Positions 1 to 64,000 of a stretch of DNA of 64,000 bases are shown here, piece after piece (the first letter of the stretch is position 1; the number at the start of each line of letters is the position of its first letter). The notes under the pieces are model-generated. The model did not search any database, had not been told where the DNA came from, and saw only the letters and a program-made list of their open reading frames with translations. This DNA is from Siphonodentalium dalli (lineage: Eukaryota > Mollusca > Scaphopoda > Gadilida > Siphonodentaliidae): contig CP136066.1 in NCBI GenBank assembly GCA_032622095.1, forward strand, positions 99,407,319-99,471,318, read 5' to 3'. The position numbers and the translations under genes were made by a program.

Positions 1-890
1 GTTTTCTTTACAAATATTAAACCAAATTTACAGCACACACACTGTCATTCTTATATATTAATGAAATCCAATGACTCTCGAAGGTGAAATCATTTGCATC
101 AGATTGTCGCCGATTGTTGCGTCCCGAATCGAGATGTCAATATTTATAATTAAGCGTAGTTCAGACGATGATATCTGTGGAGTGGTATGGTCGATTTCTT
201 TGAGATTTTTCAAACTTGACCTATGTTTTCTCAAATGTGAACGAAATACCAAATATCAAGAAATTCTATTGAATATTGCTCAAGTTACATGTATCATTCT
301 GACAGCATAAAAATTGTCATTTCTAAGTCGAATAAATCATCAAACCATGAATTGGATTTTCATTTTCTCAAATTGGATCAATATAACAAATATCAAAAAA
401 TTATTTTAAACATTGCTTAAGTAATCAGCCAAACAACGAAGATATATATAGTGATTTGTAAGTTGAAAAAGGGTGTAACCCACAATAAAAAATCATCAGA
501 CCATGATCAAATTTGAACTTGACCTGTGTCTTAACAAATGTCAACCACATACCAAATGTCAAGAAATTTGTTGAATTATTGCTCAAATTATCATCCGGAC
601 TAAAATCATCGGACCATGACCAAATTTGAACTTGAACTTGCATTCTCAAATATCAACTGCTGATATATAACAAATCCCATGGAATTCTGATTGATATTGT
701 CAATGTTATGATCAGGACAACACGGACGGATGCACAGACATGCTGATTACATGTAATATTGTCCCTTATTTGGGGACAATAATGGACCATTCCAGTGTAC
801 ACTTTTATAACTGATTGGAGAATCCATTCAGTAAAGAAAGGATTGATTAAGAAATATCACAATAAATGTATATCTAAAAGTTTCAAAATA
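1..890. repeat. Diverged tandem repeat in YedE intron or flank
   Basis: No exon recognised. From about 100 to 700 there are at least four diverged units of roughly 140-165 bases. Each contains a form of 'ATCAAGAAATT', 'ATTGCTCAA' and 'GACCATGA..AAATTTGAAC' (clear at 221-290, 361-425, 520-597 and 632-700). A short perfect palindrome, ATTGTCCC/GGGGACAAT, sits at 758-780. A stretch at 785-840 (GGAGAATCCATTCAGT) recurs at 62070-62120 and, inverted, near 11630. Confidence 0.55.
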
Positions 891-904
891 TTTAGATAGC
901 ATAC

Positions 905-953
905 CTGAATTTGGAACTTGAGAACCAAGTTGTACAAGTATCATGCCTGGACA
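905..953 (-). CDS. YeeE/YedE-like transporter gene, exon 4 (CPG-motif exon)
   Basis: This 49-bp exon encodes CPGMILVQLGSQVPNS plus the first base of a Gly codon. It opens after a good acceptor (pyrimidine run, TTTCAG) and closes on TCAG|GTATGC. It begins in phase 0, matching the phase-0 end of exon 3, and the join gives GGCPG where YeeE/YedE proteins have their conserved (S/A)GxCPG loop. The cysteine of CPG is a family hallmark; in bacterial TsuA, conserved cysteines contact thiosulfate (recalled family knowledge). It ends in phase 1, so more exons must follow to the left. I see no convincing continuation in bases 1-890, so the second half of the protein probably lies outside the window. Such a short exon is supported mainly by the frame-perfect join and the motif. 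Confidence 0.82.
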
Positions 954-1039
954 CTGAAATGAAGAAAAGCAAAACAATAGTTAGTCTTGAACATTCTAAC
1001 AAATTAATAGCCAACAAATTACAAGATAGGCATCAGGGT

Positions 1040-1075
1040 CATTCTTTGAGGGTGGGGGTGGGGGTGGGGAGTGTG
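1040..1075 (+). repeat. GGGGGT-type microsatellite
   Basis: A short G-rich run of GTGGGG units, with a C-rich counterpart (CACCCACCCCTCCCC) about 100 bases downstream at 1160-1176. The two could pair. Confidence 0.6.
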
Positions 1076-1287
1076 GTTTTAAATTTCATGATTCTGGGAA
1101 AATTCATTTGCATCTCATGATTTATAATTTATTTTCTTACTGGCTACAAGTTTCCTAACACCCACCCCTCCCCACTGTGGTTGGGATAACTTCCAATTCA
1201 GTCTAAATTTTGACTGGAAATTGAGAAATTTCCTCTTACTTTACACTGAATATTAAATTAATTAAAATATAAATTATCAGACGAATC

Positions 1288-1631
1288 TTAAAGGGGTACT
1301 GTGCACTAAATCTGGCCATTTATAGGACCATCTACTTTTATACTCAAGAGAATATATACAATAAATGAATGAATTTGAGTCATGGATTAGTGCAAAATAC
1401 ACTCATGTGCTCAACATGGTAATTATAATGAAAATTAACTTATGGCTCCAGCCATAAACTCATTATCATTATAATTACCATGTTGTTTGCATTGTTCATA
1501 GAGCGCATGAGTGTATTTTACACTAATCCTTGGCTCAAATTCATTCATTTGTTGCATATATTCAGTTGAGTATACATGTAAAAGAAGATGGTCCCATAAA
1601 TTGAAGGATTTAGTGTACAGTACCCATTTAA
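1288..1631. mobile_element. TTAA-flanked foldback MITE
   Basis: Bounded by TTAA on both sides (1288-1291 and 1628-1631). The ends are AAAGGGGTACTGTGCACTAA and its complement TTAGTGTACAGTACCCATTT. The whole element is one long imperfect palindrome centred near 1450 (TATGGCTCCAGCCATA), with arms of about 150 bases. No coding capacity. TTAA duplication suggests mobilisation by a piggyBac-like transposase. Confidence 0.8.
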
Positions 1632-2235
1632 CCCATGCACCAAGTACATGTATATGTTTCCCATCCATGATCCCCCATGGTTCAAAATTTTTAAACCAAG
1701 AGCAGATTGATTCAAAATTTTGAGGATTACAACATATATTCTAATTTTGGTCTGAAATCAACATAGCTGGAACAATAATCGTTGAAAAATAAAACTATGA
1801 GAGCAATTACAACAAGTATATATTAGTCTGAGGTTTAACATGTTCAAAGATAATTGTCTTTCCGGGCATGATATTTCCAACTATTTGACAACACAAGAAC
1901 ACCCCCACCCATCAAGCCAATCTCCCCCATACCTCATATGAGTGCAGCGTGAATACCTATAAAATGTAACATAAATATTTTGTGATATAATATGGCAGAC
2001 CAAACCATAATAAGAACAAAGTATATTCCTTGTGTAAAATCAGTAGAGCAATCATGAAGTTCAATGATAATAACCCAAGGTTGTTATTTTTAAGACCATC
2101 CACTGCTTTGGTCTGATAACTGTGTTACATCTTATCTTAATTGTCCAATTAAGTAATAATATTTCATTCATATTCATGCGTTGCTGAATGTTTTGAAGTC
2201 AAATACCTACTCCAATATATCATAATTTTTTATCT

Positions 2236-2640
2236 TTAACCCTTTCATGACTGGGGCTTCTTGAAATTTTGTGAATACCCTAATCCAATGCATTCTCTTA
2301 TATACATGTATGCGAGTCTCCCATGGGAGCCTCGCAAAAATAAGCGGATACATTGGCCAAACAATATTTACCTTGACCATGTAAGCTACAGCATTCTTAT
2401 ATATATATATATGAGGCTCACTATGGCAGACTAGCATATATAAGAGAATGCACTGGCACATGATCTTTACTGCTGCACCAGCGCAGCTCCAGTCATGAAA
2501 TTGTCAACCCTTTCATGATGGGAGCTGTGATGGTGCAGCATTAAATATCATGGGAGACTTGCATATATAAGAAAATGCATTGGCACAGGTTTTTTTCCAC
2601 AAAATTTCAGGAAGCTCCAGTCATGATAGGGTTCAAGTTA
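2236..2640. mobile_element. Small TIR element with CCCTTTCATGA ends
   Basis: Left end TTAACCCTTTCATGACTGG and right end CCAGTCATGATAGGGTT are inverted copies. Next inside, CTTGAAATTTTGTG pairs with CACAAAATTTCAGG. It carries the palindromic motif ATGCATTCTCTTATATA in several orientations (2287, 2440, 2566), which also recurs at 7625 and in the composite palindrome at 30.1-30.6 kb. Confidence 0.6.
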
Positions 2641-3083
2641 TAGAATGTTCTATTTTTAATAATATAGGTTACAAAAAATGTGAAGGCATGTGTACACCGG
2701 TATATAGTGATATCACTATTATTTAGCAGACCTGTGAGAGTATACATACTTGGAATTTAGCATTGTCTTTACCATGAACAAATGATATTTTTCTTTCTAG
2801 GAATTAATTCATAATCCCATTTTAAATATAAACAACATACGAAAATCAACAAGAAAGAAGAGGGAAATTGGTGTATTTTGTGAAATAAATTTCTGAAAAC
2901 TTTTGGAGAATATTCAATTTATGGCTTTTCAAGGATGATTATGAAAAATTCAAATTGAGAAGTTCAGTAATACTAAAGTTATCATCTGGAAAAAAAAATG
3001 AATCGACGGAAAACAGACCGAAAAACAAAATAAGTTCTGTTTAAAAATGGGTATCTATTAGAATACAAGAAAATTGAGACTTC

Positions 3084-4406
3084 TTAACCCTTTGGCGAGT
3101 GAGTACGTCATATATGATGTAATATCTGTGGGTGAATATATTGTGCAAATAAACTGAGTATTATAGCAAATAAGTTACAAAAACAACATTATTATAAAGC
3201 ACAAATCAATGTAAATAACAAAATTTATCGCTGCAGAGCAGTCATTTTCCATCAGACAACCATCTCAGAATTGCCATACATGTAGTTAGTCATAAACAGA
3301 ACAGGGTGAGACCCAATCTGATAGCCTTTGAGCAAACATTCACCTTACCGATAGACCTAATTGTGTTATTTAAATTCCAACCAAAAGCGGCATTTAAAAT
3401 TTACAATGGTCTAATATACATAATATCTTCGAAAATGAAGTTGAAAGTGTCCATGTCATGTAGCTCAACTTGGGAATGAGTTTATATTTTGCTGAGCAAT
3501 GAATGGAATGGTAAAGGAAAGCCAAAAAGTTACATTAAAGGTCTTAGTATAGATGAAACTATTTTCATTTGAAACATTCACCAATAAATGTGGGTTGCAA
3601 GGTGAGCGGATAGATTCAAATTTGAAATCCATATGAAGTTTGGTGACGATTGGATGAGGGATGTGGCCTCTAGGGTGTACTGAAGGATTTAGTCAGGCAA
3701 AGAGTAAATTCAAAGATGGCCGCTGGCAGCCATGTTATTTAACAAATTTTGGGAATAATCAATTGCTCCAATATAGAGGACACCCCAAAGATCCATATGA
3801 AGTTTGGTGATGATCGGATGTGGCCTCCAGGGTGAGCTGAAGGATTTAGTCATGCAAAGTGTAAAATCTAAGATGGCTGCCAGCGGCCATGTTTTTTATC
3901 GAACATTGTTCGAATTTGATGACTACCATCTAGAGGTGATCCTAAACATGTCTGCAAATTTTCAGAACAATTCTCCAATAAATGCGGGCTGTGGGCTGAG
4001 CAGATGTATTCGAAATTGAAATACAAGATGGCTGCTGACGGCCATGTTTTTTAATGAATTTCGAGAAAAAATGCATGGCTCACATTGAGAGGTCACCCTA
4101 AAGATCCATAGAAGTTTGGTGATAGGATGAGGGATGTGGCATAAAGGGTGTGCCTAAGATAGTCAAAAATCCAAGATGGCTGCTGGCGGCCATGTTTTCT
4201 AACTGGATGACGGACACCAACCCATGGCAATAGCTCAAATTTTACACAGTAAAGTTGAGCTAAAAATCCCTTTAAAGACAATTTTATGATATTACCAATA
4301 CAGGGTAACATGGTATTATGATAAAGCTACCGTAAACAACAGAAATGTTGTTCTACCTGCCAAACGTACGATGACATGAATGTTGTTCTACCCACCAAAG
4401 GGTTAT
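3084..4406. mobile_element. Possible piggyBac-like non-autonomous element
   Basis: Left terminus TTAA followed by CCCTTTGGCGAGTGAGTACG; right terminus CCCACCAAAGGG followed by TTAT, a likely decayed TTAA. CCCTTTG next to TTAA is the classical piggyBac end. The interior is largely occupied by the first AAGATGGC array. No transposase frame. Confidence 0.45.
3443..4268 (+). repeat. AAGATGGC-array element, copy 1
   Basis: Begins with a form of GAAAGTGTC..CATGTAGCTCAACTTGGGA and ends with GAGCTAAAAAT. It contains four diverged units of about 150 bases. Each carries AAGATGGC(C/T)GC..GGC.GCCATG plus a 'CCATATGAAGTTTGGTGA' segment. Copies are at 4422-6128, 11972-12485 and 63807-64000. Confidence 0.7.
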
Positions 4407-4421
4407 AGCCCGATAGAGCTT

Positions 4422-6128
4422 GAATGAAAGTCTCAATGACACTGTAGCTCAACTTGGAGAAAGAATAATTTCATCTGTTACAGTCAATGGAGGAATTAGG
4501 AATGCAGAAAGTTGAAATACCTATGTAATACTAGATGTCAACATGAAGAGATACATAAATAAAATCCAAAATGGCCACTGGTAGCCATGTTTTCCAATGA
4601 AATTAGAAAACAATTTGATAGCTACAATCTAGTGGTCACCCACAAGATCAATATGAAGTTTAATGACAATTGGATGAGAGATGTGGTCTGTAGGTGTGTT
4701 AAAGGATTTATTCATGCAAAGAGTAAATTTCAAGATGGCTGCCGGTGGGCACGTGTATTTTAACGAAATTCAGAGTCATATGAAGCTTAGTGACAATCAG
4801 ACAAGGAATTTTGTCTGTAGGGTTTGCCAAACGATTTAGTCTTTCAAAGAGTAAAATCCAAGATGGCCACTGGCACAATATTTTCCAATGAAGTTCGTAA
4901 AACTTTGATGGCTCCCATTTAGTGGTCACCCAAAAGATCCAAATGAAGTTTGGTGATGACGAATGTGGTCTGTAGGTTGTGCCAAAGGATTTAGTCATGT
5001 AAAGAGTAAAATCCAAGATGACTGCCCATGGCAATGTTTTTCTTCGTAAATTGTTCAAATTCGATAGCTCCCATCTAGAGGTGATCCTAAATAAGCCTGT
5101 AAAATTTTCAAAACAATTCTCCAATAAATGGGGGCTGAAGGGGGTGACGGTAGATTCAAATTTTAAATTCAAGACGGCTGCTGGCAGCTATGTTTTTAAT
5201 GACTTTTGTAAAAAATTTATGGCTCCATCTAGAAGTCACACAAGATCCATTTGAAGTTTGCTGATGATCGGATGAGGGAGGTTGCCTGTAGGGTGTGCTG
5301 AAGGATTTACTCATACAAAGATTAAAATCCAAGATGGCTGCCAGCAGCCATGTTTTTCATCGAAAATTGTTCTAATTTGATAGCTCCCATCTAGAGGTGA
5401 TCCTAAACATGCCTGTAGAAATTTCAGAACAATTCTCCACTAAATGTGAGCTGTATGGGGTTCCGATAGATTAAAATTTGAAATCCAAGATGGCTGCTGG
5501 CCATTTCGGAAAAAATTGATGGCTTCCATCTAGAGGTCACCCTGAATATCCTTATGAAGTTTGGTGATGATCAGATGAGGGAGGTGTCCTGCAGGGCATG
5601 CCGAAGGATTTAGTCATACCAAGAACAAAATACAAGATGGCTGATGGCGGCCATTTTTTTTCAAAGTAATTTGGAAACATTTGATGGCTCCCATCTAGAG
5701 GTCACCCCAATGACCTGTATGAAGTTTGGTGATGATCGGAAGATGGATGTGGTCTGTAGGATGTGCCAAATACTTAGTAATGCAAAGAGTAAAATCCAAG
5801 ATGGCTGCTGGCGGCCATGTTTTGTGGCCGAATGATCCCAAAATGAATGGAATCAGACGAACAGTACTGCCTCTAGCCTGTGCTAATGGGTTGAATATTG
5901 AAATCAAGATGGTCACTGGTGGCCATGTTTTAACGCCAAATTACCCCAAAATTATTCGTTTCCATTTAAATGTCAACAGCCATGACAAATTGTATAATGA
6001 TCAGACCAAAGGTATGACATGTAGCCCATGCTAATGGAAATTATTGATGGACACACACTCGCATGGATGACAGATACCAACCCATGGCAATAGCTCAAAC
6101 TTTACAAATTTATGTTAAGCTAAAAATC
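4422..6128 (+). repeat. AAGATGGC-array element, copy 2 (about 10 units)
   Basis: Same start (GAATGAAAGTCTCAATGACA, CTCAACTTGG) and end (AGCTCAAACTTTACA...GCTAAAAAT) as copy 1. AAGATGGC or a one-base variant recurs near 4566, 4731, 4860, 5012, 5170, 5331, 5488, 5633, 5798 and 5904, a spacing of 105-165 bases. Each is followed by a near-complementary GGCCATG. Short frames across it are by-products of the repeat. Confidence 0.75.
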
Positions 6129-6640
6129 ATTGAACAATCATAAAGATTTGTTGAGTAATAAGCCTAGTTTGATCAGTCAATTTGGAGTGATCATGCAGTA
6201 ATCAATAAAAACCCAAATTTTTATTCCACAACTGTTGGGTGAGGCACATGGATGTATGTACTATATTCAATAAAATCACAGCCACTGCATACATATTTTA
6301 TATACCACAAGTTCAATACAAGAAGGAATTATTATTCGCATTGACATTGTTGCCAAGAGCAATGACAAAAGAACCGCTTCCAATGATTACATGTGTTACA
6401 TGTACATTATCGGTTTTCGACAAATATATATCACAATTACGTTTGTTATAGTATCAATAGACGCCAAGGTCAATGACTGGACTTACTGACACAATGGTAT
6501 ATGGAATATTAAATACAGAACATAACTTGCATCATAAAGTTATTCAAATCTTTATAGAACTCATTGCAGACGCCACATAGTTACATTTCACTTAAGCTCT
6601 GCTCTCGTGAGATATATCCTTGCGCAACTCATTCAATAAA
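6129..6640. other. YedE intron 3, no feature recognised
   Basis: AT-rich intron sequence between the repeat array and exon 3. I see no exon, TIR or tandem structure here. Confidence 0.5.
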
Positions 6641-6688
6641 AGATCATCGATTAAGATGCGCATTGTGTCCTAGCTAAATATTACTCAC

Positions 6689-6846
6689 CCCGCCACATAT
6701 GAACATCCCACTGCCCAGGATGAATCCCCCAACTGATGCAAGTTCAATAGTTCTTGTTTTGACACATGAACGAAATTCTGTTCTCACTTGTAAGAATATT
6801 CTTTGAGTGGACGGCAACATTGACATGATTGATAGAAACATCATTG
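6689..6846 (-). CDS. YeeE/YedE-like transporter gene, exon 3
   Basis: The 158-bp exon starts after ATTGCAG in phase 1 and ends at GGCGGG|GTGAGT in phase 0. It encodes about 52 residues: the end of a hydrophobic segment (SMMFLSIMSML), a polar loop with the VRTEFRSCVKTRT stretch, and a glycine-rich membrane segment ASVGGFILGSGMFICGG. That last stretch matches the G-G-x-(I/L)-L-G-x-G-M pattern that precedes CPG in YeeE/YedE (Sulf_transp) proteins, and exon 4 supplies the CPG. The open frame on the minus strand has no stop between the splice sites. Neighbouring introns are about 5.7 kb (to exon 4) and 9.8 kb (to exon 2), both filled with repeats. Whether the protein still transports a sulfur anion cannot be told from sequence. 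Confidence 0.88.
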
Positions 6847-7458
6847 CTGCAATAGTTGAAAAAAGTACTTAAGTTAGTCATCATCACCACCGTGGATAGC
6901 ACAAGTAATATGCAAGTCATAGATTAATAGAAATTTGTGGCTATTAACCAATCCTAAATATTTTCTATGGCGAAAGGCGATGCTGTAGAAAAAGTTGTAG
7001 GTGCCATTCCCCCGTGCCAATATAGAATTTCATGCAATTCTAAAACAATGTCATTGAAAAAATGTTTAGTTTCAAGGGCTGAATAACCCTTTCTTTACTA
7101 CTTACTCATTGAAGATTAGTTCCCTGAATTAGAACAGGAAGATGAGGCCTTGCCAAGTATCTGTTTTGAACCTCTTTAGCATAAATTGGCAAGTTTCATC
7201 TATAGATAACCACAGCAGAACAAAATATGCATTAAAACAACCCTGTTAATTAGCAGGAATTTGTCTTGGCTAAAACATTACATACATGTAGGCCTGGAAC
7301 TTAGCCTTGGCTAAAAATCTAAGGATCCGCACAGAGAAATGCTCTACTTATATTACATACACAAATTTATGTATAGACTTCAGTTTATAATTTAGTGGCA
7401 GACTCTGTTTGGGTCTGGTTTAACATTTTCTATACAAAATGGATTCTCCCAGTCAGTT

Positions 7459-8735
7459 AACGAGAGGACGATCACGATCGGCAGATGTTAACCCATCCCT
7501 TGGCGATCAAAATTTAATATGATCGGATAAATGAGAGTTTTGGTGTTGAATTATAGAGTATACTGTTATGTACTATTATAGACAAATGTACATAACACAA
7601 ATTATCGGAATTTATGGGTCACTGGCATTTATATAAGAGAATGCTATGGTACAGGATCTGTAATGCTAAACTGCCACAGCCAGCAAGCCCATGGGTTAAA
7701 TGTGTAGGTGTGACCTGGACATTGAATACTTGGATTAAGAGAGTCCAATTTAAGTTTACAATAATAATGTGTCCTAGTATACAGATAAGCAACCTCACCA
7801 CTGACCCATTAATATCAATTATATAGCAGAGCTGTCAAAATATCACAGGAATTGTTTATGTTGAACACTGACCTCTCTATTAAACCAATAACAATTATAA
7901 TGATATCAGACCATCTGAAGATATAACTCTGCAGCACAGATGTCCAAGTCTAATGTCATGTGATGTTTATTGTTGAATCTTTATTTTAAATTAGATACCA
8001 TAGGCTTCTTTATCAGATTATTTGCACATTGGCATAAGAGACATCAGAAAATAATATAGCCTTATCAATAGCTAAGTAGTCCAAAGGCAATTGGTGAATT
8101 GATTTTAATGTTGCTCCAAACAGATTTACCAGTACATAACACAAGATTTTGGACCAATTTTATCAAATTTGGTGTGGTGATTCGGGGTACCCTTGGCAGA
8201 GTTATAATGGTGTGAGTTTTGCAAATTATTTTAACTTAAAAAAAAAAATGGTTTTTAATTATTTTAAAAAATTAAAGGGACACATTGGAAATCTTTTTGT
8301 CAACTGTTATCATAATCATTAATATCTAAATGAAAACAAATGACAATGTCAATGACATTTTTTTTATTATTATTATAAAAGTTAAAAATATTTATTTTTT
8401 TTAAATTGAACTTTTTTTGTTCAAATTTTTTTCTCGAAAAAGGGTCATAACTCCTTGAAAATTAATCGGATCAAACCCATATTCGAACTCGATCTGTATT
8501 TTGGGCTGTGAAACTCACACACCAAATTTGGTTCCAATCAGATAAAAATTGTTTGAGTTATGGCAGAATGCGTGAATTCTAAGTTGAAAAAGGGCCATAA
8601 CTCTGTAACAAAATCTCGGATCAAACCCAAATTCGAACTAGATCTATATTTTGGGCTGAGAAACCCATATACAAAATTTTGTTTCGATCGGATAAAAAAT
8701 GTTTGAGTTATCGCATTACTCGTAAAGTGTCTACG

Positions 8736-8770
<35 letters not shown>

Positions 8771-8890
8771 GGACGAACGACGAGTGGTCAATCCGGGCAA
8801 CGACACTATGTTTACCATACTATGGTATGGGTAAACATAACGAGAGGCCGATCACGATCGGCAGATGTTTAACCCATACCTTGGCGATAG
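7459..8890. repeat. Dispersed repeats with a CCGATCACGATCGG palindrome
   Basis: ACGAGAGG(A/C)CGATCACGAT followed by CGGCAGATGTT and CCTTGGCGAT occurs at about 7459-7505 and again at 8838-8886. Between them, 8440-8720 holds two diverged units of about 130-150 bases ('GGATCAAACCCA(T/A)ATTCGAACT', 'TTTGAGTTAT'), then a (GACA)n tract at 8735-8770 and a CCATACTATGGTATGG palindrome at 8814-8829. Confidence 0.65.
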
Positions 8891-8987
8891 CGACTAGCCA
8901 TAACTGATAATTTGTCAAAGATATGATCACAGGAATTAATCCATATATCAGTACCCAACTTGAAATCAAAAGCTCAAATAATTTGTC

Positions 8988-9404
8988 TTAAAGGGGTACT
9001 GTACCCAAGATGTTGTTGTTGGTTTCCATAATCCCCGAGTCGGAGAATAAGGTAACAACTTTTCCATTTTTTGAAAGTCTGTTGAGTACGAAGTATTGTT
9101 ACGGATGGCAAATTTACCGGAATGCAAAAATACAAATTGTCGTTGTCGAGTAATTTTTGTACAGTTTTCAACCAAATGAATCAAATAAACATTATATTAT
9201 ATGCTTAGCAGTCCCATATACTCATTTAAGTTAGTGTATGGTCACTAGTCAATGAGTGGCTTGGGTTTTCTCCCCGTATAAGCATAATGTTTCAAACGAT
9301 CGTGTGTGCAATTGTTTTATTAATCCAGTATCCCTCAATTATAATTTGATTACGTTTTGTACACGGAAATTCCATGTGTCTATGGAAACCTTGGAAAGGG
9401 TTAA
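8988..9404 (-). mobile_element. TTAA MITE, family B, copy 1
   Basis: Starts TTAAAGGGGTACTGTACCCA. For about 390 bases it matches the reverse complement of the copy at 16821-17412 (for example CCGAGTCGGAGAA, GACTAGTGACC and ACACGATCG motifs). It ends at GGAAAGGG-TTAA. Internally shortened and non-coding. Confidence 0.7.
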
Positions 9405-9889
9405 TTATTTTTGAAGCAAATTTTAATGGAATTAAGAAGACACTTAAATAGGTGAGGGGGGCCCTTATCTCACCCTGTAATGAAATTTCAAGAATAGGAA
9501 AAACACCAGTCTTGTGCTGCCATTAATCAATTTGACAGTTAGAATAAACAAACAGCCAGCCACCAGTGTTGTTTATCTTGCTTGACCCACCAGAGCTCTG
9601 TATCATGTCATCACTCATTTCATAACAGATTTCACTTGGAATGACAACATCTATAAAAATCCTCTCATATACTCTGGATGTTGGATGATCACATGGTAAT
9701 TTATTGATATCATTATATTACATGAAACTATTGCAATAAAATCTTCATATTTTCAAAACAGGATATCACACCTAATTAATCGTATAAAACTAAAATAAAT
9801 GAAAGTGTCAATTTTTTTTTATTATTTTGTTATTATTTTTTTTATTGTTATTAAAGTTCAAACAAAATTTAATATTTGTATATGCTAAA

Positions 9890-10143
9890 TTTAGCAATAT
9901 TCGGACTCGATCTGTATTGTGGGCTGTGAAACTCGCATACCAAATTTGGTTCCAATCAGATAAAAAATGTTTGAGTTATGGCAGAATGCGTGAATTCTAA
10001 GTTGAAAAAGGGCCATAACTCTGTAACAAAAACTCGGATCAAACCCAAATTCGATCTGTATTTTGGGCTGAGAAACCCATATACAAAATTTTGTTTCGAT
10101 CGGATAGAAAATGTTTGAGTTATCGCATTACTCGTAAAGTGTC

Positions 10144-10174
<31 letters not shown>

Positions 10175-10245
10175 AGACGGACGAACGACGAGTGGTCAAT
10201 CCAGGCAATGACACTATGTTTACCATACTATGGTATGGGTAAACA
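9890..10245 (+). repeat. Second copy of the GACA-tract repeat
   Basis: Near duplicate of 8440-8835. It holds two 'TTTGGGCTG(T/A)GAAAC' units, the GTAAAGTGTCTAC block, a GACA/GACG microsatellite at 10146-10190 and the terminal CCATACTATGGTATGG palindrome. Confidence 0.7.
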
Positions 10246-10249
10246 TAAA

Positions 10250-11200
10250 AAGTGTACGTCAGAATGGTCTATTATTGATTTGGAGAGATGTTAAGGTGAT
10301 TAAAGAAGAAATCAAATATATAAGAGTGCAGAAGGAGCCCTATTTATTGAGGGAAATGTTTTGCTAATAAGTTTGTTGAACTTAATTATTATCTGAACAT
10401 TTCCTATGTGATAACCACTCAACAATGATGGTTTTATGGAAATGAACTATTTTAAATAGTTTATTTCCAATATACAATAGTTTTAATGTTATCTAGCTGG
10501 TTCTTGTTACTAATACAAATTATTCAATCCTTGCTATCATCTTGTTTGCAGACTGGCCACTACCCATAAATATTAAATGCAACAACCACAGAAATTTGGT
10601 TCAATTTTGCACAAAATATTGACAGCTTTTGAAATTTGTCTCAGCTAAAAAATAGCTTTTAAAATCTAGTTTTGCCTTGGAATTTGCCTCAGGCTCTTAG
10701 CTCAGCCAATATATCATGTTAATTAACATGGCTGTATGGGTAGATGTACAATATACTACATGATATTAATCTCTGATTAATATATTGTAAGAATAAATCC
10801 ATAGATTCTGATGATGTCTGTTGTTGTGTGGTCTTTTCAGGTTTATTTTTAGGCAATGACAAGGGTCGAAAATGGCACCATTCCCATGGGCAATAGCCAG
10901 GTTTATTTCCAATTTATGACCCCGAAATTCCCAATTCAAAGAAAGTCGCTTGTTTTCTTAACAAAGATAGGATTTCTCATTCATTTTAAGGTGATCATTC
11001 AAGTCCTATCGCCCCATTTGCATAATGAGGAATAAAAATCTAATGAATAAATTAAATGGTTTCATTAAACTGAGTTTCACAATGAAAATGCTTGTTTCTA
11101 CATCTTCCACATTCCAAATTTAATGCCTCATGTTGTAAATTTCCCCACTGTAAAGGGCCTGGGACCCTCTCCCAAAATATGTAGAAAAATCCCTGCAGTT
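10250..11200. other. Intron 2, no gene seen
   Basis: AT-rich. The motif ATCTGAACATTTCCTA at about 10393 recurs inside the short hairpin at 61930-61980. Nothing else supported. Confidence 0.4.
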
Positions 11201-11365
11201 TGGTTTATATTGTCTAACATATTCAAGCCCCTGGGGACCTCATTCTGCATGACCTCATCTGCATTGGGAGACATAGACTCAGATTGAAGTTCCCAAATGG
11301 TGAATATTGTGATGTATACCCATTGGGAATTGAGAATCTGATAATAAAGAAACTTTCCAGAGAAG

Positions 11366-11452
11366 ATGAGGCCTAAGCAGAATGAGGTCTCCAGAGGGTT
11401 AATGCGGGATAGCATCACAAAATCCACCCTCTGGGGACCTCACTCTGCAAAT
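11366..11452. repeat. GAATGAGGTC hairpin, copy 1
   Basis: GCAGAATGAGGTCTCCAGAG and, after a short loop, CTCTGGGGACCTCACTCTGC form an inverted repeat. Better-preserved copies lie at 12929-13024 and 13247-13336. Confidence 0.65.
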
Positions 11453-11766
11453 GACAGGCACACTAAACTCAGGCTTGAACATACATGGACTCTGGATATC
11501 AGGTTTGTGATTTACCATGTTTGTTCTGGTTAGTATAGAAAAACATTATCATGGGCCCCAAATGGATCAAAGTATCTATTATATATTGGTTTCCAGTGAG
11601 TGAGTGGATCTTACTTAACCCTTTCATTACTAAATGAATTCTCCCATTCATTTATAAAAGTATACATTGGAATGGTATATTATTCATCTGGGTATATTAT
11701 TCATCTGGAGGGGTGTTCTGACAGGTAATGACAGCAGGCAACAGACAGAATCTATACATTTAAAGG

Positions 11767-12660
11767 AGTAGGATCTGTCTGTCTATCTGTCTGTCCATGA
11801 TTTTTCTCCCAGACCCCTGGTCCAATTTCAACCAAAATATATGTGGTGACTCGGGGTACACCGACAGATGTTATAACGGCGTTAGTTTTTCAAAAATTTT
11901 ATTTAAACAAAAAAATTAATTAAATAAAAAGTATTGTTGTTGTTTAATTGAGCAAGGAGATAAATCTAAAAATGAAAGTGTCAATGACACTCTAGCTCAA
12001 CTTGGGAAAAAGTTTTTTGCTGAGCAATTAATAAAATGATAAAGTTGGTACACCAATTAATATAGGCTGCAGGTTGTGTCAATGGATTCACATTTGAAAT
12101 CCAAGATGGCTTGTTTTAAAACAAATTTTGGAAATAATTTATGGCTCATATCTAGAGGTCACCCTGAAGATCCATATGAAGTTTGGTGATGATCAGATGA
12201 GGATGCAGTCTGTATGGTGTGTCAAAGGATTTAGTCATACAAAGAGTAAATTCCAAGATGGCTGCTGGCAGCCATGTTTTTCATCGAAATTCTGAAAAAT
12301 TTTGATAGCTCACATCTATAGGTCACCCTGAAGCTACATATGAAGTTTGGTGAAGATCGGATGAGGGATGCAGCATATAGGGGCGTGCCTTATAGAATTT
12401 GTTGATGCACAGACAGATGCATGGATGGCAGATGCCAACCCATGACAAATAGCTCAAACTTTACTTTGTAAATTTGAGCTAAAAATTGAAATTAAATTTA
12501 AAAATAAACATTTTTTTAATATGTTTTTTTTTTAAATCAAATGTTTAAACGATCAAAATTTCCACTTGGACAAAGGGGACACAAGCCCCTCCAATGCTGA
12601 AAAAAGGCTCCCAAAGGGAGCCTGTTTCAGCTAGCAAAAAATAATACAAGAGCAAAATTA
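11767..12660 (+). repeat. Dispersed repeat split by AAGATGGC-array copy 3
   Basis: The left part (CTGTCTGTC, AGACCCCTGG, TGACTCGGGGTACA) matches 8150-8240 and 17585-17720. The right part (CAAAGGGGACACAAG, TTTCAGCT) matches the sequence right of the piggyBac-like element at 20960-21055. The AAGATGGC-array element (11972-12485) is inserted between them. Confidence 0.55.
11972..12485 (+). repeat. AAGATGGC-array element, copy 3 (compact)
   Basis: The compact copy shows the family layout well: start ATGAAAGTGTCAATGACACT (self-complementary core), two AAGATGGC units, and end AGCTCAAACTTTACTTTGTA followed by AATTTGAGCT, itself a palindrome. Confidence 0.75.
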
Positions 12661-12928
12661 TTCATCGTTGAGAAATGTTTCTAAGGGAACCAGCTGGCTT
12701 TAACAAACACTGGCAAATTGTTTTCTATGTATGAGGCTGATCCACTGTGTAGCCTACTACCCCAACTGTTCAAACTGTTTTAATCAGGAGTTATCAGTGA
12801 GGTTGTGCCAATCCAGTAAACTGTATATATATATATCTTCTATCAGGATTACTTTAATACCCTCAATCAAAGTGAAGTGGCATAAGTAGATAGAGCCAGG
12901 CCTGAGAATATAAAGATGCCTGTCATTT

Positions 12929-13024
12929 GCAGAATGAGGTCCCCAGAGGGTGAATTTAGTTATGCTATCCTGCATCGCGGGCTAGCATCACCAAATTCAC
13001 CCTCTGGGGACATCATTCTGCATG
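12929..13024. repeat. GAATGAGGTC hairpin, copy 2
   Basis: Arms GCAGAATGAGGTCCCCAGAG + GGTGAATTTAG and CAAATTCACC + CTCTGGGGACATCATTCTGC enclose CATCGCGGGCTAGCATC. About 40 paired positions. Confidence 0.75.
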
Positions 13025-13246
13025 GCCTCATCTGCTATGGGAGACATAGACTCAGATTGAAGTTCCCAAATGGTGAATATTGTGAAGTACTCTCAAAATG
13101 AACCTCGATTATGCAATGTGTCGTCAGCCAATTTGGGGATATAGAGAAACTAAACTAAAAAAAAAATAGAATCTATGTGAAGAAGTTTCTACAGAAATTT
13201 GATAATAAAGAAACTTTCCAGAGAAGATGAGGCCTAAGCCCTAAGC

Positions 13247-13336
13247 AGAGTGAGGTCCCCAGAGAGTGAATTCAGTGATGCTAGCCTGCTATGCAGGATA
13301 GGTCACTAAATTCACCCTCTGGGGACCTCATTCTGC
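13247..13336. repeat. GAATGAGGTC hairpin, copy 3, split by a hAT element
   Basis: Same inverted repeat as the copies at 11366 and 12929. The flanking GTGACAG of this family is duplicated by the adjoining hAT insertion: the family sequence resumes at 14545 with GCACATTATTTTCAGGCCTG. Confidence 0.7.
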
Positions 13337-13345
13337 AAGTGACAG

Positions 13346-14536
13346 TAGGGACCTGCGAATATTCGAGATTCAATTTGATGTCGATATCGGCCACCCGAAT
13401 CGAGATCGACACCGAATTGGTCCGCTGATTCGGATATTTTCGAATCAGTGTTACTTTGGTGTAATCTCGTTTTTTTGCATCTAAATAACACATGCCAAAT
13501 GACCTGAACTCACAAAAATTGAAGCACAAGGTTGCCAAGTTAGACAACGTAGTAAATTTTGAATGTATGCCGTTCAGAATAGACGTGCATTATGCAAATT
13601 ATGTGCTTTCGATCGACAAATATTTGTAATGTATGGCCACTATGTAAATTGTCTACACGGTGCGTGATCGCTAGATGCGGAACTCAATTAAATACCTTAT
13701 GTTTAGAACTTCAGATATCAAATTCAGATAATATGAATAAAATTCAATATTAGCCACTGTTATGATCGACAAAACATAGATTGGAATGAACAGAAACGGT
13801 GAGAAACCTTACAATCAGTCAAATACATTCTTAAATGGACATCATCATGCGCGACCAGTTATCTGCGACACTGCCTATAAATTTACTACTTTCAGTTTCT
13901 GTTTCCCAGGAAATCGAGCATGTTGCACCAAGTTTCGATCCGTTGAATCTTGTTGATAACATTTAACACATGTAATTTGTGTCTGTTTTCTGGGACCCCC
14001 TCCGTGAAGACAACTACTGTGAATATGTGATGTAGATGTTTGATACATTGTGGGGTGAACAGTTTAACAGATAACTACCATTGGTATCGGACTACAACAA
14101 TTATATAGCTGAATGGTGTAGGGTGTACCCATGTCCACTTGTGTCAAATCTTTATTATCTGTATTAAATAATGTAGACAAGTGACTTCCATTCCATGGGG
14201 TTTGCAATACATTTTGAACTGTCTTTAAGTGTCTTACTGTAGCTAGATAGAAATTCAATGCAACATATCCCAAACCCTCCATGACACTGAGAGTTACTTG
14301 CCTATGTCATGATTTTCCTTAAAAAAAACACAAGTTCAAACGGATGTTTAAGGAGATTAACATTGTTATCTAGTGAATTTTGCAGTTTTTTTGTCATGAG
14401 ACACCGAAATACACACTGGTAAACAATGTCAATCACTAGCTGATTCGATTCGAGATTTGATTCAATGTTGATATCAGGAAGGAGATTCGATACCGAGATT
14501 CGATTCGATGCAAAATCCCCGATTTGCAGATCCCTA
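13346..14536. mobile_element. hAT-type non-autonomous element with 8-bp target duplication
   Basis: Termini TAGGGACCTGCGAATATTCG and (reverse complement of the right end) TAGGGATCTGCAAATCGGGG are inverted repeats. Both sides are flanked by the identical octamer AGTGACAG (13338-13345 and 14537-14544). Eight-base duplications and TAGGG ends define the hAT superfamily. Sub-terminal ATTCGA/TTCGAT-rich stretches at 13355-13450 and 14440-14515 resemble each other inverted. No transposase frame is left, so it needs a helper. Confidence 0.88.
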
Positions 14537-14613
14537 AGTGACAGGCACATTATTTTCAGGCCTGTCTAAAGACATATATAAATATCATTATAATATTGTT
14601 ACCAAAGTATGTA

Positions 14614-14803
14614 CAGTAATGCCCTAATTAATCGACTCCAGTAGAATTATGGGTAATTTTTCAGGATTTATCGGAAATATGGCTTGTTGAGAGCTTTCCG
14701 ATGAATGGCAACAAGCCATATTTCCGACTAACTCTGACTAACTCCTGAAAAATTACACATAATTCTGCTGTGGTTATGGAGTCGATTAATTAGGGCATTA
14801 CTG
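14614..14803. mobile_element. Foldback MITE with CAGTAATGCCC ends
   Basis: TA-CAGTAATGCCCTAATTA at left and TAATTAGGGCATTACTG-TA at right. The arms (about 85 bases each, including ATTATG.GTAATTTTTCAGGA and GGAAATATGGCTTGTTG) pair almost throughout. TA duplication with CAGT ends is typical of Tc1/mariner-type MITEs. Confidence 0.85.
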
Positions 14804-14886
14804 TATGTATATTGCTTGAAAACTAGTCCAAATTAGTTACCACTCCATCTTGGTGGCCACATCAATGAAAAATAACAAGCAGTAGT

Positions 14887-15462
14887 TTAAAGATATGGAT
14901 GGCATTCCCGGTGGGTATATGTTGCTGTTAAAATAGTCACATCAATTAAAACTGACATAAACAGAAAGAATATTAAAATATAGACATACCTTGTTCTTAT
15001 ACCGATCATATATATCGTGTAAATAGTATGTTATTGTCAAGTTAATATGGTGTGTCAGTAAACAAAAGCCATGTTATGTTACAGTACAGTATGTAAAGAG
15101 TATATGATAAGCAAATCACCGGGGAGACTCCACTAGTGGAATTTTGGTTAAAATTTCCACCAAGTTGTTTACAAGATACTGGCTAAAGCTCGCTAATCCC
15201 CACCACTCAAGATTTCAGTTTTGAATGGTTCACTGTGAATTACTCTCCTTAAAAAATGTTGGGTGTTTTGCTTATCGCGAATTATGTACGTGCTGTATAT
15301 AAACAAACGCTCTGCTCACACAAAATGCGTTTTGTGGAAATATCGCATTCATATTATCATTATACTATACTATTACTACCGGTATATTCTTGAGGAAATT
15401 CATATTTTGGAAACTGTTATATATAAATTATAACCTACAACAAACGCCATCTGTGCCTTTAA
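14887..15462 (-). mobile_element. TTAA MITE, family D, copy 1
   Basis: TTAA at 14887-14890 and 15459-15462. It matches the reverse complement of copy 2 (AACAGAAAGAATATTAAAAT, GTAAATAGTATGTTATTGTC). Confidence 0.65.
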
Positions 15463-15800
15463 TGATAAGGCACACTATCGTTCTATATATATGGTGGCTA
15501 TATTTATACTAGTAGAATTTCTGTGTTGACATTCCATTCCAGTGACCAAGAGTACTGACACAAGCAGTGATGTTACTACAGTTTACATGTTACACTTTTA
15601 CTGATATTGTGTCAGAAAACATCAGTGACAGTGCAATTTTGACAGACTATCCAACCTCATTCACCAACGATGTCCACCTTGTGTTGGGGCAATATTATGG
15701 CAATTTTGTTACTCTCTCCACACACCTTGTTGGTCTCTATTTCAGAATAGTGTTATAATTTCAGAATTGTATTTGGCATTATTTCATATATTTTACATCA

Positions 15801-16276
15801 TTAAATGCACGGGCGGCGTTCGTTGCAGAAATATTCATATTTGTTCAAATCGCCATCAACAGAAGGAATATTAAAATATATATAGTTTTGTTCATATGCC
15901 AAACATAATCAGCGCGTAAATAGTATATTGTAGTCAAGACGTACGATGGTGTACGTAAACAAGAGCCTGCTCGTGTTACAGAAATTGTGCTTCTGTTTAC
16001 ACAACACAGCGCAATTCTATTGGTTAATCACACAAAAATGACATAAACGCTCTTTATTATTTCCATATCAGGAAAACAGTAACAAATAACGCTCTTTATG
16101 TTTACCATATCCAGATCTAAACAAAAGGGAAAAAAATAGACAATAACATACTGCTTTAAATATGGTATAAGAACAACGTCTGTCTATATTTTACTATTCT
16201 TTCTGTTTATGGCGGTTTTTATCGGAAGTGAATATTTTAACAGCATACCCACTGCCAATGCCGCCCGTATCTTTAA
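15801..16276 (+). mobile_element. TTAA MITE, family D, copy 2
   Basis: TTAA on both sides. Ends ATGCACGGGCGGCGTTCG and GCCGCCCGTATCT. It shares AAACGCTCTTTAT, CTGTTTATGGCGGTTTTT and ACCCACTGCCAA with the copies at 19450 and 46092. Confidence 0.75.
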
Positions 16277-16691
16277 ACACATACGGGTATTCCAGTTTTA
16301 TTTAGAGAACATTACATGTATGTTCCCACCAAAATCCCATGTGTGACAAAGATATGCATTTGTGTCATTACTCTGGGAGACAGCTTGGGAATGCATACAT
16401 CAAATTTTGTATATGTCCACAACACTGGTAGGGCAGGGTAGACATCTTTGTGATGTGAACAGACCACTCATATAGTCACGACCCCAGGTGGTATAACAAT
16501 TTTTTCCCGAAGAAGGGACAAAAAACTGGCTTATGAGCATGGTCTCCATAGTTATTCATAATTTGCCCATGGGAGCCCAAAACCAGTTATTAGCAAGTGA
16601 CTACACTGGAGTAATTAATGTGTTAGTCAATATCTGTGTCATAAGGCAAAATTTTCAGCAGTAACTAGTGTACTCTTAATTCTATACCTAC

Positions 16692-16775
16692 ATGAAGCCA
16701 TGGCAGTTACAAACATCTTCAGCATGATGAATTTCTGGAATAACATCCCTGAACGGATATTTCCGGGCTCGAAGA
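16692..16775 (-). CDS. YeeE/YedE-like transporter gene, exon 2
   Basis: This 84-bp exon lies between ATGTTACAG| and TCAT|GTAGGT and is in phase 1 at both ends. Joined to exon 1 it reads ..LEKGR-VFEPGNIRSGM.. and continues KFIMLKMFVTAMAS. The block 'E-K-x-R-V-x-x-P-x-x-I-R-x-x-M' followed by 'F-x-M-L-K-x-F' is what I know as the signature of the first repeat of YeeE/YedE membrane proteins. The donor uses GTAGGT rather than GTAAGT; using the GT four bases further on (TGTAG|GTATAG) would shift the frame into exon 3, so the site chosen is the only one that keeps the protein open. A TTAA MITE begins about 45 bases from the acceptor (16825). Confidence 0.88.
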
Positions 16776-16820
16776 CTGTAACATAAAATTATCAATACAA
16801 TACATGTATGGTAATGGTAG

Positions 16821-17412
16821 TTAAAGGGGTACTGTACGCCATTTCCAATAAATTTCCGATGATAACAACGATCTATTATCGATAATATATAGAAACATAA
16901 GTAATTTGAGTCGAAGATGTATTCTGTAAACGCTCAGGTTAATAGGCTATCTTAAACTTTAATAATTTAAAAGTTAATAATTTAATATAAATTGAATTTA
17001 TGGCTGGAGCCATAAAATGGCGTAAATTAAAATACGAATTTCCGTGTACCAGACGTAATCAAATTATAATTGAGGGATACTGGATTAGTAAACCCATTGC
17101 ACACACGATCAGTTGAAACATTATGCTGATACGGGGAGAAAACACAAGCCACTCACTGACTAGTGACGATAAAGGAGTATATGGGACTAGTATGCATATA
17201 TAATATAACTTTTATTTGATACATTTGGTTGAAAAATGTACAAAAATTACTCGACAACGACAATTTGTATTTTTGCATTCCGGTAAATTTGTCATCCGTA
17301 ACACTACTTCGTACTCAACAGACTTTCAAATAATGGAAAATTTGTTACCTTGTTCTCCGACTCGAAGACTATAGAAACCAACAACAACATTTGGCGTACA
17401 GTATCCCTTTAA
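16821..17412 (+). mobile_element. TTAA MITE, family B, copy 2
   Basis: TTAAAGGGGTACTGTACGCC at left, GGCGTACAGTATCCCTTTAA at right: TIRs of 16+ bases with TTAA duplication. Non-coding. It lies about 45 bases upstream, in transcript sense, of YedE exon 2. Confidence 0.85.
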
Positions 17413-17577
17413 TAATAACCAAAATACACAGATAATTCATAATATAGTTTCATATTCTTTAGTAACAAATAATGAAAGAAAGCAATATATTGACCAATTT
17501 AACTTAAAGATTTGGGTGAAATTCCCAAAAATTGTTATTCAAATTATAAGCAGAATTATGCTGAAATCTATATAAAT

Positions 17578-17792
17578 AAAAGAGTAGGGTTTGTCTACCT
17601 GTTCGTGATCTTTCTTCAAGACCCCTGGAGCGATTACAACAAATTTGGTATGTTGACTCGGGGTACAAAGGCAGATGTTATAACTGTGTTAGTTTTTCAA
17701 AATGTTGATTTAAAAAAAAAAAATATTAAAAAAAAATGTAAAAAAAAAAATGTAAAAAAAAAAATTTGAATTGAGCCAAATATATATATTTT
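17578..17792 (+). repeat. Dispersed repeat interrupted by the piggyBac-like element
   Basis: Contains AAGACCCCTGGAGCGATT and TTGACTCGGGGTACA, as at 8180 and 11830, then several A-runs. The family continues at 20960-21055 after the inserted element. Confidence 0.5.
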
Positions 17793-18393
17793 TTAAACTC
17801 TTAGCTGCTAAATGACGTTATGACGTCGTGTGCTGGGCTGTTGACATTATTGCCATTTTCCAATGGGAAACTATAACGGGAATACCACAAGAACTATAAA
17901 ACTGACTCGGTTGAAAGGCTATTATCGTTCACCATCGTGGAACATCATACACTGTTAGAAACTTGGAGATACAGTTATTCCAATGCACCAATCTCTGGGT
18001 TCCAGTTATGTATAATGGGCCAATGGCCTACTTCTAGTGTGCTGAAGTAGGTCCGTAGGTACCTACGGACCATATAGCACACGGCGTGCACTTTTACGTC
18101 CGTAATAGTTAGGCCTAAAAAAAAAATACCTTTGTTTCCCTTAACGGAGCTGAAAAATATAGGTGCGGGTGGGCGGGATATTTTTTTTGATTTTTTTTTT
18201 TTTGAAAATCGCCCGAAAGTTCTCACTTTCCCATGTATATATACATGTCAGGTGTGATTTCAATGCTGGAAGCTTCATTATGATATTGGAAGGAGATCAA
18301 CAAGACACAAGACATAAAATAGAATAGCATAGTATTTATTTGTATTTAAAATCACAAAGTACAATAAAAAGTAAATATTTAATACCAATTCAA

Positions 18394-18618
18394 TCAAAAA
18401 TATCCTATACCAACATATGCTACCATTTTCACTTTAAAAGTGTTTAAAATATCGCCAACAAAACACTCATTTTCAACGTTAAACGTTTCCTTTGAATCCA
18501 AGTCCAAACTACTGCATTTAACGACAACGTTGTCCGTAAAACTCATATGGTGTTCTTGAAACACGTGTAAAAACTTCTTAGCATGTGAAACTACGGTAAA
18601 TTTGTTTACCGCGTCCAT
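18394..18618 (-). CDS. Small ORF in the piggyBac-like element (74 aa)
   Basis: A 74-residue frame starting MDAVNKFTVVSHAKKFLHVF and ending VAYVGIGYF-stop. An AATAAA signal on the same strand lies about 55 bases past the stop, in CAAATAAATAC near 18336-18341. It sits inside the piggyBac-like element, just left of the nested hAT insertion, and its upstream part may have been cut off by that insertion. The FxVxxHA..F opening faintly recalls CGGBP1/BED-type DNA-binding proteins linked to transposons, but the zinc-binding residues are not present, so I assign no function. It could be a remnant C-terminal exon or chance. Confidence 0.35.
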   Translation of the reverse strand: MDAVNKFTVVSHAKKFLHVFQEHHMSFTDNVVVKCSSLDLDSKETFNVENECFVGDILNTFKVKMVAYVGIGYF

Positions 18619-18715
18619 GAGAGAACTTTTAGATACTTTAGCCCTAACACACTGCTGCTAACCATAATTCGTGACGCCATGACATAGGTGAATATTCCTG
18701 TTTTGATGGAAGTTT

Positions 18716-20655
18716 TAGTGATGAGCCGATTGTCAAATAGAGCTATGTGCCGATTATTTGAGATCACAATCGGCCGATTCAGGTGCCGATTCCTATTATT
18801 GTAATAATTATACCAGAATATGTTATATGTGTTATATAATACTTAGAATTAGAAGCAAGCAACAACCGTAGTAATATGCCAGTACAAAGTATATATACAT
18901 GAGTATACGTTTGGGTAAGTATAGGTAGGTATGGGCGGACTTGTGATCGAATACAGGCACATGTCCTGCAGAGGCTGTGGTACGGGGCCTCGGTGTATTT
19001 ATGTAATGTATTGTATCGACGATGCAATGCATTAACTTTCGGACTTTCCCATGTATTCCAGGCTATTCCACAACAAATAGTTTGAAAGTTTGATGTAGCC
19101 ACCACGTGCATGACGACATATCCACGGCCCGTTATTGATAACAATTCATCAAACGGCATTTTTCTTTGACCCCAATTCAAAGACATCACATCAAAGCAAA
19201 TGAGCCGACTGAACTAGTTGCAAGTTACACCATGTTCACGTCAATTTCGCAGACACGATTTGATTGTCGATTTTGGCATGGTCATCAAAATAATCATTGG
19301 TGGTGACCTATACGTGACGTCACATGAGGCTGACTGGATGGAATGACATTGTCTTCGACTATTTAAAGTTAATCATTAATGGAAAGTTGTGTTGGGTGAA
19401 AGACTTTCAAAAGATTATTACAGATAGTAAAATTAATAAATAAATTTCTTTAAAGGCACGTGAGGCCTTAGTTGTCGAAAATATTCATATTTGTTCCAAT
19501 CACCGTAAACAAAAAACAGTAAAACGCATACAGTTTCGTTCATATATACCACGACCATCGCGTAAACAGCATGTTATCATAAAGACCTAATATATTTTAC
19601 CTAAGCAAGAGCCTGATTGTGTTACAGAAGACAGCACAATGCTACTGACTAATCACAAACAAATGGCATAAACGCTCTTTATTAGTTCCAGATCAGGAAT
19701 TCACCCACAAAGAACGCTCTTTATGTTTACCATCATAATATAAACAAGCATCAGAAAAGTAACTTGTTATGCTTTTGTTTACATATCAATGGTCAACCAT
19801 ATGACAATAACATACTGTTTATGCGATATTTCTTATTTTTATACGGACAAAGTCTGTCTACATTTTGATGTTCTTTCCGTTTGTGGCAGTTTTTGACGGT
19901 TGGAAATATTTTCACAGGATACCCACCGCCAAGGCCAACCGTACCTTTAATATCTGACTATTAATGCTTGTACAGTTTTTATTCCTGCGTCCTGACAACT
20001 GATCAGTACACATGTTATAATATGCTCAATTTAATTGAACAAGCAGTGAAGTCAGCTGCGCAATTAAATGTCACGTGACATGCACTTTCGGTTTCTACAG
20101 TTTATCCCTGTTTTAAGCTGTGTGTACTATATAGATAGATTTGTTGTGCTGCGTATGCATACATTTTGATTTTTGATAGTCTGAAATACATAAATAAAAA
20201 TGTCTACATGTTGATAACGAACAATAAAGTTACGTATCGGCCTACATGAGTCCCATGAGATGTAATTTGTGTACATCATCATATAATTTATGATTACGCG
20301 CAATCACGGCGTCATCATCGAAGCCTGGCTCTAACCCAAAGTGTCACGTGCTTCCCTGCGATCCCCACTGTAATATATTGTTCAAACATAGACCCAGGTA
20401 CGGCCGGTGTATTGAAGAGGAGATGGCTGTATATCAAGTTTGTGTTTGGTAAATCACTTTCCCCATGTTTACTGGTCATTTATTCAACAAAACATCGTCA
20501 TATTTAAAACAGTTTATTGAAGAAAAACAAGCACCTGATTTCTATTTAGACAATCGGAAATGCCGATGTTGAAACCCGACTCCCCGAGTACCGTACCGAT
20601 TGTCATCCGATGGGCCACAATCGGCCGGTTCCGATTGTCGGCTCATCATGCACTA
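18716..20655. mobile_element. hAT-like element nested in the piggyBac-like element
   Basis: Left end TAGTGATGAGCCGATTGTC; right end, reverse complement, TAGTGCATGATGAGCCGACA. Both are followed by CGATTGT/CGGCCGATT repeats (18725-18785 and 20565-20640). The flanks GAAGTTTT and GAAGATTT could be an 8-base duplication with one mismatch. It contains a family D MITE (19450-19950). No transposase frame. Confidence 0.65.
19450..19950 (+). mobile_element. TTAA MITE, family D, copy 3
   Basis: TTAA both sides; begins AAGGCACGTGAGGCCTTAGT, ends AAGGCCAACCGTACCTT. Almost identical to the copy at 46092-46590, which points to recent activity. Innermost layer of a three-level nest. Confidence 0.85.
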
Positions 20656-21656
20656 GAAGATTTAAACGAAAACAATGTATTTTTTATTTTCCGTAGGCGC
20701 CGCCATTTTACGAAATGCGTCCGGACGTCGAGTCATTAGAAACGGGACTATTATAAAGCGACGAACTGAGACAAACAGCGTCGGCAGCTATTTTCTTTTA
20801 TTTTCGAAAAAATTAAAATAAAAAAATTGTTTTGGTGCGGAAGGTTTTAATAGGTGCGGGCGGGTTAGGGGAAACAAAGGTATTTTTTTTTAGGCCTTAC
20901 GGACGTCATAGCAGCGAAGAGGTTAATTAAATTAGTTTTTTTTTAAATAAAAATGTTCAAAAGATAAAAATATGTGCAAAGCACACAAAGGGGAATGTTT
21001 CAGTGTTGTGCAGGAAACCAGGCGCATGTTTCAGCTATAGCTATTCCTAAATATTGCCTGTTTAATAGTGGTACACATAATCTCAAAATAAGGGTCAGAG
21101 ACAGCTGTGCATGCAGAGACGGGTTGGGGTGAACGGAAGAGCAAATTAAGGCTCCAGCATAGGGAACTGAGAAGAGCGATTGTGTTGAGCCCATCCACCA
21201 CCACTACCACTAATTCACAGTGAACTCAGTATTCTGTATGCTTCGGTACTGAATGTACATCATCATACATGTATGCATTAATTATAGTATGACTACTCAG
21301 TGAGTTCTCTGTGAACTGGTCAATTGAATTACCCCTCCCCCCGACCGAGCCCCTGTTATTACTATATCAGGGTATACCCTTATATACCTTAATATATATA
21401 GTAATACTCTCGGGATCCAAATAAACATACAGGTACTCATATTAAATTTAAAGTAAAAATTCCCCCTGTATATATACTGCTAATTTGGGTCCCTATAATG
21501 TTTTTTATTTCAATCGAAATGACCACTTTTGATATAAAAACCACTTCAATGTGAGATAAAATGATAATTAAGAATCAAACAAAGGCTAACACATCTTCTC
21601 TTGGTTCATATATAAGGCTAAACAAAGACTCACCTCTGTATTTAATATTGAGAACC

Positions 21657-21691
21657 TCCCCCCCCCCCGGGGGGAGGGGGGGGGGGGGGGG
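21657..21691. repeat. Poly(C)/poly(G) palindrome
   Basis: A run of about ten C passes straight into GGGGGGAGGG and a long G-run, giving a C-G foldback. Confidence 0.8.
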
Positions 21692-21705
21692 TGGTGGTAT
21701 ATGAT

Positions 21706-21886
21706 TCGATCAAGCACAGGAGCTTGGAACTTTATCAATAACTACCTTCATTAGGCTAATTAGCAATTTATTGACACAGTCTTATGGCAAAACATTGCTA
21801 ATTAGCCTAATTAAAGCAGTTTAATATCAATATCATGTTATTGATCAAGTTCCAAGCTCCTGTGATTCAAGTTGTGCTTTGATCTT
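21706..21886. repeat. Foldback palindrome 1
   Basis: CACAGGAGCTTGGAACTT and AAGTTCCAAGCTCCTGTG are the outer arms; TTAGGCTAATTAGCAAT and ATTGCTAATTAGCCTAA are inner arms. A MITE-like structure of about 180 bases. Confidence 0.8.
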
Positions 21887-21952
21887 TGTCACTGTTTGTT
21901 GCCACAACCCCTGACTTGGCGTGACATAGACTCGGAGTGTAATATATACATA

Positions 21953-22113
21953 TTATCACAACAGTGTGTTGATCCGTGTCGTTGTATCACGTCGAGTTGA
22001 GGTGGGCAGATTGCTGGATCAAACGAGTTGCCGCAGGCAGCGAGTTTGATTCGACAATCTGCCCACCTCAACGAGACGTGATGCGCTGACACCGATCAAC
22101 TCACTGCTGTGAT
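21953..22113. repeat. Foldback palindrome 2
   Basis: GTTGAGGTGGGCAGATTG and CAATCTGCCCACCTCAAC pair near the centre; GTTGATCCGTGTC pairs imperfectly with GACACCGATCAAC further out, and TATCACA with TGTGATA at the edges. It follows palindrome 1 within 70 bases. Confidence 0.8.
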
Positions 22114-22343
22114 AAAAGGTTTATTATATGACACCCAGTTTACAATAATAACCATTTAATTATAGATTTGTTTCAGTTCAGCGTTATGGTTTTCTTATTT
22201 TCAACGGATAAATAGTCCGTCGTCGTTAATCGGCACATCTCGGCAATTTCCGTAGGAGTGTGATCTGATTTGATCCGGGGAAATCTCACTCAGTGTGATC
22301 CGACGATTTGGATTATAGATCGTCAAACAATAGTGGTATTTAG

Positions 22344-25011
22344 TAGTGATGCGGACCGGACCAGACCACCTTGGCCAAGGCGGTCCAGTCCGGTCCGGTC
22401 CAGGGCATTCCGGTCCGGTACACATGCCTGGACCGGTCCAAAACGGTCCGGTCCACATACAATAGGCTATACATGAATATGTTAATGAAATCTCTGTTTT
22501 CTCAAAGTTTTTACTCTGTATAGTACAAACTATAAGGTTACTGAGTTCAGTGCATTGCAATGAGTCCATACATGTATATGTTAAAACGTACATTGTTTGC
22601 CGATTGTATGCATCATTGTCTGTCTCTGGTGGGATATATTTGGAGCGATGCACGATAATAGTATTTCTAGTAATGCGAACATGCACTAATTAAATGTATT
22701 GGACAGATATACATGTATAGCTAGGGCCAGAATGTGTTATAACCAATCTAACATGGCACTCAACTGATCGTATACATGATTCCTATCATACTTATTTTCA
22801 TTAAATTGAAATTTAAACGAAATAACTATACTGATGACAATTAATATACAAATGTGTACTAGCTAATATGACTACTACATTAATATTGGAGTCTGGGAGA
22901 TTGTGATGGCTGATTGTATAAGTCTTGACAATTACAGTTATATACCTAAGTTAGTTACTACTATTGGATTAAGTGACTGTCTTGTGTATGTACTATGTAA
23001 TGTGGTTTGCATGTTTCTTCGACAATTATAACTGTGAAAAACAATAGAATACTCGATTCGATATCCATCCAAATTGATTAGTTGATGCCATGTTAATTAC
23101 ACTGTTTATGACAAATATTTCCATACTCATTCAGTTGCATGTTTGTCGCATTGATAGGGTGCTACATGTACATATTGTTGGCCAGTGTATGATAGTAGTT
23201 ATTTAAAACAATTTAGAACGAAACAAGCAAATTTTATATTTTGAAAATGTTTTCAGAATGCTTAATAACATTTTAACATTTGGTTTACAGTAACACATTT
23301 GAAAATGTTTTCAGAATGATTGACATATTAACATATGGTTTATTCTAACAAATTTGAACATCTATACATTGTTTTCGTGGCATCAAACGTTTAATAGATG
23401 GGTGATTTCACGGGAAGTGTAGCATGAAGGAATTGGACACATATCTCCCTTAAATTCATGTTCAGTGTATGACCAACCTACCATTCATTTTTGATCATAT
23501 AAAGGTATATTTATGTGACCGGCGCAGCAAATTTTAGCTGCATATGATTATTTTTTGCAATTTTATGACCAGAAATGTGCATTTTTTGGCCATTTTCTCT
23601 GTGCCAAACAGGAAATGGTCTCAATAATAAGGTGATTATAAGAAAATATATAGTACAAAGGAAACAAGTTTCATACAGTAATTATAATCTAAGACATTCT
23701 GTTCTTATTAGTGAAAATTTCATGTAAAAATGTAAAAAATATGTAATTTTATGTCAATTTTTTTTTATTTTGGAGACATTCCGTTAAAAAAATAAAAAAA
23801 CACCAAAATCAAATCAACAACAGCCAGTATTGAAGAAAACACCATTAAATATGTCACATATGGTGTATTTTCAACAATAAGGATATGATATCTAATAGAG
23901 ATGTGCTATTATTTCTGTGATTAAAAATTAGTGATTTTTTTAGTTTTTTGATTAGTGATGACGAAAATTCCGTTAAAAAATGTCCTTTCCTGAACATGGC
24001 TTTTTCTGAAATTTTCTCATTACCAGCCACCTTAACAAGGAAAGTAAATTTTAATAATGGCATTAGATGGCATGACAGACATAACTGTCAGAAAGTTTAG
24101 TATGTAACACACTAGTAATGTAAAAAAGTTGATTTATCATTGTTTAAAAAAATGTCCTTTCCTGAACGATTTTTGACAATATGCATTGAGGTCATATATC
24201 GGAGGAAAAACACCTGTAATCACCAGTGCAATATATATATATCACTTGGGAACACATATCAAATTTCTCAAAAACCTTTCAAGTATTTTTTATAATTCGG
24301 TGGATTTTTAATTTGTAGAAGGCACACAAAAGTAGTGTTTTTGGGTTGTTTTTAACACTTTATTCAAATTTGTCATAAGTAACAGCAAGGCTTTTGACAA
24401 AATATGATGACTTCCAAACACTGAAAGTGGAATAACTTTGGAACCGAATAAAAAATTTCAATTCTGTAAAAACTGTTATATTTTAGAAGCTCTCCTCTGC
24501 AGCTTGAGACATATTGTGGTAAATGAGAACTCATCTGAAATTTTCAGTTGAATTCCCTGTTTACTGCTGCTGTTTTTTCATCTTTAATTTAAAGATATTA
24601 TAGTGATGCCATATCTATGGTATGATGTAACTTTTTAAACAATGGTTCCCATGCTATAAATTTTGTGGAGATGTGTTCCCTGTATTCCAGCTACAAAATA
24701 AAAACAAAACGAAAGTGATTGAAGAAACTTCATTTTTCAGTGCATTTGGCACTTTTCGTGCTACACTTCCCGTGAAGTCACCCAGATATTAACCACTTGA
24801 ATGCGTCAATACATTGTTGTTAATTGATATGACGGCAATTACGCAATAATATTCGCGATAATTTATTATAACTGAAGTAAAATAATGGACCGGACCGGAG
24901 AGTACCGGACCGGCGGCAAAAAGGGGTCCGGTCCGGTCCAGTGACACCCGGTCCGGACCGGACCGCGGTCCAGGACCGGACCGGTCCAAAGCAGTCCGGT
25001 CCGCGTCGCTA
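22344..25011. mobile_element. hAT-type element with GGTCCGG-rich ends
   Basis: The ends are TAGTGATGCGGACCGGACCA and, reverse complement of the right end, TAGCGACGCGGACCGGACTG. The flanking octamer GTATTTAG is identical on both sides (22336-22343 and 25012-25019), the hAT signature. Each end carries 100-130 bases dense in GGTCCGG/CCGGACC (22350-22455 and 24890-25008). The body is AT-rich with no transposase frame and hosts another element at 23400-24783. It sits in YedE intron 1, 44 bases past the exon-1 donor. Confidence 0.92.
23400..24783. mobile_element. TIR element nested in the GGTCCGG hAT
   Basis: Left GGGTGATTTCACGGGAAGTG and right CACTTCCCGTGAAGTCACCC are inverted repeats of about 24 bases with one mismatch, extending into GTAGCA/TGCTAC. 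AGAT flanks both sides, a possible 4-base duplication. No coding frame; the interior is AT-rich with A- and T-runs. Confidence 0.75.
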
Positions 25012-25063
25012 GTATTTAGGGAAACATAGTCATAGTTATATAATATATACCATGCACACTCAC

Positions 25064-25277
25064 CTCTTCCCTTTTCCAAAGCAACACCAAAACAGAAACC
25101 AGCAACGCCACATACACAAATCTTTATCATTTTATTCATAACTGGAGCTTCCCGATTTTCTTTTGGAAATTCATTCTTCAGAAATCGTGACATTTCCTCG
25201 CTGCTGTTCCCCATAGAAGATTTAGCTCGTTTAAATGTTTCTCCGTATTTAGTGTCACCCATAGTTGAGGCAGACAT
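25064..25277 (-). CDS. YeeE/YedE-like transporter gene, exon 1 (start exon)
   Basis: First coding exon of a membrane protein of the YeeE/YedE (Sulf_transp) family, whose characterised bacterial members take up thiosulfate across the inner membrane. The exon encodes 71 residues: a polar N-terminus (MSASTMGDTKYGETF...) and then a first membrane segment, KICVCGVAGFCFGVALEKGR (about residues 52-71). It closes on a consensus donor, GAAGAG|GTGAGT, in phase 1. The ATG at 25277 is the first in frame; a second ATG five codons later is the alternative start. The frame stays open upstream to about 25505 without an ATG, so that part is probably 5' UTR. A TATA-like stretch is near 25481-25490 on this strand. 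A 2.7-kb hAT element sits 44 bases beyond the donor. The four visible exons give about 169 residues, roughly half of the usual family length. Confidence 0.88.
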
Positions 25278-25519
25278 AACTGATGTCAAACGAGACAAAA
25301 TCGCATAAAAGTTGAAGTTCACACGAGCAATTAAAACATGGCTTTCAGAGTCAAGTACCGGTGTGTTAAAAAGCGTACATGTAAACACAAACGCATGTTT
25401 GTCCCATAAGAAGAGCGAGGTCACAGTAAATTGATGACCTTTGACATGAATTTTAAATGTATGGGAGGCCGTTTTTACATTAATATAAAATGACCGAATC
25501 TCCACGACAAACGTGGCCG

Positions 25520-27080
25520 AGGTGGATCTTTCTATGTTCGTTGACCGTGCACATGTCTACATACAATTTGGTGTGTAATTCATTCAGGAGCTTCATTTCA
25601 TGTTACAATGACCCCTCATTGATTCAAATACGCCACCCTATCCTAGATGAACTGTATACCATTCCCTAACATAAAACAACTGTTCAAATGATGAAGACCA
25701 GTTTATATGGCTAATTAATTAGATGCGAAGATGAGATTGTCATGAGTAAGATATGTGTCCTTATTGATATTGATTAGGCCCCCTCTGCAGAAAATATTGG
25801 TGATCCTCCCGTGCGTTACAAATGTTGACTAACTCAGATGAAATTTTAAAAGCAGAAGGACTGACAGCAATTAACCACAAACACACCACATACCATCCTG
25901 TACACTACCGGTATATATCTTATGTTCGTCATCTACATTGTATTTGTTAAAATGTTAATGGGAGTGGTGCGGATATAAGTTGTCAAAAATTTGAACCCCG
26001 ATCCTTCTTGTAATATTATATTACAATAAAAATATGTTTAAACAAAAATAGACATACTATACCATTCTGGCAACGTCGATAATGTTTTGCATTCTTGTAT
26101 AATCGTACACTATAAAAGACAAATCGAGTACTATCAAACTCCTTTCGTTGTCCATGCACTTAACCAAAACACATATAATGCGACCAAGGGAAATTACTAT
26201 ATTACCTTGCATTTGGTTGGTCAATATGGGCGAATTAATTCTAACGAAGTCGTTTCGAGACATCTATATATAGACTCTGACATATGTGTTAATACATTAT
26301 CATACCTACAGTCAGGGACGTGGCGACAGTGTATAACTACCCCTTCACCCCCAACGCTGGTCAAAAGTTTCTACAGTTGGAAATTTCATGCCCCACGCAC
26401 AATTTGTTGGAAACTTTCACCAAATGCATATAGGTTGAAATTGTTTGATTATCCAAACAATATGGGGAATATGTTAATTGCTTTTAGTCCAATAGTAGGC
26501 CTATAGCTGGCATATTTTTGCTATATTTAGCCCAAATTTTTGTCTTAAATTGCAATCAGTTGGAAATTTTCCAACCTTCCAATAGTTGGAATGTTCCAAC
26601 CAAAATTGGATGAAAAATGGGATTTTACGAACCTTGGCTTTAATGGAAAGTTCAAGGTGGACACCCCAACGGATACCCTCTAGACAGGAAACTGACTGTG
26701 TGTGTAAGATCTAATCGTGTATTACTTCTATTCTACACAAATATACGGTTACACGTTCTTCGAGGTTATGTATACATTCAACCAAATAATTTCCAATAGG
26801 CCTATATAGGCGACTGTGTTAGGATTAAGCCATGCCCACGATTCGTTACTAACCCGAGGCAAACTTGAAATATTGTGGCGATTGGAACTCTACGTCGGAC
26901 ATTATTTGGCAAACAATATATGGTGCCGATCCATACATTTTGCTGTCAACATTTCAGTATAGAAAAATACCCCCACCCCTCCTCAATTTGGCGACCAACG
27001 CAGACGCTTGGTGAACAATCTCACCTAAATGGTCGAGGAATTAACATAGCCCATTAATTTCGTTTTCCGTTCATATTAAA
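25520..27080. other. Region upstream of the YedE start exon
   Basis: Contains the presumed promoter of the YedE-like gene. No exon recognised. At 26550-26620 TTGGAAATTTTCCAACC and GTTGGAATGTTCCAACC are short palindromes; similar GGAAATTTC words recur at 26370 and 27730. Confidence 0.35.
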
Positions 27081-27086
27081 CAACTC

Positions 27087-27512
27087 AAAGATGCAAAATC
27101 CGAATTAACGCTCCCAATTTACTATTTCTTTGGCGGGGGGGGGGGGGGTAAAATATTTGATTCGAGTCGAGGAACCCACCCACCAAAGCTCGGACTGATC
27201 AGCTATCGTTTTTTTTTTATATTATTTTTCATCACCGGTACTTTTTGGCGGCTTGGCAATGAGTCGACGGTCTCGGACCAAATTGCGGATGAAGTTGGAT
27301 AACTCTAAAAACAAATGGCTTTGGGTGTTAGAAATGTGACAATCCGGCAAAATTTCGTTGATAAATAACAGGTGTTGGGCAATTTTATACTATAGTTGAC
27401 CGTGGTTAGCATTATTGGGTAATTAATCGATTCTGATAACTGAAGCGACATTTAAAAACAATATTGGAATCTGATGATATGGCGACCATCGAATCGGATT
27501 GAGTACCTTTAA
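27087..27512 (-). mobile_element. TTAA MITE, family A, copy 1
   Basis: Ends AAAGATGCAAAATCCG and CGGATTGAGTACCTTTAA. Internal landmarks shared by the family are TTTGATTCGAGTCGAGGAAC, ATAACTCTAAAA and TTAATCGATTCTGATAACTG. Confidence 0.75.
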
Positions 27513-27949
27513 GATATGTTTATACACATTCATGAATTTGATTAACCAATATCTCACAAAGATGAGTTAGTAATAGTAATCAATAAACATGGTCACAAGC
27601 ATCCATACATATATTGGCATTTTTCAAAAATAATGGCCGGTTTCTTTCCATCACTCTTTTTTCTGCGACAAAGATATTAACGGTTTCCATAAATGTTGTG
27701 TTAGGCATGAAATGTCCAAACTATTGGAAATTTCGACCAATGTTGGGATGATACACCCCCACTTGTCCTAATTGCATGCACAACGGCGAGAGCAGGTTGG
27801 ATCAAATGGCCAGCACTAATTCTTGTCCCCGATCATATTACCAATAAATCATATTTGAAACAAATACCAAGCAGAAGATTAAATGGGCATGGCTCATTCG
27901 AGCTTCCAAATTTCGTCCACGTAAAATTGGAAGGAGGTATAGTATAGGT

Positions 27950-28346
27950 TGGCAAATACACGAACTATTGATATACCGACTTCATGTGCTCTGAAAAATA
28001 CTGGCCATGCATGGTCACAGCCATTTCCCAGCTTCTTAAATATTTTTTGCACAGTTCTAAGTGACACAAACGCTATATATATGTATTGCTATATACCATA
28101 TCAGGAATAGACAAACAAGGAACACTCTTTTCTGTACCATGCCGTGCACATGGCTGTTGTTTGTTTGGGAACAAGACACCGTGTTCCAAGTTGTATTTTT
28201 TATGATTTCAATGCGTCTTTCCGTGACATATAAAGCCCGCAGATAGATTGTTCAAGAATTTATCGACATATTTCGATACCGGGACAATTTAAAAAAGAGA
28301 ATATCATATGCCGTATTTTGGAGCGCAAACCGACACGTGCCTTTAA
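27950..28346. mobile_element. Probable decayed family D MITE
   Basis: CAAACGCTATATATATG and ATATCAGGAATAGACA resemble the middle of family D, and GACACGTGCCTTTAA its end. The other end is not clear. Confidence 0.35.
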
Positions 28347-28459
28347 CGATATAACACATATATAGGCACTCTGAAGAAGGCGGCCCATGACTGCGTGAAT
28401 TTTTTAAATATCATTTGAAGGAAAAAATCACCATCCTTTATAACCAATATAAGGTATAG

Positions 28460-28697
28460 TCTATAATATATTTTGGAACTTCTGTATGTATGTATGTATG
28501 TATGTGTGTTATAGACTCGAAAACTGCTCAACCGATCCGACTCAAATTTGGTATGTCCCGGGAACAACGTGGGCGGGTCCAATTTTACGCTCATATAGGC
28601 ATGTTTCTGACCGATCGACGCTGTATATTCCGCACAGACGGAGGCGATCACAAAGAAATCCACAAATAGCCCGGACGAGGTCGGGCACATCAGCTAG
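28460..28697 (+). mobile_element. Helitron-like element 1
   Basis: Starts TCTATAATATATTTTGGAAC and ends with a hairpin (AGCCCGGACGAGGTCGGGC) followed by ACATCAGCTAG: 5'-TC, a 3' stem and CTAG are the Helitron rules. A (GTAT)n tract near its start and a 'CGAAAACTGCTCAACCGATC' segment fill the middle. It abuts element 2 directly. Confidence 0.75.
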
Positions 28698-29259
28698 TCT
28701 CATATATATTTTGAAGACCTCTGTTTGTCTGTCTGTCTGTCTGTATGTCTGTCATTTATACAAATCTACGATTCTCGACCGATCGGGACTAAACTTGGTA
28801 CGTGTGTGTAGTTTGACCAGGCGGTGGACGTTGTCGTATTGGTGAGCCCGTGCGGCGCCCGCTTCGCGCATGCGCAGACGAGATCTCGGAAACGGGTGGA
28901 GCTCTCGACTTGAAATTTGGTATTTGAATGTATCTTGCCCCGGATACGAATTTTATCGGGTCGCCGAGCCCGTGCGATGCCAGCTTCGCGCATGCGCAGA
29001 CGAGATCTCGGAAACGGGTGGAGCTATCGACTTGAAATTTGGTATGTGAATGTATCTTGCCCCGGATACGAATTTTATCGGGTCGCCGAGCCCGTGCGAC
29101 GCCAGCTTCGCGCATGCGCAGACCAGATCTCGGAAACGGGTAGAGCTATCGACTTGAAATTTGGTTTTTGAATAGCCCGGACAACGTCGGGCTGGGTAGA
29201 GCTATCGACTTGAAATTTGGTTTTTGAATAGCCCGGACAACGTCGGGCTCATCGGCTAG
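28698..29259 (+). mobile_element. Helitron-like element 2 with 121-bp minisatellite
   Basis: Begins TCTCATATATATTTTGAAGA right after the CTAG of element 1 and ends AGCCCGGACAACGTCGGGCT, CATCGGCTAG. A (CTGT)n tract follows the 5' end. Then come about 2.5 units of a roughly 121-base repeat (GCGCATGCGCAGACGAGATC, CTATCGACTTGAAATTTGG). The 3' hairpin is duplicated (29170 and 29226). This is the layout of Helitron-derived 'miniature elements with tandem repeats' known in bivalves. Confidence 0.8.
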
Positions 29260-30125
29260 TACTATATAAAACAAATTCTAATGATATAAAATAATTGGTT
29301 TAAAAAAAATCATAACAACTTTTTTTTATAGGTAGGTCGATTGAGTGTTTGATTTGTAATATTTGCAAAATCACATCGAACCCAACCATGCAGCGTATGC
29401 GCTCAGTCTATATACCATCTCAAAGCATATACTGTCTGCGAGAAAATAAATCAAACATTTTCTTCATTGCATATTTGATTTTGTATTTTTTTTTTGGCAG
29501 CCATTTGCAGAACTATACTTTTGAAGGAAATATCACCATAAAGCAACATAATGTTTAAGACGAGGATATTTATGAAGTCGGTGTTGTTTTTGTCCTTCAC
29601 GCGAGAAAAAAAATAGTCCTGCAAGTGGCCACAAAAAAACAATGAATTAATTATGCAATGAAAAATGTTTTATTTATTCTCACAGAGATTGGGGTGCCTC
29701 CAAATACCAATTCGTTTAATCTTATCGACCCATAATACATAGGTATAATACATTTATGTACATGACTTGCATAATAAATATTCAAATGATATATATACGT
29801 TATAACATATGAACAGTATTTATAATAAATAGTTTAAATAGTTTTCCCCATATAATTATGCAACAATAAATCAACCAGCAAACTCATTCACGACAAGATT
29901 ACCATGATATCAGCGTTATAGTAATGAGCAATTCAATATAATCATAAGAAATCAGAAGCAGGCCATGCGATAACTCAAACACGCCATCAGCATACTGTTA
30001 TGCATTTATAAAAAATGCTGATTAATGATGATTGAGCGACTTCTGTGCGCAAAACTTTCAAAGGGTTTATTCGGGTGGATCACACGCAGCTCCACGCACA
30101 TAGACATACACACCTATACATCTAC
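29260..30125. other. Intergenic, no feature recognised
   Basis: AT-rich sequence between the Helitron-like pair and the composite palindrome. Frames here are short and low-complexity. Confidence 0.4.
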
Positions 30126-30129
30126 ACAT

Positions 30130-30594
30130 ATATGTAACCCGCCATATAAAATCCAGTCGTAAGTCGGGATTTTTTTACCCTGTGCCAATGCATTCTCTTA
30201 TATATGCGAGTCGACCATAGGTCACCTCGCATATATAAGAGAATGCATTGGCCTAACAATTTTTTACAATTTTAATAATTTTTTCTTGTATTCTTTAACA
30301 ATTTTATAATTTCACCCATACAGAGCCCCAGACAAACATGAGCAGACGACACTCTTCTATATGCTTCTATATGTGTGTGGGGCTCCCTGCAGGGTAATGG
30401 ATGTTTTTTATTTTATGTCCTAAAAATTGTCATAAACATTTATTTAAAAAAAATGATAAAAAATTGTTAGGCCAATGCATTCTCTTATATATGCGAGGCG
30501 ACCTATGGTCGACTCGCATATATAAGAGAATGCATTGGCACAGGGTAAAAAAATCCCGACTTCCGACTGGATTTGATATGGTGGGTCACATATA
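30130..30594. repeat. Composite palindrome (two hairpins inside one inverted repeat)
   Basis: The outer arms pair ATCCAGTCG.AAGTCGGGAT with ATCCCGACTTCCGACTGGAT. Inside each arm lies its own hairpin of about 68 bases, GCCAATGCATTCTCTTATAT / ATATAAGAGAATGCATTGGC around TGCGAG..CGACC (30186-30254 and 30471-30539). The middle 200 bases are ordinary. Confidence 0.88.
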
Positions 30595-30642
30595 CCATCG
30601 ATATACGTACATGGGTTGACTATATAGCTGATACTAAAGTTA

Positions 30643-31095
30643 TTAAAGGTACTCAATCCGATCAGACGCTCCTAAATTACTATTTCTTTGGCTTCGGGTG
30701 TAAAAAAATATTTGATTCGAGTCGAGGAACCCACCCATCAAAGCCCAGAGTGACCAGATATCGATTTTTGTAGGTTGTTATTTCTCTGGATGTGTTATAA
30801 TATGTGGCCCAGAACCACGTGGTCTCTTATAAAATTGCGGATGAAGATGGATAACTCTAAAATCAAGTGGTAATACGGCCAAATTTCGTGATACTTAAGT
30901 GATAATACGGTCATATTTTGTTGAACAAAATGTTGATAAATAACAAGTTTTGGGACATTTTATACCATAGTTGACAGTGGTTAGCATTATTTCGTTGCAA
31001 TAAATCGATTCTGATAACTAAAGCGTATTTTGAAGAAATGTTGTTGTTGTATCTAGATGATATGGAGACCATATGATCGGATTGAGTACCTTTAA
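30643..31095 (-). mobile_element. TTAA MITE, family A, copy 2
   Basis: TTAAAGGTACTCAATCCGAT at left and ATCGGATTGAGTACCTTTAA at right, perfect 20-base ends including TTAA. Confidence 0.9.
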
Positions 31096-31149
31096 TCAAA
31101 TTGAAATGGATTCCCACAACACACGCTTGTTGATTCGTATACATGCATC

Positions 31150-32410
31150 TGTGACTATACACTCTAAGAAAACGCTCCAAATTTAGTTCCCCGGAGAACA
31201 TATAATATACCAACATATAGCACCAAGCAGTTTGGTTCCATATGGAACTCACCGAATCCAAGCTTTGTGCGGGAATACAACCCAGCATAAATGTTCTGGT
31301 CTAAAATTTAACAAACGGTCCACGCCTTTGGGGTTAAGATGATTTAGGGAAGACTAGACCAATCACCATTCCTTCAAGATACCAATGCACACATGCCGCC
31401 TAGTTATAGACTGATTTCAATTCATATCTAGACTATATTCATTGGATTGCTGGTGCATGGGGGTAATTATATTGCTCATATATCACAGATAGGATAAATA
31501 AATTATGGAACAATAACTTTATAAATTTCAATTCGGTATTTCCTTCAGACATCAGAACGTCTTCGGGATCTATTCGGTGAACCAACATCATGTGATATAA
31601 ATTTTAAAGATGCATAATCCGAATTAACGTTCGCAAATTACTATTTCCTTGGCTTCGGGGGTAAAAAATATTTGATTCGAGTCGATGAACCCACCCATGA
31701 AAGCTCAGAGTGATCAGATATCGATTTTTGAAATCTATTATTTTTCACCACAAATAATATTTAGTGGCCCAGTAAAAGTCGACGAGAAGACCAAATTGCG
31801 AATGACGATGGATAACTCTAAAATCAAGTGGCTTTTTGTGTCAGATATTTGACAAACGGGCAAAATTTCGTTGAACAAAATGTTGATAAATAACAGGTTT
31901 TGGGCAATTTTATACTACAGTTGATTGTGGTTAGCATTATTTTTGGGCAATTAATCGATTCTGATAACTGAAGCGGCATTTAAAACAAATTTGTTGTTAT
32001 TGGAATCTGATGATATGGGGACCATCGAATCGGATTGAGTACCTTTAAACAGTACATAACGTGTGTACGAACTCCATGTAATAGAACATTCCGAAACAAC
32101 GACACTTCAGACGTGCTTATAATTGTAGCATATAGTATCACAGCACAATTAATGTTTACACAAACACTCCTAATTGTTTCCTAGAAGGAATTTAGTGAAC
32201 GGAATGTGGGAACCCAAAGGAACTATTTGATTCCATTTTCTGGTTCCATCCAGCGAACCAGACAGAGAACCCAAACAGCTCAAATTGGTTCTCCGCTCAC
32301 CGCTCACGAAAAAAGTTGGAAATAACAAAAGTTGGAAATGTGCATGTATGTTAATTGGGTTCTCCTAATTGGACAAACCTGGGATGGGAACCACATTTTT
32401 TCTTTGTGTA
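31150..32410. mobile_element. Possible foldback element carrying a family A MITE
   Basis: TACACTCTAAGAAAACGCTCC near 31158 and, reverse complement of the right side, TACACAAAGAAAAAATG near 32405 may be inverted ends. GGTTCC/GGAACC words (GTTCCCCGGAGAAC, TGGTTCCATATGGAACTC) are frequent on both sides of the MITE. Evidence is weak. Confidence 0.3.
31604..32048 (-). mobile_element. TTAA MITE, family A, copy 3
   Basis: TTAA both sides; AAAGATGCATAATCCGAATT at left, ATCGGATTGAGTACCTTTAA at right. It has a GATGCATAATCCG left end like copies 1 and 6. Confidence 0.85.
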
Positions 32411-32518
32411 TGATTATTTATTTATAACTCGATACATCATAATGATTCATAGTTGTTTAATTTTACAATAATATATAATCGGGACAGCATAATCAAGAAG
32501 GCTGTCTAACTGCCGTCT

Positions 32519-32539
32519 GGGGGGGGGGGGGGGGGGGGG
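32519..32539 (+). repeat. Poly(G) tract
   Basis: About 20 consecutive G. Other G-runs of 10 or more lie near 27136, 37142, 58382 and 59637. The bases around are non-coding. Confidence 0.85.
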
Positions 32540-33091
32540 TGGCGTCCCAGTGAGACTATATATATGACGAAAACTATATATTCATCAAAGTTTTGTCACG
32601 ACAATGTATTATATATAGGCCTATATATAGGCATACTGAATTATATATTTTGTCCCGAAAGAAAGTACTTCGTAAAGCATAATATATACCTATGTGGACG
32701 TATGAGCAAGTTCAGATAATAGTTATATGTGTATAAATGGGGGAGTCATTATCCAGATATCTTGCTACTATTTACAATTCAAAACTGCGCATTCTGTTCA
32801 AAAGGCATGCACCAGAAACACCTGATGCAGGTGTGGTTTTATGTGATCTCGATTGGCTAACGCCCGTAGAGATCATATTACACCAGTACAAAACCTGGGA
32901 ATTTTTTGAAGTTTTGACAGGGAACCACGTAAAGTCGCAAAAATAACGCGAGGATTATATATGTTAGTTAATATCTGTTCCTTAATAATGTAATTCACTG
33001 TAGGCGAATGTCTCAACTCGAAATTTCACGATTTAAGTGACTTTGTGAGAGATATTGCTTTGCGTCACTTACAATTATGGAATTTCTCCTA

Positions 33092-35785
33092 GGTGTGTGA
33101 AGTTAGTTCGACGTCCGAGATTCATTCGATATTCGCGTGAAGTCAGTTCGACGTTCGACATTCGATATTAAAAAAAAAATGACGTTTTATGCATGCGGGG
33201 TGCGCCACTAATCCAATTCGTGCTTTCGCTGAAACCTCGTGCGAAATTCCGCGCTTTACCTGTTTTCCAGACAATATCTGAACTTAGAAAATGTACAGTT
33301 ACATGACATATAGCTGTAAAGGGCGCAGGCTGTATTGATGGCCCGATTGAGCTGAAATTTGATAATTAAAGTCACTCCCATATGAGAACTGCACATGCCA
33401 ATCTACAATCCAGACATGGTCAGAATGCGTTTTGAATATCGAATACCAGCCACTATACTCCCGAAAACAAGCCCATTATCTGCTAATTATAGAACTTATT
33501 TTAGGTAGATAATATGCTTAGAATAGCTTCATTTTGAGTCCATTATGTGCTGAAAATTAAAGCGTTTTAGTCACAGTGTCGACTCATAATGAGGCGATTC
33601 TAAGCGGATTATGTGCGGACAATGACACAAATTAGCCGACTTACGAATTTTCAGGTGTACGCTCTTTAAATTTTGTTTTCATTGTGGCCCGCGCCATAAA
33701 CGAAATAACGGATATGACTCCATTTATCTGCTTATATCAGAATCAAGTAATCACAGTATGTACCTATTTCACATTATAGGTGGAGTATGTGCGTATTATA
33801 TACTGCGAGGAAATGTTGCGAATATCATAGCTAATTATCTTTTATTTCGGCTAACATATCGAAAAAAAAATGGCAGAAAAATTGATTGCACTAGGAGACT
33901 TCTATAGACCTAATTCGTGCTCTCCAACTGAAAAATGTTTCACTTTTTTTAGATGAAATTCTATTTCACATTCGTTATTCATTCGATATTCAGATATTCA
34001 TTCGAGATTCGCGTGACGTTAGTACGACGTTCGATATTCGGCACTTGGAGAAAAAAAAATCAGTTTACTTTTATATGCATGAGGGGTGCGCCGTGAGTCC
34101 AATTCGTGCTCTCCCACTGAAACTTCTTGCGAAATTGCACGCTTTACCTGTTTTCCAGACCATAGCTGGACTTAGAAAATGTACACTTACATGACATAGC
34201 TGTAGAGGGCGCAGGCTGTATTGACGGGCCGATTGAGCTGAAATTTGATAATTATAGTCACTCCGATTTGAGAACTGCACATGCCAATCTTCAATCCAGA
34301 CATGGTCAGCATCATGTGTTTTGCATATCGAATACCAGCCACTTCTCCCGAAAACAAGCACATTATCTGATAATAATAGAACTTATTTTAGGTAGATAAT
34401 CAGCTTAGAAATAGCCTCAATTTGAGTCGATAATGTGATAAAAATGAGGCTGTTTTAGTCACATTGTCGACTCATAATTAGGCGCTTCTAAGCAGATTAT
34501 GTGCGGACAATGACACAAATAAGCTAAATCACGACTTTTCAGGTGTACGCTCTTTAAATGTGTTTTCACCGTGGCCCGCACCATAAACGAAATAAAGGAT
34601 ATGACTCCATTATCTGCTTATTTCAGAATCAAATAATCACAGTATGTACCTATTTCACATTATAGGTCGAGTGTGTGCGTATTTCAGCAAGCCAACTCAC
34701 GACTTTTCAGGTGTACGCTCTTTAGCTGTGTTTTCACTGTGGACAGCGCCATTGATAACGAAATAACGGATATGACTCCATTTGCTTATTTCAGAATTAA
34801 ATAATCACAGTATGTACCTATTTCACATTATAGGTCGAGTGTGTGCGTATTTCAGCAAGCCAACTCACGACTTTTCAGGTGTACGCTCTTTAGCTGTGTT
34901 TTCACTGTGGACAGCGCCATTGATAACGAAATAACGGATATGACTCCATTTGCTTATTTCAGAATAAATAATCACAGTATGTACCTATTTCACATTATAG
35001 GTCGATTATGTGCGTATTTCTGCGAGGATAATTATGTTGCGAATACTAAAGCTGGACTAAAAAATTCAACTAACATATCGAAAACAAAAAAAATGGCAGA
35101 AAAACTGATTGCACTAGGAGACTTCTATAGACCTAATTCGTGCTCTCCAACTGACAAATTTTCCCCTTTTTTTTTTAGCTGAAATTTTATTTCACGTTCG
35201 ATATTCATTCGGTATTCAGATATTCATTCGAGATTCGCGTGAAGTTGGTTCGACGTTCGATATTCGGCACTTAGAAAATTAAAAAAAAAAAAAAATTCGT
35301 TTTATGCATGAGGGGTGCGCCACGAGTCCAATCCGCGCTTTTCCGGTTTTCCAGACCATTGCTGAATTTTTTTTTACACTTACACGACATATAGCTGTAG
35401 AGGGCGCAGGCTGTATTGGCGGGCGGATTGAGCTGAAATTTGATAATTATATAGTCAGAGAACTGCACAGGGCAATCTACAGGTCCAGACATGGTCAGCA
35501 TCGTGCGTTTTCAATATCGAATACCATAGCTGGACTGAAAATTTTGGCTAACATATCGAAAAAAAAAAATTCGCAGAAAAATTGAATGCACCAGTATACT
35601 TCTTTTGACCTAATTCGTGCTCTCCAACTCACAAATATTCTACTTTTTTCAGCTGAAATTTTTTTCACGTTCGATATTCTTTCGAGATTCGATTTTTAAT
35701 ATCGAATATTGAATGTCGAACGTCGAACTAACTTCACGTGAATCTCGAATGAATATCGTCGAACGTCGAACAAACTTCACACACC
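33092..35785. mobile_element. 2.7-kb TIR element with triplicated interior
   Basis: The ends are GGTGTGTGAAGTTAGTTCGA and, reverse complement of the right end, GGTGTGTGAAGTTTGTTCGA, flanked by TA on both sides. The inverted ends stretch over about 80 bases rich in TTCGACGTTCGA/ATTCGATATTC. A module (GGGGTGCGCCAC.A.TCCAAT, GTTTTCCAGACCAT, AGCTGTA.AGGGCGCAGGCTG) occurs three times (about 33190, 34080, 35310). A roughly 167-base tandem repeat fills 34500-35010. No transposase frame. Confidence 0.75.
34500..35010 (+). repeat. Tandem repeat of about 167 bp
   Basis: CACATTATAGGTCGA recurs at about 34656, 34824 and 34991 with CGACTTTTCAGGTGTACGCT and AACGGATATGACTCCATTTG between. The second and third units are almost identical. 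Confidence 0.8.
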
Positions 35786-35787
35786 TA

Positions 35788-36965
35788 TTTGCATAGCCTA
35801 TATACCAGACTGTCGTTGTTAAAAATCAGTTAAACTCTATTTTGGAGATTCTGCTGAATACAAAGTGCTGAACTGGAGTTTGAACTGCTAACTGGGATGG
35901 TGGTCGGTCAAATGGTGTTCTCTCTATGCATTTGGTTTAGGCACATCCATAAAAAGTCATTTGCATAACCTATACCCGACTATCCTCGTTAAAAATCGAT
36001 TAAACGGGATTCGGTGTAATTTGCTGTACTATACCCGATAACGCGCTGAACGGGATTTTGAACTGTTGAACTGGGGTGGAGGTAGGTCAAATGTTATTCT
36101 CGCCATGTATTTAGTTATGGCTCATCGTTAACAAGTCATTTGCATCACATATAGACCGATTTAAAAAATCAGTTAAACTGAGTTTGGGAGAATCTGCTGA
36201 ACTGCTCCAGATATTTAAAGCGCTGAGCGGGATTTTGAAATGTTGAACCGGGGTGGAGGCAGATCTATTGGCGTTTGCTCCATGTATTTCGTTATGGTCC
36301 ATCGATAAAAAGTAATTTGCACAACATATACTCGACTATCCTCGTTAAAAATCGGTTAAACTGCGCTCGGTGGAATCTGCTGAACTGTATCCAATAACGT
36401 GCTGAACGGGATTTTGAACTGTTGAACTAGGGTGGAGGTCGGTCAAATGGTGTTCTCTGTGTGTATTTAATAAAGGCACATCGATCATAAGTCATTTGTA
36501 TAACCTATACCCGACTAACTCCATTATACTTTAGTTAAACTGCGTTCGGGGAATCTTCTGAACTGCTCCATTTGAACTGCTGAAGGGGTTTTGAACTGCT
36601 GAACTGAGGTGGACGTCGGTCAAATGGTTTCCCCTCCCTATATATGGTTATGGCCCATTGATTACAATTAGTCATTTGCGCAACCGAAACTCAACTAACT
36701 TCGTTATAATTCAGTTAAACTGCGTTCGCGAGAATTTGTTGAACTGCAGCCGCCGTACTGCTGAACGAGATTTTGAACTGCTGAACTGGCATGGCGGGCG
36801 GTCAAAACGTGTCCCCTTCCTGTACTGTAATATAACACTTATATTACGTGTCATTTACACAACCCACTACCGACTATCGTCGTTATATTTGAGTTAAACT
36901 GAAATCGGGAAATCTGCTGATCAGCATTTTAGGTGGTAACCTGCTGATCAGCAGCTGATTCAGCG
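35788..36965 (+). repeat. Satellite-like array, about 178-bp unit, 6-7 copies
   Basis: CATTTGC-type starts at 35789, 35958, 36137, 36314, 36493, 36673 and 36852 (steps 169, 179, 177, 179, 180, 179). Each unit holds CGACTATC.TCGTTA, GTTAAACTG.G.TCGG, ATCTGCTGAACTG and GATTTTGAACTG(T/C)TGAACTG. It begins exactly where the 2.7-kb TIR element ends. Confidence 0.85.
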
Positions 36966-37140
36966 TTTTAGGTATACTCACCTAATTAAATCGTTTCGTT
37001 GATGAAATGTATGAATGAGCAAAATAGAAAAGAATTTCATTGCGTCGATTCGATTCTGATGATATCCCTGTGAGTAAGGAGGAAATGTTAGATATTATAA
37101 ATTGGTGGGTTGCAATCCTGTCGCATCTTTCGGTTACATA

Positions 37141-37154
37141 AGGGGGGGGGGGGG
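37141..37154 (+). repeat. Poly(G) tract
   Basis: A run of about 12 G in non-coding sequence. Confidence 0.8.
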
Positions 37155-37264
37155 CTAAAAAAATAATGAAAGACATCTTCTACACCGTATCCACATATGC
37201 ATTTAGAGGTTTAAGAAATAAAATTGTTGTACATATCTGATTTGAGTTCAGCAGTGTAAGATGC

Positions 37265-39240
37265 TTAGTGTTCTTGGACCATTGCAGTAAAGAATTGGGG
37301 AGGTTTCGTGGGTGCAGGGTCAATTAATTTCAAATTCATCTTAAATTCAGGAAGAGTACTTACAACTTGTAATAGGCTTTGGTTCTTTATTCCAAGATAA
37401 CGTACAGTTAGGTAATAAGAGTTAATGATATGTTCTGTATGGGAACGGTATGAATGGAATTTGTCAGGGTTGCGCATATCATGTCGATCGACTACTGGCA
37501 ATTTGTCTGGAACGGGGTGGCAACATGAGCGTGAGCTAATTGGGGACTTGGTTATTTATTATTTAAAACATGGTGTGCAACTCGTCTAGTTTCAAGTCTT
37601 GGCCATCCTACTTCGTCAAACAAGCGATTAATATATACAGAACGCGTTAATCCTGTGACTATTCTTGCAGCGTCCTTGTGTAGGACGTCGAACTTTTTAA
37701 ATAAGTAATATGTTGCTGTGCTCCACACTGCATCGGCATAGTCGTTAAGATATATGTTATGTATATTTTTCCAAGCGACTTTCAGTCTAGGTCGTACTTC
37801 AGTCGTCTTATTTGTGAGAGGCGTGATGTTGCTTTGTTTGCTATTGTATTTACATGAGTGTTCAGTTTAGATTCGATTGTATTCCAAGTCCAAGATGTTC
37901 GTGTGAGTTTGTAAATAATACATTTTCTTGTTCGAATTTTAAATTCGGGTTCAAGTTGTTATTTGTAAGGGAAAAGGAAATTGTCCTAGATTCCGTTGGG
38001 ATAAATTTCACTAGCCATTTATTTGCCCAGTCTGCAACTTTTTCAAGGTCTTCGTTCATACTCTTGGTTCGTATATCAATGTCATAGTGGGTAGTCACCA
38101 GGCATGTATCGTCTGCGTACATTCTCGTGGCTGTATTATTGTGATCATGGATGTCGTTTATATAAACTAAAAATAAGAAAGGGCCAATAATCGAGCCTTG
38201 ATGGACTCCTCCTGGGATAATTTAAAAGTTTAGTTTAAACATATTTTATTTTAACCAATATAATGTACAAAATTCACGGTATGATGATGAGAGATATTGA
38301 TGGTTATAATGGGATTTGGCAGTAAGCATAATGCTTATCTTAAGCCATCTCCTACACGTATGAAATAATGAATGGTGACCGTTTCATACAGACAAAACTA
38401 GAATGTACATTTCGATGTATATGAATGTATACAGCTCAAGAAATTACTTACTGTTATTGTTAATTATAATGTGCCTTAAAAGTTTGAGAAGGCGTTGTTT
38501 ACTGAGACCCTCTGTTCAGGATTGAACAGATAATCTTTTAGCCACTCTAAGAGATTTCCAGAGGCTCCATATTGATCCAATTTATATAGCAGCTCTTTGT
38601 GCCATACTCCCTCGAACGCCTTAGATATATCGAAAAATACTGCAATGTATAAAGGCTGTTGTCGAGACTATAGCACAGGTTGTGATATAGTTATATTAAC
38701 TGGTATATTGTATTATGGTCAGGGAGGAAACCAGACTGGTGTGAAGTATGTCATTCTATGCTGTATGACCACTTTTTCGAGAAAAAATATTCCCAATGGC
38801 AGAAGAAGAGATATTGGTCGGTAATCAGTTGGATCGTTTTTTTTAAATAGGGATGACGTTGACTTTTTTTCCAGGTCATTGGAAACTTACCAAGTTCCAA
38901 TGATTTTTTTTATTATAAATTATTAATAGGGGATTGCGATATTTTCGGCAGTAGTAAGCAACATTTTTGGGCTGATGCTATTATACACCTTATTTAAATT
39001 TAATGATTTTATAATAAGCGCATACAATACTTTGATATGTGATTGGGATTTCGCATAGTTTGTTATTGGATCTACGGGGAAATAAAGGAGGTTTTTGCCA
39101 TCGTCTTGTATAGTGGCATCATAAATGAATCTTGCATGGATACACCAAGCTTTTTCGTAATCATCGGTTGCATATGATTTCCCATCCATTAATACGTCGC
39201 CTTGGGGACAATAAAGAGGTGGGTATTCGTAAATTACTTT
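37265..39240 (-). pseudogene. Decayed non-LTR retrotransposon (CR1/jockey-like reverse transcriptase)
   Basis: Read on the minus strand, frames in order give the blocks of a LINE polymerase. These are a pre-RT stretch (ISPKMLLTTAENIA, 38923-39189), DPTDYRPISLL (about 38820-38850), FFDISKAFEGVWHKELLYKL (about 38580-38640), GVHQGSIIGPFLFLVYIND (about 38160-38215) and the catalytic MYADDT (38103-38122). The post-RT part has KKFDVLHKDAARIVTGLTR (about 37640-37700) and GWPRLETRRVAHHVL (about 37565-37610). Stops and frameshifts break it throughout, and a 244-base insertion separates two RT blocks. The endonuclease region was not found. The overall pattern fits the CR1/jockey group. Not functional. 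Confidence 0.85.
38232..38475 (-). mobile_element. Short retroposon-like insertion inside the LINE
   Basis: Flanked by the 10-base direct repeat TTAAAAGTTT (38222-38231 and 38476-38485), which lies exactly between two contiguous RT blocks. On the minus strand it ends GGTTAAAATAAAATATG, with an AATAAA-like tail, suggesting a 5'-truncated LINE or SINE. Confidence 0.65.
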
Positions 39241-40300
39241 TTATGAAGTAGATAATTCATAATATGCCAGAAATCGCGGGGGTGGGGGTTTCATTTATTT
39301 TCTCCTCGAGTTTAGTTTCGAATTGAGATTTCGTATACTTTTTATGTTGCTAATTTATTCAATTGGATAGTAGGCCCATACTCAACAACTTCTGCGCAGC
39401 TCAACAATAGGAGCTTTTATAGGGTATTGGCACCAGTCTCGTAATTTACACGTATATCAGTTTAATAGTACTGACCCCTGGTGTCAGTTCAATAAAACTT
39501 CTACATCTAAATTACAAGTCGATAAAAATGAAAGTTATTGGTTTATAACCGTAGATCCCGGGGGCGTTTTGTGCGCACAAACTAGGGAGGCCCAAATGTC
39601 CCAAATTCCAAGTGGATAGTATTAATTCAAGCTGAATTTTCTATAATTATCTTTACGGAAATGTTCTGTAATTCAACAACATGCAATCAATCTGCAGTTG
39701 ATATAGAGCCTTTATTTGCACAATCAATTAGTGTCCAGCAATGAATGTTTTCAACATCCCAATTTATATAGGGACATCCTCAAATGCAGAAGAGGTGTCC
39801 CCAACAAATCTCTGGATTCTTCCCTTCATGCATTAGGAATAAGAATCCCACTACTATAAAGCGACATGTTGTATGGTCGACTATAGTACTCAAAATTTAA
39901 TAGTCTTGTATAAATTATGGAAAATGAAAGTATTACATGGTCCCTGTTTTGACACCCAGAATACAACAAGAAGATACTGATATAATATTTAATTTGAGGA
40001 TTAAACTTAATCACTTAACATCTTTCAATCGTCCACAGAGAGAATTAGGTTAGTATCATTTAGTAAGCATGTTCATCTGTGTACAGTCACTACAGTGATA
40101 ATAAATCTCTATATCCACGACTTGCCATCACAACTCCAGTCACCAGACCTGCGTTATGCCTACGACTTCACTGAAATAGAAACGCATTATAATATATACA
40201 TGTACATTGACACAATATTCAAGATGCCCTTTTCGATTAGACATCACAAAAACACAAGTTGTACGTTTTATACCGGTACCAGAACATATAATTAGATTGC
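39241..40300. other. Intergenic, no feature recognised
   Basis: AT-rich; frames are short. Nothing supported apart from a G-rich word (GCGGGGGTGGGGGTTTC) near 39277. Confidence 0.35.
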
Positions 40301-40308
40301 GCAATTAG

Positions 40309-40725
40309 TTAAAGGTACTCAACCCGATCAGACGGTCCCACACCATCAATATACAACATTTGTTCAAAATACGCTTTGGTTATCAGAATCGATTTATTGC
40401 AACAAAATAATGCTAACCACTGTCAAATATGGTATCAAATTTCCCAAAAACATGTTATTCATCAACACGAAATTTGACCGTATTACCACTTGATTTTAGA
40501 GTTTATCCATCTGCATCCGCAATTTTGCCCAAGACCCTTCGTTTGACCATGTGTTTCTGGGCCACATATTATTACACATTTCGAGAAATAACAAACTTCA
40601 AAAATCGACATCTAATCACTCTGAGCTTTGATGGGTGGGTTCCTCGACTCGAATCAAATATTTTTTACCCCCGAAGCCAAATAAATAGTAATTTAGGAGC
40701 GTCTGATCGGATTGAGTACCTTTAA
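40309..40725 (+). mobile_element. TTAA MITE, family A, copy 4
   Basis: TTAAAGGTACTCAACCCGAT and ATCGGATTGAGTACCTTTAA ends; opposite internal orientation to copy 2. Confidence 0.88.
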
Positions 40726-40778
40726 TACGAGGTTCTGGTGGTCCACCTAAATCGCACACGATTGAATATCGAAAGATA

Positions 40779-41340
40779 TATACTTAATCGGGGTTCTCGA
40801 TTAGATAGCGATTGGTATTTAATCGGAGTAACACGTGTCATGCGAGGTTATAGGATTGTATTTCGAAATGTGTATCACGAGTTAATCGGAAGGGCGATAA
40901 CCCAATATAGAACGTACTTCGGCGAAACAACGGAGATTTCTCATAAATAATTTACAACACCACAAGTGATCAACTCTTTAACCATTTCAGAGCCAAGTCT
41001 GATTTTTGTATCAACCCATATTTCCTTGATCATTTTTCAAAATTACTGATTATAATAATGTGATACACTGATGGAAAGAGTTCTTGATAATGTGATACAT
41101 CGATGGAAAGAGCTCTTAAGAGCTCTTTCCATCAATGTATCACATTATTATAATCAATAAATTTGAAAAATGATGAAGGAAATATGGGTTGATACAAACA
41201 TCGGACTTGGCACTGAAAGGGTTAAAACACTTCTTCAAACATCTCCGCTATTTCGTCAATACAATCCTAAGCCTTGTGTGACACCTGTTACTCCGATTGA
41301 ACAGCAATCGCTATCTAACCGTGAACCCCGATCTCTAAGC
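40779..41340. repeat. Inverted repeat around a foldback MITE
   Basis: GGGGTTCTCGATTAGATAGC, ATTGGTATTTAATCGGAGTA at left pairs with the reverse complement of GCTATCTAACCGTGAACCCC and TACTCCGATTGAACAGCAAT at right. Between them lies the 240-base foldback element. Confidence 0.75.
40978..41225. mobile_element. TTAA foldback MITE, 240 bp
   Basis: TTAACCATTTCAGAGCCAAG left, CTTGGCACTGAAAGGGTTAA right. The arms pair through GTATCAACCCATATTTCCTT and GATGGAAAGAGCTC to a central GAGCTCTTAAGAGCTC. CC next to TTAA is piggyBac-like. Confidence 0.85.
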
Positions 41341-41941
41341 ATATATATACAGACTTCATCGGAAAGGTTCAAATAAATATTCGGCAAAACAGAACATCAA
41401 ACTTTGTTGGGCGCTTCTAGTCATCATTGATAATATATTGCATGACACCTTAACAATTTGCTCGAGGCTTTGTAGATTGGTTCACTAACCACCCCGAATG
41501 CCAAAGTAGATCAGTGTTGAGGTCTGGGGGCAACGCATGTGTTTGAAGTAATCAGTTGAAACAAAGGTTTGTAAGACAACATTTTTTTTACCTGCTATAA
41601 TAGTACGTGGGCTGAGGCTAAATTGTGTTGATCTTTTGGAAATTGCTATCATGCATGCCCTTTCCATGGAATGTTCCCTGACAATCTAATTTTGCTATGT
41701 TATGATCCACATTATCGGTCACACATTGCGTAACTGTTCCGGGAAAATAATCGGCTAGAATATCGCCAGGACGTTCGGTTTAGATGACAGACTGTTTATA
41801 TCTCTCTACTTCGTCATATGAGTATCCCAGCATAGATAACTCATTCACCAACCATTTGTGTTATAACATATCGTGATATATCGCGGCCAATAGCAGATTG
41901 AATTATGGAGTGTCCAAGGCTATTTATCTTCAAATCGGATG

Positions 41942-42026
41942 CGGAAAATTACTAAAATACCAATATATATGTAGACTATACCAGTACACTGATTTAGTCT
42001 ATATTGGTATTTTAGTAATTTTCCCC
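41942..42026. repeat. Hairpin
   Basis: GGAAAATTACTAAAATACCA and TGGTATTTTAGTAATTTTCC are perfect inverted copies, extended by ATAT and AGACT/AGTCT, around a short loop. Confidence 0.88.
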
Positions 42027-42394
42027 AGGGGCCTGTGGATGGAATCAGAACATTTAACAGCATGTACAAATAATGGGGAATCCACTTTCGACCCCGCGAC
42101 CAATGGAAGATATATCTTCACTGGTTGATTACTCATACACAGTCTCTCTTATTTCTGCTCGTAATATCCTTGCTGCTGTCAGTTTCCTCTTCAATACTAT
42201 CTCTCTTATCACAGTACGATTTTTCGTGTATGATAAATTTTGCCATGAATGTTCCGGAAACACGCTATGTTGTTCCTCAACATATGCGAAAATTATAAAA
42301 TCTCACCGTAGTGGTCCTGTAGTTTCTCTGTGAGCCATTTATACTATGCACATAAGAATCACCCGCAGTTTGCATGCAACTCCCCCAGATGGTA

Positions 42395-42500
42395 TGCGGC
42401 TGATACGGACCCTGGCTCATACGGACCCTGGTTCATAAGGCCCCTGGTTTTTACGGACCACCGGCTGTTACGGACACTGGCTTATACGAACTTCGGCTCA
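42395..42500 (+). repeat. Minisatellite, 15-18-bp unit
   Basis: Six diverged units of the form TACGGACCCTGGCTCA (variants TAAGGCCCCTGGTTTT, TACGGACACTGGCTTA, TACGAACTTCGGCTCA). Confidence 0.75.
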
Positions 42501-42739
42501 CATTTTGCGGCTGCTTGGTAAAATTACTACGGACATATATAATAATATGGTGTATCTACAGGACACCAACAGAGGTCAAATAGAACACATTTTACCAGGT
42601 ACATAACCGTGTGGTTTAAAATTAGCAAAAGTGTCTATTTCTGTGTCACTGGCGGGGATTGGAGTCGGGGATCTTCACCAACGTAACAAATACACGTTTA
42701 TAAATATATTCCAAGCATTGATCAGACATATATAATAGA

Positions 42740-43364
42740 CTAGCCGATGAGCCCGACGTTGTCCGGGCTATTCAAAAACCAAATTTCAAGTCGATAGCTC
42801 TACCCGTTTCCGAGATCTGGTCTGCGCATGCGCGAAGCTGGCGTCGCACGGGCTCGGCGACCAGATAAAATTCGTATCCGGGGCAAGATACATTCACATA
42901 CCAAATTTCAAGTAAGTCGATAGCTCTACCCGTTTCCGAGATCTGGTCTGTGCATGTGCGAAGCTGGCGTCGCACGGGCTCGGCGATCCGATAAAATTCG
43001 TATCCGGGGCAAGATACATTCACATACCAAATTTCAAGTCGATAGCTCCACCCGTTTCCGAGATCTTGTCTGTTCCCGTATATCTCTCTGCAGATGCTAA
43101 TAACGTTGAATGGTAAACAGACGCTCTTTATAGCGCTGCTTAAAAAAAAAACGCTCATTAAATTATCACTTGATTAACCACCGCAGTGCCGTTTTTTGTG
43201 ACTGAGAGTGGAGAACGGGTGCTCTGGGCTTCTCCAAAATGCGACGTCGACGATTCCCGTGCGATTTTACCTTTGGATAGGAAGTTTGGTCTCGATCGGT
43301 CAACCTGTTTTCGATTCTATAAAGGACATACAGGCAGACAGAGGTCTTCAAAATATATAATAGA
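42740..43364 (-). mobile_element. Helitron-like element 3
   Basis: On the minus strand it starts TCTATTATATATTTTGAAGA (43364) and ends with the AGCCCGGACAACGTCGGGCT hairpin and CTAG (42740-42743). It has about two 121-base minisatellite units. Roughly 43070-43340 is unlike the other copies, possibly an insertion. Confidence 0.75.
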
Positions 43365-43814
43365 CTAGCCGATGAGCCCGACGTTGTCCGGGCTATTCAA
43401 AAACCAAATTTCAAGTCGATAGCTCCACCCGTTTCCGATATCTCGTCAGCGCATGCGCGAAGCTGGCGTCGCACGGGCTCGGCGACCCGATAAAATTCGT
43501 ATCCGGGGCAAGATACATTCACATAGCAAATTTCAAGTCGATAGCTCCACCCGTTTCCGAGATCTCGTCTGCGCATGCGCGAAGCTGGTGTCGCACGGGC
43601 TCGGCGACCCGATAAAATTCATATCCGGGGCAAGATACATTCACATAGCAAATTTCAAGTCGATAGCTCCACCCGTTTCCGAGATCTCGTCTGCGCATGC
43701 GCGAAGCGGGCGCCGCACGGGCTCGCCAATACGACAACGTTCACCGCCTGGTCAAACTACACACACGTACCAAGTTTCGTCCCGATCGGTCGAGAATCGT
43801 AGATTTGTATTAAT

Positions 43815-43846
<32 letters not shown>

Positions 43847-43878
43847 TACAGACAGAGGTCTTCAAAATATATATGAGA
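43365..43878 (-). mobile_element. Helitron-like element 4
   Basis: Its CTAG end (43365-43368) touches the TC start of element 3. It has three minisatellite units of about 121 bases, a (GACA)n tract near 43818-43845 (plus-strand sense) and the start TCTCATATATATTTTGAAGA at 43878. Confidence 0.8.
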
Positions 43879-44090
43879 CTAGCCGATGAGCCCGACGTTA
43901 ATGTCCGGGCTATTCAAAAACCAAATTTCAAGTAGATAGCTCCACCGTTTCAGAGATCTGGTCTGCGCATGCGCGAAGCTGGCGTCGCACGGGCTCGGCG
44001 ACCCGATAAAATTCGTATCCGGGGCAAGATACATTCACATAGCAAATTTCAAGTCGATAGCTCCACCCGTTTCCGAGATCTCGTCTTTTG
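43879..44090 (-). mobile_element. Helitron-like element 5 (5'-truncated)
   Basis: CTAG at 43879-43882, the terminal hairpin (with a two-base insertion) and one and a half minisatellite units, then the similarity stops. Confidence 0.7.
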
Positions 44091-45330
44091 TTTTTCATGA
44101 ATTAATTCATGGTACCCGTCCCTCAAAGACTGACCCGATGAAAAATTCCCCTGTTCCTAGGACATATATGACACAACAACCCATTATGCCTTTTTAATCG
44201 AGATTATTGCATTCCGCGTTTCGTTTTGCATCCGTATTTTACGCATGGGTAGCTGTTTAGCAGCTTCGATTGTAATAAAGAGCGTTAATCCTTAACACCT
44301 CCGAATATGGTCAATATAAAGATAGTTAATGCCTTAACCCTCAAAGTGGCGTTTGCGGTGATTTTGATGATGATTGGGAGTGGAGAATGGGTGCTCAGAG
44401 CTTGTCCAAAACATGCGCAATGATAGCTGGTCTCGATATGTGTTCCCATTCAGGGACAGCCACTTGAAAGTGATGTATGTGTCATTGTCTAAAATATGCA
44501 TAACGTCAATTATTGAGCAATAATCGTTCAGACGAAACTGTAGTAGCTCTTCAACAGCGAAATCTCGTCAATTCAATTTCACAGTGGTAAACGTTGATAC
44601 AAACTTTCAGTGTCAACAATATATCTTTAATTATCATACATTGATGGAATTAGGTTACTATACACTCTTAAACCCAGAGTACCATGTGGTAACTACGTAG
44701 GTACTCTACCTGTACAATGTGGAGTAACAAAATGTTAGCACATTGTACTATTGAGTGCTTGTTCAGGTACTTCGCATTTTCCATGCGATGTTAATATTAT
44801 GTTTATTATTTTGTTTAATTGATGATGCAATCGTGAACGTCGGTAAGCTCTCAACTTGTTGAATAAACCGTAAACAATTTATGAATTGAAATATTGTTTG
44901 GTATATCGGTAAATCAGCCCTTGAAATAACTACGACGAAAGGCGATGCGTAGGAAAAGCCGTATACGCCAATATAGAGTGTATGGAATAATATTAGGGCC
45001 ATCATAGCTTGTTCTGGCTAAAAAAAAAACGAAAAAAAACTTCACATAAATGCACAGTTCTTATCAAACATAATAATGTTCCAAACAATTCAATTAAAAC
45101 AAATAGATATGATTACAATGTATGTATCGAAATTAGGACGCAACTATGCGAAATAAAGAGGGGAACGGTTTACAAAAGGTACGTTTTATGTGACCTCGAT
45201 TCGAATGTGCACAAACCATTTAAGCTATACTTTAGTATAATTGCGACGTCTACTCCCCATTGACTATCGATCACGGTGAGGTCCAAGATGGTTTCATTGT
45301 TTGAAGTAGGGTAAACAAAACTAACAAGAA
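44091..45330. other. Intergenic or downstream lectin sequence, no exon supported
   Basis: The continuation of the lectin cytoplasmic tail, if spliced, should begin here or further left, but I see no acceptor-plus-frame I trust. A word near 44938 (GAAAGGCGATGC.GTAG.AAAAG and GCCAATATAGA) also occurs near 6970. Confidence 0.35.
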
Positions 45331-45350
45331 TGGATCATGGTATAAACAAA

Positions 45351-45453
45351 ATACACGCATAGTGTTTCTGAATAACAAATTCGCCAAAGCTCGTGGCGTA
45401 AATCGCCAATCCCACCAGTGGTTTAAATTTGTTATTCAGCAAACTATGCGTGT
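45351..45453. repeat. Hairpin (small MITE)
   Basis: TACACGCATAGTGTTTCTGA + ATAACAAATT pairs with AATTTGTTAT + TCAGCAAACTATGCGTGTA around GCTCGTGGCGTAAATC. It lies just past the last readable lectin codon. Confidence 0.8.
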
Positions 45454-45518
45454 ACTCTATAATTGTAACACTCAATAATCAATACAGACAGTAAGGATTA
45501 CAAGATCTATAAACTTAC

Positions 45519-46043
45519 TTGTTACGAACTCATGTCTCAGTATCATTGTTCTAATATCGGCAATGACCATCGCCAAATACACACCGACCAAGGCTCCAAT
45601 CCATCCCAACGCAATACATTTCACAGTAACCCTGTCGTCGTTTGCTGACAACTTACTGGCTTTGTAAATGCTCAGATTCTTCTTCTCAATGGTAAGTTCC
45701 TGTATAATCTTGTGTATGTCATACCCAGACTTCGATGGCACCTCGTTGACGGATTGTTGTTCGGTCGTGGTCTCGGTGTTACTGATCCCAGCAGCCGAGG
45801 TCGTCCCCACAGAAGCTGCTTGAGTCGTAGTGTTGCATATGACTGTAGTAGTTTCAGCGCACACGCAAGGATCTGGTGAGTAGATGCTCGTTGTTTGTCT
45901 CGACGTTGTTGTTGTTGTTATTGTTGTTGTTGGTGGTGTTGTCGCCTCTGTCATAGTCGTTGCTTCTGCTGATGTCGATGTTCCTGTTGACGAAGTTGGT
46001 GGTGGTGGTCGCGATGACGATGTTGCTGGTGGTTCTGGTGTCC
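45519..46043 (-). CDS. C-type lectin receptor gene, mucin-like stalk and transmembrane exon
   Basis: The exon opens after TTCCACAAG| in phase 1 and encodes 174 residues. About 100 are Thr/Ser/Pro-rich (runs such as TTTITTTTTSRQTTS), a likely O-glycosylated stalk with a CVC pair in the middle. Then comes a charged juxtamembrane stretch (IIQELTIEKKNLSIYKASK, LSANDDR) and one membrane helix (CIALGWIGALVGVYLAMVIA). The juxtamembrane 'K-x-S-A-x-D-x-R' followed by a G-rich helix recalls molluscan lectin-type receptors (from memory). A perfect donor, ACAA|GTAAGT, falls after EFVT, so the cytoplasmic tail may continue in an exon to the left that I did not find. Without splicing the frame runs 14 more, mostly hydrophobic, residues to a stop at 45472, which looks like intron read-through. 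Confidence 0.85.
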
Positions 46044-46091
46044 CTTGTGGAACAAACAAACATTGTACCGCTGATAACTTGTGAATAATAA

Positions 46092-46590
46092 AAGGCACGT
46101 GAGGCCTTAGTTGTCGAAAATATTCATATTTGTTCCAATCACCGTAAACAGAAAAACAGAAAAACGCATACAGTTTCGTTCATATATACCATGACCATCG
46201 CGTAAGCAGCATGTTATCATAAAGATTTACTATATTTTACCTAAGCAAGAGCCTGATTGTGTTACAGAAGACAGCACAATGCTGCTGGCTAATCACACAC
46301 AAATGGCATAAACGCTCTTTATTCGTTCCATATCAGGAATTCACCAACAAAGAACGCTCTTTATGTTTACCATCATAATATAAACAAACACCAGAAAAGT
46401 AACTTTTTATGGTTTTGTTTACATAACAATGGTCAAAGATATGACAATAACATACTGTTTATGCGATATTTCTTATTTGTATACGGACAAAGTCTGTCTA
46501 CATTTTGTTGTTCTTTCTGTTTGTGGCGGTTTTTGACGGGTGGAAATATTTTCACAGGATACCCACCGCCAAGGCCAACCGCACCTTTAA
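46092..46590 (+). mobile_element. TTAA MITE, family D, copy 4
   Basis: AAGGCACGTGAGGCCTTAGT to AAGGCCAACCGCACCTTTAA; near identical to the copy at 19450-19950. Its left edge is about 48 bases from the acceptor of the stalk/TM exon (46043). Confidence 0.85.
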
Positions 46591-46830
46591 AGGTACTAAA
46601 TCCGATCAGACGGTCCTATATCATCACGTTACAACAACAACAAGAACATTTCTTCAACATACGCTTTTGTTATAATAATCGATTAATTACAACAGAATAA
46701 TGCTAACCGCTGTCAACTATGATATAAAATTTCTAAAAAACGTGTTATTTATCAACATGTTGTTCAACGAAATATGGCTGTATTTTCATTTAAGTATCAC
46801 GAAAATTGGCCGTATTACCAATGGGTACAA
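46587..46830 (+). mobile_element. TTAA MITE, family A, copy 5 (truncated)
   Basis: TTAAAGGTACTAAATCCGAT shares its TTAA with the end of the family D MITE. Family A sequence continues (AATAATGCTAACC, TTTATCAACATG) to about 46830 and then stops. Confidence 0.7.
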
Positions 46831-47247
46831 ACATGTACAAATTGTACGAAGAAGGTAAAGTACCGACATTTAATTACACCGCACATTTCTGCCGAAATAA
46901 AAATATGATTGATGCGACCTATGCCAAAGATTATGGCTCCTCATATATTTGAAGTACAGTGCCCCCTCCCAGTTTGACCAACATTTCCGGAAATCGTGCA
47001 TTGCTACATATGATTGACTAAAAAGTGACCGAACATTAGCTTGGACTAAATTAAGCACATTGTAAACAATTTCGAAAGGGTCCGAAAGGTCTCAATAGCC
47101 CAGGTGCAAAAGTTCGCATGGTGGTAATGCATATGTGCCAAGTCATAAAATTGATGAAAGTTGCGTCCACGGAAAGACAGACAAGTTGATTCCACTATTC
47201 CACAACAACATATAGTTATAGGGGTACAAGTACATATTATGCATTAC

Positions 47248-47337
47248 CTTGTTCGTGGATGATCTTTCCATCAGTGCAGTACGTCAATGGTGTGCTACCG
47301 CCAATGTCTCCATTGTATTGACTGTTGTCTACGTGCG
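47248..47337 (-). CDS. C-type lectin receptor gene, short linker exon
   Basis: This 90-bp exon has excellent signals (TTGTTTTCAG| and AACAAG|GTAATG) and is phase 1 on both sides. It encodes AHVDNSQYNGDIGG, then STPLTYCTDGKIIHEQ. No domain is recognised; it holds one cysteine and a glycine/serine-rich turn. In the transcript it connects the PAN-like module to the Thr/Ser-rich stalk. Because exon and flanking phases are all class 1, it could be skipped or included without a frameshift. Support comes from splice signals, matching phases and the open frame on both sides rather than from homology. Confidence 0.78.
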
Positions 47338-47831
47338 CTGAAAACAAAAGACATATTTTATTACCAAGCAATTTGCTACGTTACACAATATATGATGGTT
47401 GAAGATCGTCCTAGATGCACGCTTTGCCTAAAATTCCTGAAGTTTTAAAATGGATTTTCTCAACATTTGTCTGGATTTTTTAAAATTTGGAACATATATG
47501 CGATTACTGTAACACATCATTTAAAGATGGATTATCTCTTTTAATAACAAATTTGAAATAGTTGCGTGAGTATAAAATGATAAATATGAACTGAAGACCC
47601 CTGTCCGGAAAGGCTTCTATCAATTAATATTGATTTTATTTCGAATATTTTATTGGGCCCGTTTATTTGTCTATTTTTAGAACAGACCATTCGGGTGATA
47701 CCATATAGCGATAGAGAGCATCAGGCTGTTCCTATGCCTACGCACCGAACGTCAAATGTCCCAGATTGATTGGTTGTATTGTTTTATTCCATAGTTATTA
47801 GCGATAATGAGTATAACCTAATGGGTGTCAG

Positions 47832-49272
47832 ACCGATTTTCCGAAGACCTATTACTACGAAGGCCCATAACTCCGAAGACCCGATTCTCCGACGGCCCAC
47901 AACTCCGAAGACCCGATTCTCCGACGGCCCATAACTCCGAAGATTCGATTCTCCGAAAGCCCATAACTCCGAAGGGCCGATTTTCCGAAGACCTATAACT
48001 CCGAAGACCTATAACTCCGAAGGGCCGATTCTCCGAAGATCTATAACTCCGAAGGTCCGATTCTCCGACGGCCCATAATTCCGAAGGTCCGATTCTCCGA
48101 AGGTCCGATTCTCCGAAGATTTTGTTTTATCGGGGTATTATCGTTTACTAAATAGTGTACAGTCTAGTGGCGAAGCCAAGGGGTCCCAAAATTCCTACTG
48201 CCCCTATTAATTAAACCTCTACTTGCTATTTCAGACAATATGGGCCCCTACCAAAACATGTCCAATGTCATGTAAACGCCCGGAAATCGTTCATGGGGCA
48301 TCAAAATATTCAAAATTTTCCTACCCCCCCCCCCCCTATATGGGAATCCTGGCCCGCCACTGACTATACACCCTATACTATAACGTTACGTTGGCCCATG
48401 AGATGCCAGAGTAAAATGTACAGGGGTGAACGGGGAAGAACTTGTCCTTTTTCATATATAAAATGAACTTGATTGCATCAAATCACCCCAATGCAGTCGG
48501 ATGTGCACAGTTTAATCATATTAATTGTATTAAGACGTACATCGTGGCAAAATAATTGTATTTGTTACATAAATTTAAGCTTTCTGTCAGCATCCCGAGA
48601 TCAAACAGAACGCATTTCTTTGAAGTATTTTCAGTCGCCAGAAAAAGGGCGAGTTCTGCCCCTTTGCCCCCGTTCGCCCCTGTGCATGTTGGGCTACTCT
48701 GACATTCTTACAGCATTTCGTTGTAATATACCCGATGCACACCAGTGGCGGGCCAGCGTTCCCATTTAGGGGTGCACATTAATATATATCATGCATATGA
48801 TATGCCGAAAGCATATCACGAAGGCCTGATTTGGGGGGCGCATGCATGGGAGGGGTCGCCCCCAATCGTTGGTCCGGGGGCTCCCCTGGGCAGGAACACT
48901 GTGAATATTTGAATGCCTAGGAGGGATTTCCGGACGTTTACATGACATTTGACATGTTTTTGGGGGGCGGTCTTCCCTAGGGCCCCATTGACTCCGCCAC
49001 TGGACTGTACACTATTTAATAAGCGACAAAACATGATCTTCGGAGAATCGGACCTTCGGAGAATCGGACCTTCGGAGTTATAGACCTTCGGAGTTATGGG
49101 CGTTCGGAGTTATAGGCCTTCGGAGTTATGGGATTTCGGAGTTATGGGTCTTCGGAGTTATGGGATTTCGGAGAATCGGGACTTCGGAGTTATGGGCTTT
49201 CGGAGAATCGGGGCGTCGGAGAATCGGACCTTCGGAGAATCGGACCTTCGGAGTTATGGGTCTTCGGAAAAA
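47832..49272. mobile_element. Foldback element with arms of 16-17-bp tandem repeats
   Basis: The left arm (47832-48118) is built from alternating ACTCCGAAGACCTATA- and CTCCGAAGGTCCGATT-type units. The right arm (49034-49270) is the same in reverse complement (CTTCGGAGTTATGGG, CTTCGGAGAATCGGACC). Just inside, ACTAAATAGTGTACAGTC pairs with GACTGTACACTATTTAAT. A second inner pair, GGCCCGCCACTG (48348) and CAGTGGCGGGCC (48735), lies deeper. The middle contains a poly(C) tract. The long low-complexity frames here come from the repeat and are not genes. Confidence 0.8.
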
Positions 49273-49319
49273 CGCTACGTAACCAATTAATGTTTATTTT
49301 TTGTGACAAAATTACACCA

Positions 49320-52300
49320 TAAAATTTCCGGTCTCTGTTAACAGTAACCACTATTGTTCGTTAGCTAAACAACCACACCTTTTTAAATCAGAAAATAGTC
49401 GAAATAAAATTAATAATAATCGATAGAAGCATTTCCGGACAGGAGTGTTCGATTCAGATCTAATATTTTATACCCCGGTAACTATATAATACATGTTTAC
49501 AAAGAGATAAGCCACCTTTAAGGAACATTAATTATTTGAAATTTGTAGTCCACTTTCAATACGTTTGGTTTAAACAATATTTGTTCCTTCCCAAAAGTAT
49601 TTACACATGACCAATTTAACACAATAACACCAAGAAATCATGGTGTATGAGAGAATAGAGGAGACGAAAATCTGTGATAAAATCTGCGACACCTTTATGA
49701 CACGATCTTATCACATTCTGGTTTTATTACATATCACATAGGAAGGAAATATTCCGGTACCTGGGCATCTGTATGAAAAGCTTAAGCCATGCATAAACGC
49801 ACGATTTGCCTAACATTCTCGATATTTCAAAATCTATTTTATCAAAATTTGTCTAGAATTGAAATGCAGAACATGTGATTATACGGCCACTTCTTATACG
49901 TCTATGACATGCAAATTATTAAAAATACTACTGCTTTCAGTTTCCAAGAACTTATGTAAATTTGAACTTCTTCACGCGTGCAGTTTATGATATCATAGCT
50001 GAAGATCGCGAGCGGAAGCTTAATTTGATAAAAAAAAAGAAATATTAATTTAACTCAGAAAGACAACCACCTATAAATAAGTTTCTGTATTTGAGAAATT
50101 TCATTTTACGTTGATTAATGGAAAGTGCATTGTGCTTTTCGTGTAGTGGAGTCGCTACGATTACTGGTTTAGGCTAAATATGTCAATTAAAATATACATT
50201 TAATACGTTTGGCAGGTTATAATTTTGTTTTCTTTGTTCTCTGTATATAGGTTCGCAGAACTACTAGAATAATTGATATATCCACGAAACAAACTGTTGG
50301 TTAAAGTTTTAGTTAGGTCAACAAAAACAGATTCTGTTTCCATACTTCAACCGAACCTATGAAAAATGCAACCGACCATATTGGTTTCTGATGAAAATAT
50401 ATTTACGAAAACTTGTTTGTTATTTGGTTTGTGATCCGGGATAATTACCCTTCATTGGATAATATCCAACAAGACTCCCGTTTTGCAAAAGTATCAACTA
50501 CATCAATGTCATGTGCGGGTCTCAATTAAGATGGTAGTATTTTTCCAACGTTTACAAAGTCTTATTTTATTTGTTTAAAACCAGAACTTAACATTCTTGA
50601 AGTCCACAACAATGATACATGTTAAGTTAATCAGTTAGAACAATACATAATCCACACATGTCATAAACATATTTGTTATTATTATTTGTTAGCTAAAACT
50701 TGATTAACAAAATATTACACCATTGGGATCTGGATATGAACAAATTTGAAACTTGGCTCTGTACAAGTTTAGTCAGTGTAACTGCCAGCACAACTTAGTG
50801 TAATTTGTATCGAGATCACTGGAATGGAATACTGGAATAGCCTTTGTGCATATGTATGGTATTAAATACAAATTCGACAGAGATAGGCTGCATGCAACGT
50901 ACTTCTTGAATCCAATATATGAAATTGGGCAACCAGGAGAACTTTATTCTTTGGAAATGTTCTCCTTAGTGAGTATGCGCACATAGAAAGAAACATAATA
51001 TAAATGTTGGCATGACTGACATGAATGTACAAGCTCCCTCATTGAATCTTCAACAGGTTATGATAAATAAAATTGGTTAGGCTAACAGAATGGCATAACA
51101 CATGTAAGCTATGTATATACCATATGTCACATCCGCCGAGTTAGTTCGATATTACAGTAACTGAACACGTTAATGGATATAAACACAAATACATCTTATC
51201 AAAATTGTCCTACCAAACCTACCCACCCAACGTTTCCACCCTTATTAGCTTTCATTCGTGTTGTTGATCTTATATGAAATATAGTACTATTTCCCCCCAT
51301 TATGTCATTGAAGAATGGAACAAATATTTGGCAGCTGAATGAAGGTAGGTTATATGTAGCCTGCTCCACTCAAGCAGATAGCAATCGACTGGAAATATGT
51401 CATGCAGTATTAAATATATGATGGTCAGCTTGGTGTTGGTTTTGGACCTATGTCCAATAATCATCTCAGCCCAATTTCCATTGATCAACCAACAGGCATG
51501 ACATGAACATTCTCAAACACAGAACATTATTTATGAACGGTTGTCCATCTAAATGAAAATAATTATGAAATCAAGAAAATTTTAAGTTCACTTCCATGAT
51601 ATTAAAATATATAAATTGCATTCGTGCAGAGTTTTATTTTGCATCTGAAACAGTGAGATGCTCATGTTATAAGATGTTAGAAAAATAGGGTTATACTATC
51701 CAATTGATTGACGGTTCTTGAGTTTTGTATCACATTAATCACATGTACAGAATTTAAAACGAAATTTCAGACACATTTCGAGATAACCCCTTTTGAATTA
51801 TGAATTTCAGTCAAAATTTGCGTCTAGGACCTTAGGGTGGTAGATGTGGTATGACAACATCGATGGTCATGCCAAATTGTCAGATACGTAAAGTTCCAGA
51901 ATTGAAGCAATATTATCAAACTAATGTACTCACCAGAAAGCGAGAACACATATTAATTTTGGTATTTATAAATATTGTGTTTCTGCTCAAAACATGTCAC
52001 CTAATACTAAGGTATGGATTACCTCCCTTTGATATTTCTACAATCATGGAACAAATGGTCACTTCAGTGCAATTTAATCAGCAACCCGTTGTACAGTTTG
52101 ATCAACGTGCATATCTCCAACAGGAATCATTTATCAAATGAGATATACTTACGTTGTAAGGGTATATTTGACTATAATTTACTCATAAGCTGTCAATCCA
52201 CGGAATATTGTAAAACAATTGGCTGTCACACACTTTGCCATTTAGGTTATTTCTCGATAACCTAAATTTCTTGATTACTTTCTATAGAAATGACAGCAGC

Positions 52301-52780
52301 GCCGAGTGACCACGCCTATACCGCGTGCCTAAAAATGTATACATGGAAACTGTTCGATGTTTCCTTCCATATAACATAAAATTTCGGTCCTGCATTATAA
52401 TTCGTTCTGGTATGACTGTATTGATAATAACCATATTAGATGCTAATATTCAGTGTACAAGTAACCAGACAAATCAACAAGATGGAACATTTGCAAAGAA
52501 ATGAAACACGGATATTAAATCTAACAAGGGTTTGTGCCACCGCGGTCAAATATAATGGGAACACGTGCCACGCAGCTATCCGGTGCCTCTCGATGCATGA
52601 TCAGTTGCGACAAGCCAGTCAAAAAACGCTGAATATCCGACGCGACGTGATCAACGATAAGCACAATGTTGAGTGACAGGTGTCTCTTTCAACTTCACCT
52701 GTCTTTTTAGTCTCAATGTTGTACGCTCGTTAAACTTCTAACTTCTACGTTTGGTTGTTCTCTTGTGAGATGACGGATTA
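49320..52780. other. Large lectin intron, no feature recognised
   Basis: About 3.4 kb of AT-rich intron with no clear repeat or exon. A plus-strand frame at 52440-52676 and others near 51851-52265 lack splice or domain support. Confidence 0.45.
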
Positions 52781-52786
52781 AATTAT

Positions 52787-52940
52787 AAGAAATAACTCTT
52801 GTTTCGATTAAGGCTATGAGTTATAACCGAAAAGTTTGAAGATAAATTTTCTAAAATTGCGCTACGCGCGTTATAGAATTTATCTTCAAACTTTTTGGTT
52901 ATAACTGTATAACCTTAATCGAAACAAGAGTTATTTCTTA
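52787..52940. repeat. Near-perfect 154-bp palindrome
   Basis: TAAGAAATAACTCTTGTTTC + GATTAAGG at left and its complement at right; further in, GTTATAACC.AAAAGTTTGA + AGATAAATT pairs again. Arms are about 75 bases at roughly 90% identity, with almost no loop. It starts 38 bases past the PAN-exon donor. Confidence 0.9.
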
Positions 52941-52978
52941 AATACTCCACCCGCAACATTGGATGTGGTTTCACTGAC

Positions 52979-53236
52979 CTTGTTTACACTCCTTCGAGCA
53001 GAATACCTGTGTGCCTCCGACTATATTTTCAGTGACCCATTTGTGGAGTGATGCTATAATCAGTGTGCATTCGCCGTCCTTAAACAGCAAGCCCCAACAT
53101 TCTCTGCCTCCGATAGACACACCACTACATATGTCTTGGCATTCGTATGACGATGTCTTGGAATAGTTGAGTAACGTCACGAGTGCATCACTGTTGAGCG
53201 CTCTATTGCTGGCGCAGTTGAAGGAACATGGGGAGT
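52979..53236 (-). CDS. C-type lectin receptor gene, PAN/apple-like module exon
   Basis: A 258-bp exon, phase 1 on both sides (TTCCAG| to AACAAG|GTCAGT), the classical arrangement of a shuffled extracellular module. It directly follows the lectin domain (..EDNTD-SPCSF..). It encodes 85 full residues with eight cysteines. The core YECQDICSGV, then RECWGLLFKDGECTLI, fits the PAN/apple pattern 'ECxxxC...C.xx.f...g.C.l'. This assignment is by motif only; a lineage-specific cysteine-rich domain is the alternative. PAN modules usually mediate protein or glycan binding, so the exon would add a second recognition surface. An almost perfect 154-bp palindrome lies about 40 bases beyond the donor site. 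Confidence 0.85.
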
Positions 53237-53239
53237 CTG

Positions 53240-54427
53240 GAATGAAAGTGACAAATGTTAGGTGTAAAACTGGAGTGTATTGATTTATTGATTTGATTGC
53301 AAAATCACATGCATATGACAACGAAACAAGCAATATACCCTTTAGACATATTGTTTTGTCCCATAAAATACAACATATAAACATATAACACAAAGACAAT
53401 AAATCTGATTATATCGGTTCACACGTGATCGGAGCACAGGTTACCAAACTTACTAATCGTTCTCGCCCCATCAATATGAAAACATTGATGTTGATGTCGA
53501 GATGGATAAGACATTGTTATCAAAATGGATGAAATGTTGTTGCCCTGTAAATTTGGAAAAAGGAAAAAAAAAAGGTTTATTGCTTCCAGGTTGTCTATGG
53601 CATCGGTCTCGTGTTCGGTGGCTGATTATTCCATTGTACGAAACGAAAAGAGACTGATACGAAAGACTAAACAGTTTCAAACAATCGGCTGTTTATTTAA
53701 ATTGTATAACATTGACTAACACGGTCATCAACAAACAGTACTGCAATGTTAAGGTTTGACAACTTAGCCACATAGCAGTTCTGGTGTCAGTATAGAGTGG
53801 ACAGTGAAAAAAGAAATGATAGGCATCCTGACATGGATGCCAGCGTTCACAATTTGCATTTGGAAATATGTAATTCTTAATTTTTCGTAATTCAAATCAC
53901 AGTATATATTTGGCAAATGAGATGGAGTATGTTCAATTTTCTTTGTCCCGGCCTGTAATAAAAAAAATTCTGGAGGTTTCAACTTTGGTTTTAACTGTCC
54001 CCGTTAAATTTTGACACATATATGCAAGTACGTCATCTTTGGGGCCTATGACAAAGTGAACCCTGGTCACATGTACCGCATTGAAAAACAAAAGTTTTTC
54101 CACACGTTGAGAAATTATTATTTTTAAATTGTTTTATGCAAAATGTGTCTTTATAACAAAATAGATTTTTTTTCGAGAATTTCAACTCTAGTATAGTAAA
54201 TCATACCGGGAACTATAAGGTTATTACAGACGGAGCCGTGGTCGTTGTGTAGGGTAATTAAGTCATATGATATTTCTGCGTGTGACACTGAGATAGAACA
54301 AAGTAAATGCATTGTAACTAAAACATTCATTGCTCCCAATCACGAGATTTGCATAAACCGCGTTCAAATAATTGAGCATGATGTTATAATTCGGTGTCCT
54401 TTGCCAAATCATAATTTGGCAACTTAC
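53240..54427. other. Lectin intron, no feature recognised
   Basis: Intron of about 1.2 kb between the lectin and PAN-like exons. No repeat or coding signal noted. Confidence 0.5.
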
Positions 54428-54669
54428 CAGTGTTGTCCTCACATATATACATGTACTTATATTGGTTTCTGTCACACTTAATCGTCCGCCACCCAAAGGT
54501 TGCATGCAGCTCATCTTTGTGCGCCCTAATACACGGCGATGTGTCCTGATCGTTTGGCTCGCCATGGGGGATGTCCCAATCGCTGACGGTCATAGATTCG
54601 CAGTCTACCCAGAAGTATTGGTACCAGTTATTGTCCGGGACAACGTACAGGCCGATCCACGCATCAATT
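54428..54669 (-). CDS. C-type lectin receptor gene, exon with second half of the lectin domain
   Basis: This 242-bp exon runs from GTCTTCAG| (phase 2) to AACACTG|GTAAGT (phase 1). It encodes 80 residues that complete the lectin fold: IDAWIGLYVV, a core WVDC, then HGEPNDQDTSPCIRAH, GWRTIKCDRNQ and YMYICE. The cysteines in PC, IKC and YIC supply the conserved pairs with the cysteine of the previous exon; the one in WVDC is extra. The EPN tripeptide is the calcium-site motif associated with mannose-type binding. However, the usual WND before the third canonical cysteine is replaced by WRT, so the calcium-2 site looks incomplete. Sugar specificity is therefore open. The 7.5-kb intron before it carries an inserted LINE. 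Confidence 0.92.
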
Positions 54670-54998
54670 CTGAAGACACATATGCAGGTGTTGATTAAGG
54701 AACAATCTTCATTACCTGGTGCAAATTACACTAGATAAACTATAACTATATTTTGGCCGAATTATAAACATATGATTTGATCGGGACACGTGTTTAATTA
54801 TATGAAGATTGAAGATTATTTGCATTTTATTTTCAGTTGGAAATGTTAGTAAATATCAGAAACTTAGTGGTATTCATGATTCAGGGGGCGTGGATGACAC
54901 CCGCATATACCTTAGTCCATGGTAACGAGAAGCATTGGATTGCATTCATGTTGTGGATACTACGTTGGACCTAATGGCTGCGGACACAAGTACCACAA

Positions 54999-55178
54999 CA
55001 GCGATGGCATATAGTAGGTGTGACAGTTTATTATGGTGGAGTTTGGTGCCATTGGTGGTCACAATTCTGTGCCATAGCAAGCCCTGTTGCCCGCTGAGTT
55101 TCCGCACAATGAGTTGACTGGACCAATTAACCCATTGCGTTTCACCAAGGTTTATCTCTGCATGCTCATTACGTTTTG
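54999..55178 (+). repeat. 180-bp direct repeat, left copy
   Basis: Identical to 57939-58118 except three substitutions. It begins CAGCGATGGCATATAGTAGG and ends CTCATTACGTTTTG. Together the copies bracket the LINE exactly. A diverged inverted relative lies at about 58470-58640 (ACTCCACCATAATAAA, CATTGTGCGAATATGC). Confidence 0.9.
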
Positions 55179-57938
55179 CTATTCTGACCTATCTTCGCTA
55201 CAACAAAATGTGAAAGCAGACCGATCAAAGACCGATCAAAGACCGATATTGTCTGGGAAAAACATTCTACGGAATCAAGTGATTATCTGAACTAAAAGGA
55301 CTCAAAACGTCGATTTCGGCGGGCTCTAAGGATAGCTGTGCGCAATCACGAGCAAAAATTCCTGTTAGATGTTGAAACTGCAGCAAACGAAAATCCCACT
55401 CGTTTCTGGAAAATGACGAAGTCTAAAACTAACTCCCATGCAGTTACGAGTGGTATGGATTTAGGAAATGGTATGGGTAAAGAGCCTAGTGCGATCTTAT
55501 CAGATTGGAAATGCTATTTTGAGAACTTATACACTCCCACAGTACACGCTGATCCCGAGTTCAACAAATTCATTACCAACAGCCTCTCGTCGGAATTCGA
55601 TCCCTCCTGCATAAATTATGACTCGACAGTATTTTGCAATGAAATTATGTCAGAAGATGTCAATGCTCAAATAAAAAAACATGAAGAAAAACAAATCATC
55701 GGGTCCGGATGGTATTGCTAACGAGCACCTGATATTTTCTTCTAAACTCATGGTGTCAGTGATTTGTAAACTTTTCAATGGTATTCTTTCACGGGAATGG
55801 ATTTCCACGGTTATGAAATCTGGTATCATTATTCCTCCGCACAAAGGCGACCCGAAGCCGCGGACTAAGCCAGACAGTTATCCTGCAATCACACTTCTCT
55901 CCTCATTGTATAAACTATTCGAGTCGGTCATCTTACACAGCTTTCTGAAAAGTCCATCCCTTAATAAATTTCCACATGCTCTGCAATTCGGATTCCAGAA
56001 GGGAGTCAGCTGCACTATGACGTCGTTCATTGTGCAGGAAGCTATACACTATGCACGCGACAACCACTCCAAAGCTTATGTTTGCTACCTTGATTCTGCA
56101 AAGGCATTTGACTGCGTTTGGCACGAGGGCATCCTGTACAAACTGAACAACCTCGGATGCAATGGGAAAATACTTCGGATAATCCGCAACATGTACTCAA
56201 ATTGCGCTAGCCGTGTGCTCCACAATGGTGATTTGTCAGAGTCATTTGAAATTCGCCAAGGAACAAGACAACGGGCCGTAACATCGCCTTTTTTCTACTT
56301 GACATTCATTGACGATCTCTTGTCTACTCTGGAAGTTTCAGATCAAGGTGCATCTATTGGCAATATCAACTGTACCTCACCAACAACTGCAGATGATATT
56401 ACTATAGTTTCCCTCACAAAAGCCGGTTTGGACAACTTGATGAAAATCTGCTTCAACTACAGCAAGAAATGGCGCTTCTGTTTTTCAAAATCTAAGAGTT
56501 CCGTTGTCGTATACAACGAAACGAAACAACAACACACAAACCAACAAAGATCGTGGATTCTTGGGAATGACACGATCGATGAAAGCACCGACTGTCTCAA
56601 GGAAAATTCGGCAACACTGTTAACCGTGCTACAAATATATCTGAAGTGTTGAGAAAAACATACTTTTCTATCGCTGGTAGGAAACCCTTAAGTATGTGCA
56701 CCCCTCTCACAATGAATAATCTCATACACACCGTTGTGCTCCCAAAGGCTCTTTATGGCGCTGAACTCCTATATTCAACAGATGACAACGCTCTCTGCAC
56801 AATTGAAAAAGGGTCTATGTACATGTATAAAGCACATACAGAATCTTCCAACAAGGGCGAGCACAAACCTCTCACTCAGTCTCCTGGGTGTTTTACCGAT
56901 GAGTCGCCAACTACATTTGAGAAAACGTCTCTTCCTCGGCGAACTTATCCACTTGCCTGCGACTCGAGACTTTCCTTTACGAATTTTCATGAAAAACCTC
57001 TATATGCACAATTTATTCAATGTGAATACCACCGGTTATGTAAAAGACATCATCGATGTTCTAGAAGTGTACAATCTGTCTTCTTATCTTCAAGAATTCT
57101 TATCTTCTGGATCCTTCCCAAAGAAGATCATTTGGAAGCAACTCGTCAAGTCGACCATAAGAGCTCACTATTGTGATGCATGGACTTCAGCAGTGGGTGC
57201 CAATGGTAGCTCTTCTAATCTTCTCCTCATTCATAACGAGCCTCTCGCAGTCTGGAGTGTGTGACGTCTTCTTGCTGCCCATCCTAACAGGAGTTTGGAA
57301 CTGAAAAATCTTGCTAGACTTCTAAATAGATTGTTGTTCGAAAACAATGCCCGATGCATGCTGTGTGCCCACATATATAACAATGAAATTGGACATATTA
57401 CTGACTCGTGCAGATCTGCCACCATGTACATACTCCGATATAATTACTGGTGTATGCTTATCGATAGCTTCGACATCCAGCTATTTAGTTACCTGGGTGC
57501 TCTCACAAACGACCATTTAAATGCGCTGTTACTTGGCAGTACCCAGCTTGGTTGTCATATCCCGACTGAGTCATGGGAGCAGCTCATCATCGCATCTGCT
57601 GCATTTCTGTATGTTGGTTGTCAACTAATTCGCCCCGGAAGTTAAAAGATGACATTCACATGACATTTGATGCAATATGCCTCTCTTGTGGACAATATTC
57701 AACTATGATCTGGCCTCCTTGCCACCCGCATCTACAATGTTTTCTTATATACTCGTTTTTACCTTGCTCTTCGTACAATGTACACATCTTTCCAATTTAT
57801 GTATACAATGTCCTTCCTTGTAAATAGATGCTGGTGTATAGTCCACTTACAATGGTCTCGTTACCACATACTTTCTGTAACTGATATGTATATATGCTCT
57901 TCATACTTGGAGGTCAATAAACAATAATAATAATAAAG
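55179..57938 (+). pseudogene. 5'-truncated LINE with frameshifted reverse transcriptase
   Basis: A 2.76-kb non-LTR retrotransposon in the lectin intron, opposite in sense to the host gene. The readable RT (55681-56652 and adjoining frames) has KKNKSSGPDGIANEHL, the KAFDCVWHEGILYKLNNLG block, IRQGTRQRAVTSPFFYL and a catalytic TADD box in place of the usual (Y/F)ADD. A frameshift in an A-run near 55,675 separates the pre-RT part (55338-55721). Two more shifts follow (about 56,620 and 56,850), then an in-frame TGA at 57262. The C-terminal part has CMLCAHIYNNEIGHITDSC, a CCHC-like knuckle. The endonuclease is missing. The tail ends AATAAACAATAATAATAATA. Clade uncertain (CR1/L2-like is a guess). 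Inactive. Confidence 0.88.
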
Positions 57939-58118
57939 CAGCGATGGCATATAGTAGGTGTGACAGTTTATTATGGTGGAGTTTGGTGACATTGGTGGTC
58001 ACAATTATGTGCCATAGCAAGCCCTGTTGCCCGCTGAGTTTCCGCACAATGAGTTGACTGGACCAATTAACCCATTGCGTTTCACCAAGGTTGATCTCTG
58101 CATGCTCATTACGTTTTG
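57939..58118 (+). repeat. 180-bp direct repeat, right copy
   Basis: The second copy starts directly after the AAT-rich tail of the LINE. It differs from the left copy by three substitutions in 180 bases. Confidence 0.9.
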
Positions 58119-59030
58119 TTACATTGTATTCTCTACGTTATATACAATTGCACGATCGATCTGCCATAATTGTGTTTGACCGTGGCAATCCCTCATTCAC
58201 TCACATATCATGCACGTAGTACGTTTTATTGATATGATCACACTGCATGTTTATCTACTTATGTTAATTCCATGCGTATTAAGACAGTTCCCCAATTGCG
58301 TTTTTAATTTTTCGACGTTTAGTTCTACGCATAATTCCGCTAACATTGTCATGTAGGCCGATGCAGCTGTGTCGGAACTGTTGGGGGGGGGGGGAATGCA
58401 GATGAGAGAAAGTATCTGGAATAAACAAAGCGAACTATATATACAAGGACTTAAACAAGAAAAATGCTGACCATAACGAACTTTGGGAGACTCATTGTGC
58501 GAATATGCAGCGGGATACATGACTAGCTATATATGGCAAATTAATTGTGACGACCAATTGTCACCAAACTCCACCATAATAAATTGGTACACCTACTATG
58601 CCATCGCCACAGTGGTACGTGTGTCCGCAGCCAATTCAAGTCGAAACACACCAATAAAAATATACACATGCATATATACTTAAGGTTCATATTGATTTAC
58701 ACGCGTGTATTATACGCGTGTACATGTATATCACAAGAGTTGAGGCTTGGTGGTTTGAAGCATCAAATTATTATACTTCGATTTTTTCTATGCAATACGT
58801 TCCGATTTTGGGATAACAATAAAAGTACATGTATGTGCCCTGCAAAGTCTTATTTAATTCATGGTCTTGATAAAAATTGTAACCGAAAATCACTGGGTAT
58901 TTCCGATTCCATTTATAGTATATCCGTAGTAAGTCATGTTCATTCATGACGGTAAAATATCCCTGGAACCGTATATATTGACACTAGTTTTCAATAGTAG
59001 CCTGTCAGCTTGGAAGAAGTGTTTACATTT
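58119..59030. other. Lectin intron with an inverted relative of the 180-bp repeat
   Basis: About 58470-58640 matches, inverted and diverged, the sequence around 54970-55110 (the complement of GGCTGCGGACACA.GTACCAC appears at 58605-58630). A poly(G) tract is at 58381-58394. No exon seen. Confidence 0.5.
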
Positions 59031-59035
59031 AGAGT

Positions 59036-59155
59036 ATCAGCCAATCAGAATTTTACGCTTCGGAAATGAAGACGGCCGCCAGCCAATCAAATACCGCGTA
59101 TCATTTCTCTTCGAAAAGGAGTAGGCTGCCAGCCAATCAGATACCACGGATCGTC
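59036..59155 (+). repeat. Three CCAATCA repeats
   Basis: AGCCAATCAGA at 59039, AGCCAATCAAATACC at 59081 and AGCCAATCAGATACC at 59131; the last two share GCC.GCCAGCCAATCA. They could be a short tandem duplication or NF-Y-type CCAAT boxes. Confidence 0.5.
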
Positions 59156-59636
59156 TAGGTCCACACGATTAGCGTCTTTTAGACTACAATAATCAGTTCC
59201 TTTGTTTTAAGTCTAGAGCGTCCGTCCAAACAGTTAAAGAAATCTTTTAATTTTCCCGCACACCCTCCCAATTATTGGTTAATCTTATTCGGACATAGCT
59301 GTTGGCGGCGGTATGGTATATATCCACTTGGCCCGGATATATTACAATATATTGATAGTTGAGCTACTTATTTACTAACGTGTTTGTATATATATACATG
59401 TATTTGTGCAATCATATTTGTGCACCAGTTTACTGTTCATTATGAGTTAATTATGTTTGTTGGCAATAAATATGCCCAAAATGGAATCTGGTGTTTAGTG
59501 AGTTCTGCCCCCTTCTCCAGGAAACAACGTAAAAGTCATTTTTGTGGACTTGGCAATCACTATAGTTATCTTCTTATATATTTTCACCTATCTTAATTGT
59601 CGTGTCGTGTATTTTGAATAATTGTCATGCAAAGTG

Positions 59637-59654
59637 GGGGGGGGGGGGGGGGGT
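59637..59654 (+). repeat. Poly(G) tract
   Basis: About 17 consecutive G inside the lectin intron. Confidence 0.85.
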
Positions 59655-60499
59655 ATTACCGTATTTTGGGGTACTGAAACCTGGAGGCCCGATTCGTCTT
59701 ATCGAAATTGAAACGATGGTCGCTTTGCATATCTGACACAGTATAGCTGACAGCCGTTGATATATGACCGGAGTCTAACGCCGGAATATAAATCGTGACC
59801 GAATTTAGGCATGACGCATGGTGTGCTTTTATTGATGCTTAAAATGGAATTTTTTTTCTTTAAAAAAACCGCTTCTGGAAAAGGTTTTTATAATTTGGTA
59901 CCCCAAGAACTTACGAAAAATTTAAGTTCAAGTTCGGTGTATATATTTATGACATGATATATGACGATAACGAGAGGCAGCTTAATTATTTTTATCAAAA
60001 AAGACATGCAGCCACCTATAAATCATTTTCTACAGTTGAAAATGTCCACGTCTTGTCTATTGATCAATCAATATTGGACTCAGTTGAGTTCTAGGTCCAT
60101 GTATAATAAGCTGCAATCACAAACTCAGAAATTTGGATGGCATTTTCTGGTAGGCATATCGATACAGAAAGCTATATATATACGTGACTTACTTCGGTCA
60201 CCGTTTTTCGAGGTTGTGAAATTTGAAAGCCTAAATCCCCTTTAATTGAATCTGTTCAATATCCGATTATTGGGAGAGCTTATTGCTAAGATATACAGAT
60301 TGCTGATATCATTGGAAAACAGAAAAAAAATAATGTTGAAATTTATACCAAATTATAACGTATGTCCCTGGCCCTACATGGCACCACTATGCCGACTGAG
60401 AATCACGCGATAAGTGTCGTGGGATGCCTACATGTATATCTACATGTAATTCTGGTAATAATTGGCGATAAAATGTTTTATCCCGGAATTTCGCTCTGA

Positions 60500-61330
60500 G
60501 CCCTTCTGTCTTCCTCAATCACTGGCCCTTACGACGCCGACTTTAAGCTCACAACAGTATATTCCATGATTGTACATATAGATGAAGATTTTTTTAGTTT
60601 GGTGAAAATCGGCTACAAATTTTGTTGATACACTGTTGGTGTCTCTTCCCCCACAACCACTAACTCGAATAGGGCAACTTTGGTTTCTTTAAACCATATC
60701 ATTAGATTAGTCGTATCATGGATATGTCTATTTATAAATCGACGACTAAAACATTCTTATCAATGTCTCCATGACCCCAAAACGGCACCAATGTAACGTC
60801 TTTAAACCACGGGATTAGATTTCGCGTATCATGGAGAAGAATATGTATACTTTTGGTGGAAATCAATTTGATGTGCCCCTCCCTCCCCATCCCCGACTCG
60901 AGCGGCGCCACTTTTGACATCTTTAACCCACAATTAGCGATTAAACACATTCGTATCAAATTTAGTGTCCCCATCCCATATCACTGACCCAAACGGCGCC
61001 AATTTGGCGTATGTGTAAGCAGCACGATAAGATTCCTCGTATCATGGAGAATAATCTATCAATGTGGTGGAAATCGGCGCTAACAATTTTTTTCTATCAA
61101 TTTTGGTGCCCCTCCCTCCCAACCCTGACTCGACGGCGCCATGTTTTAGCAGCTTTAAACCATAACATTAGACTCCTCATATCACGGAGTATGATTATGT
61201 ACATTGTATATGTTTGGTGGAAATGGGCAACAAAAGAATGTCATCGAATTTTTTGCCCCTCCCCTTGTTGCTGTCCCTGACACAAACAGCGTCACTTTAT
61301 AAACTGTTTACCTTCACCATTATGTTCCTC
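60500..61330 (+). repeat. Diverged tandem repeat with CGGCGCCA
   Basis: Five to six units of roughly 90-140 bases. They share GAC(T/C)C(G/A)A.CGGCGCCA, TTTAAACCA..A.TAGAT, GTATCATGGAGAA, TTTGGTGGAAAT and TGCCCCTCCCTCCC. Clear units start near 60770, 60895, 60985 and 61125. Drift is too high for a recent array. Confidence 0.65.
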
Positions 61331-61879
61331 GTAAAAAAGAGACACACGTTACACCGGGTAAACCCCTTTAATTAGAGCCATAGATGGCTTCCCGCTAATT
61401 TCTATAGAACACAGATCGATAGACAGACATTCGCAAATATAGATATACATTCTAGGACTTCTTGATACACAAATAGTAAATATAAGTTAACAAGTAATTT
61501 AATCCCTCATATGTATCAAAATCCCATTTCTTGAGAATCATTAGATAAGATTTCAGATTCTATATGCATGCACTGGAGAGGATAAAATAAAATTCTATCA
61601 AAATTACTTTCGGTGATTCTGACATAACAGATGCCTTCATCGTGTAGTTTTTTTTAGTTTGATATCAATAAAGAGAAGAATATTACAAAGAGAGCTCACA
61701 TCTAGCAAATCTTTATCAAGGGGCGAAACTGAAAACCAGTCATTATTAACTAAACTAATCTAACCTCATCAACCTAACTCAACAATTCAACCCAACTTCT
61801 GGAATTTAACCCAACATTGGATAACCCAACAATTTTGACTGAACTCTATTTTGAGTGTACTGCAAAACAAGGTTTAAAC

Positions 61880-62130
61880 ATAGTGGTTTAACCCTTTCTA
61901 TACCAAATTTTCATTGACGAGTAGTTCCCTTAGGAAATGTTCAGATAGGTAGTTTAACTTTTTATCTGAACATTTCCTACAATGAATATGAATTCTGCTC
62001 TAGTATTACCTATGTTTTGTCTTTCGTCTGTGTTTGCTACACTTACACCCCCCAAATAAACAATAGACCGTTCCAATTTACCCTTTTAATCTGAATGGGA
62101 GAATCCATTCAGTTTAGAAAGGTTTACACT
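61880..62130. mobile_element. Possible small TIR element (AACCTTTC ends)
   Basis: AACCCTTTCTATACC near 61889 and GAATCCATTCAGTTTAGAAAGGTTT near 62105 may be inverted ends. AGGAAATGTTCAGATA and TATCTGAACATTTCCT form a hairpin at 61933-61979. Confidence 0.45.
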
Positions 62131-62165
62131 AGAAACAAGGAATCGGGCCAATGCGTTTGACTTAC

Positions 62166-62358
62166 ATCACTGTGCTCCAAGGTCCGTAGAATGCTGACGT
62201 ATGCAGGAAATCAAGGGTGTTATTAGAGTGTATCGTCACAAGGCGCTGTCCTTTCTCTTCACATGATGTCCTGGCGTCGTTCCAATACAGCTCTTGCGTA
62301 TACAGTGTATAGTTGACGAACCTTGTCACTCGATATCCCTCAACTCTATTGAGTGGAA
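62166..62358 (-). CDS. C-type lectin receptor gene, exon with first half of the lectin domain
   Basis: This 193-bp exon enters after CATTACAG in phase 1 and leaves on GTGAT|GTAAGT in phase 2. It encodes 63 full residues containing the N-terminal hallmark of a C-type lectin domain: ELYWNDARTSCEEKGQRLV followed by TIHS, with the first canonical cysteine at local residue 32. Two N-glycosylation sequons are visible (NYT and NNT). The phase-2 end joins exactly to the exon at 54428-54669, restoring the 'WIGL' core strand. The entry in phase 1 requires an upstream exon, presumably with a signal peptide, which I could not identify between 62.8 and 64.0 kb. Only 18 bases separate the exon from a TTAA MITE, so its branch point must lie in or beside that element. 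Confidence 0.9.
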
Positions 62359-62376
62359 CTGTAATGCATGTGTGAC

Positions 62377-62830
62377 TTAAAGGTACTCAATCCGATTCGA
62401 TGGACCCATATCATCAGATTCCAACAACAACAACATTTTTTTAAAATACCGATTCAGTTATCAGAATCGAGTGTTTGCCTAAAAATAATGCTTACCACAG
62501 TCAACTATAGTATAAAATTGCCCAAAACCTGTTATTTATCAAGATTTTGCTCAACGAAATTTCGACGGTTTGTCAAATATCTGACACAAACAAAAGTTAT
62601 TTTAGAGTTATCCACCTTCATCCGCAATTTGGTCCGAGACCGACTTCTCGTCGGCTGCTTACTGGGCCACATAAAATTATCGGTGGTGAAAAATAATAGA
62701 TTTCAAACATCGATATCTGATCACTCTGAGCTTCGATGGGTGGGGTTCCTCGACTCGAATCAAATATTTTTACCACCGAAGCCAAGGAAATAGTCATTTG
62801 CGAGCGTTAACTCGGATTATGCATCTTTAA
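62377..62830 (+). mobile_element. TTAA MITE, family A, copy 6
   Basis: TTAAAGGTACTCAATCCGAT left, CGGATTATGCATCTTTAA right, TTAA on both sides. It ends 18 bases before the lectin exon acceptor. Confidence 0.88.
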
Positions 62831-63806
62831 ATAGGGCGTGTCTCTAGACCGGATTCCAGATCTGGATTGGATTCGTCCCACTTGTTTTAAATGCTTTAAA
62901 AGCGTATTCGGTATAGTTTTCACATTATCAGACCCATCATATGTAATTGCGAATATGTTCTCGTGCAAATGAACACGACAACTGACATCTCTTCTACAAT
63001 CTAGAGCGAGATCTAAACGTGGATTGTATGAACACAATACCGCTCAGATATGCTCTTTCTCACCATTCTGTCTACATATCTCTCAATGTTTCGCTCGCTC
63101 TATCTCTCTTTCCTCCTCCCTCTCTCTCTCTCTCCCTATATGCGAAGAATAGTGTAAATATAAGGTTACAATACACCAAATGATTTACATAGGCCTCAGT
63201 GTATTTGCAGGTAAGATTTGACCCTGCACGAGTATTTAAAATTAAAGAACGTCCTTTTAGACACACGGAAATGTGCCCAAAAGTACTTGTAAACGTGGTG
63301 GATCACACTGCAGCTTGACAAACGTCACACTACCTTTAAAATTGAGAAAAAAATTACATCGAAAAAAACACAAACACCTCCCGTAAATTATTCGCCATTT
63401 GCACAGCCATAACCGTTTACCATGTGGCTATATTTGATGTTTCTCGACGGGAAACACTTTTGTGCATTTTTTCGTGCACTTTTCATCCATGTATCATTGA
63501 CCATTCAGCTGCCCGAATTTTTTTTATGCTGATCCTAGCTTGGGGGTGCCAGGGGAAATCACTCTACTAATTTGTATTTGGTGTATTGTAACCATAAGTG
63601 GGGAACATTGCGCCGACAAGTGGGTCCCTGCATATATAAGCAGAAATAGACTATAGTGTAATCAAATTGTCAAATTTAGCCAGAGCCAATAATCGGAGCT
63701 ACTCCACTACCAGAAAAACACACAACTCGGCCAGACTCGGCAATAATGAATCGAGACTCCATTTATTCGCGAATGGCTACCGTTAGGTATTGTTTATTGT
63801 CATTCC
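62831..63806. other. Upstream lectin intron or flank, no exon recognised
   Basis: The signal-peptide exon should be in this direction, ending in phase 1, but no ATG-hydrophobic-donor combination stands out. A CT-rich microsatellite (TCTCTCTCTC) is at 63118-63134. Confidence 0.4.
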
Positions 63807-64000
63807 GTTTTTAGCTCAACTTTACTTTGTAAAGTTTGAGCTATTGCCATGGCTTGGTATCCGTCGTCCGTGTGTGCGTGTGTGTGCGTGTGTGTGTGTG
63901 CGTGATGCGTCAACAATTTCCTTTAGCACGGGCTACAGTTCGTACCTTTGGTCCGATTATTATGAAATTTGTCATGGATGTTGACATTGACATGTAGATG
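63807..64000 (-). repeat. AAGATGGC-array element, copy 4 (cut by window edge)
   Basis: TTTTTAGCTCAACTTTACTT, TGTAAAGTTTGAGCTATTGC and CCATGG are the reverse complement of the ends at 4268, 6128 and 12485. A (GT)n tract lies at about 63870-63902. Confidence 0.75.

Follow-up and report, generated by a model that had tools for sequence, protein, structure and literature searches.

A ten-exon Sulf_transp gene of the scaphopod Siphonodentalium dalli, related to bacterial gene pairs and with its two halves in the opposite order

The closest described systems are of two kinds. The TsuA/YeeE proteins (YedE3; PDB 6LEO, 6LEP, 8J4C and 8K1R) are single chains with the N-half followed by the C-half, and the PmpB/PmpA proteins (YedE2/YedE1; DUF6691 and a half-length YeeE) are two small proteins, each half having one conserved cysteine according to the excerpts consulted here of two reports (PMC11582611, PMC10812762). 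In the latter excerpt the two-gene YedE1E2 kind is described as importing zero-valent sulfur and as needing both conserved cysteines, and fused YedE3 proteins as not speeding zero-valent sulfur import (PMC10812762). An excerpt of a further report states that StYeeE by itself transports thiosulfate in vitro and that, in E. coli cells, uptake through YeeE requires YeeD (PMC11073785). The abstract of this report mentions YeeE-like proteins in eukaryotes, and fungi are named among their holders in an excerpt of another (PMC10812762), so there is no novelty in the mere occurrence of such a protein in a eukaryote; literature on an animal YeeE was not apparent from the titles and abstract openings among the matches listed.

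Gene structure and family membership

The window, i.e. the whole stretch of 64,000 nucleotides that was analysed, includes exons 1 to 4 of a ten-exon minus-strand gene on contig C6 of S. dalli, with splicing read from the sequence. Exons 5 to 10 are located 2.0-17.2 kb past the window start on the same contig of the same genome.

25064..25277, minus strand: exon 1, with the ATG, the first hydrophobic segment and LEKGR; incoming phase 0
16692..16775, minus strand: exon 2, with VFEPGNIRSGMLFQKFIMLKMFVTAMAS; incoming phase 1
6689..6846, minus strand: exon 3, running to GGFILGSGMFICGG; incoming phase 1
905..953, minus strand: exon 4, with Cys153 and CPGMILVQLGSQVPNS; incoming phase 0, outgoing phase 1
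C6:99405282-99405180, minus strand: exon 5, outside the window
C6:99403105-99402991, minus strand: exon 6, outside the window
C6:99401513-99401399, minus strand: exon 7, outside the window
C6:99398122-99398010, minus strand: exon 8, outside the window
C6:99393395-99393244, minus strand: exon 9, outside the window
C6:99390283-99390166, minus strand: exon 10, outside the window

Each of the nine introns has GT-AG ends and keeps the phase; the joined frame codes for 406 residues and ends in TGA. The donors after exons 1 to 4 are GTGAGT, GTAGGT, GTGAGT and GTATGC, the acceptors are AG, and the only donor flagged as weak is that of exon 6, GTTTGT. The initial annotation had described the four exons of the window, with consensus splice sites and matching phases, and they were re-read as described; it had also suggested that the adjacent contig sequence be retrieved, and it is this sequence that supplied the six exons completing the frame. 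Exon 1 includes a 46-residue extension that is missing from the bacterial relatives. In-frame stops are found 5' of its ATG and an AG sits two bases 5' of it; this AG may be an acceptor, in which case an untranslated exon would lie upstream.

The 168-amino acid product of the four joined exons matched PF04143 with 34.7 bits (E 1.9e-8; the Pfam gathering cut-off is 27 bits), so that the proposed profile check gave a significant match. The full protein reached 127.4 bits (E 1.1e-36), with residues 69-394 aligned to profile positions 1-309/310, and the gene can thus be considered an intron-bearing member of the Sulf_transp family, as had been annotated. Cys153 and Cys366 align with StYeeE Cys91 and Cys293, one conserved cysteine per half; both are invariant in the ten sequences of alignment A1, and are present in all ten members of the bacterial clade described below and in 83 of 84 rows. 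Profiles of each half, made from the animal and bacterial rows, matched residues 2-115 (E 8.2e-14) and 240-325 (E 1.4e-5) of 6leo. The hydropathy plot of the animal protein has separated peaks, the number of which is not clear-cut (the family fold, that of YeeE, has nine transmembrane helices).

Bacterial relatives and gene order

Among bacteria, the closest relatives that the searches yielded are pairs of neighbouring genes, most of them from alphaproteobacteria, with 29-38% identity to the animal protein in the N-half and 36-50% in the C-half. Ten of these pairs (L043, L044, L123, L124, L126-L130 and L134) define a two-gene clade; the animal protein scored 168-191 bits against nine of them and 143 against the tenth, and only 22 bits against E. 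coli TsuA. In the tree of the joined halves, made of 85 rows (75 of the 89 loci with both halves, the animal protein and nine TsuA-type rows; the repeats L125, L131 and L133 and eleven loci with a segment shorter than 110 residues were left out), the animal protein falls in a clade with the ten pairs with support of 100/100. The half trees included 36 pairs, with L060-L122 reduced to six and two fused loci left out. The N-half groups with nine of the ten pairs (97/95) and the C-half with all ten (98/97), i.e. each half on its own places the animal protein within the bacterial two-gene clade. The animal branch is long, 1.3-2.7 across trees. The bacterial part of the tree that had been proposed in the initial annotation was thus built, and its suggestion of a bacterial origin agrees with the position of the protein among bacterial gene pairs. 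Origin from TsuA-type proteins is not favoured by the trees. An AU test against a grouping with these proteins was borderline (p 0.043), and this group was defined only once the tree was known.

The order of the halves in the animal chain, N-half then C-half within a single spliced product, is the reverse of that in the bacterial pairs. The C-half gene comes first in all 12 genomes with both halves from the class of Elioraea (337 genomes sampled), in all 17 from its order, and in 87 of the 89 loci with both halves when domain positions were read, three of these loci being repeats. In the three clade pairs tested, PF04143 is split so that the N-half genes cover profile position 1 to 153-155 and the C-half genes 168-172 to 308-310. 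Sulfur genes were no regular feature of the ten neighbourhoods of the clade's pairs, as inspected by eye; in L043 the C-half gene is overlapped by a minus-strand ORF whose end resembles that of an ArsR-type repressor, again as judged by eye. None of 35 pattern matches was confirmed as a viral relative.

Host genome, paralogous copies and history of the gene

The host genome is that of an animal, with 41 Wnt matches versus none in 14 prokaryote controls. Bacterial contamination was ruled out because the gene has nine introns, lies on a 233-Mb contig with reverse-transcriptase ORFs nearby and has intron-bearing paralogues. These are found on contig C4, where three copies (A, B and C) are incomplete or damaged, while the C6 copy is intact. 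The three copies include counterparts of exon 2 (identity 77/84) and exon 3 (140-143/158), counterparts of exon 1 are found at C4:263816261 and C4:254163576, and the AG and GT boundaries are kept in the located exons of the intron-bearing copies. Between the C6 and C4 copies the identity is 0.90 in exons 2-9 and 0.81-0.82 in the intron flanks, and 60 random pairs of 100-mers give 0.74; these figures are in line with constraint. Additional exon-3-like stretches, one each in copies A and B and two in C, all end in GMFIC followed by TCATTTCATTTG; they were considered as mutually exclusive exons but are read as relics because a GT donor is lacking after this sequence in all four.

The damage to its three relatives could indicate that the C6 gene is itself a functionless, decaying copy. 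We regard this as very improbable, since its frame is open through 406 codons, every splice site is present, the cysteine motifs are undamaged and dN/dS is 0.335 against copy A and 0.389 against copy B (Fisher p 1.7e-7 for constraint versus A, with site counts rounded); the value of 0.67 against copy C counts against constraint. As to its history, the explanation that we consider the best as a whole, with somewhat better than an even chance, is that the animal gene goes back to an acquired bacterial pair, which was joined in reversed order and interrupted by introns, to give a carrier of reduced sulfur. The source, to judge from the trees, would have been a transporter encoded by two bacterial genes, of the PmpB/PmpA (YedE2/YedE1) kind. 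After entry of the pair into a eukaryotic line, the two genes would have become one chain, N-half then C-half, against the bacterial gene order, possibly through a tandem A-B-A-B arrangement that lost its outer genes to leave B-A, and introns would have been gained. It is somewhat unlikely, though a chance to be reckoned with, that the fusion is older and preceded the arrival of the gene in this lineage, having taken place in a bacterium or a different eukaryote: fused N-C proteins exist in the family (L045, L141 and the TsuA types) and the genomes searched are samples only, but L045 and L141 fall with other pairs in the trees, and a fused member was found neither in the clade's ten pairs nor in the 28 different genomes that hold both halves in the samples of Elioraea's class and order. 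Descent without lateral transfer, from an ancient gene of eukaryotes that is mitochondrial (alphaproteobacterial) in origin and was kept in few lineages, appears quite unlikely. Most tree neighbours are from the class of Elioraea, the gene has nine introns and there is mention of YeeE-like proteins in eukaryotes (PMC11073785, abstract); nevertheless, both halves are present in only 12 of 337 sampled genomes of that class, and the pair is also carried by a Betaproteobacteria MAG (L044) and a Desulfobulbaceae MAG (G004).

Proposed function and comparison with known systems

The bacterial relatives of the animal gene are akin to known importers of sulfur compounds, and the animal may thus have the means to carry such sulfur through a membrane. 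The cargo of the protein is probably reduced sulfur, perhaps in zero-valent form. The two halves would build one YeeE-like bundle in which a reduced sulfur species is taken by Cys366, then by Cys153, and passed inward; no TsuB partner would be involved. As cargo, zero-valent sulfur (polysulfide or persulfide), given over to a small thiol, is considered more probable than thiosulfate. Homology argues weakly for a zero-valent sulfur substrate, because the tested YedE1E2 type, represented here by L031 in a further tree of 46 selected rows, branches apart from the animal's clade. The membrane, the direction and the physiological role, e.g. sulfide handling, are guesses.

The initial annotation had placed the protein in the YeeE/YedE-type thiosulfate transporter family. 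A close kinship with TsuA-type transporters is not supported: the score against E. coli TsuA is far below those against the ten pairs, as given above, and TsuA Cys22 is replaced by Phe73 and the TsuB contacts R98 and E101 by Gln160 and Ser163. For the same reasons we think it unlikely, from residues and scores, that the protein works as a thiosulfate transporter in the manner of bacterial TsuA/YeeE. In favour of this mechanism, sulfide oxidation in animals commonly has thiosulfate as an end product, the animal protein and TsuA/YeeE both belong to PF04143, the equivalents of Cys91 and Cys293 are kept, Arg79 stands at the place of R28, and there are weak matches to StYeeE (23.5 bits) and to the TsuA NCBIfam models (33.4 and 19.4 bits, below their cut-offs of 400 and 645). 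A search of the host genome for the TusA/TsuB domain (PF01206) gave no matches, with 11 of 14 controls positive, a result that does not imply absence, and introns could split this 70-position domain; it speaks against a TsuA-like mechanism inasmuch as YeeD is essential in E. coli cells, but StYeeE alone moves thiosulfate in vitro, so that thiosulfate would still be a candidate even if TsuB were missing (PMC11073785, excerpt).

A broader reading, tentative and short of an even chance, is that an animal lineage took over from bacteria a zero-valent sulfur importer made of two proteins and rebuilt it as one intron-bearing, swapped-order chain that converged on the TsuA layout and would move persulfide or polysulfide sulfur. 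We know of no named animal carrier for membrane transport of persulfide or polysulfide. If the protein works, the animal would possess a dedicated carrier of reduced sulfur derived from bacteria, and the way in which animals handle sulfide and persulfide at the membrane could be tested directly; if the proposed history is true, the conversion of a two-gene transporter into one swapped-order chain would have arrived independently at a parallel of the TsuA layout.

With respect to PmpB/PmpA, each animal half matches one partner, but the animal protein is a single chain with the order reversed, its N-half has retained an additional hydrophobic segment at the C-terminal end, in common with its bacterial clade, and was not matched by DUF6691 in a profile search, and the YedE1E2-type pair falls in a different branch. 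The closest relatives found, those of Elioraea tepidiphila (L043, 191 bits) and the Betaproteobacteria MAG (L044, 175 bits), have LEK(S/G)RVFEP, CPG, WSP and GCTSGHG in common with the animal protein; unlike it, they consist of two genes with the C-half first, without introns and without the 46-residue N-terminal extension. TsuA/YeeE resembles the animal protein in its single N-C chain and paired cysteines, but the two are far apart in sequence and tree, and an arginine equivalent to the TsuB-contact R28, present in the animal protein, is found at this place in no member of the bacterial clade.

A ten-exon gene on contig C6

The four minus-strand exons of a YeeE/YedE-type membrane protein gene that the initial annotation placed in the window were borne out in position; their donors are GT, their acceptors AG and their phases match, and the protein they encode matched Sulf_transp (PF04143), the check that the annotation had named, at 34.7 bits. 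The second half of the gene, which it had assigned to sequence outside the window, was found as six further exons when the adjoining C6 sequence was read. The window spans C6:99407319-99471318. A PF04143 search of the Siphonodentalium dalli genome (2.23 Gb, nine contigs) gave one match, which lies outside the window, 14 kb beyond its start and likewise on the minus strand; in the same search 6 of 14 control genomes were positive. The complete gene model consists of ten exons and 1221 bases including the stop codon, and the 406-residue product matches PF04143 at 127.4 bits with the whole model covered. The introns (1477-9845 bases) are GT-AG and keep phase throughout, the exon 6 donor, GTTTGT, being weak. 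In-frame stops precede the first ATG, and since an AG two bases before it could serve as acceptor, an upstream untranslated exon is possible. Intron 6 (phase 0) follows residue 241, in the linker between the first and second halves of the protein (N-half and C-half), a position that could be due to chance given nine introns.

Wnt exons matched at 41 places in this genome and in none of the 14 prokaryote controls, which indicates that the genome is that of an animal. Ten window ORFs were tried against Pfam; two match reverse transcriptase (RVT_1) and are probably LINE remnants, and the remaining eight have no match at E 0.01.

55675-56649, plus strand: RVT_1 ORF, 85.9 bits
37865-38221, minus strand: RVT_1 ORF, 28.3 bits, just below the 29.6 cut-off

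By eye, the window ORFs 54387-54725 and 52974-53408, both on the minus strand, are exon-like for C-type-lectin-like or other cysteine-bearing secreted proteins; neither has a Pfam match at E 0.01.

Paralogues on contig C4

An exon-by-exon search of the genome, with E up to 10, gave 39 matches, of which ten are the C6 exons and 27 lie on C4 in three sets. Two weak matches on C2 and C5 were read as chance.

C4 263.708-263.745 Mb: copy A, exons 2-10, splice sites kept, one extra base in the A-rich part of exon 5
C4 263.816-263.927 Mb: copy B, ten exons present, frame-shifting indel set in exon 1, stop in exon 5
C4 254.164-254.235 Mb: copy C, only exons 1-4, stops in exons 3 and 4

Exon 1 of copy A was not found in this search, and its extra base is possibly a sequencing error; past exon 4 of copy C no exons were found within the 19 kb examined. 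Compared with C6, dS and dN were 0.23 and 0.077 for copy A (327 codons), 0.204 and 0.079 for copy B (393 codons), and 0.136 and 0.091 for copy C (ratio 0.67, 163 codons). In copy A synonymous change per site exceeded non-synonymous change (Fisher p 1.7e-7, site counts rounded). The identity of copies A and B to C6 was 0.90 in exons 2-9 and 0.81-0.82 in the 100-base flanks, against 0.74 for 60 random pairs aligned in the same way. Taken together, the dN/dS values, the Fisher test and the exon and flank identities show constraint on the protein during at least part of its history.

In each of the three C4 copies (loci L007, L017 and L027) extra exon-3-like sequence stands ahead of the proper exon 3:

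C4:263712866-263713021
C4:263877217-263877372
C4:254228358-254228513
C4:254228617-254228772

Each stops short of the donor, in a TCATTTCATTTG stretch, so they seem to be relics left by local duplication of the exon.

Bacterial relatives and the order of the halves

A tblastn search of 72,556 plasmid records (E 1e-3) yielded five matches, all partial (36-51% across 55-98 residues); the three examined are half-length YeeE genes adjoining a DUF6691 gene. When genome contigs were scanned with the animal protein none of 181 pattern matches was confirmed; a second scan using a small alignment as query confirmed at least 409 of 598, of which the best 80 were kept. Among the matches listed, Elioraea tepidiphila (43%) ranked highest together with a Betaproteobacteria MAG (41%), and each has two adjacent genes, the C-half leading. 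Searches for the halves by taxon group (E 1e-10; the larger sets are samples of still larger groups) were positive for 13 of 337 genomes in the class that contains Elioraea, with both halves in 12, and for 19 of 395 in its order, with both in 17. In the class to which the Betaproteobacteria MAG belongs 2 of 369 genomes matched, in the phylum that includes a Desulfobulbaceae MAG 19 of 345, and in the orders around two further matched genomes 1 of 11 and 1 of 4; one more order had its centre genome as sole member. The C-half was upstream in every two-half genome of the class (12/12) and order (17/17) of Elioraea, 28 of them different.

A profile scan found both halves in 89 of 102 loci, labelled C-then-N in 85, N-then-C in two (L059 and L109) and single-ORF N-C in two. 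The labels of L059 and L109 stem from long ORFs that are open at their upstream ends; because the domain positions in these two loci put the C-half first, the C-then-N order holds for 87 of the 89 loci, three repeats of other loci included.

In the 85-row tree the animal protein groups at 100/100 with ten pairs (L043, L044, L123, L124, L126-L130 and L134); the narrower group with nine pairs, from which L134 is left out, has 99/91. The same clade was recovered with the N-halves (97/95 with nine pairs, 100/99 once L134 is added) and with the C-halves (98/97, all ten pairs). A tree in which the animal protein was forced to join the TsuA types was worse by 31.4 log units, with an AU p of 0.043 for a grouping that had been chosen with the tree already in view. 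The exact place of the animal protein within the clade is unsure because its branch is long (1.3-2.7). The close pairs are 29-38% identical to the animal protein in the N-half and 36-50% in the C-half. In the three clade pairs tested with Pfam, the N-half genes correspond to PF04143 1-153 or 1-155, with DUF6691 matches of 18-23 bits, below the cut-off of 27, and the C-half genes to 168-172 through 308-310.

The nine TsuA-type proteins are grouped separately in the 85-row tree. The bacterial single-ORF N-C fusions L045 and L141 form another group, with gene pairs and apart from the TsuA types, so that N-C fusion seemingly arose more than once.

Key residues and comparison with characterized transporters

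Aligned to StYeeE, a TsuA-type thiosulfate transporter, Cys153 and Cys366 of the animal protein correspond to Cys91 and Cys293, and Phe73, Arg79, Gln160 and Ser163 stand at Cys22, R28, R98 and E101, respectively. All ten clade members keep both cysteines, as do 83 of the 84 non-animal rows. At position 73 nine clade members have F and one has C, the residue that 8 of 9 TsuA types carry there; at position 160 all ten have Q, and at position 79 none has R. The loss of Cys22 and R98 is therefore mostly a clade trait and Arg79 is not. The exceptional cysteine lies in the L130 N-half ORF (genome G197; GRVCEGG), the other nine pairs having phenylalanine.

Fungal members of the family are fused in the order A-B, and sequence databases may also contain unnamed animal members. 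Two papers mention eukaryotic YeeE-like proteins (PMC11073785) and fungi (PMC10812762), respectively. Among the papers listed in searches of open-licence literature, none has a title or opening abstract lines on an animal member. No TusA domain was found in the S. dalli genome, which does not prove its absence, and no steady sulfur link was found in the ten bacterial neighbourhoods.

According to published work, StYeeE relays thiosulfate by three cysteines and moves it alone in vitro, YeeD being essential in cells (PMC11073785); the N-half of full-length YeeE is matched by PmpB and the C-half by PmpA, Cys91 and Cys293 being indispensable (PMC11582611); and YedE1E2 is a one-way importer of zero-valent sulfur that needs both cysteines and differs from YedE3 proteins, which did not speed this import (PMC10812762). 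The short L031 pair resembles the tested YedE1E2 in length and in a neighbouring MBL-fold hydrolase gene; its N-half gene has a DUF6691 match alone, and in a 46-row tree that includes it the animal protein stays in its clade (100/99) and L031 is placed elsewhere. Since the tested pairs lie outside the animal's own clade, and the ten neighbourhoods gave no steady sulfur link, the functional case is moderate; the results on StYeeE, PmpA/PmpB and YedE1E2 suggest that the single animal chain would work like a bacterial pair rather than like TsuA.
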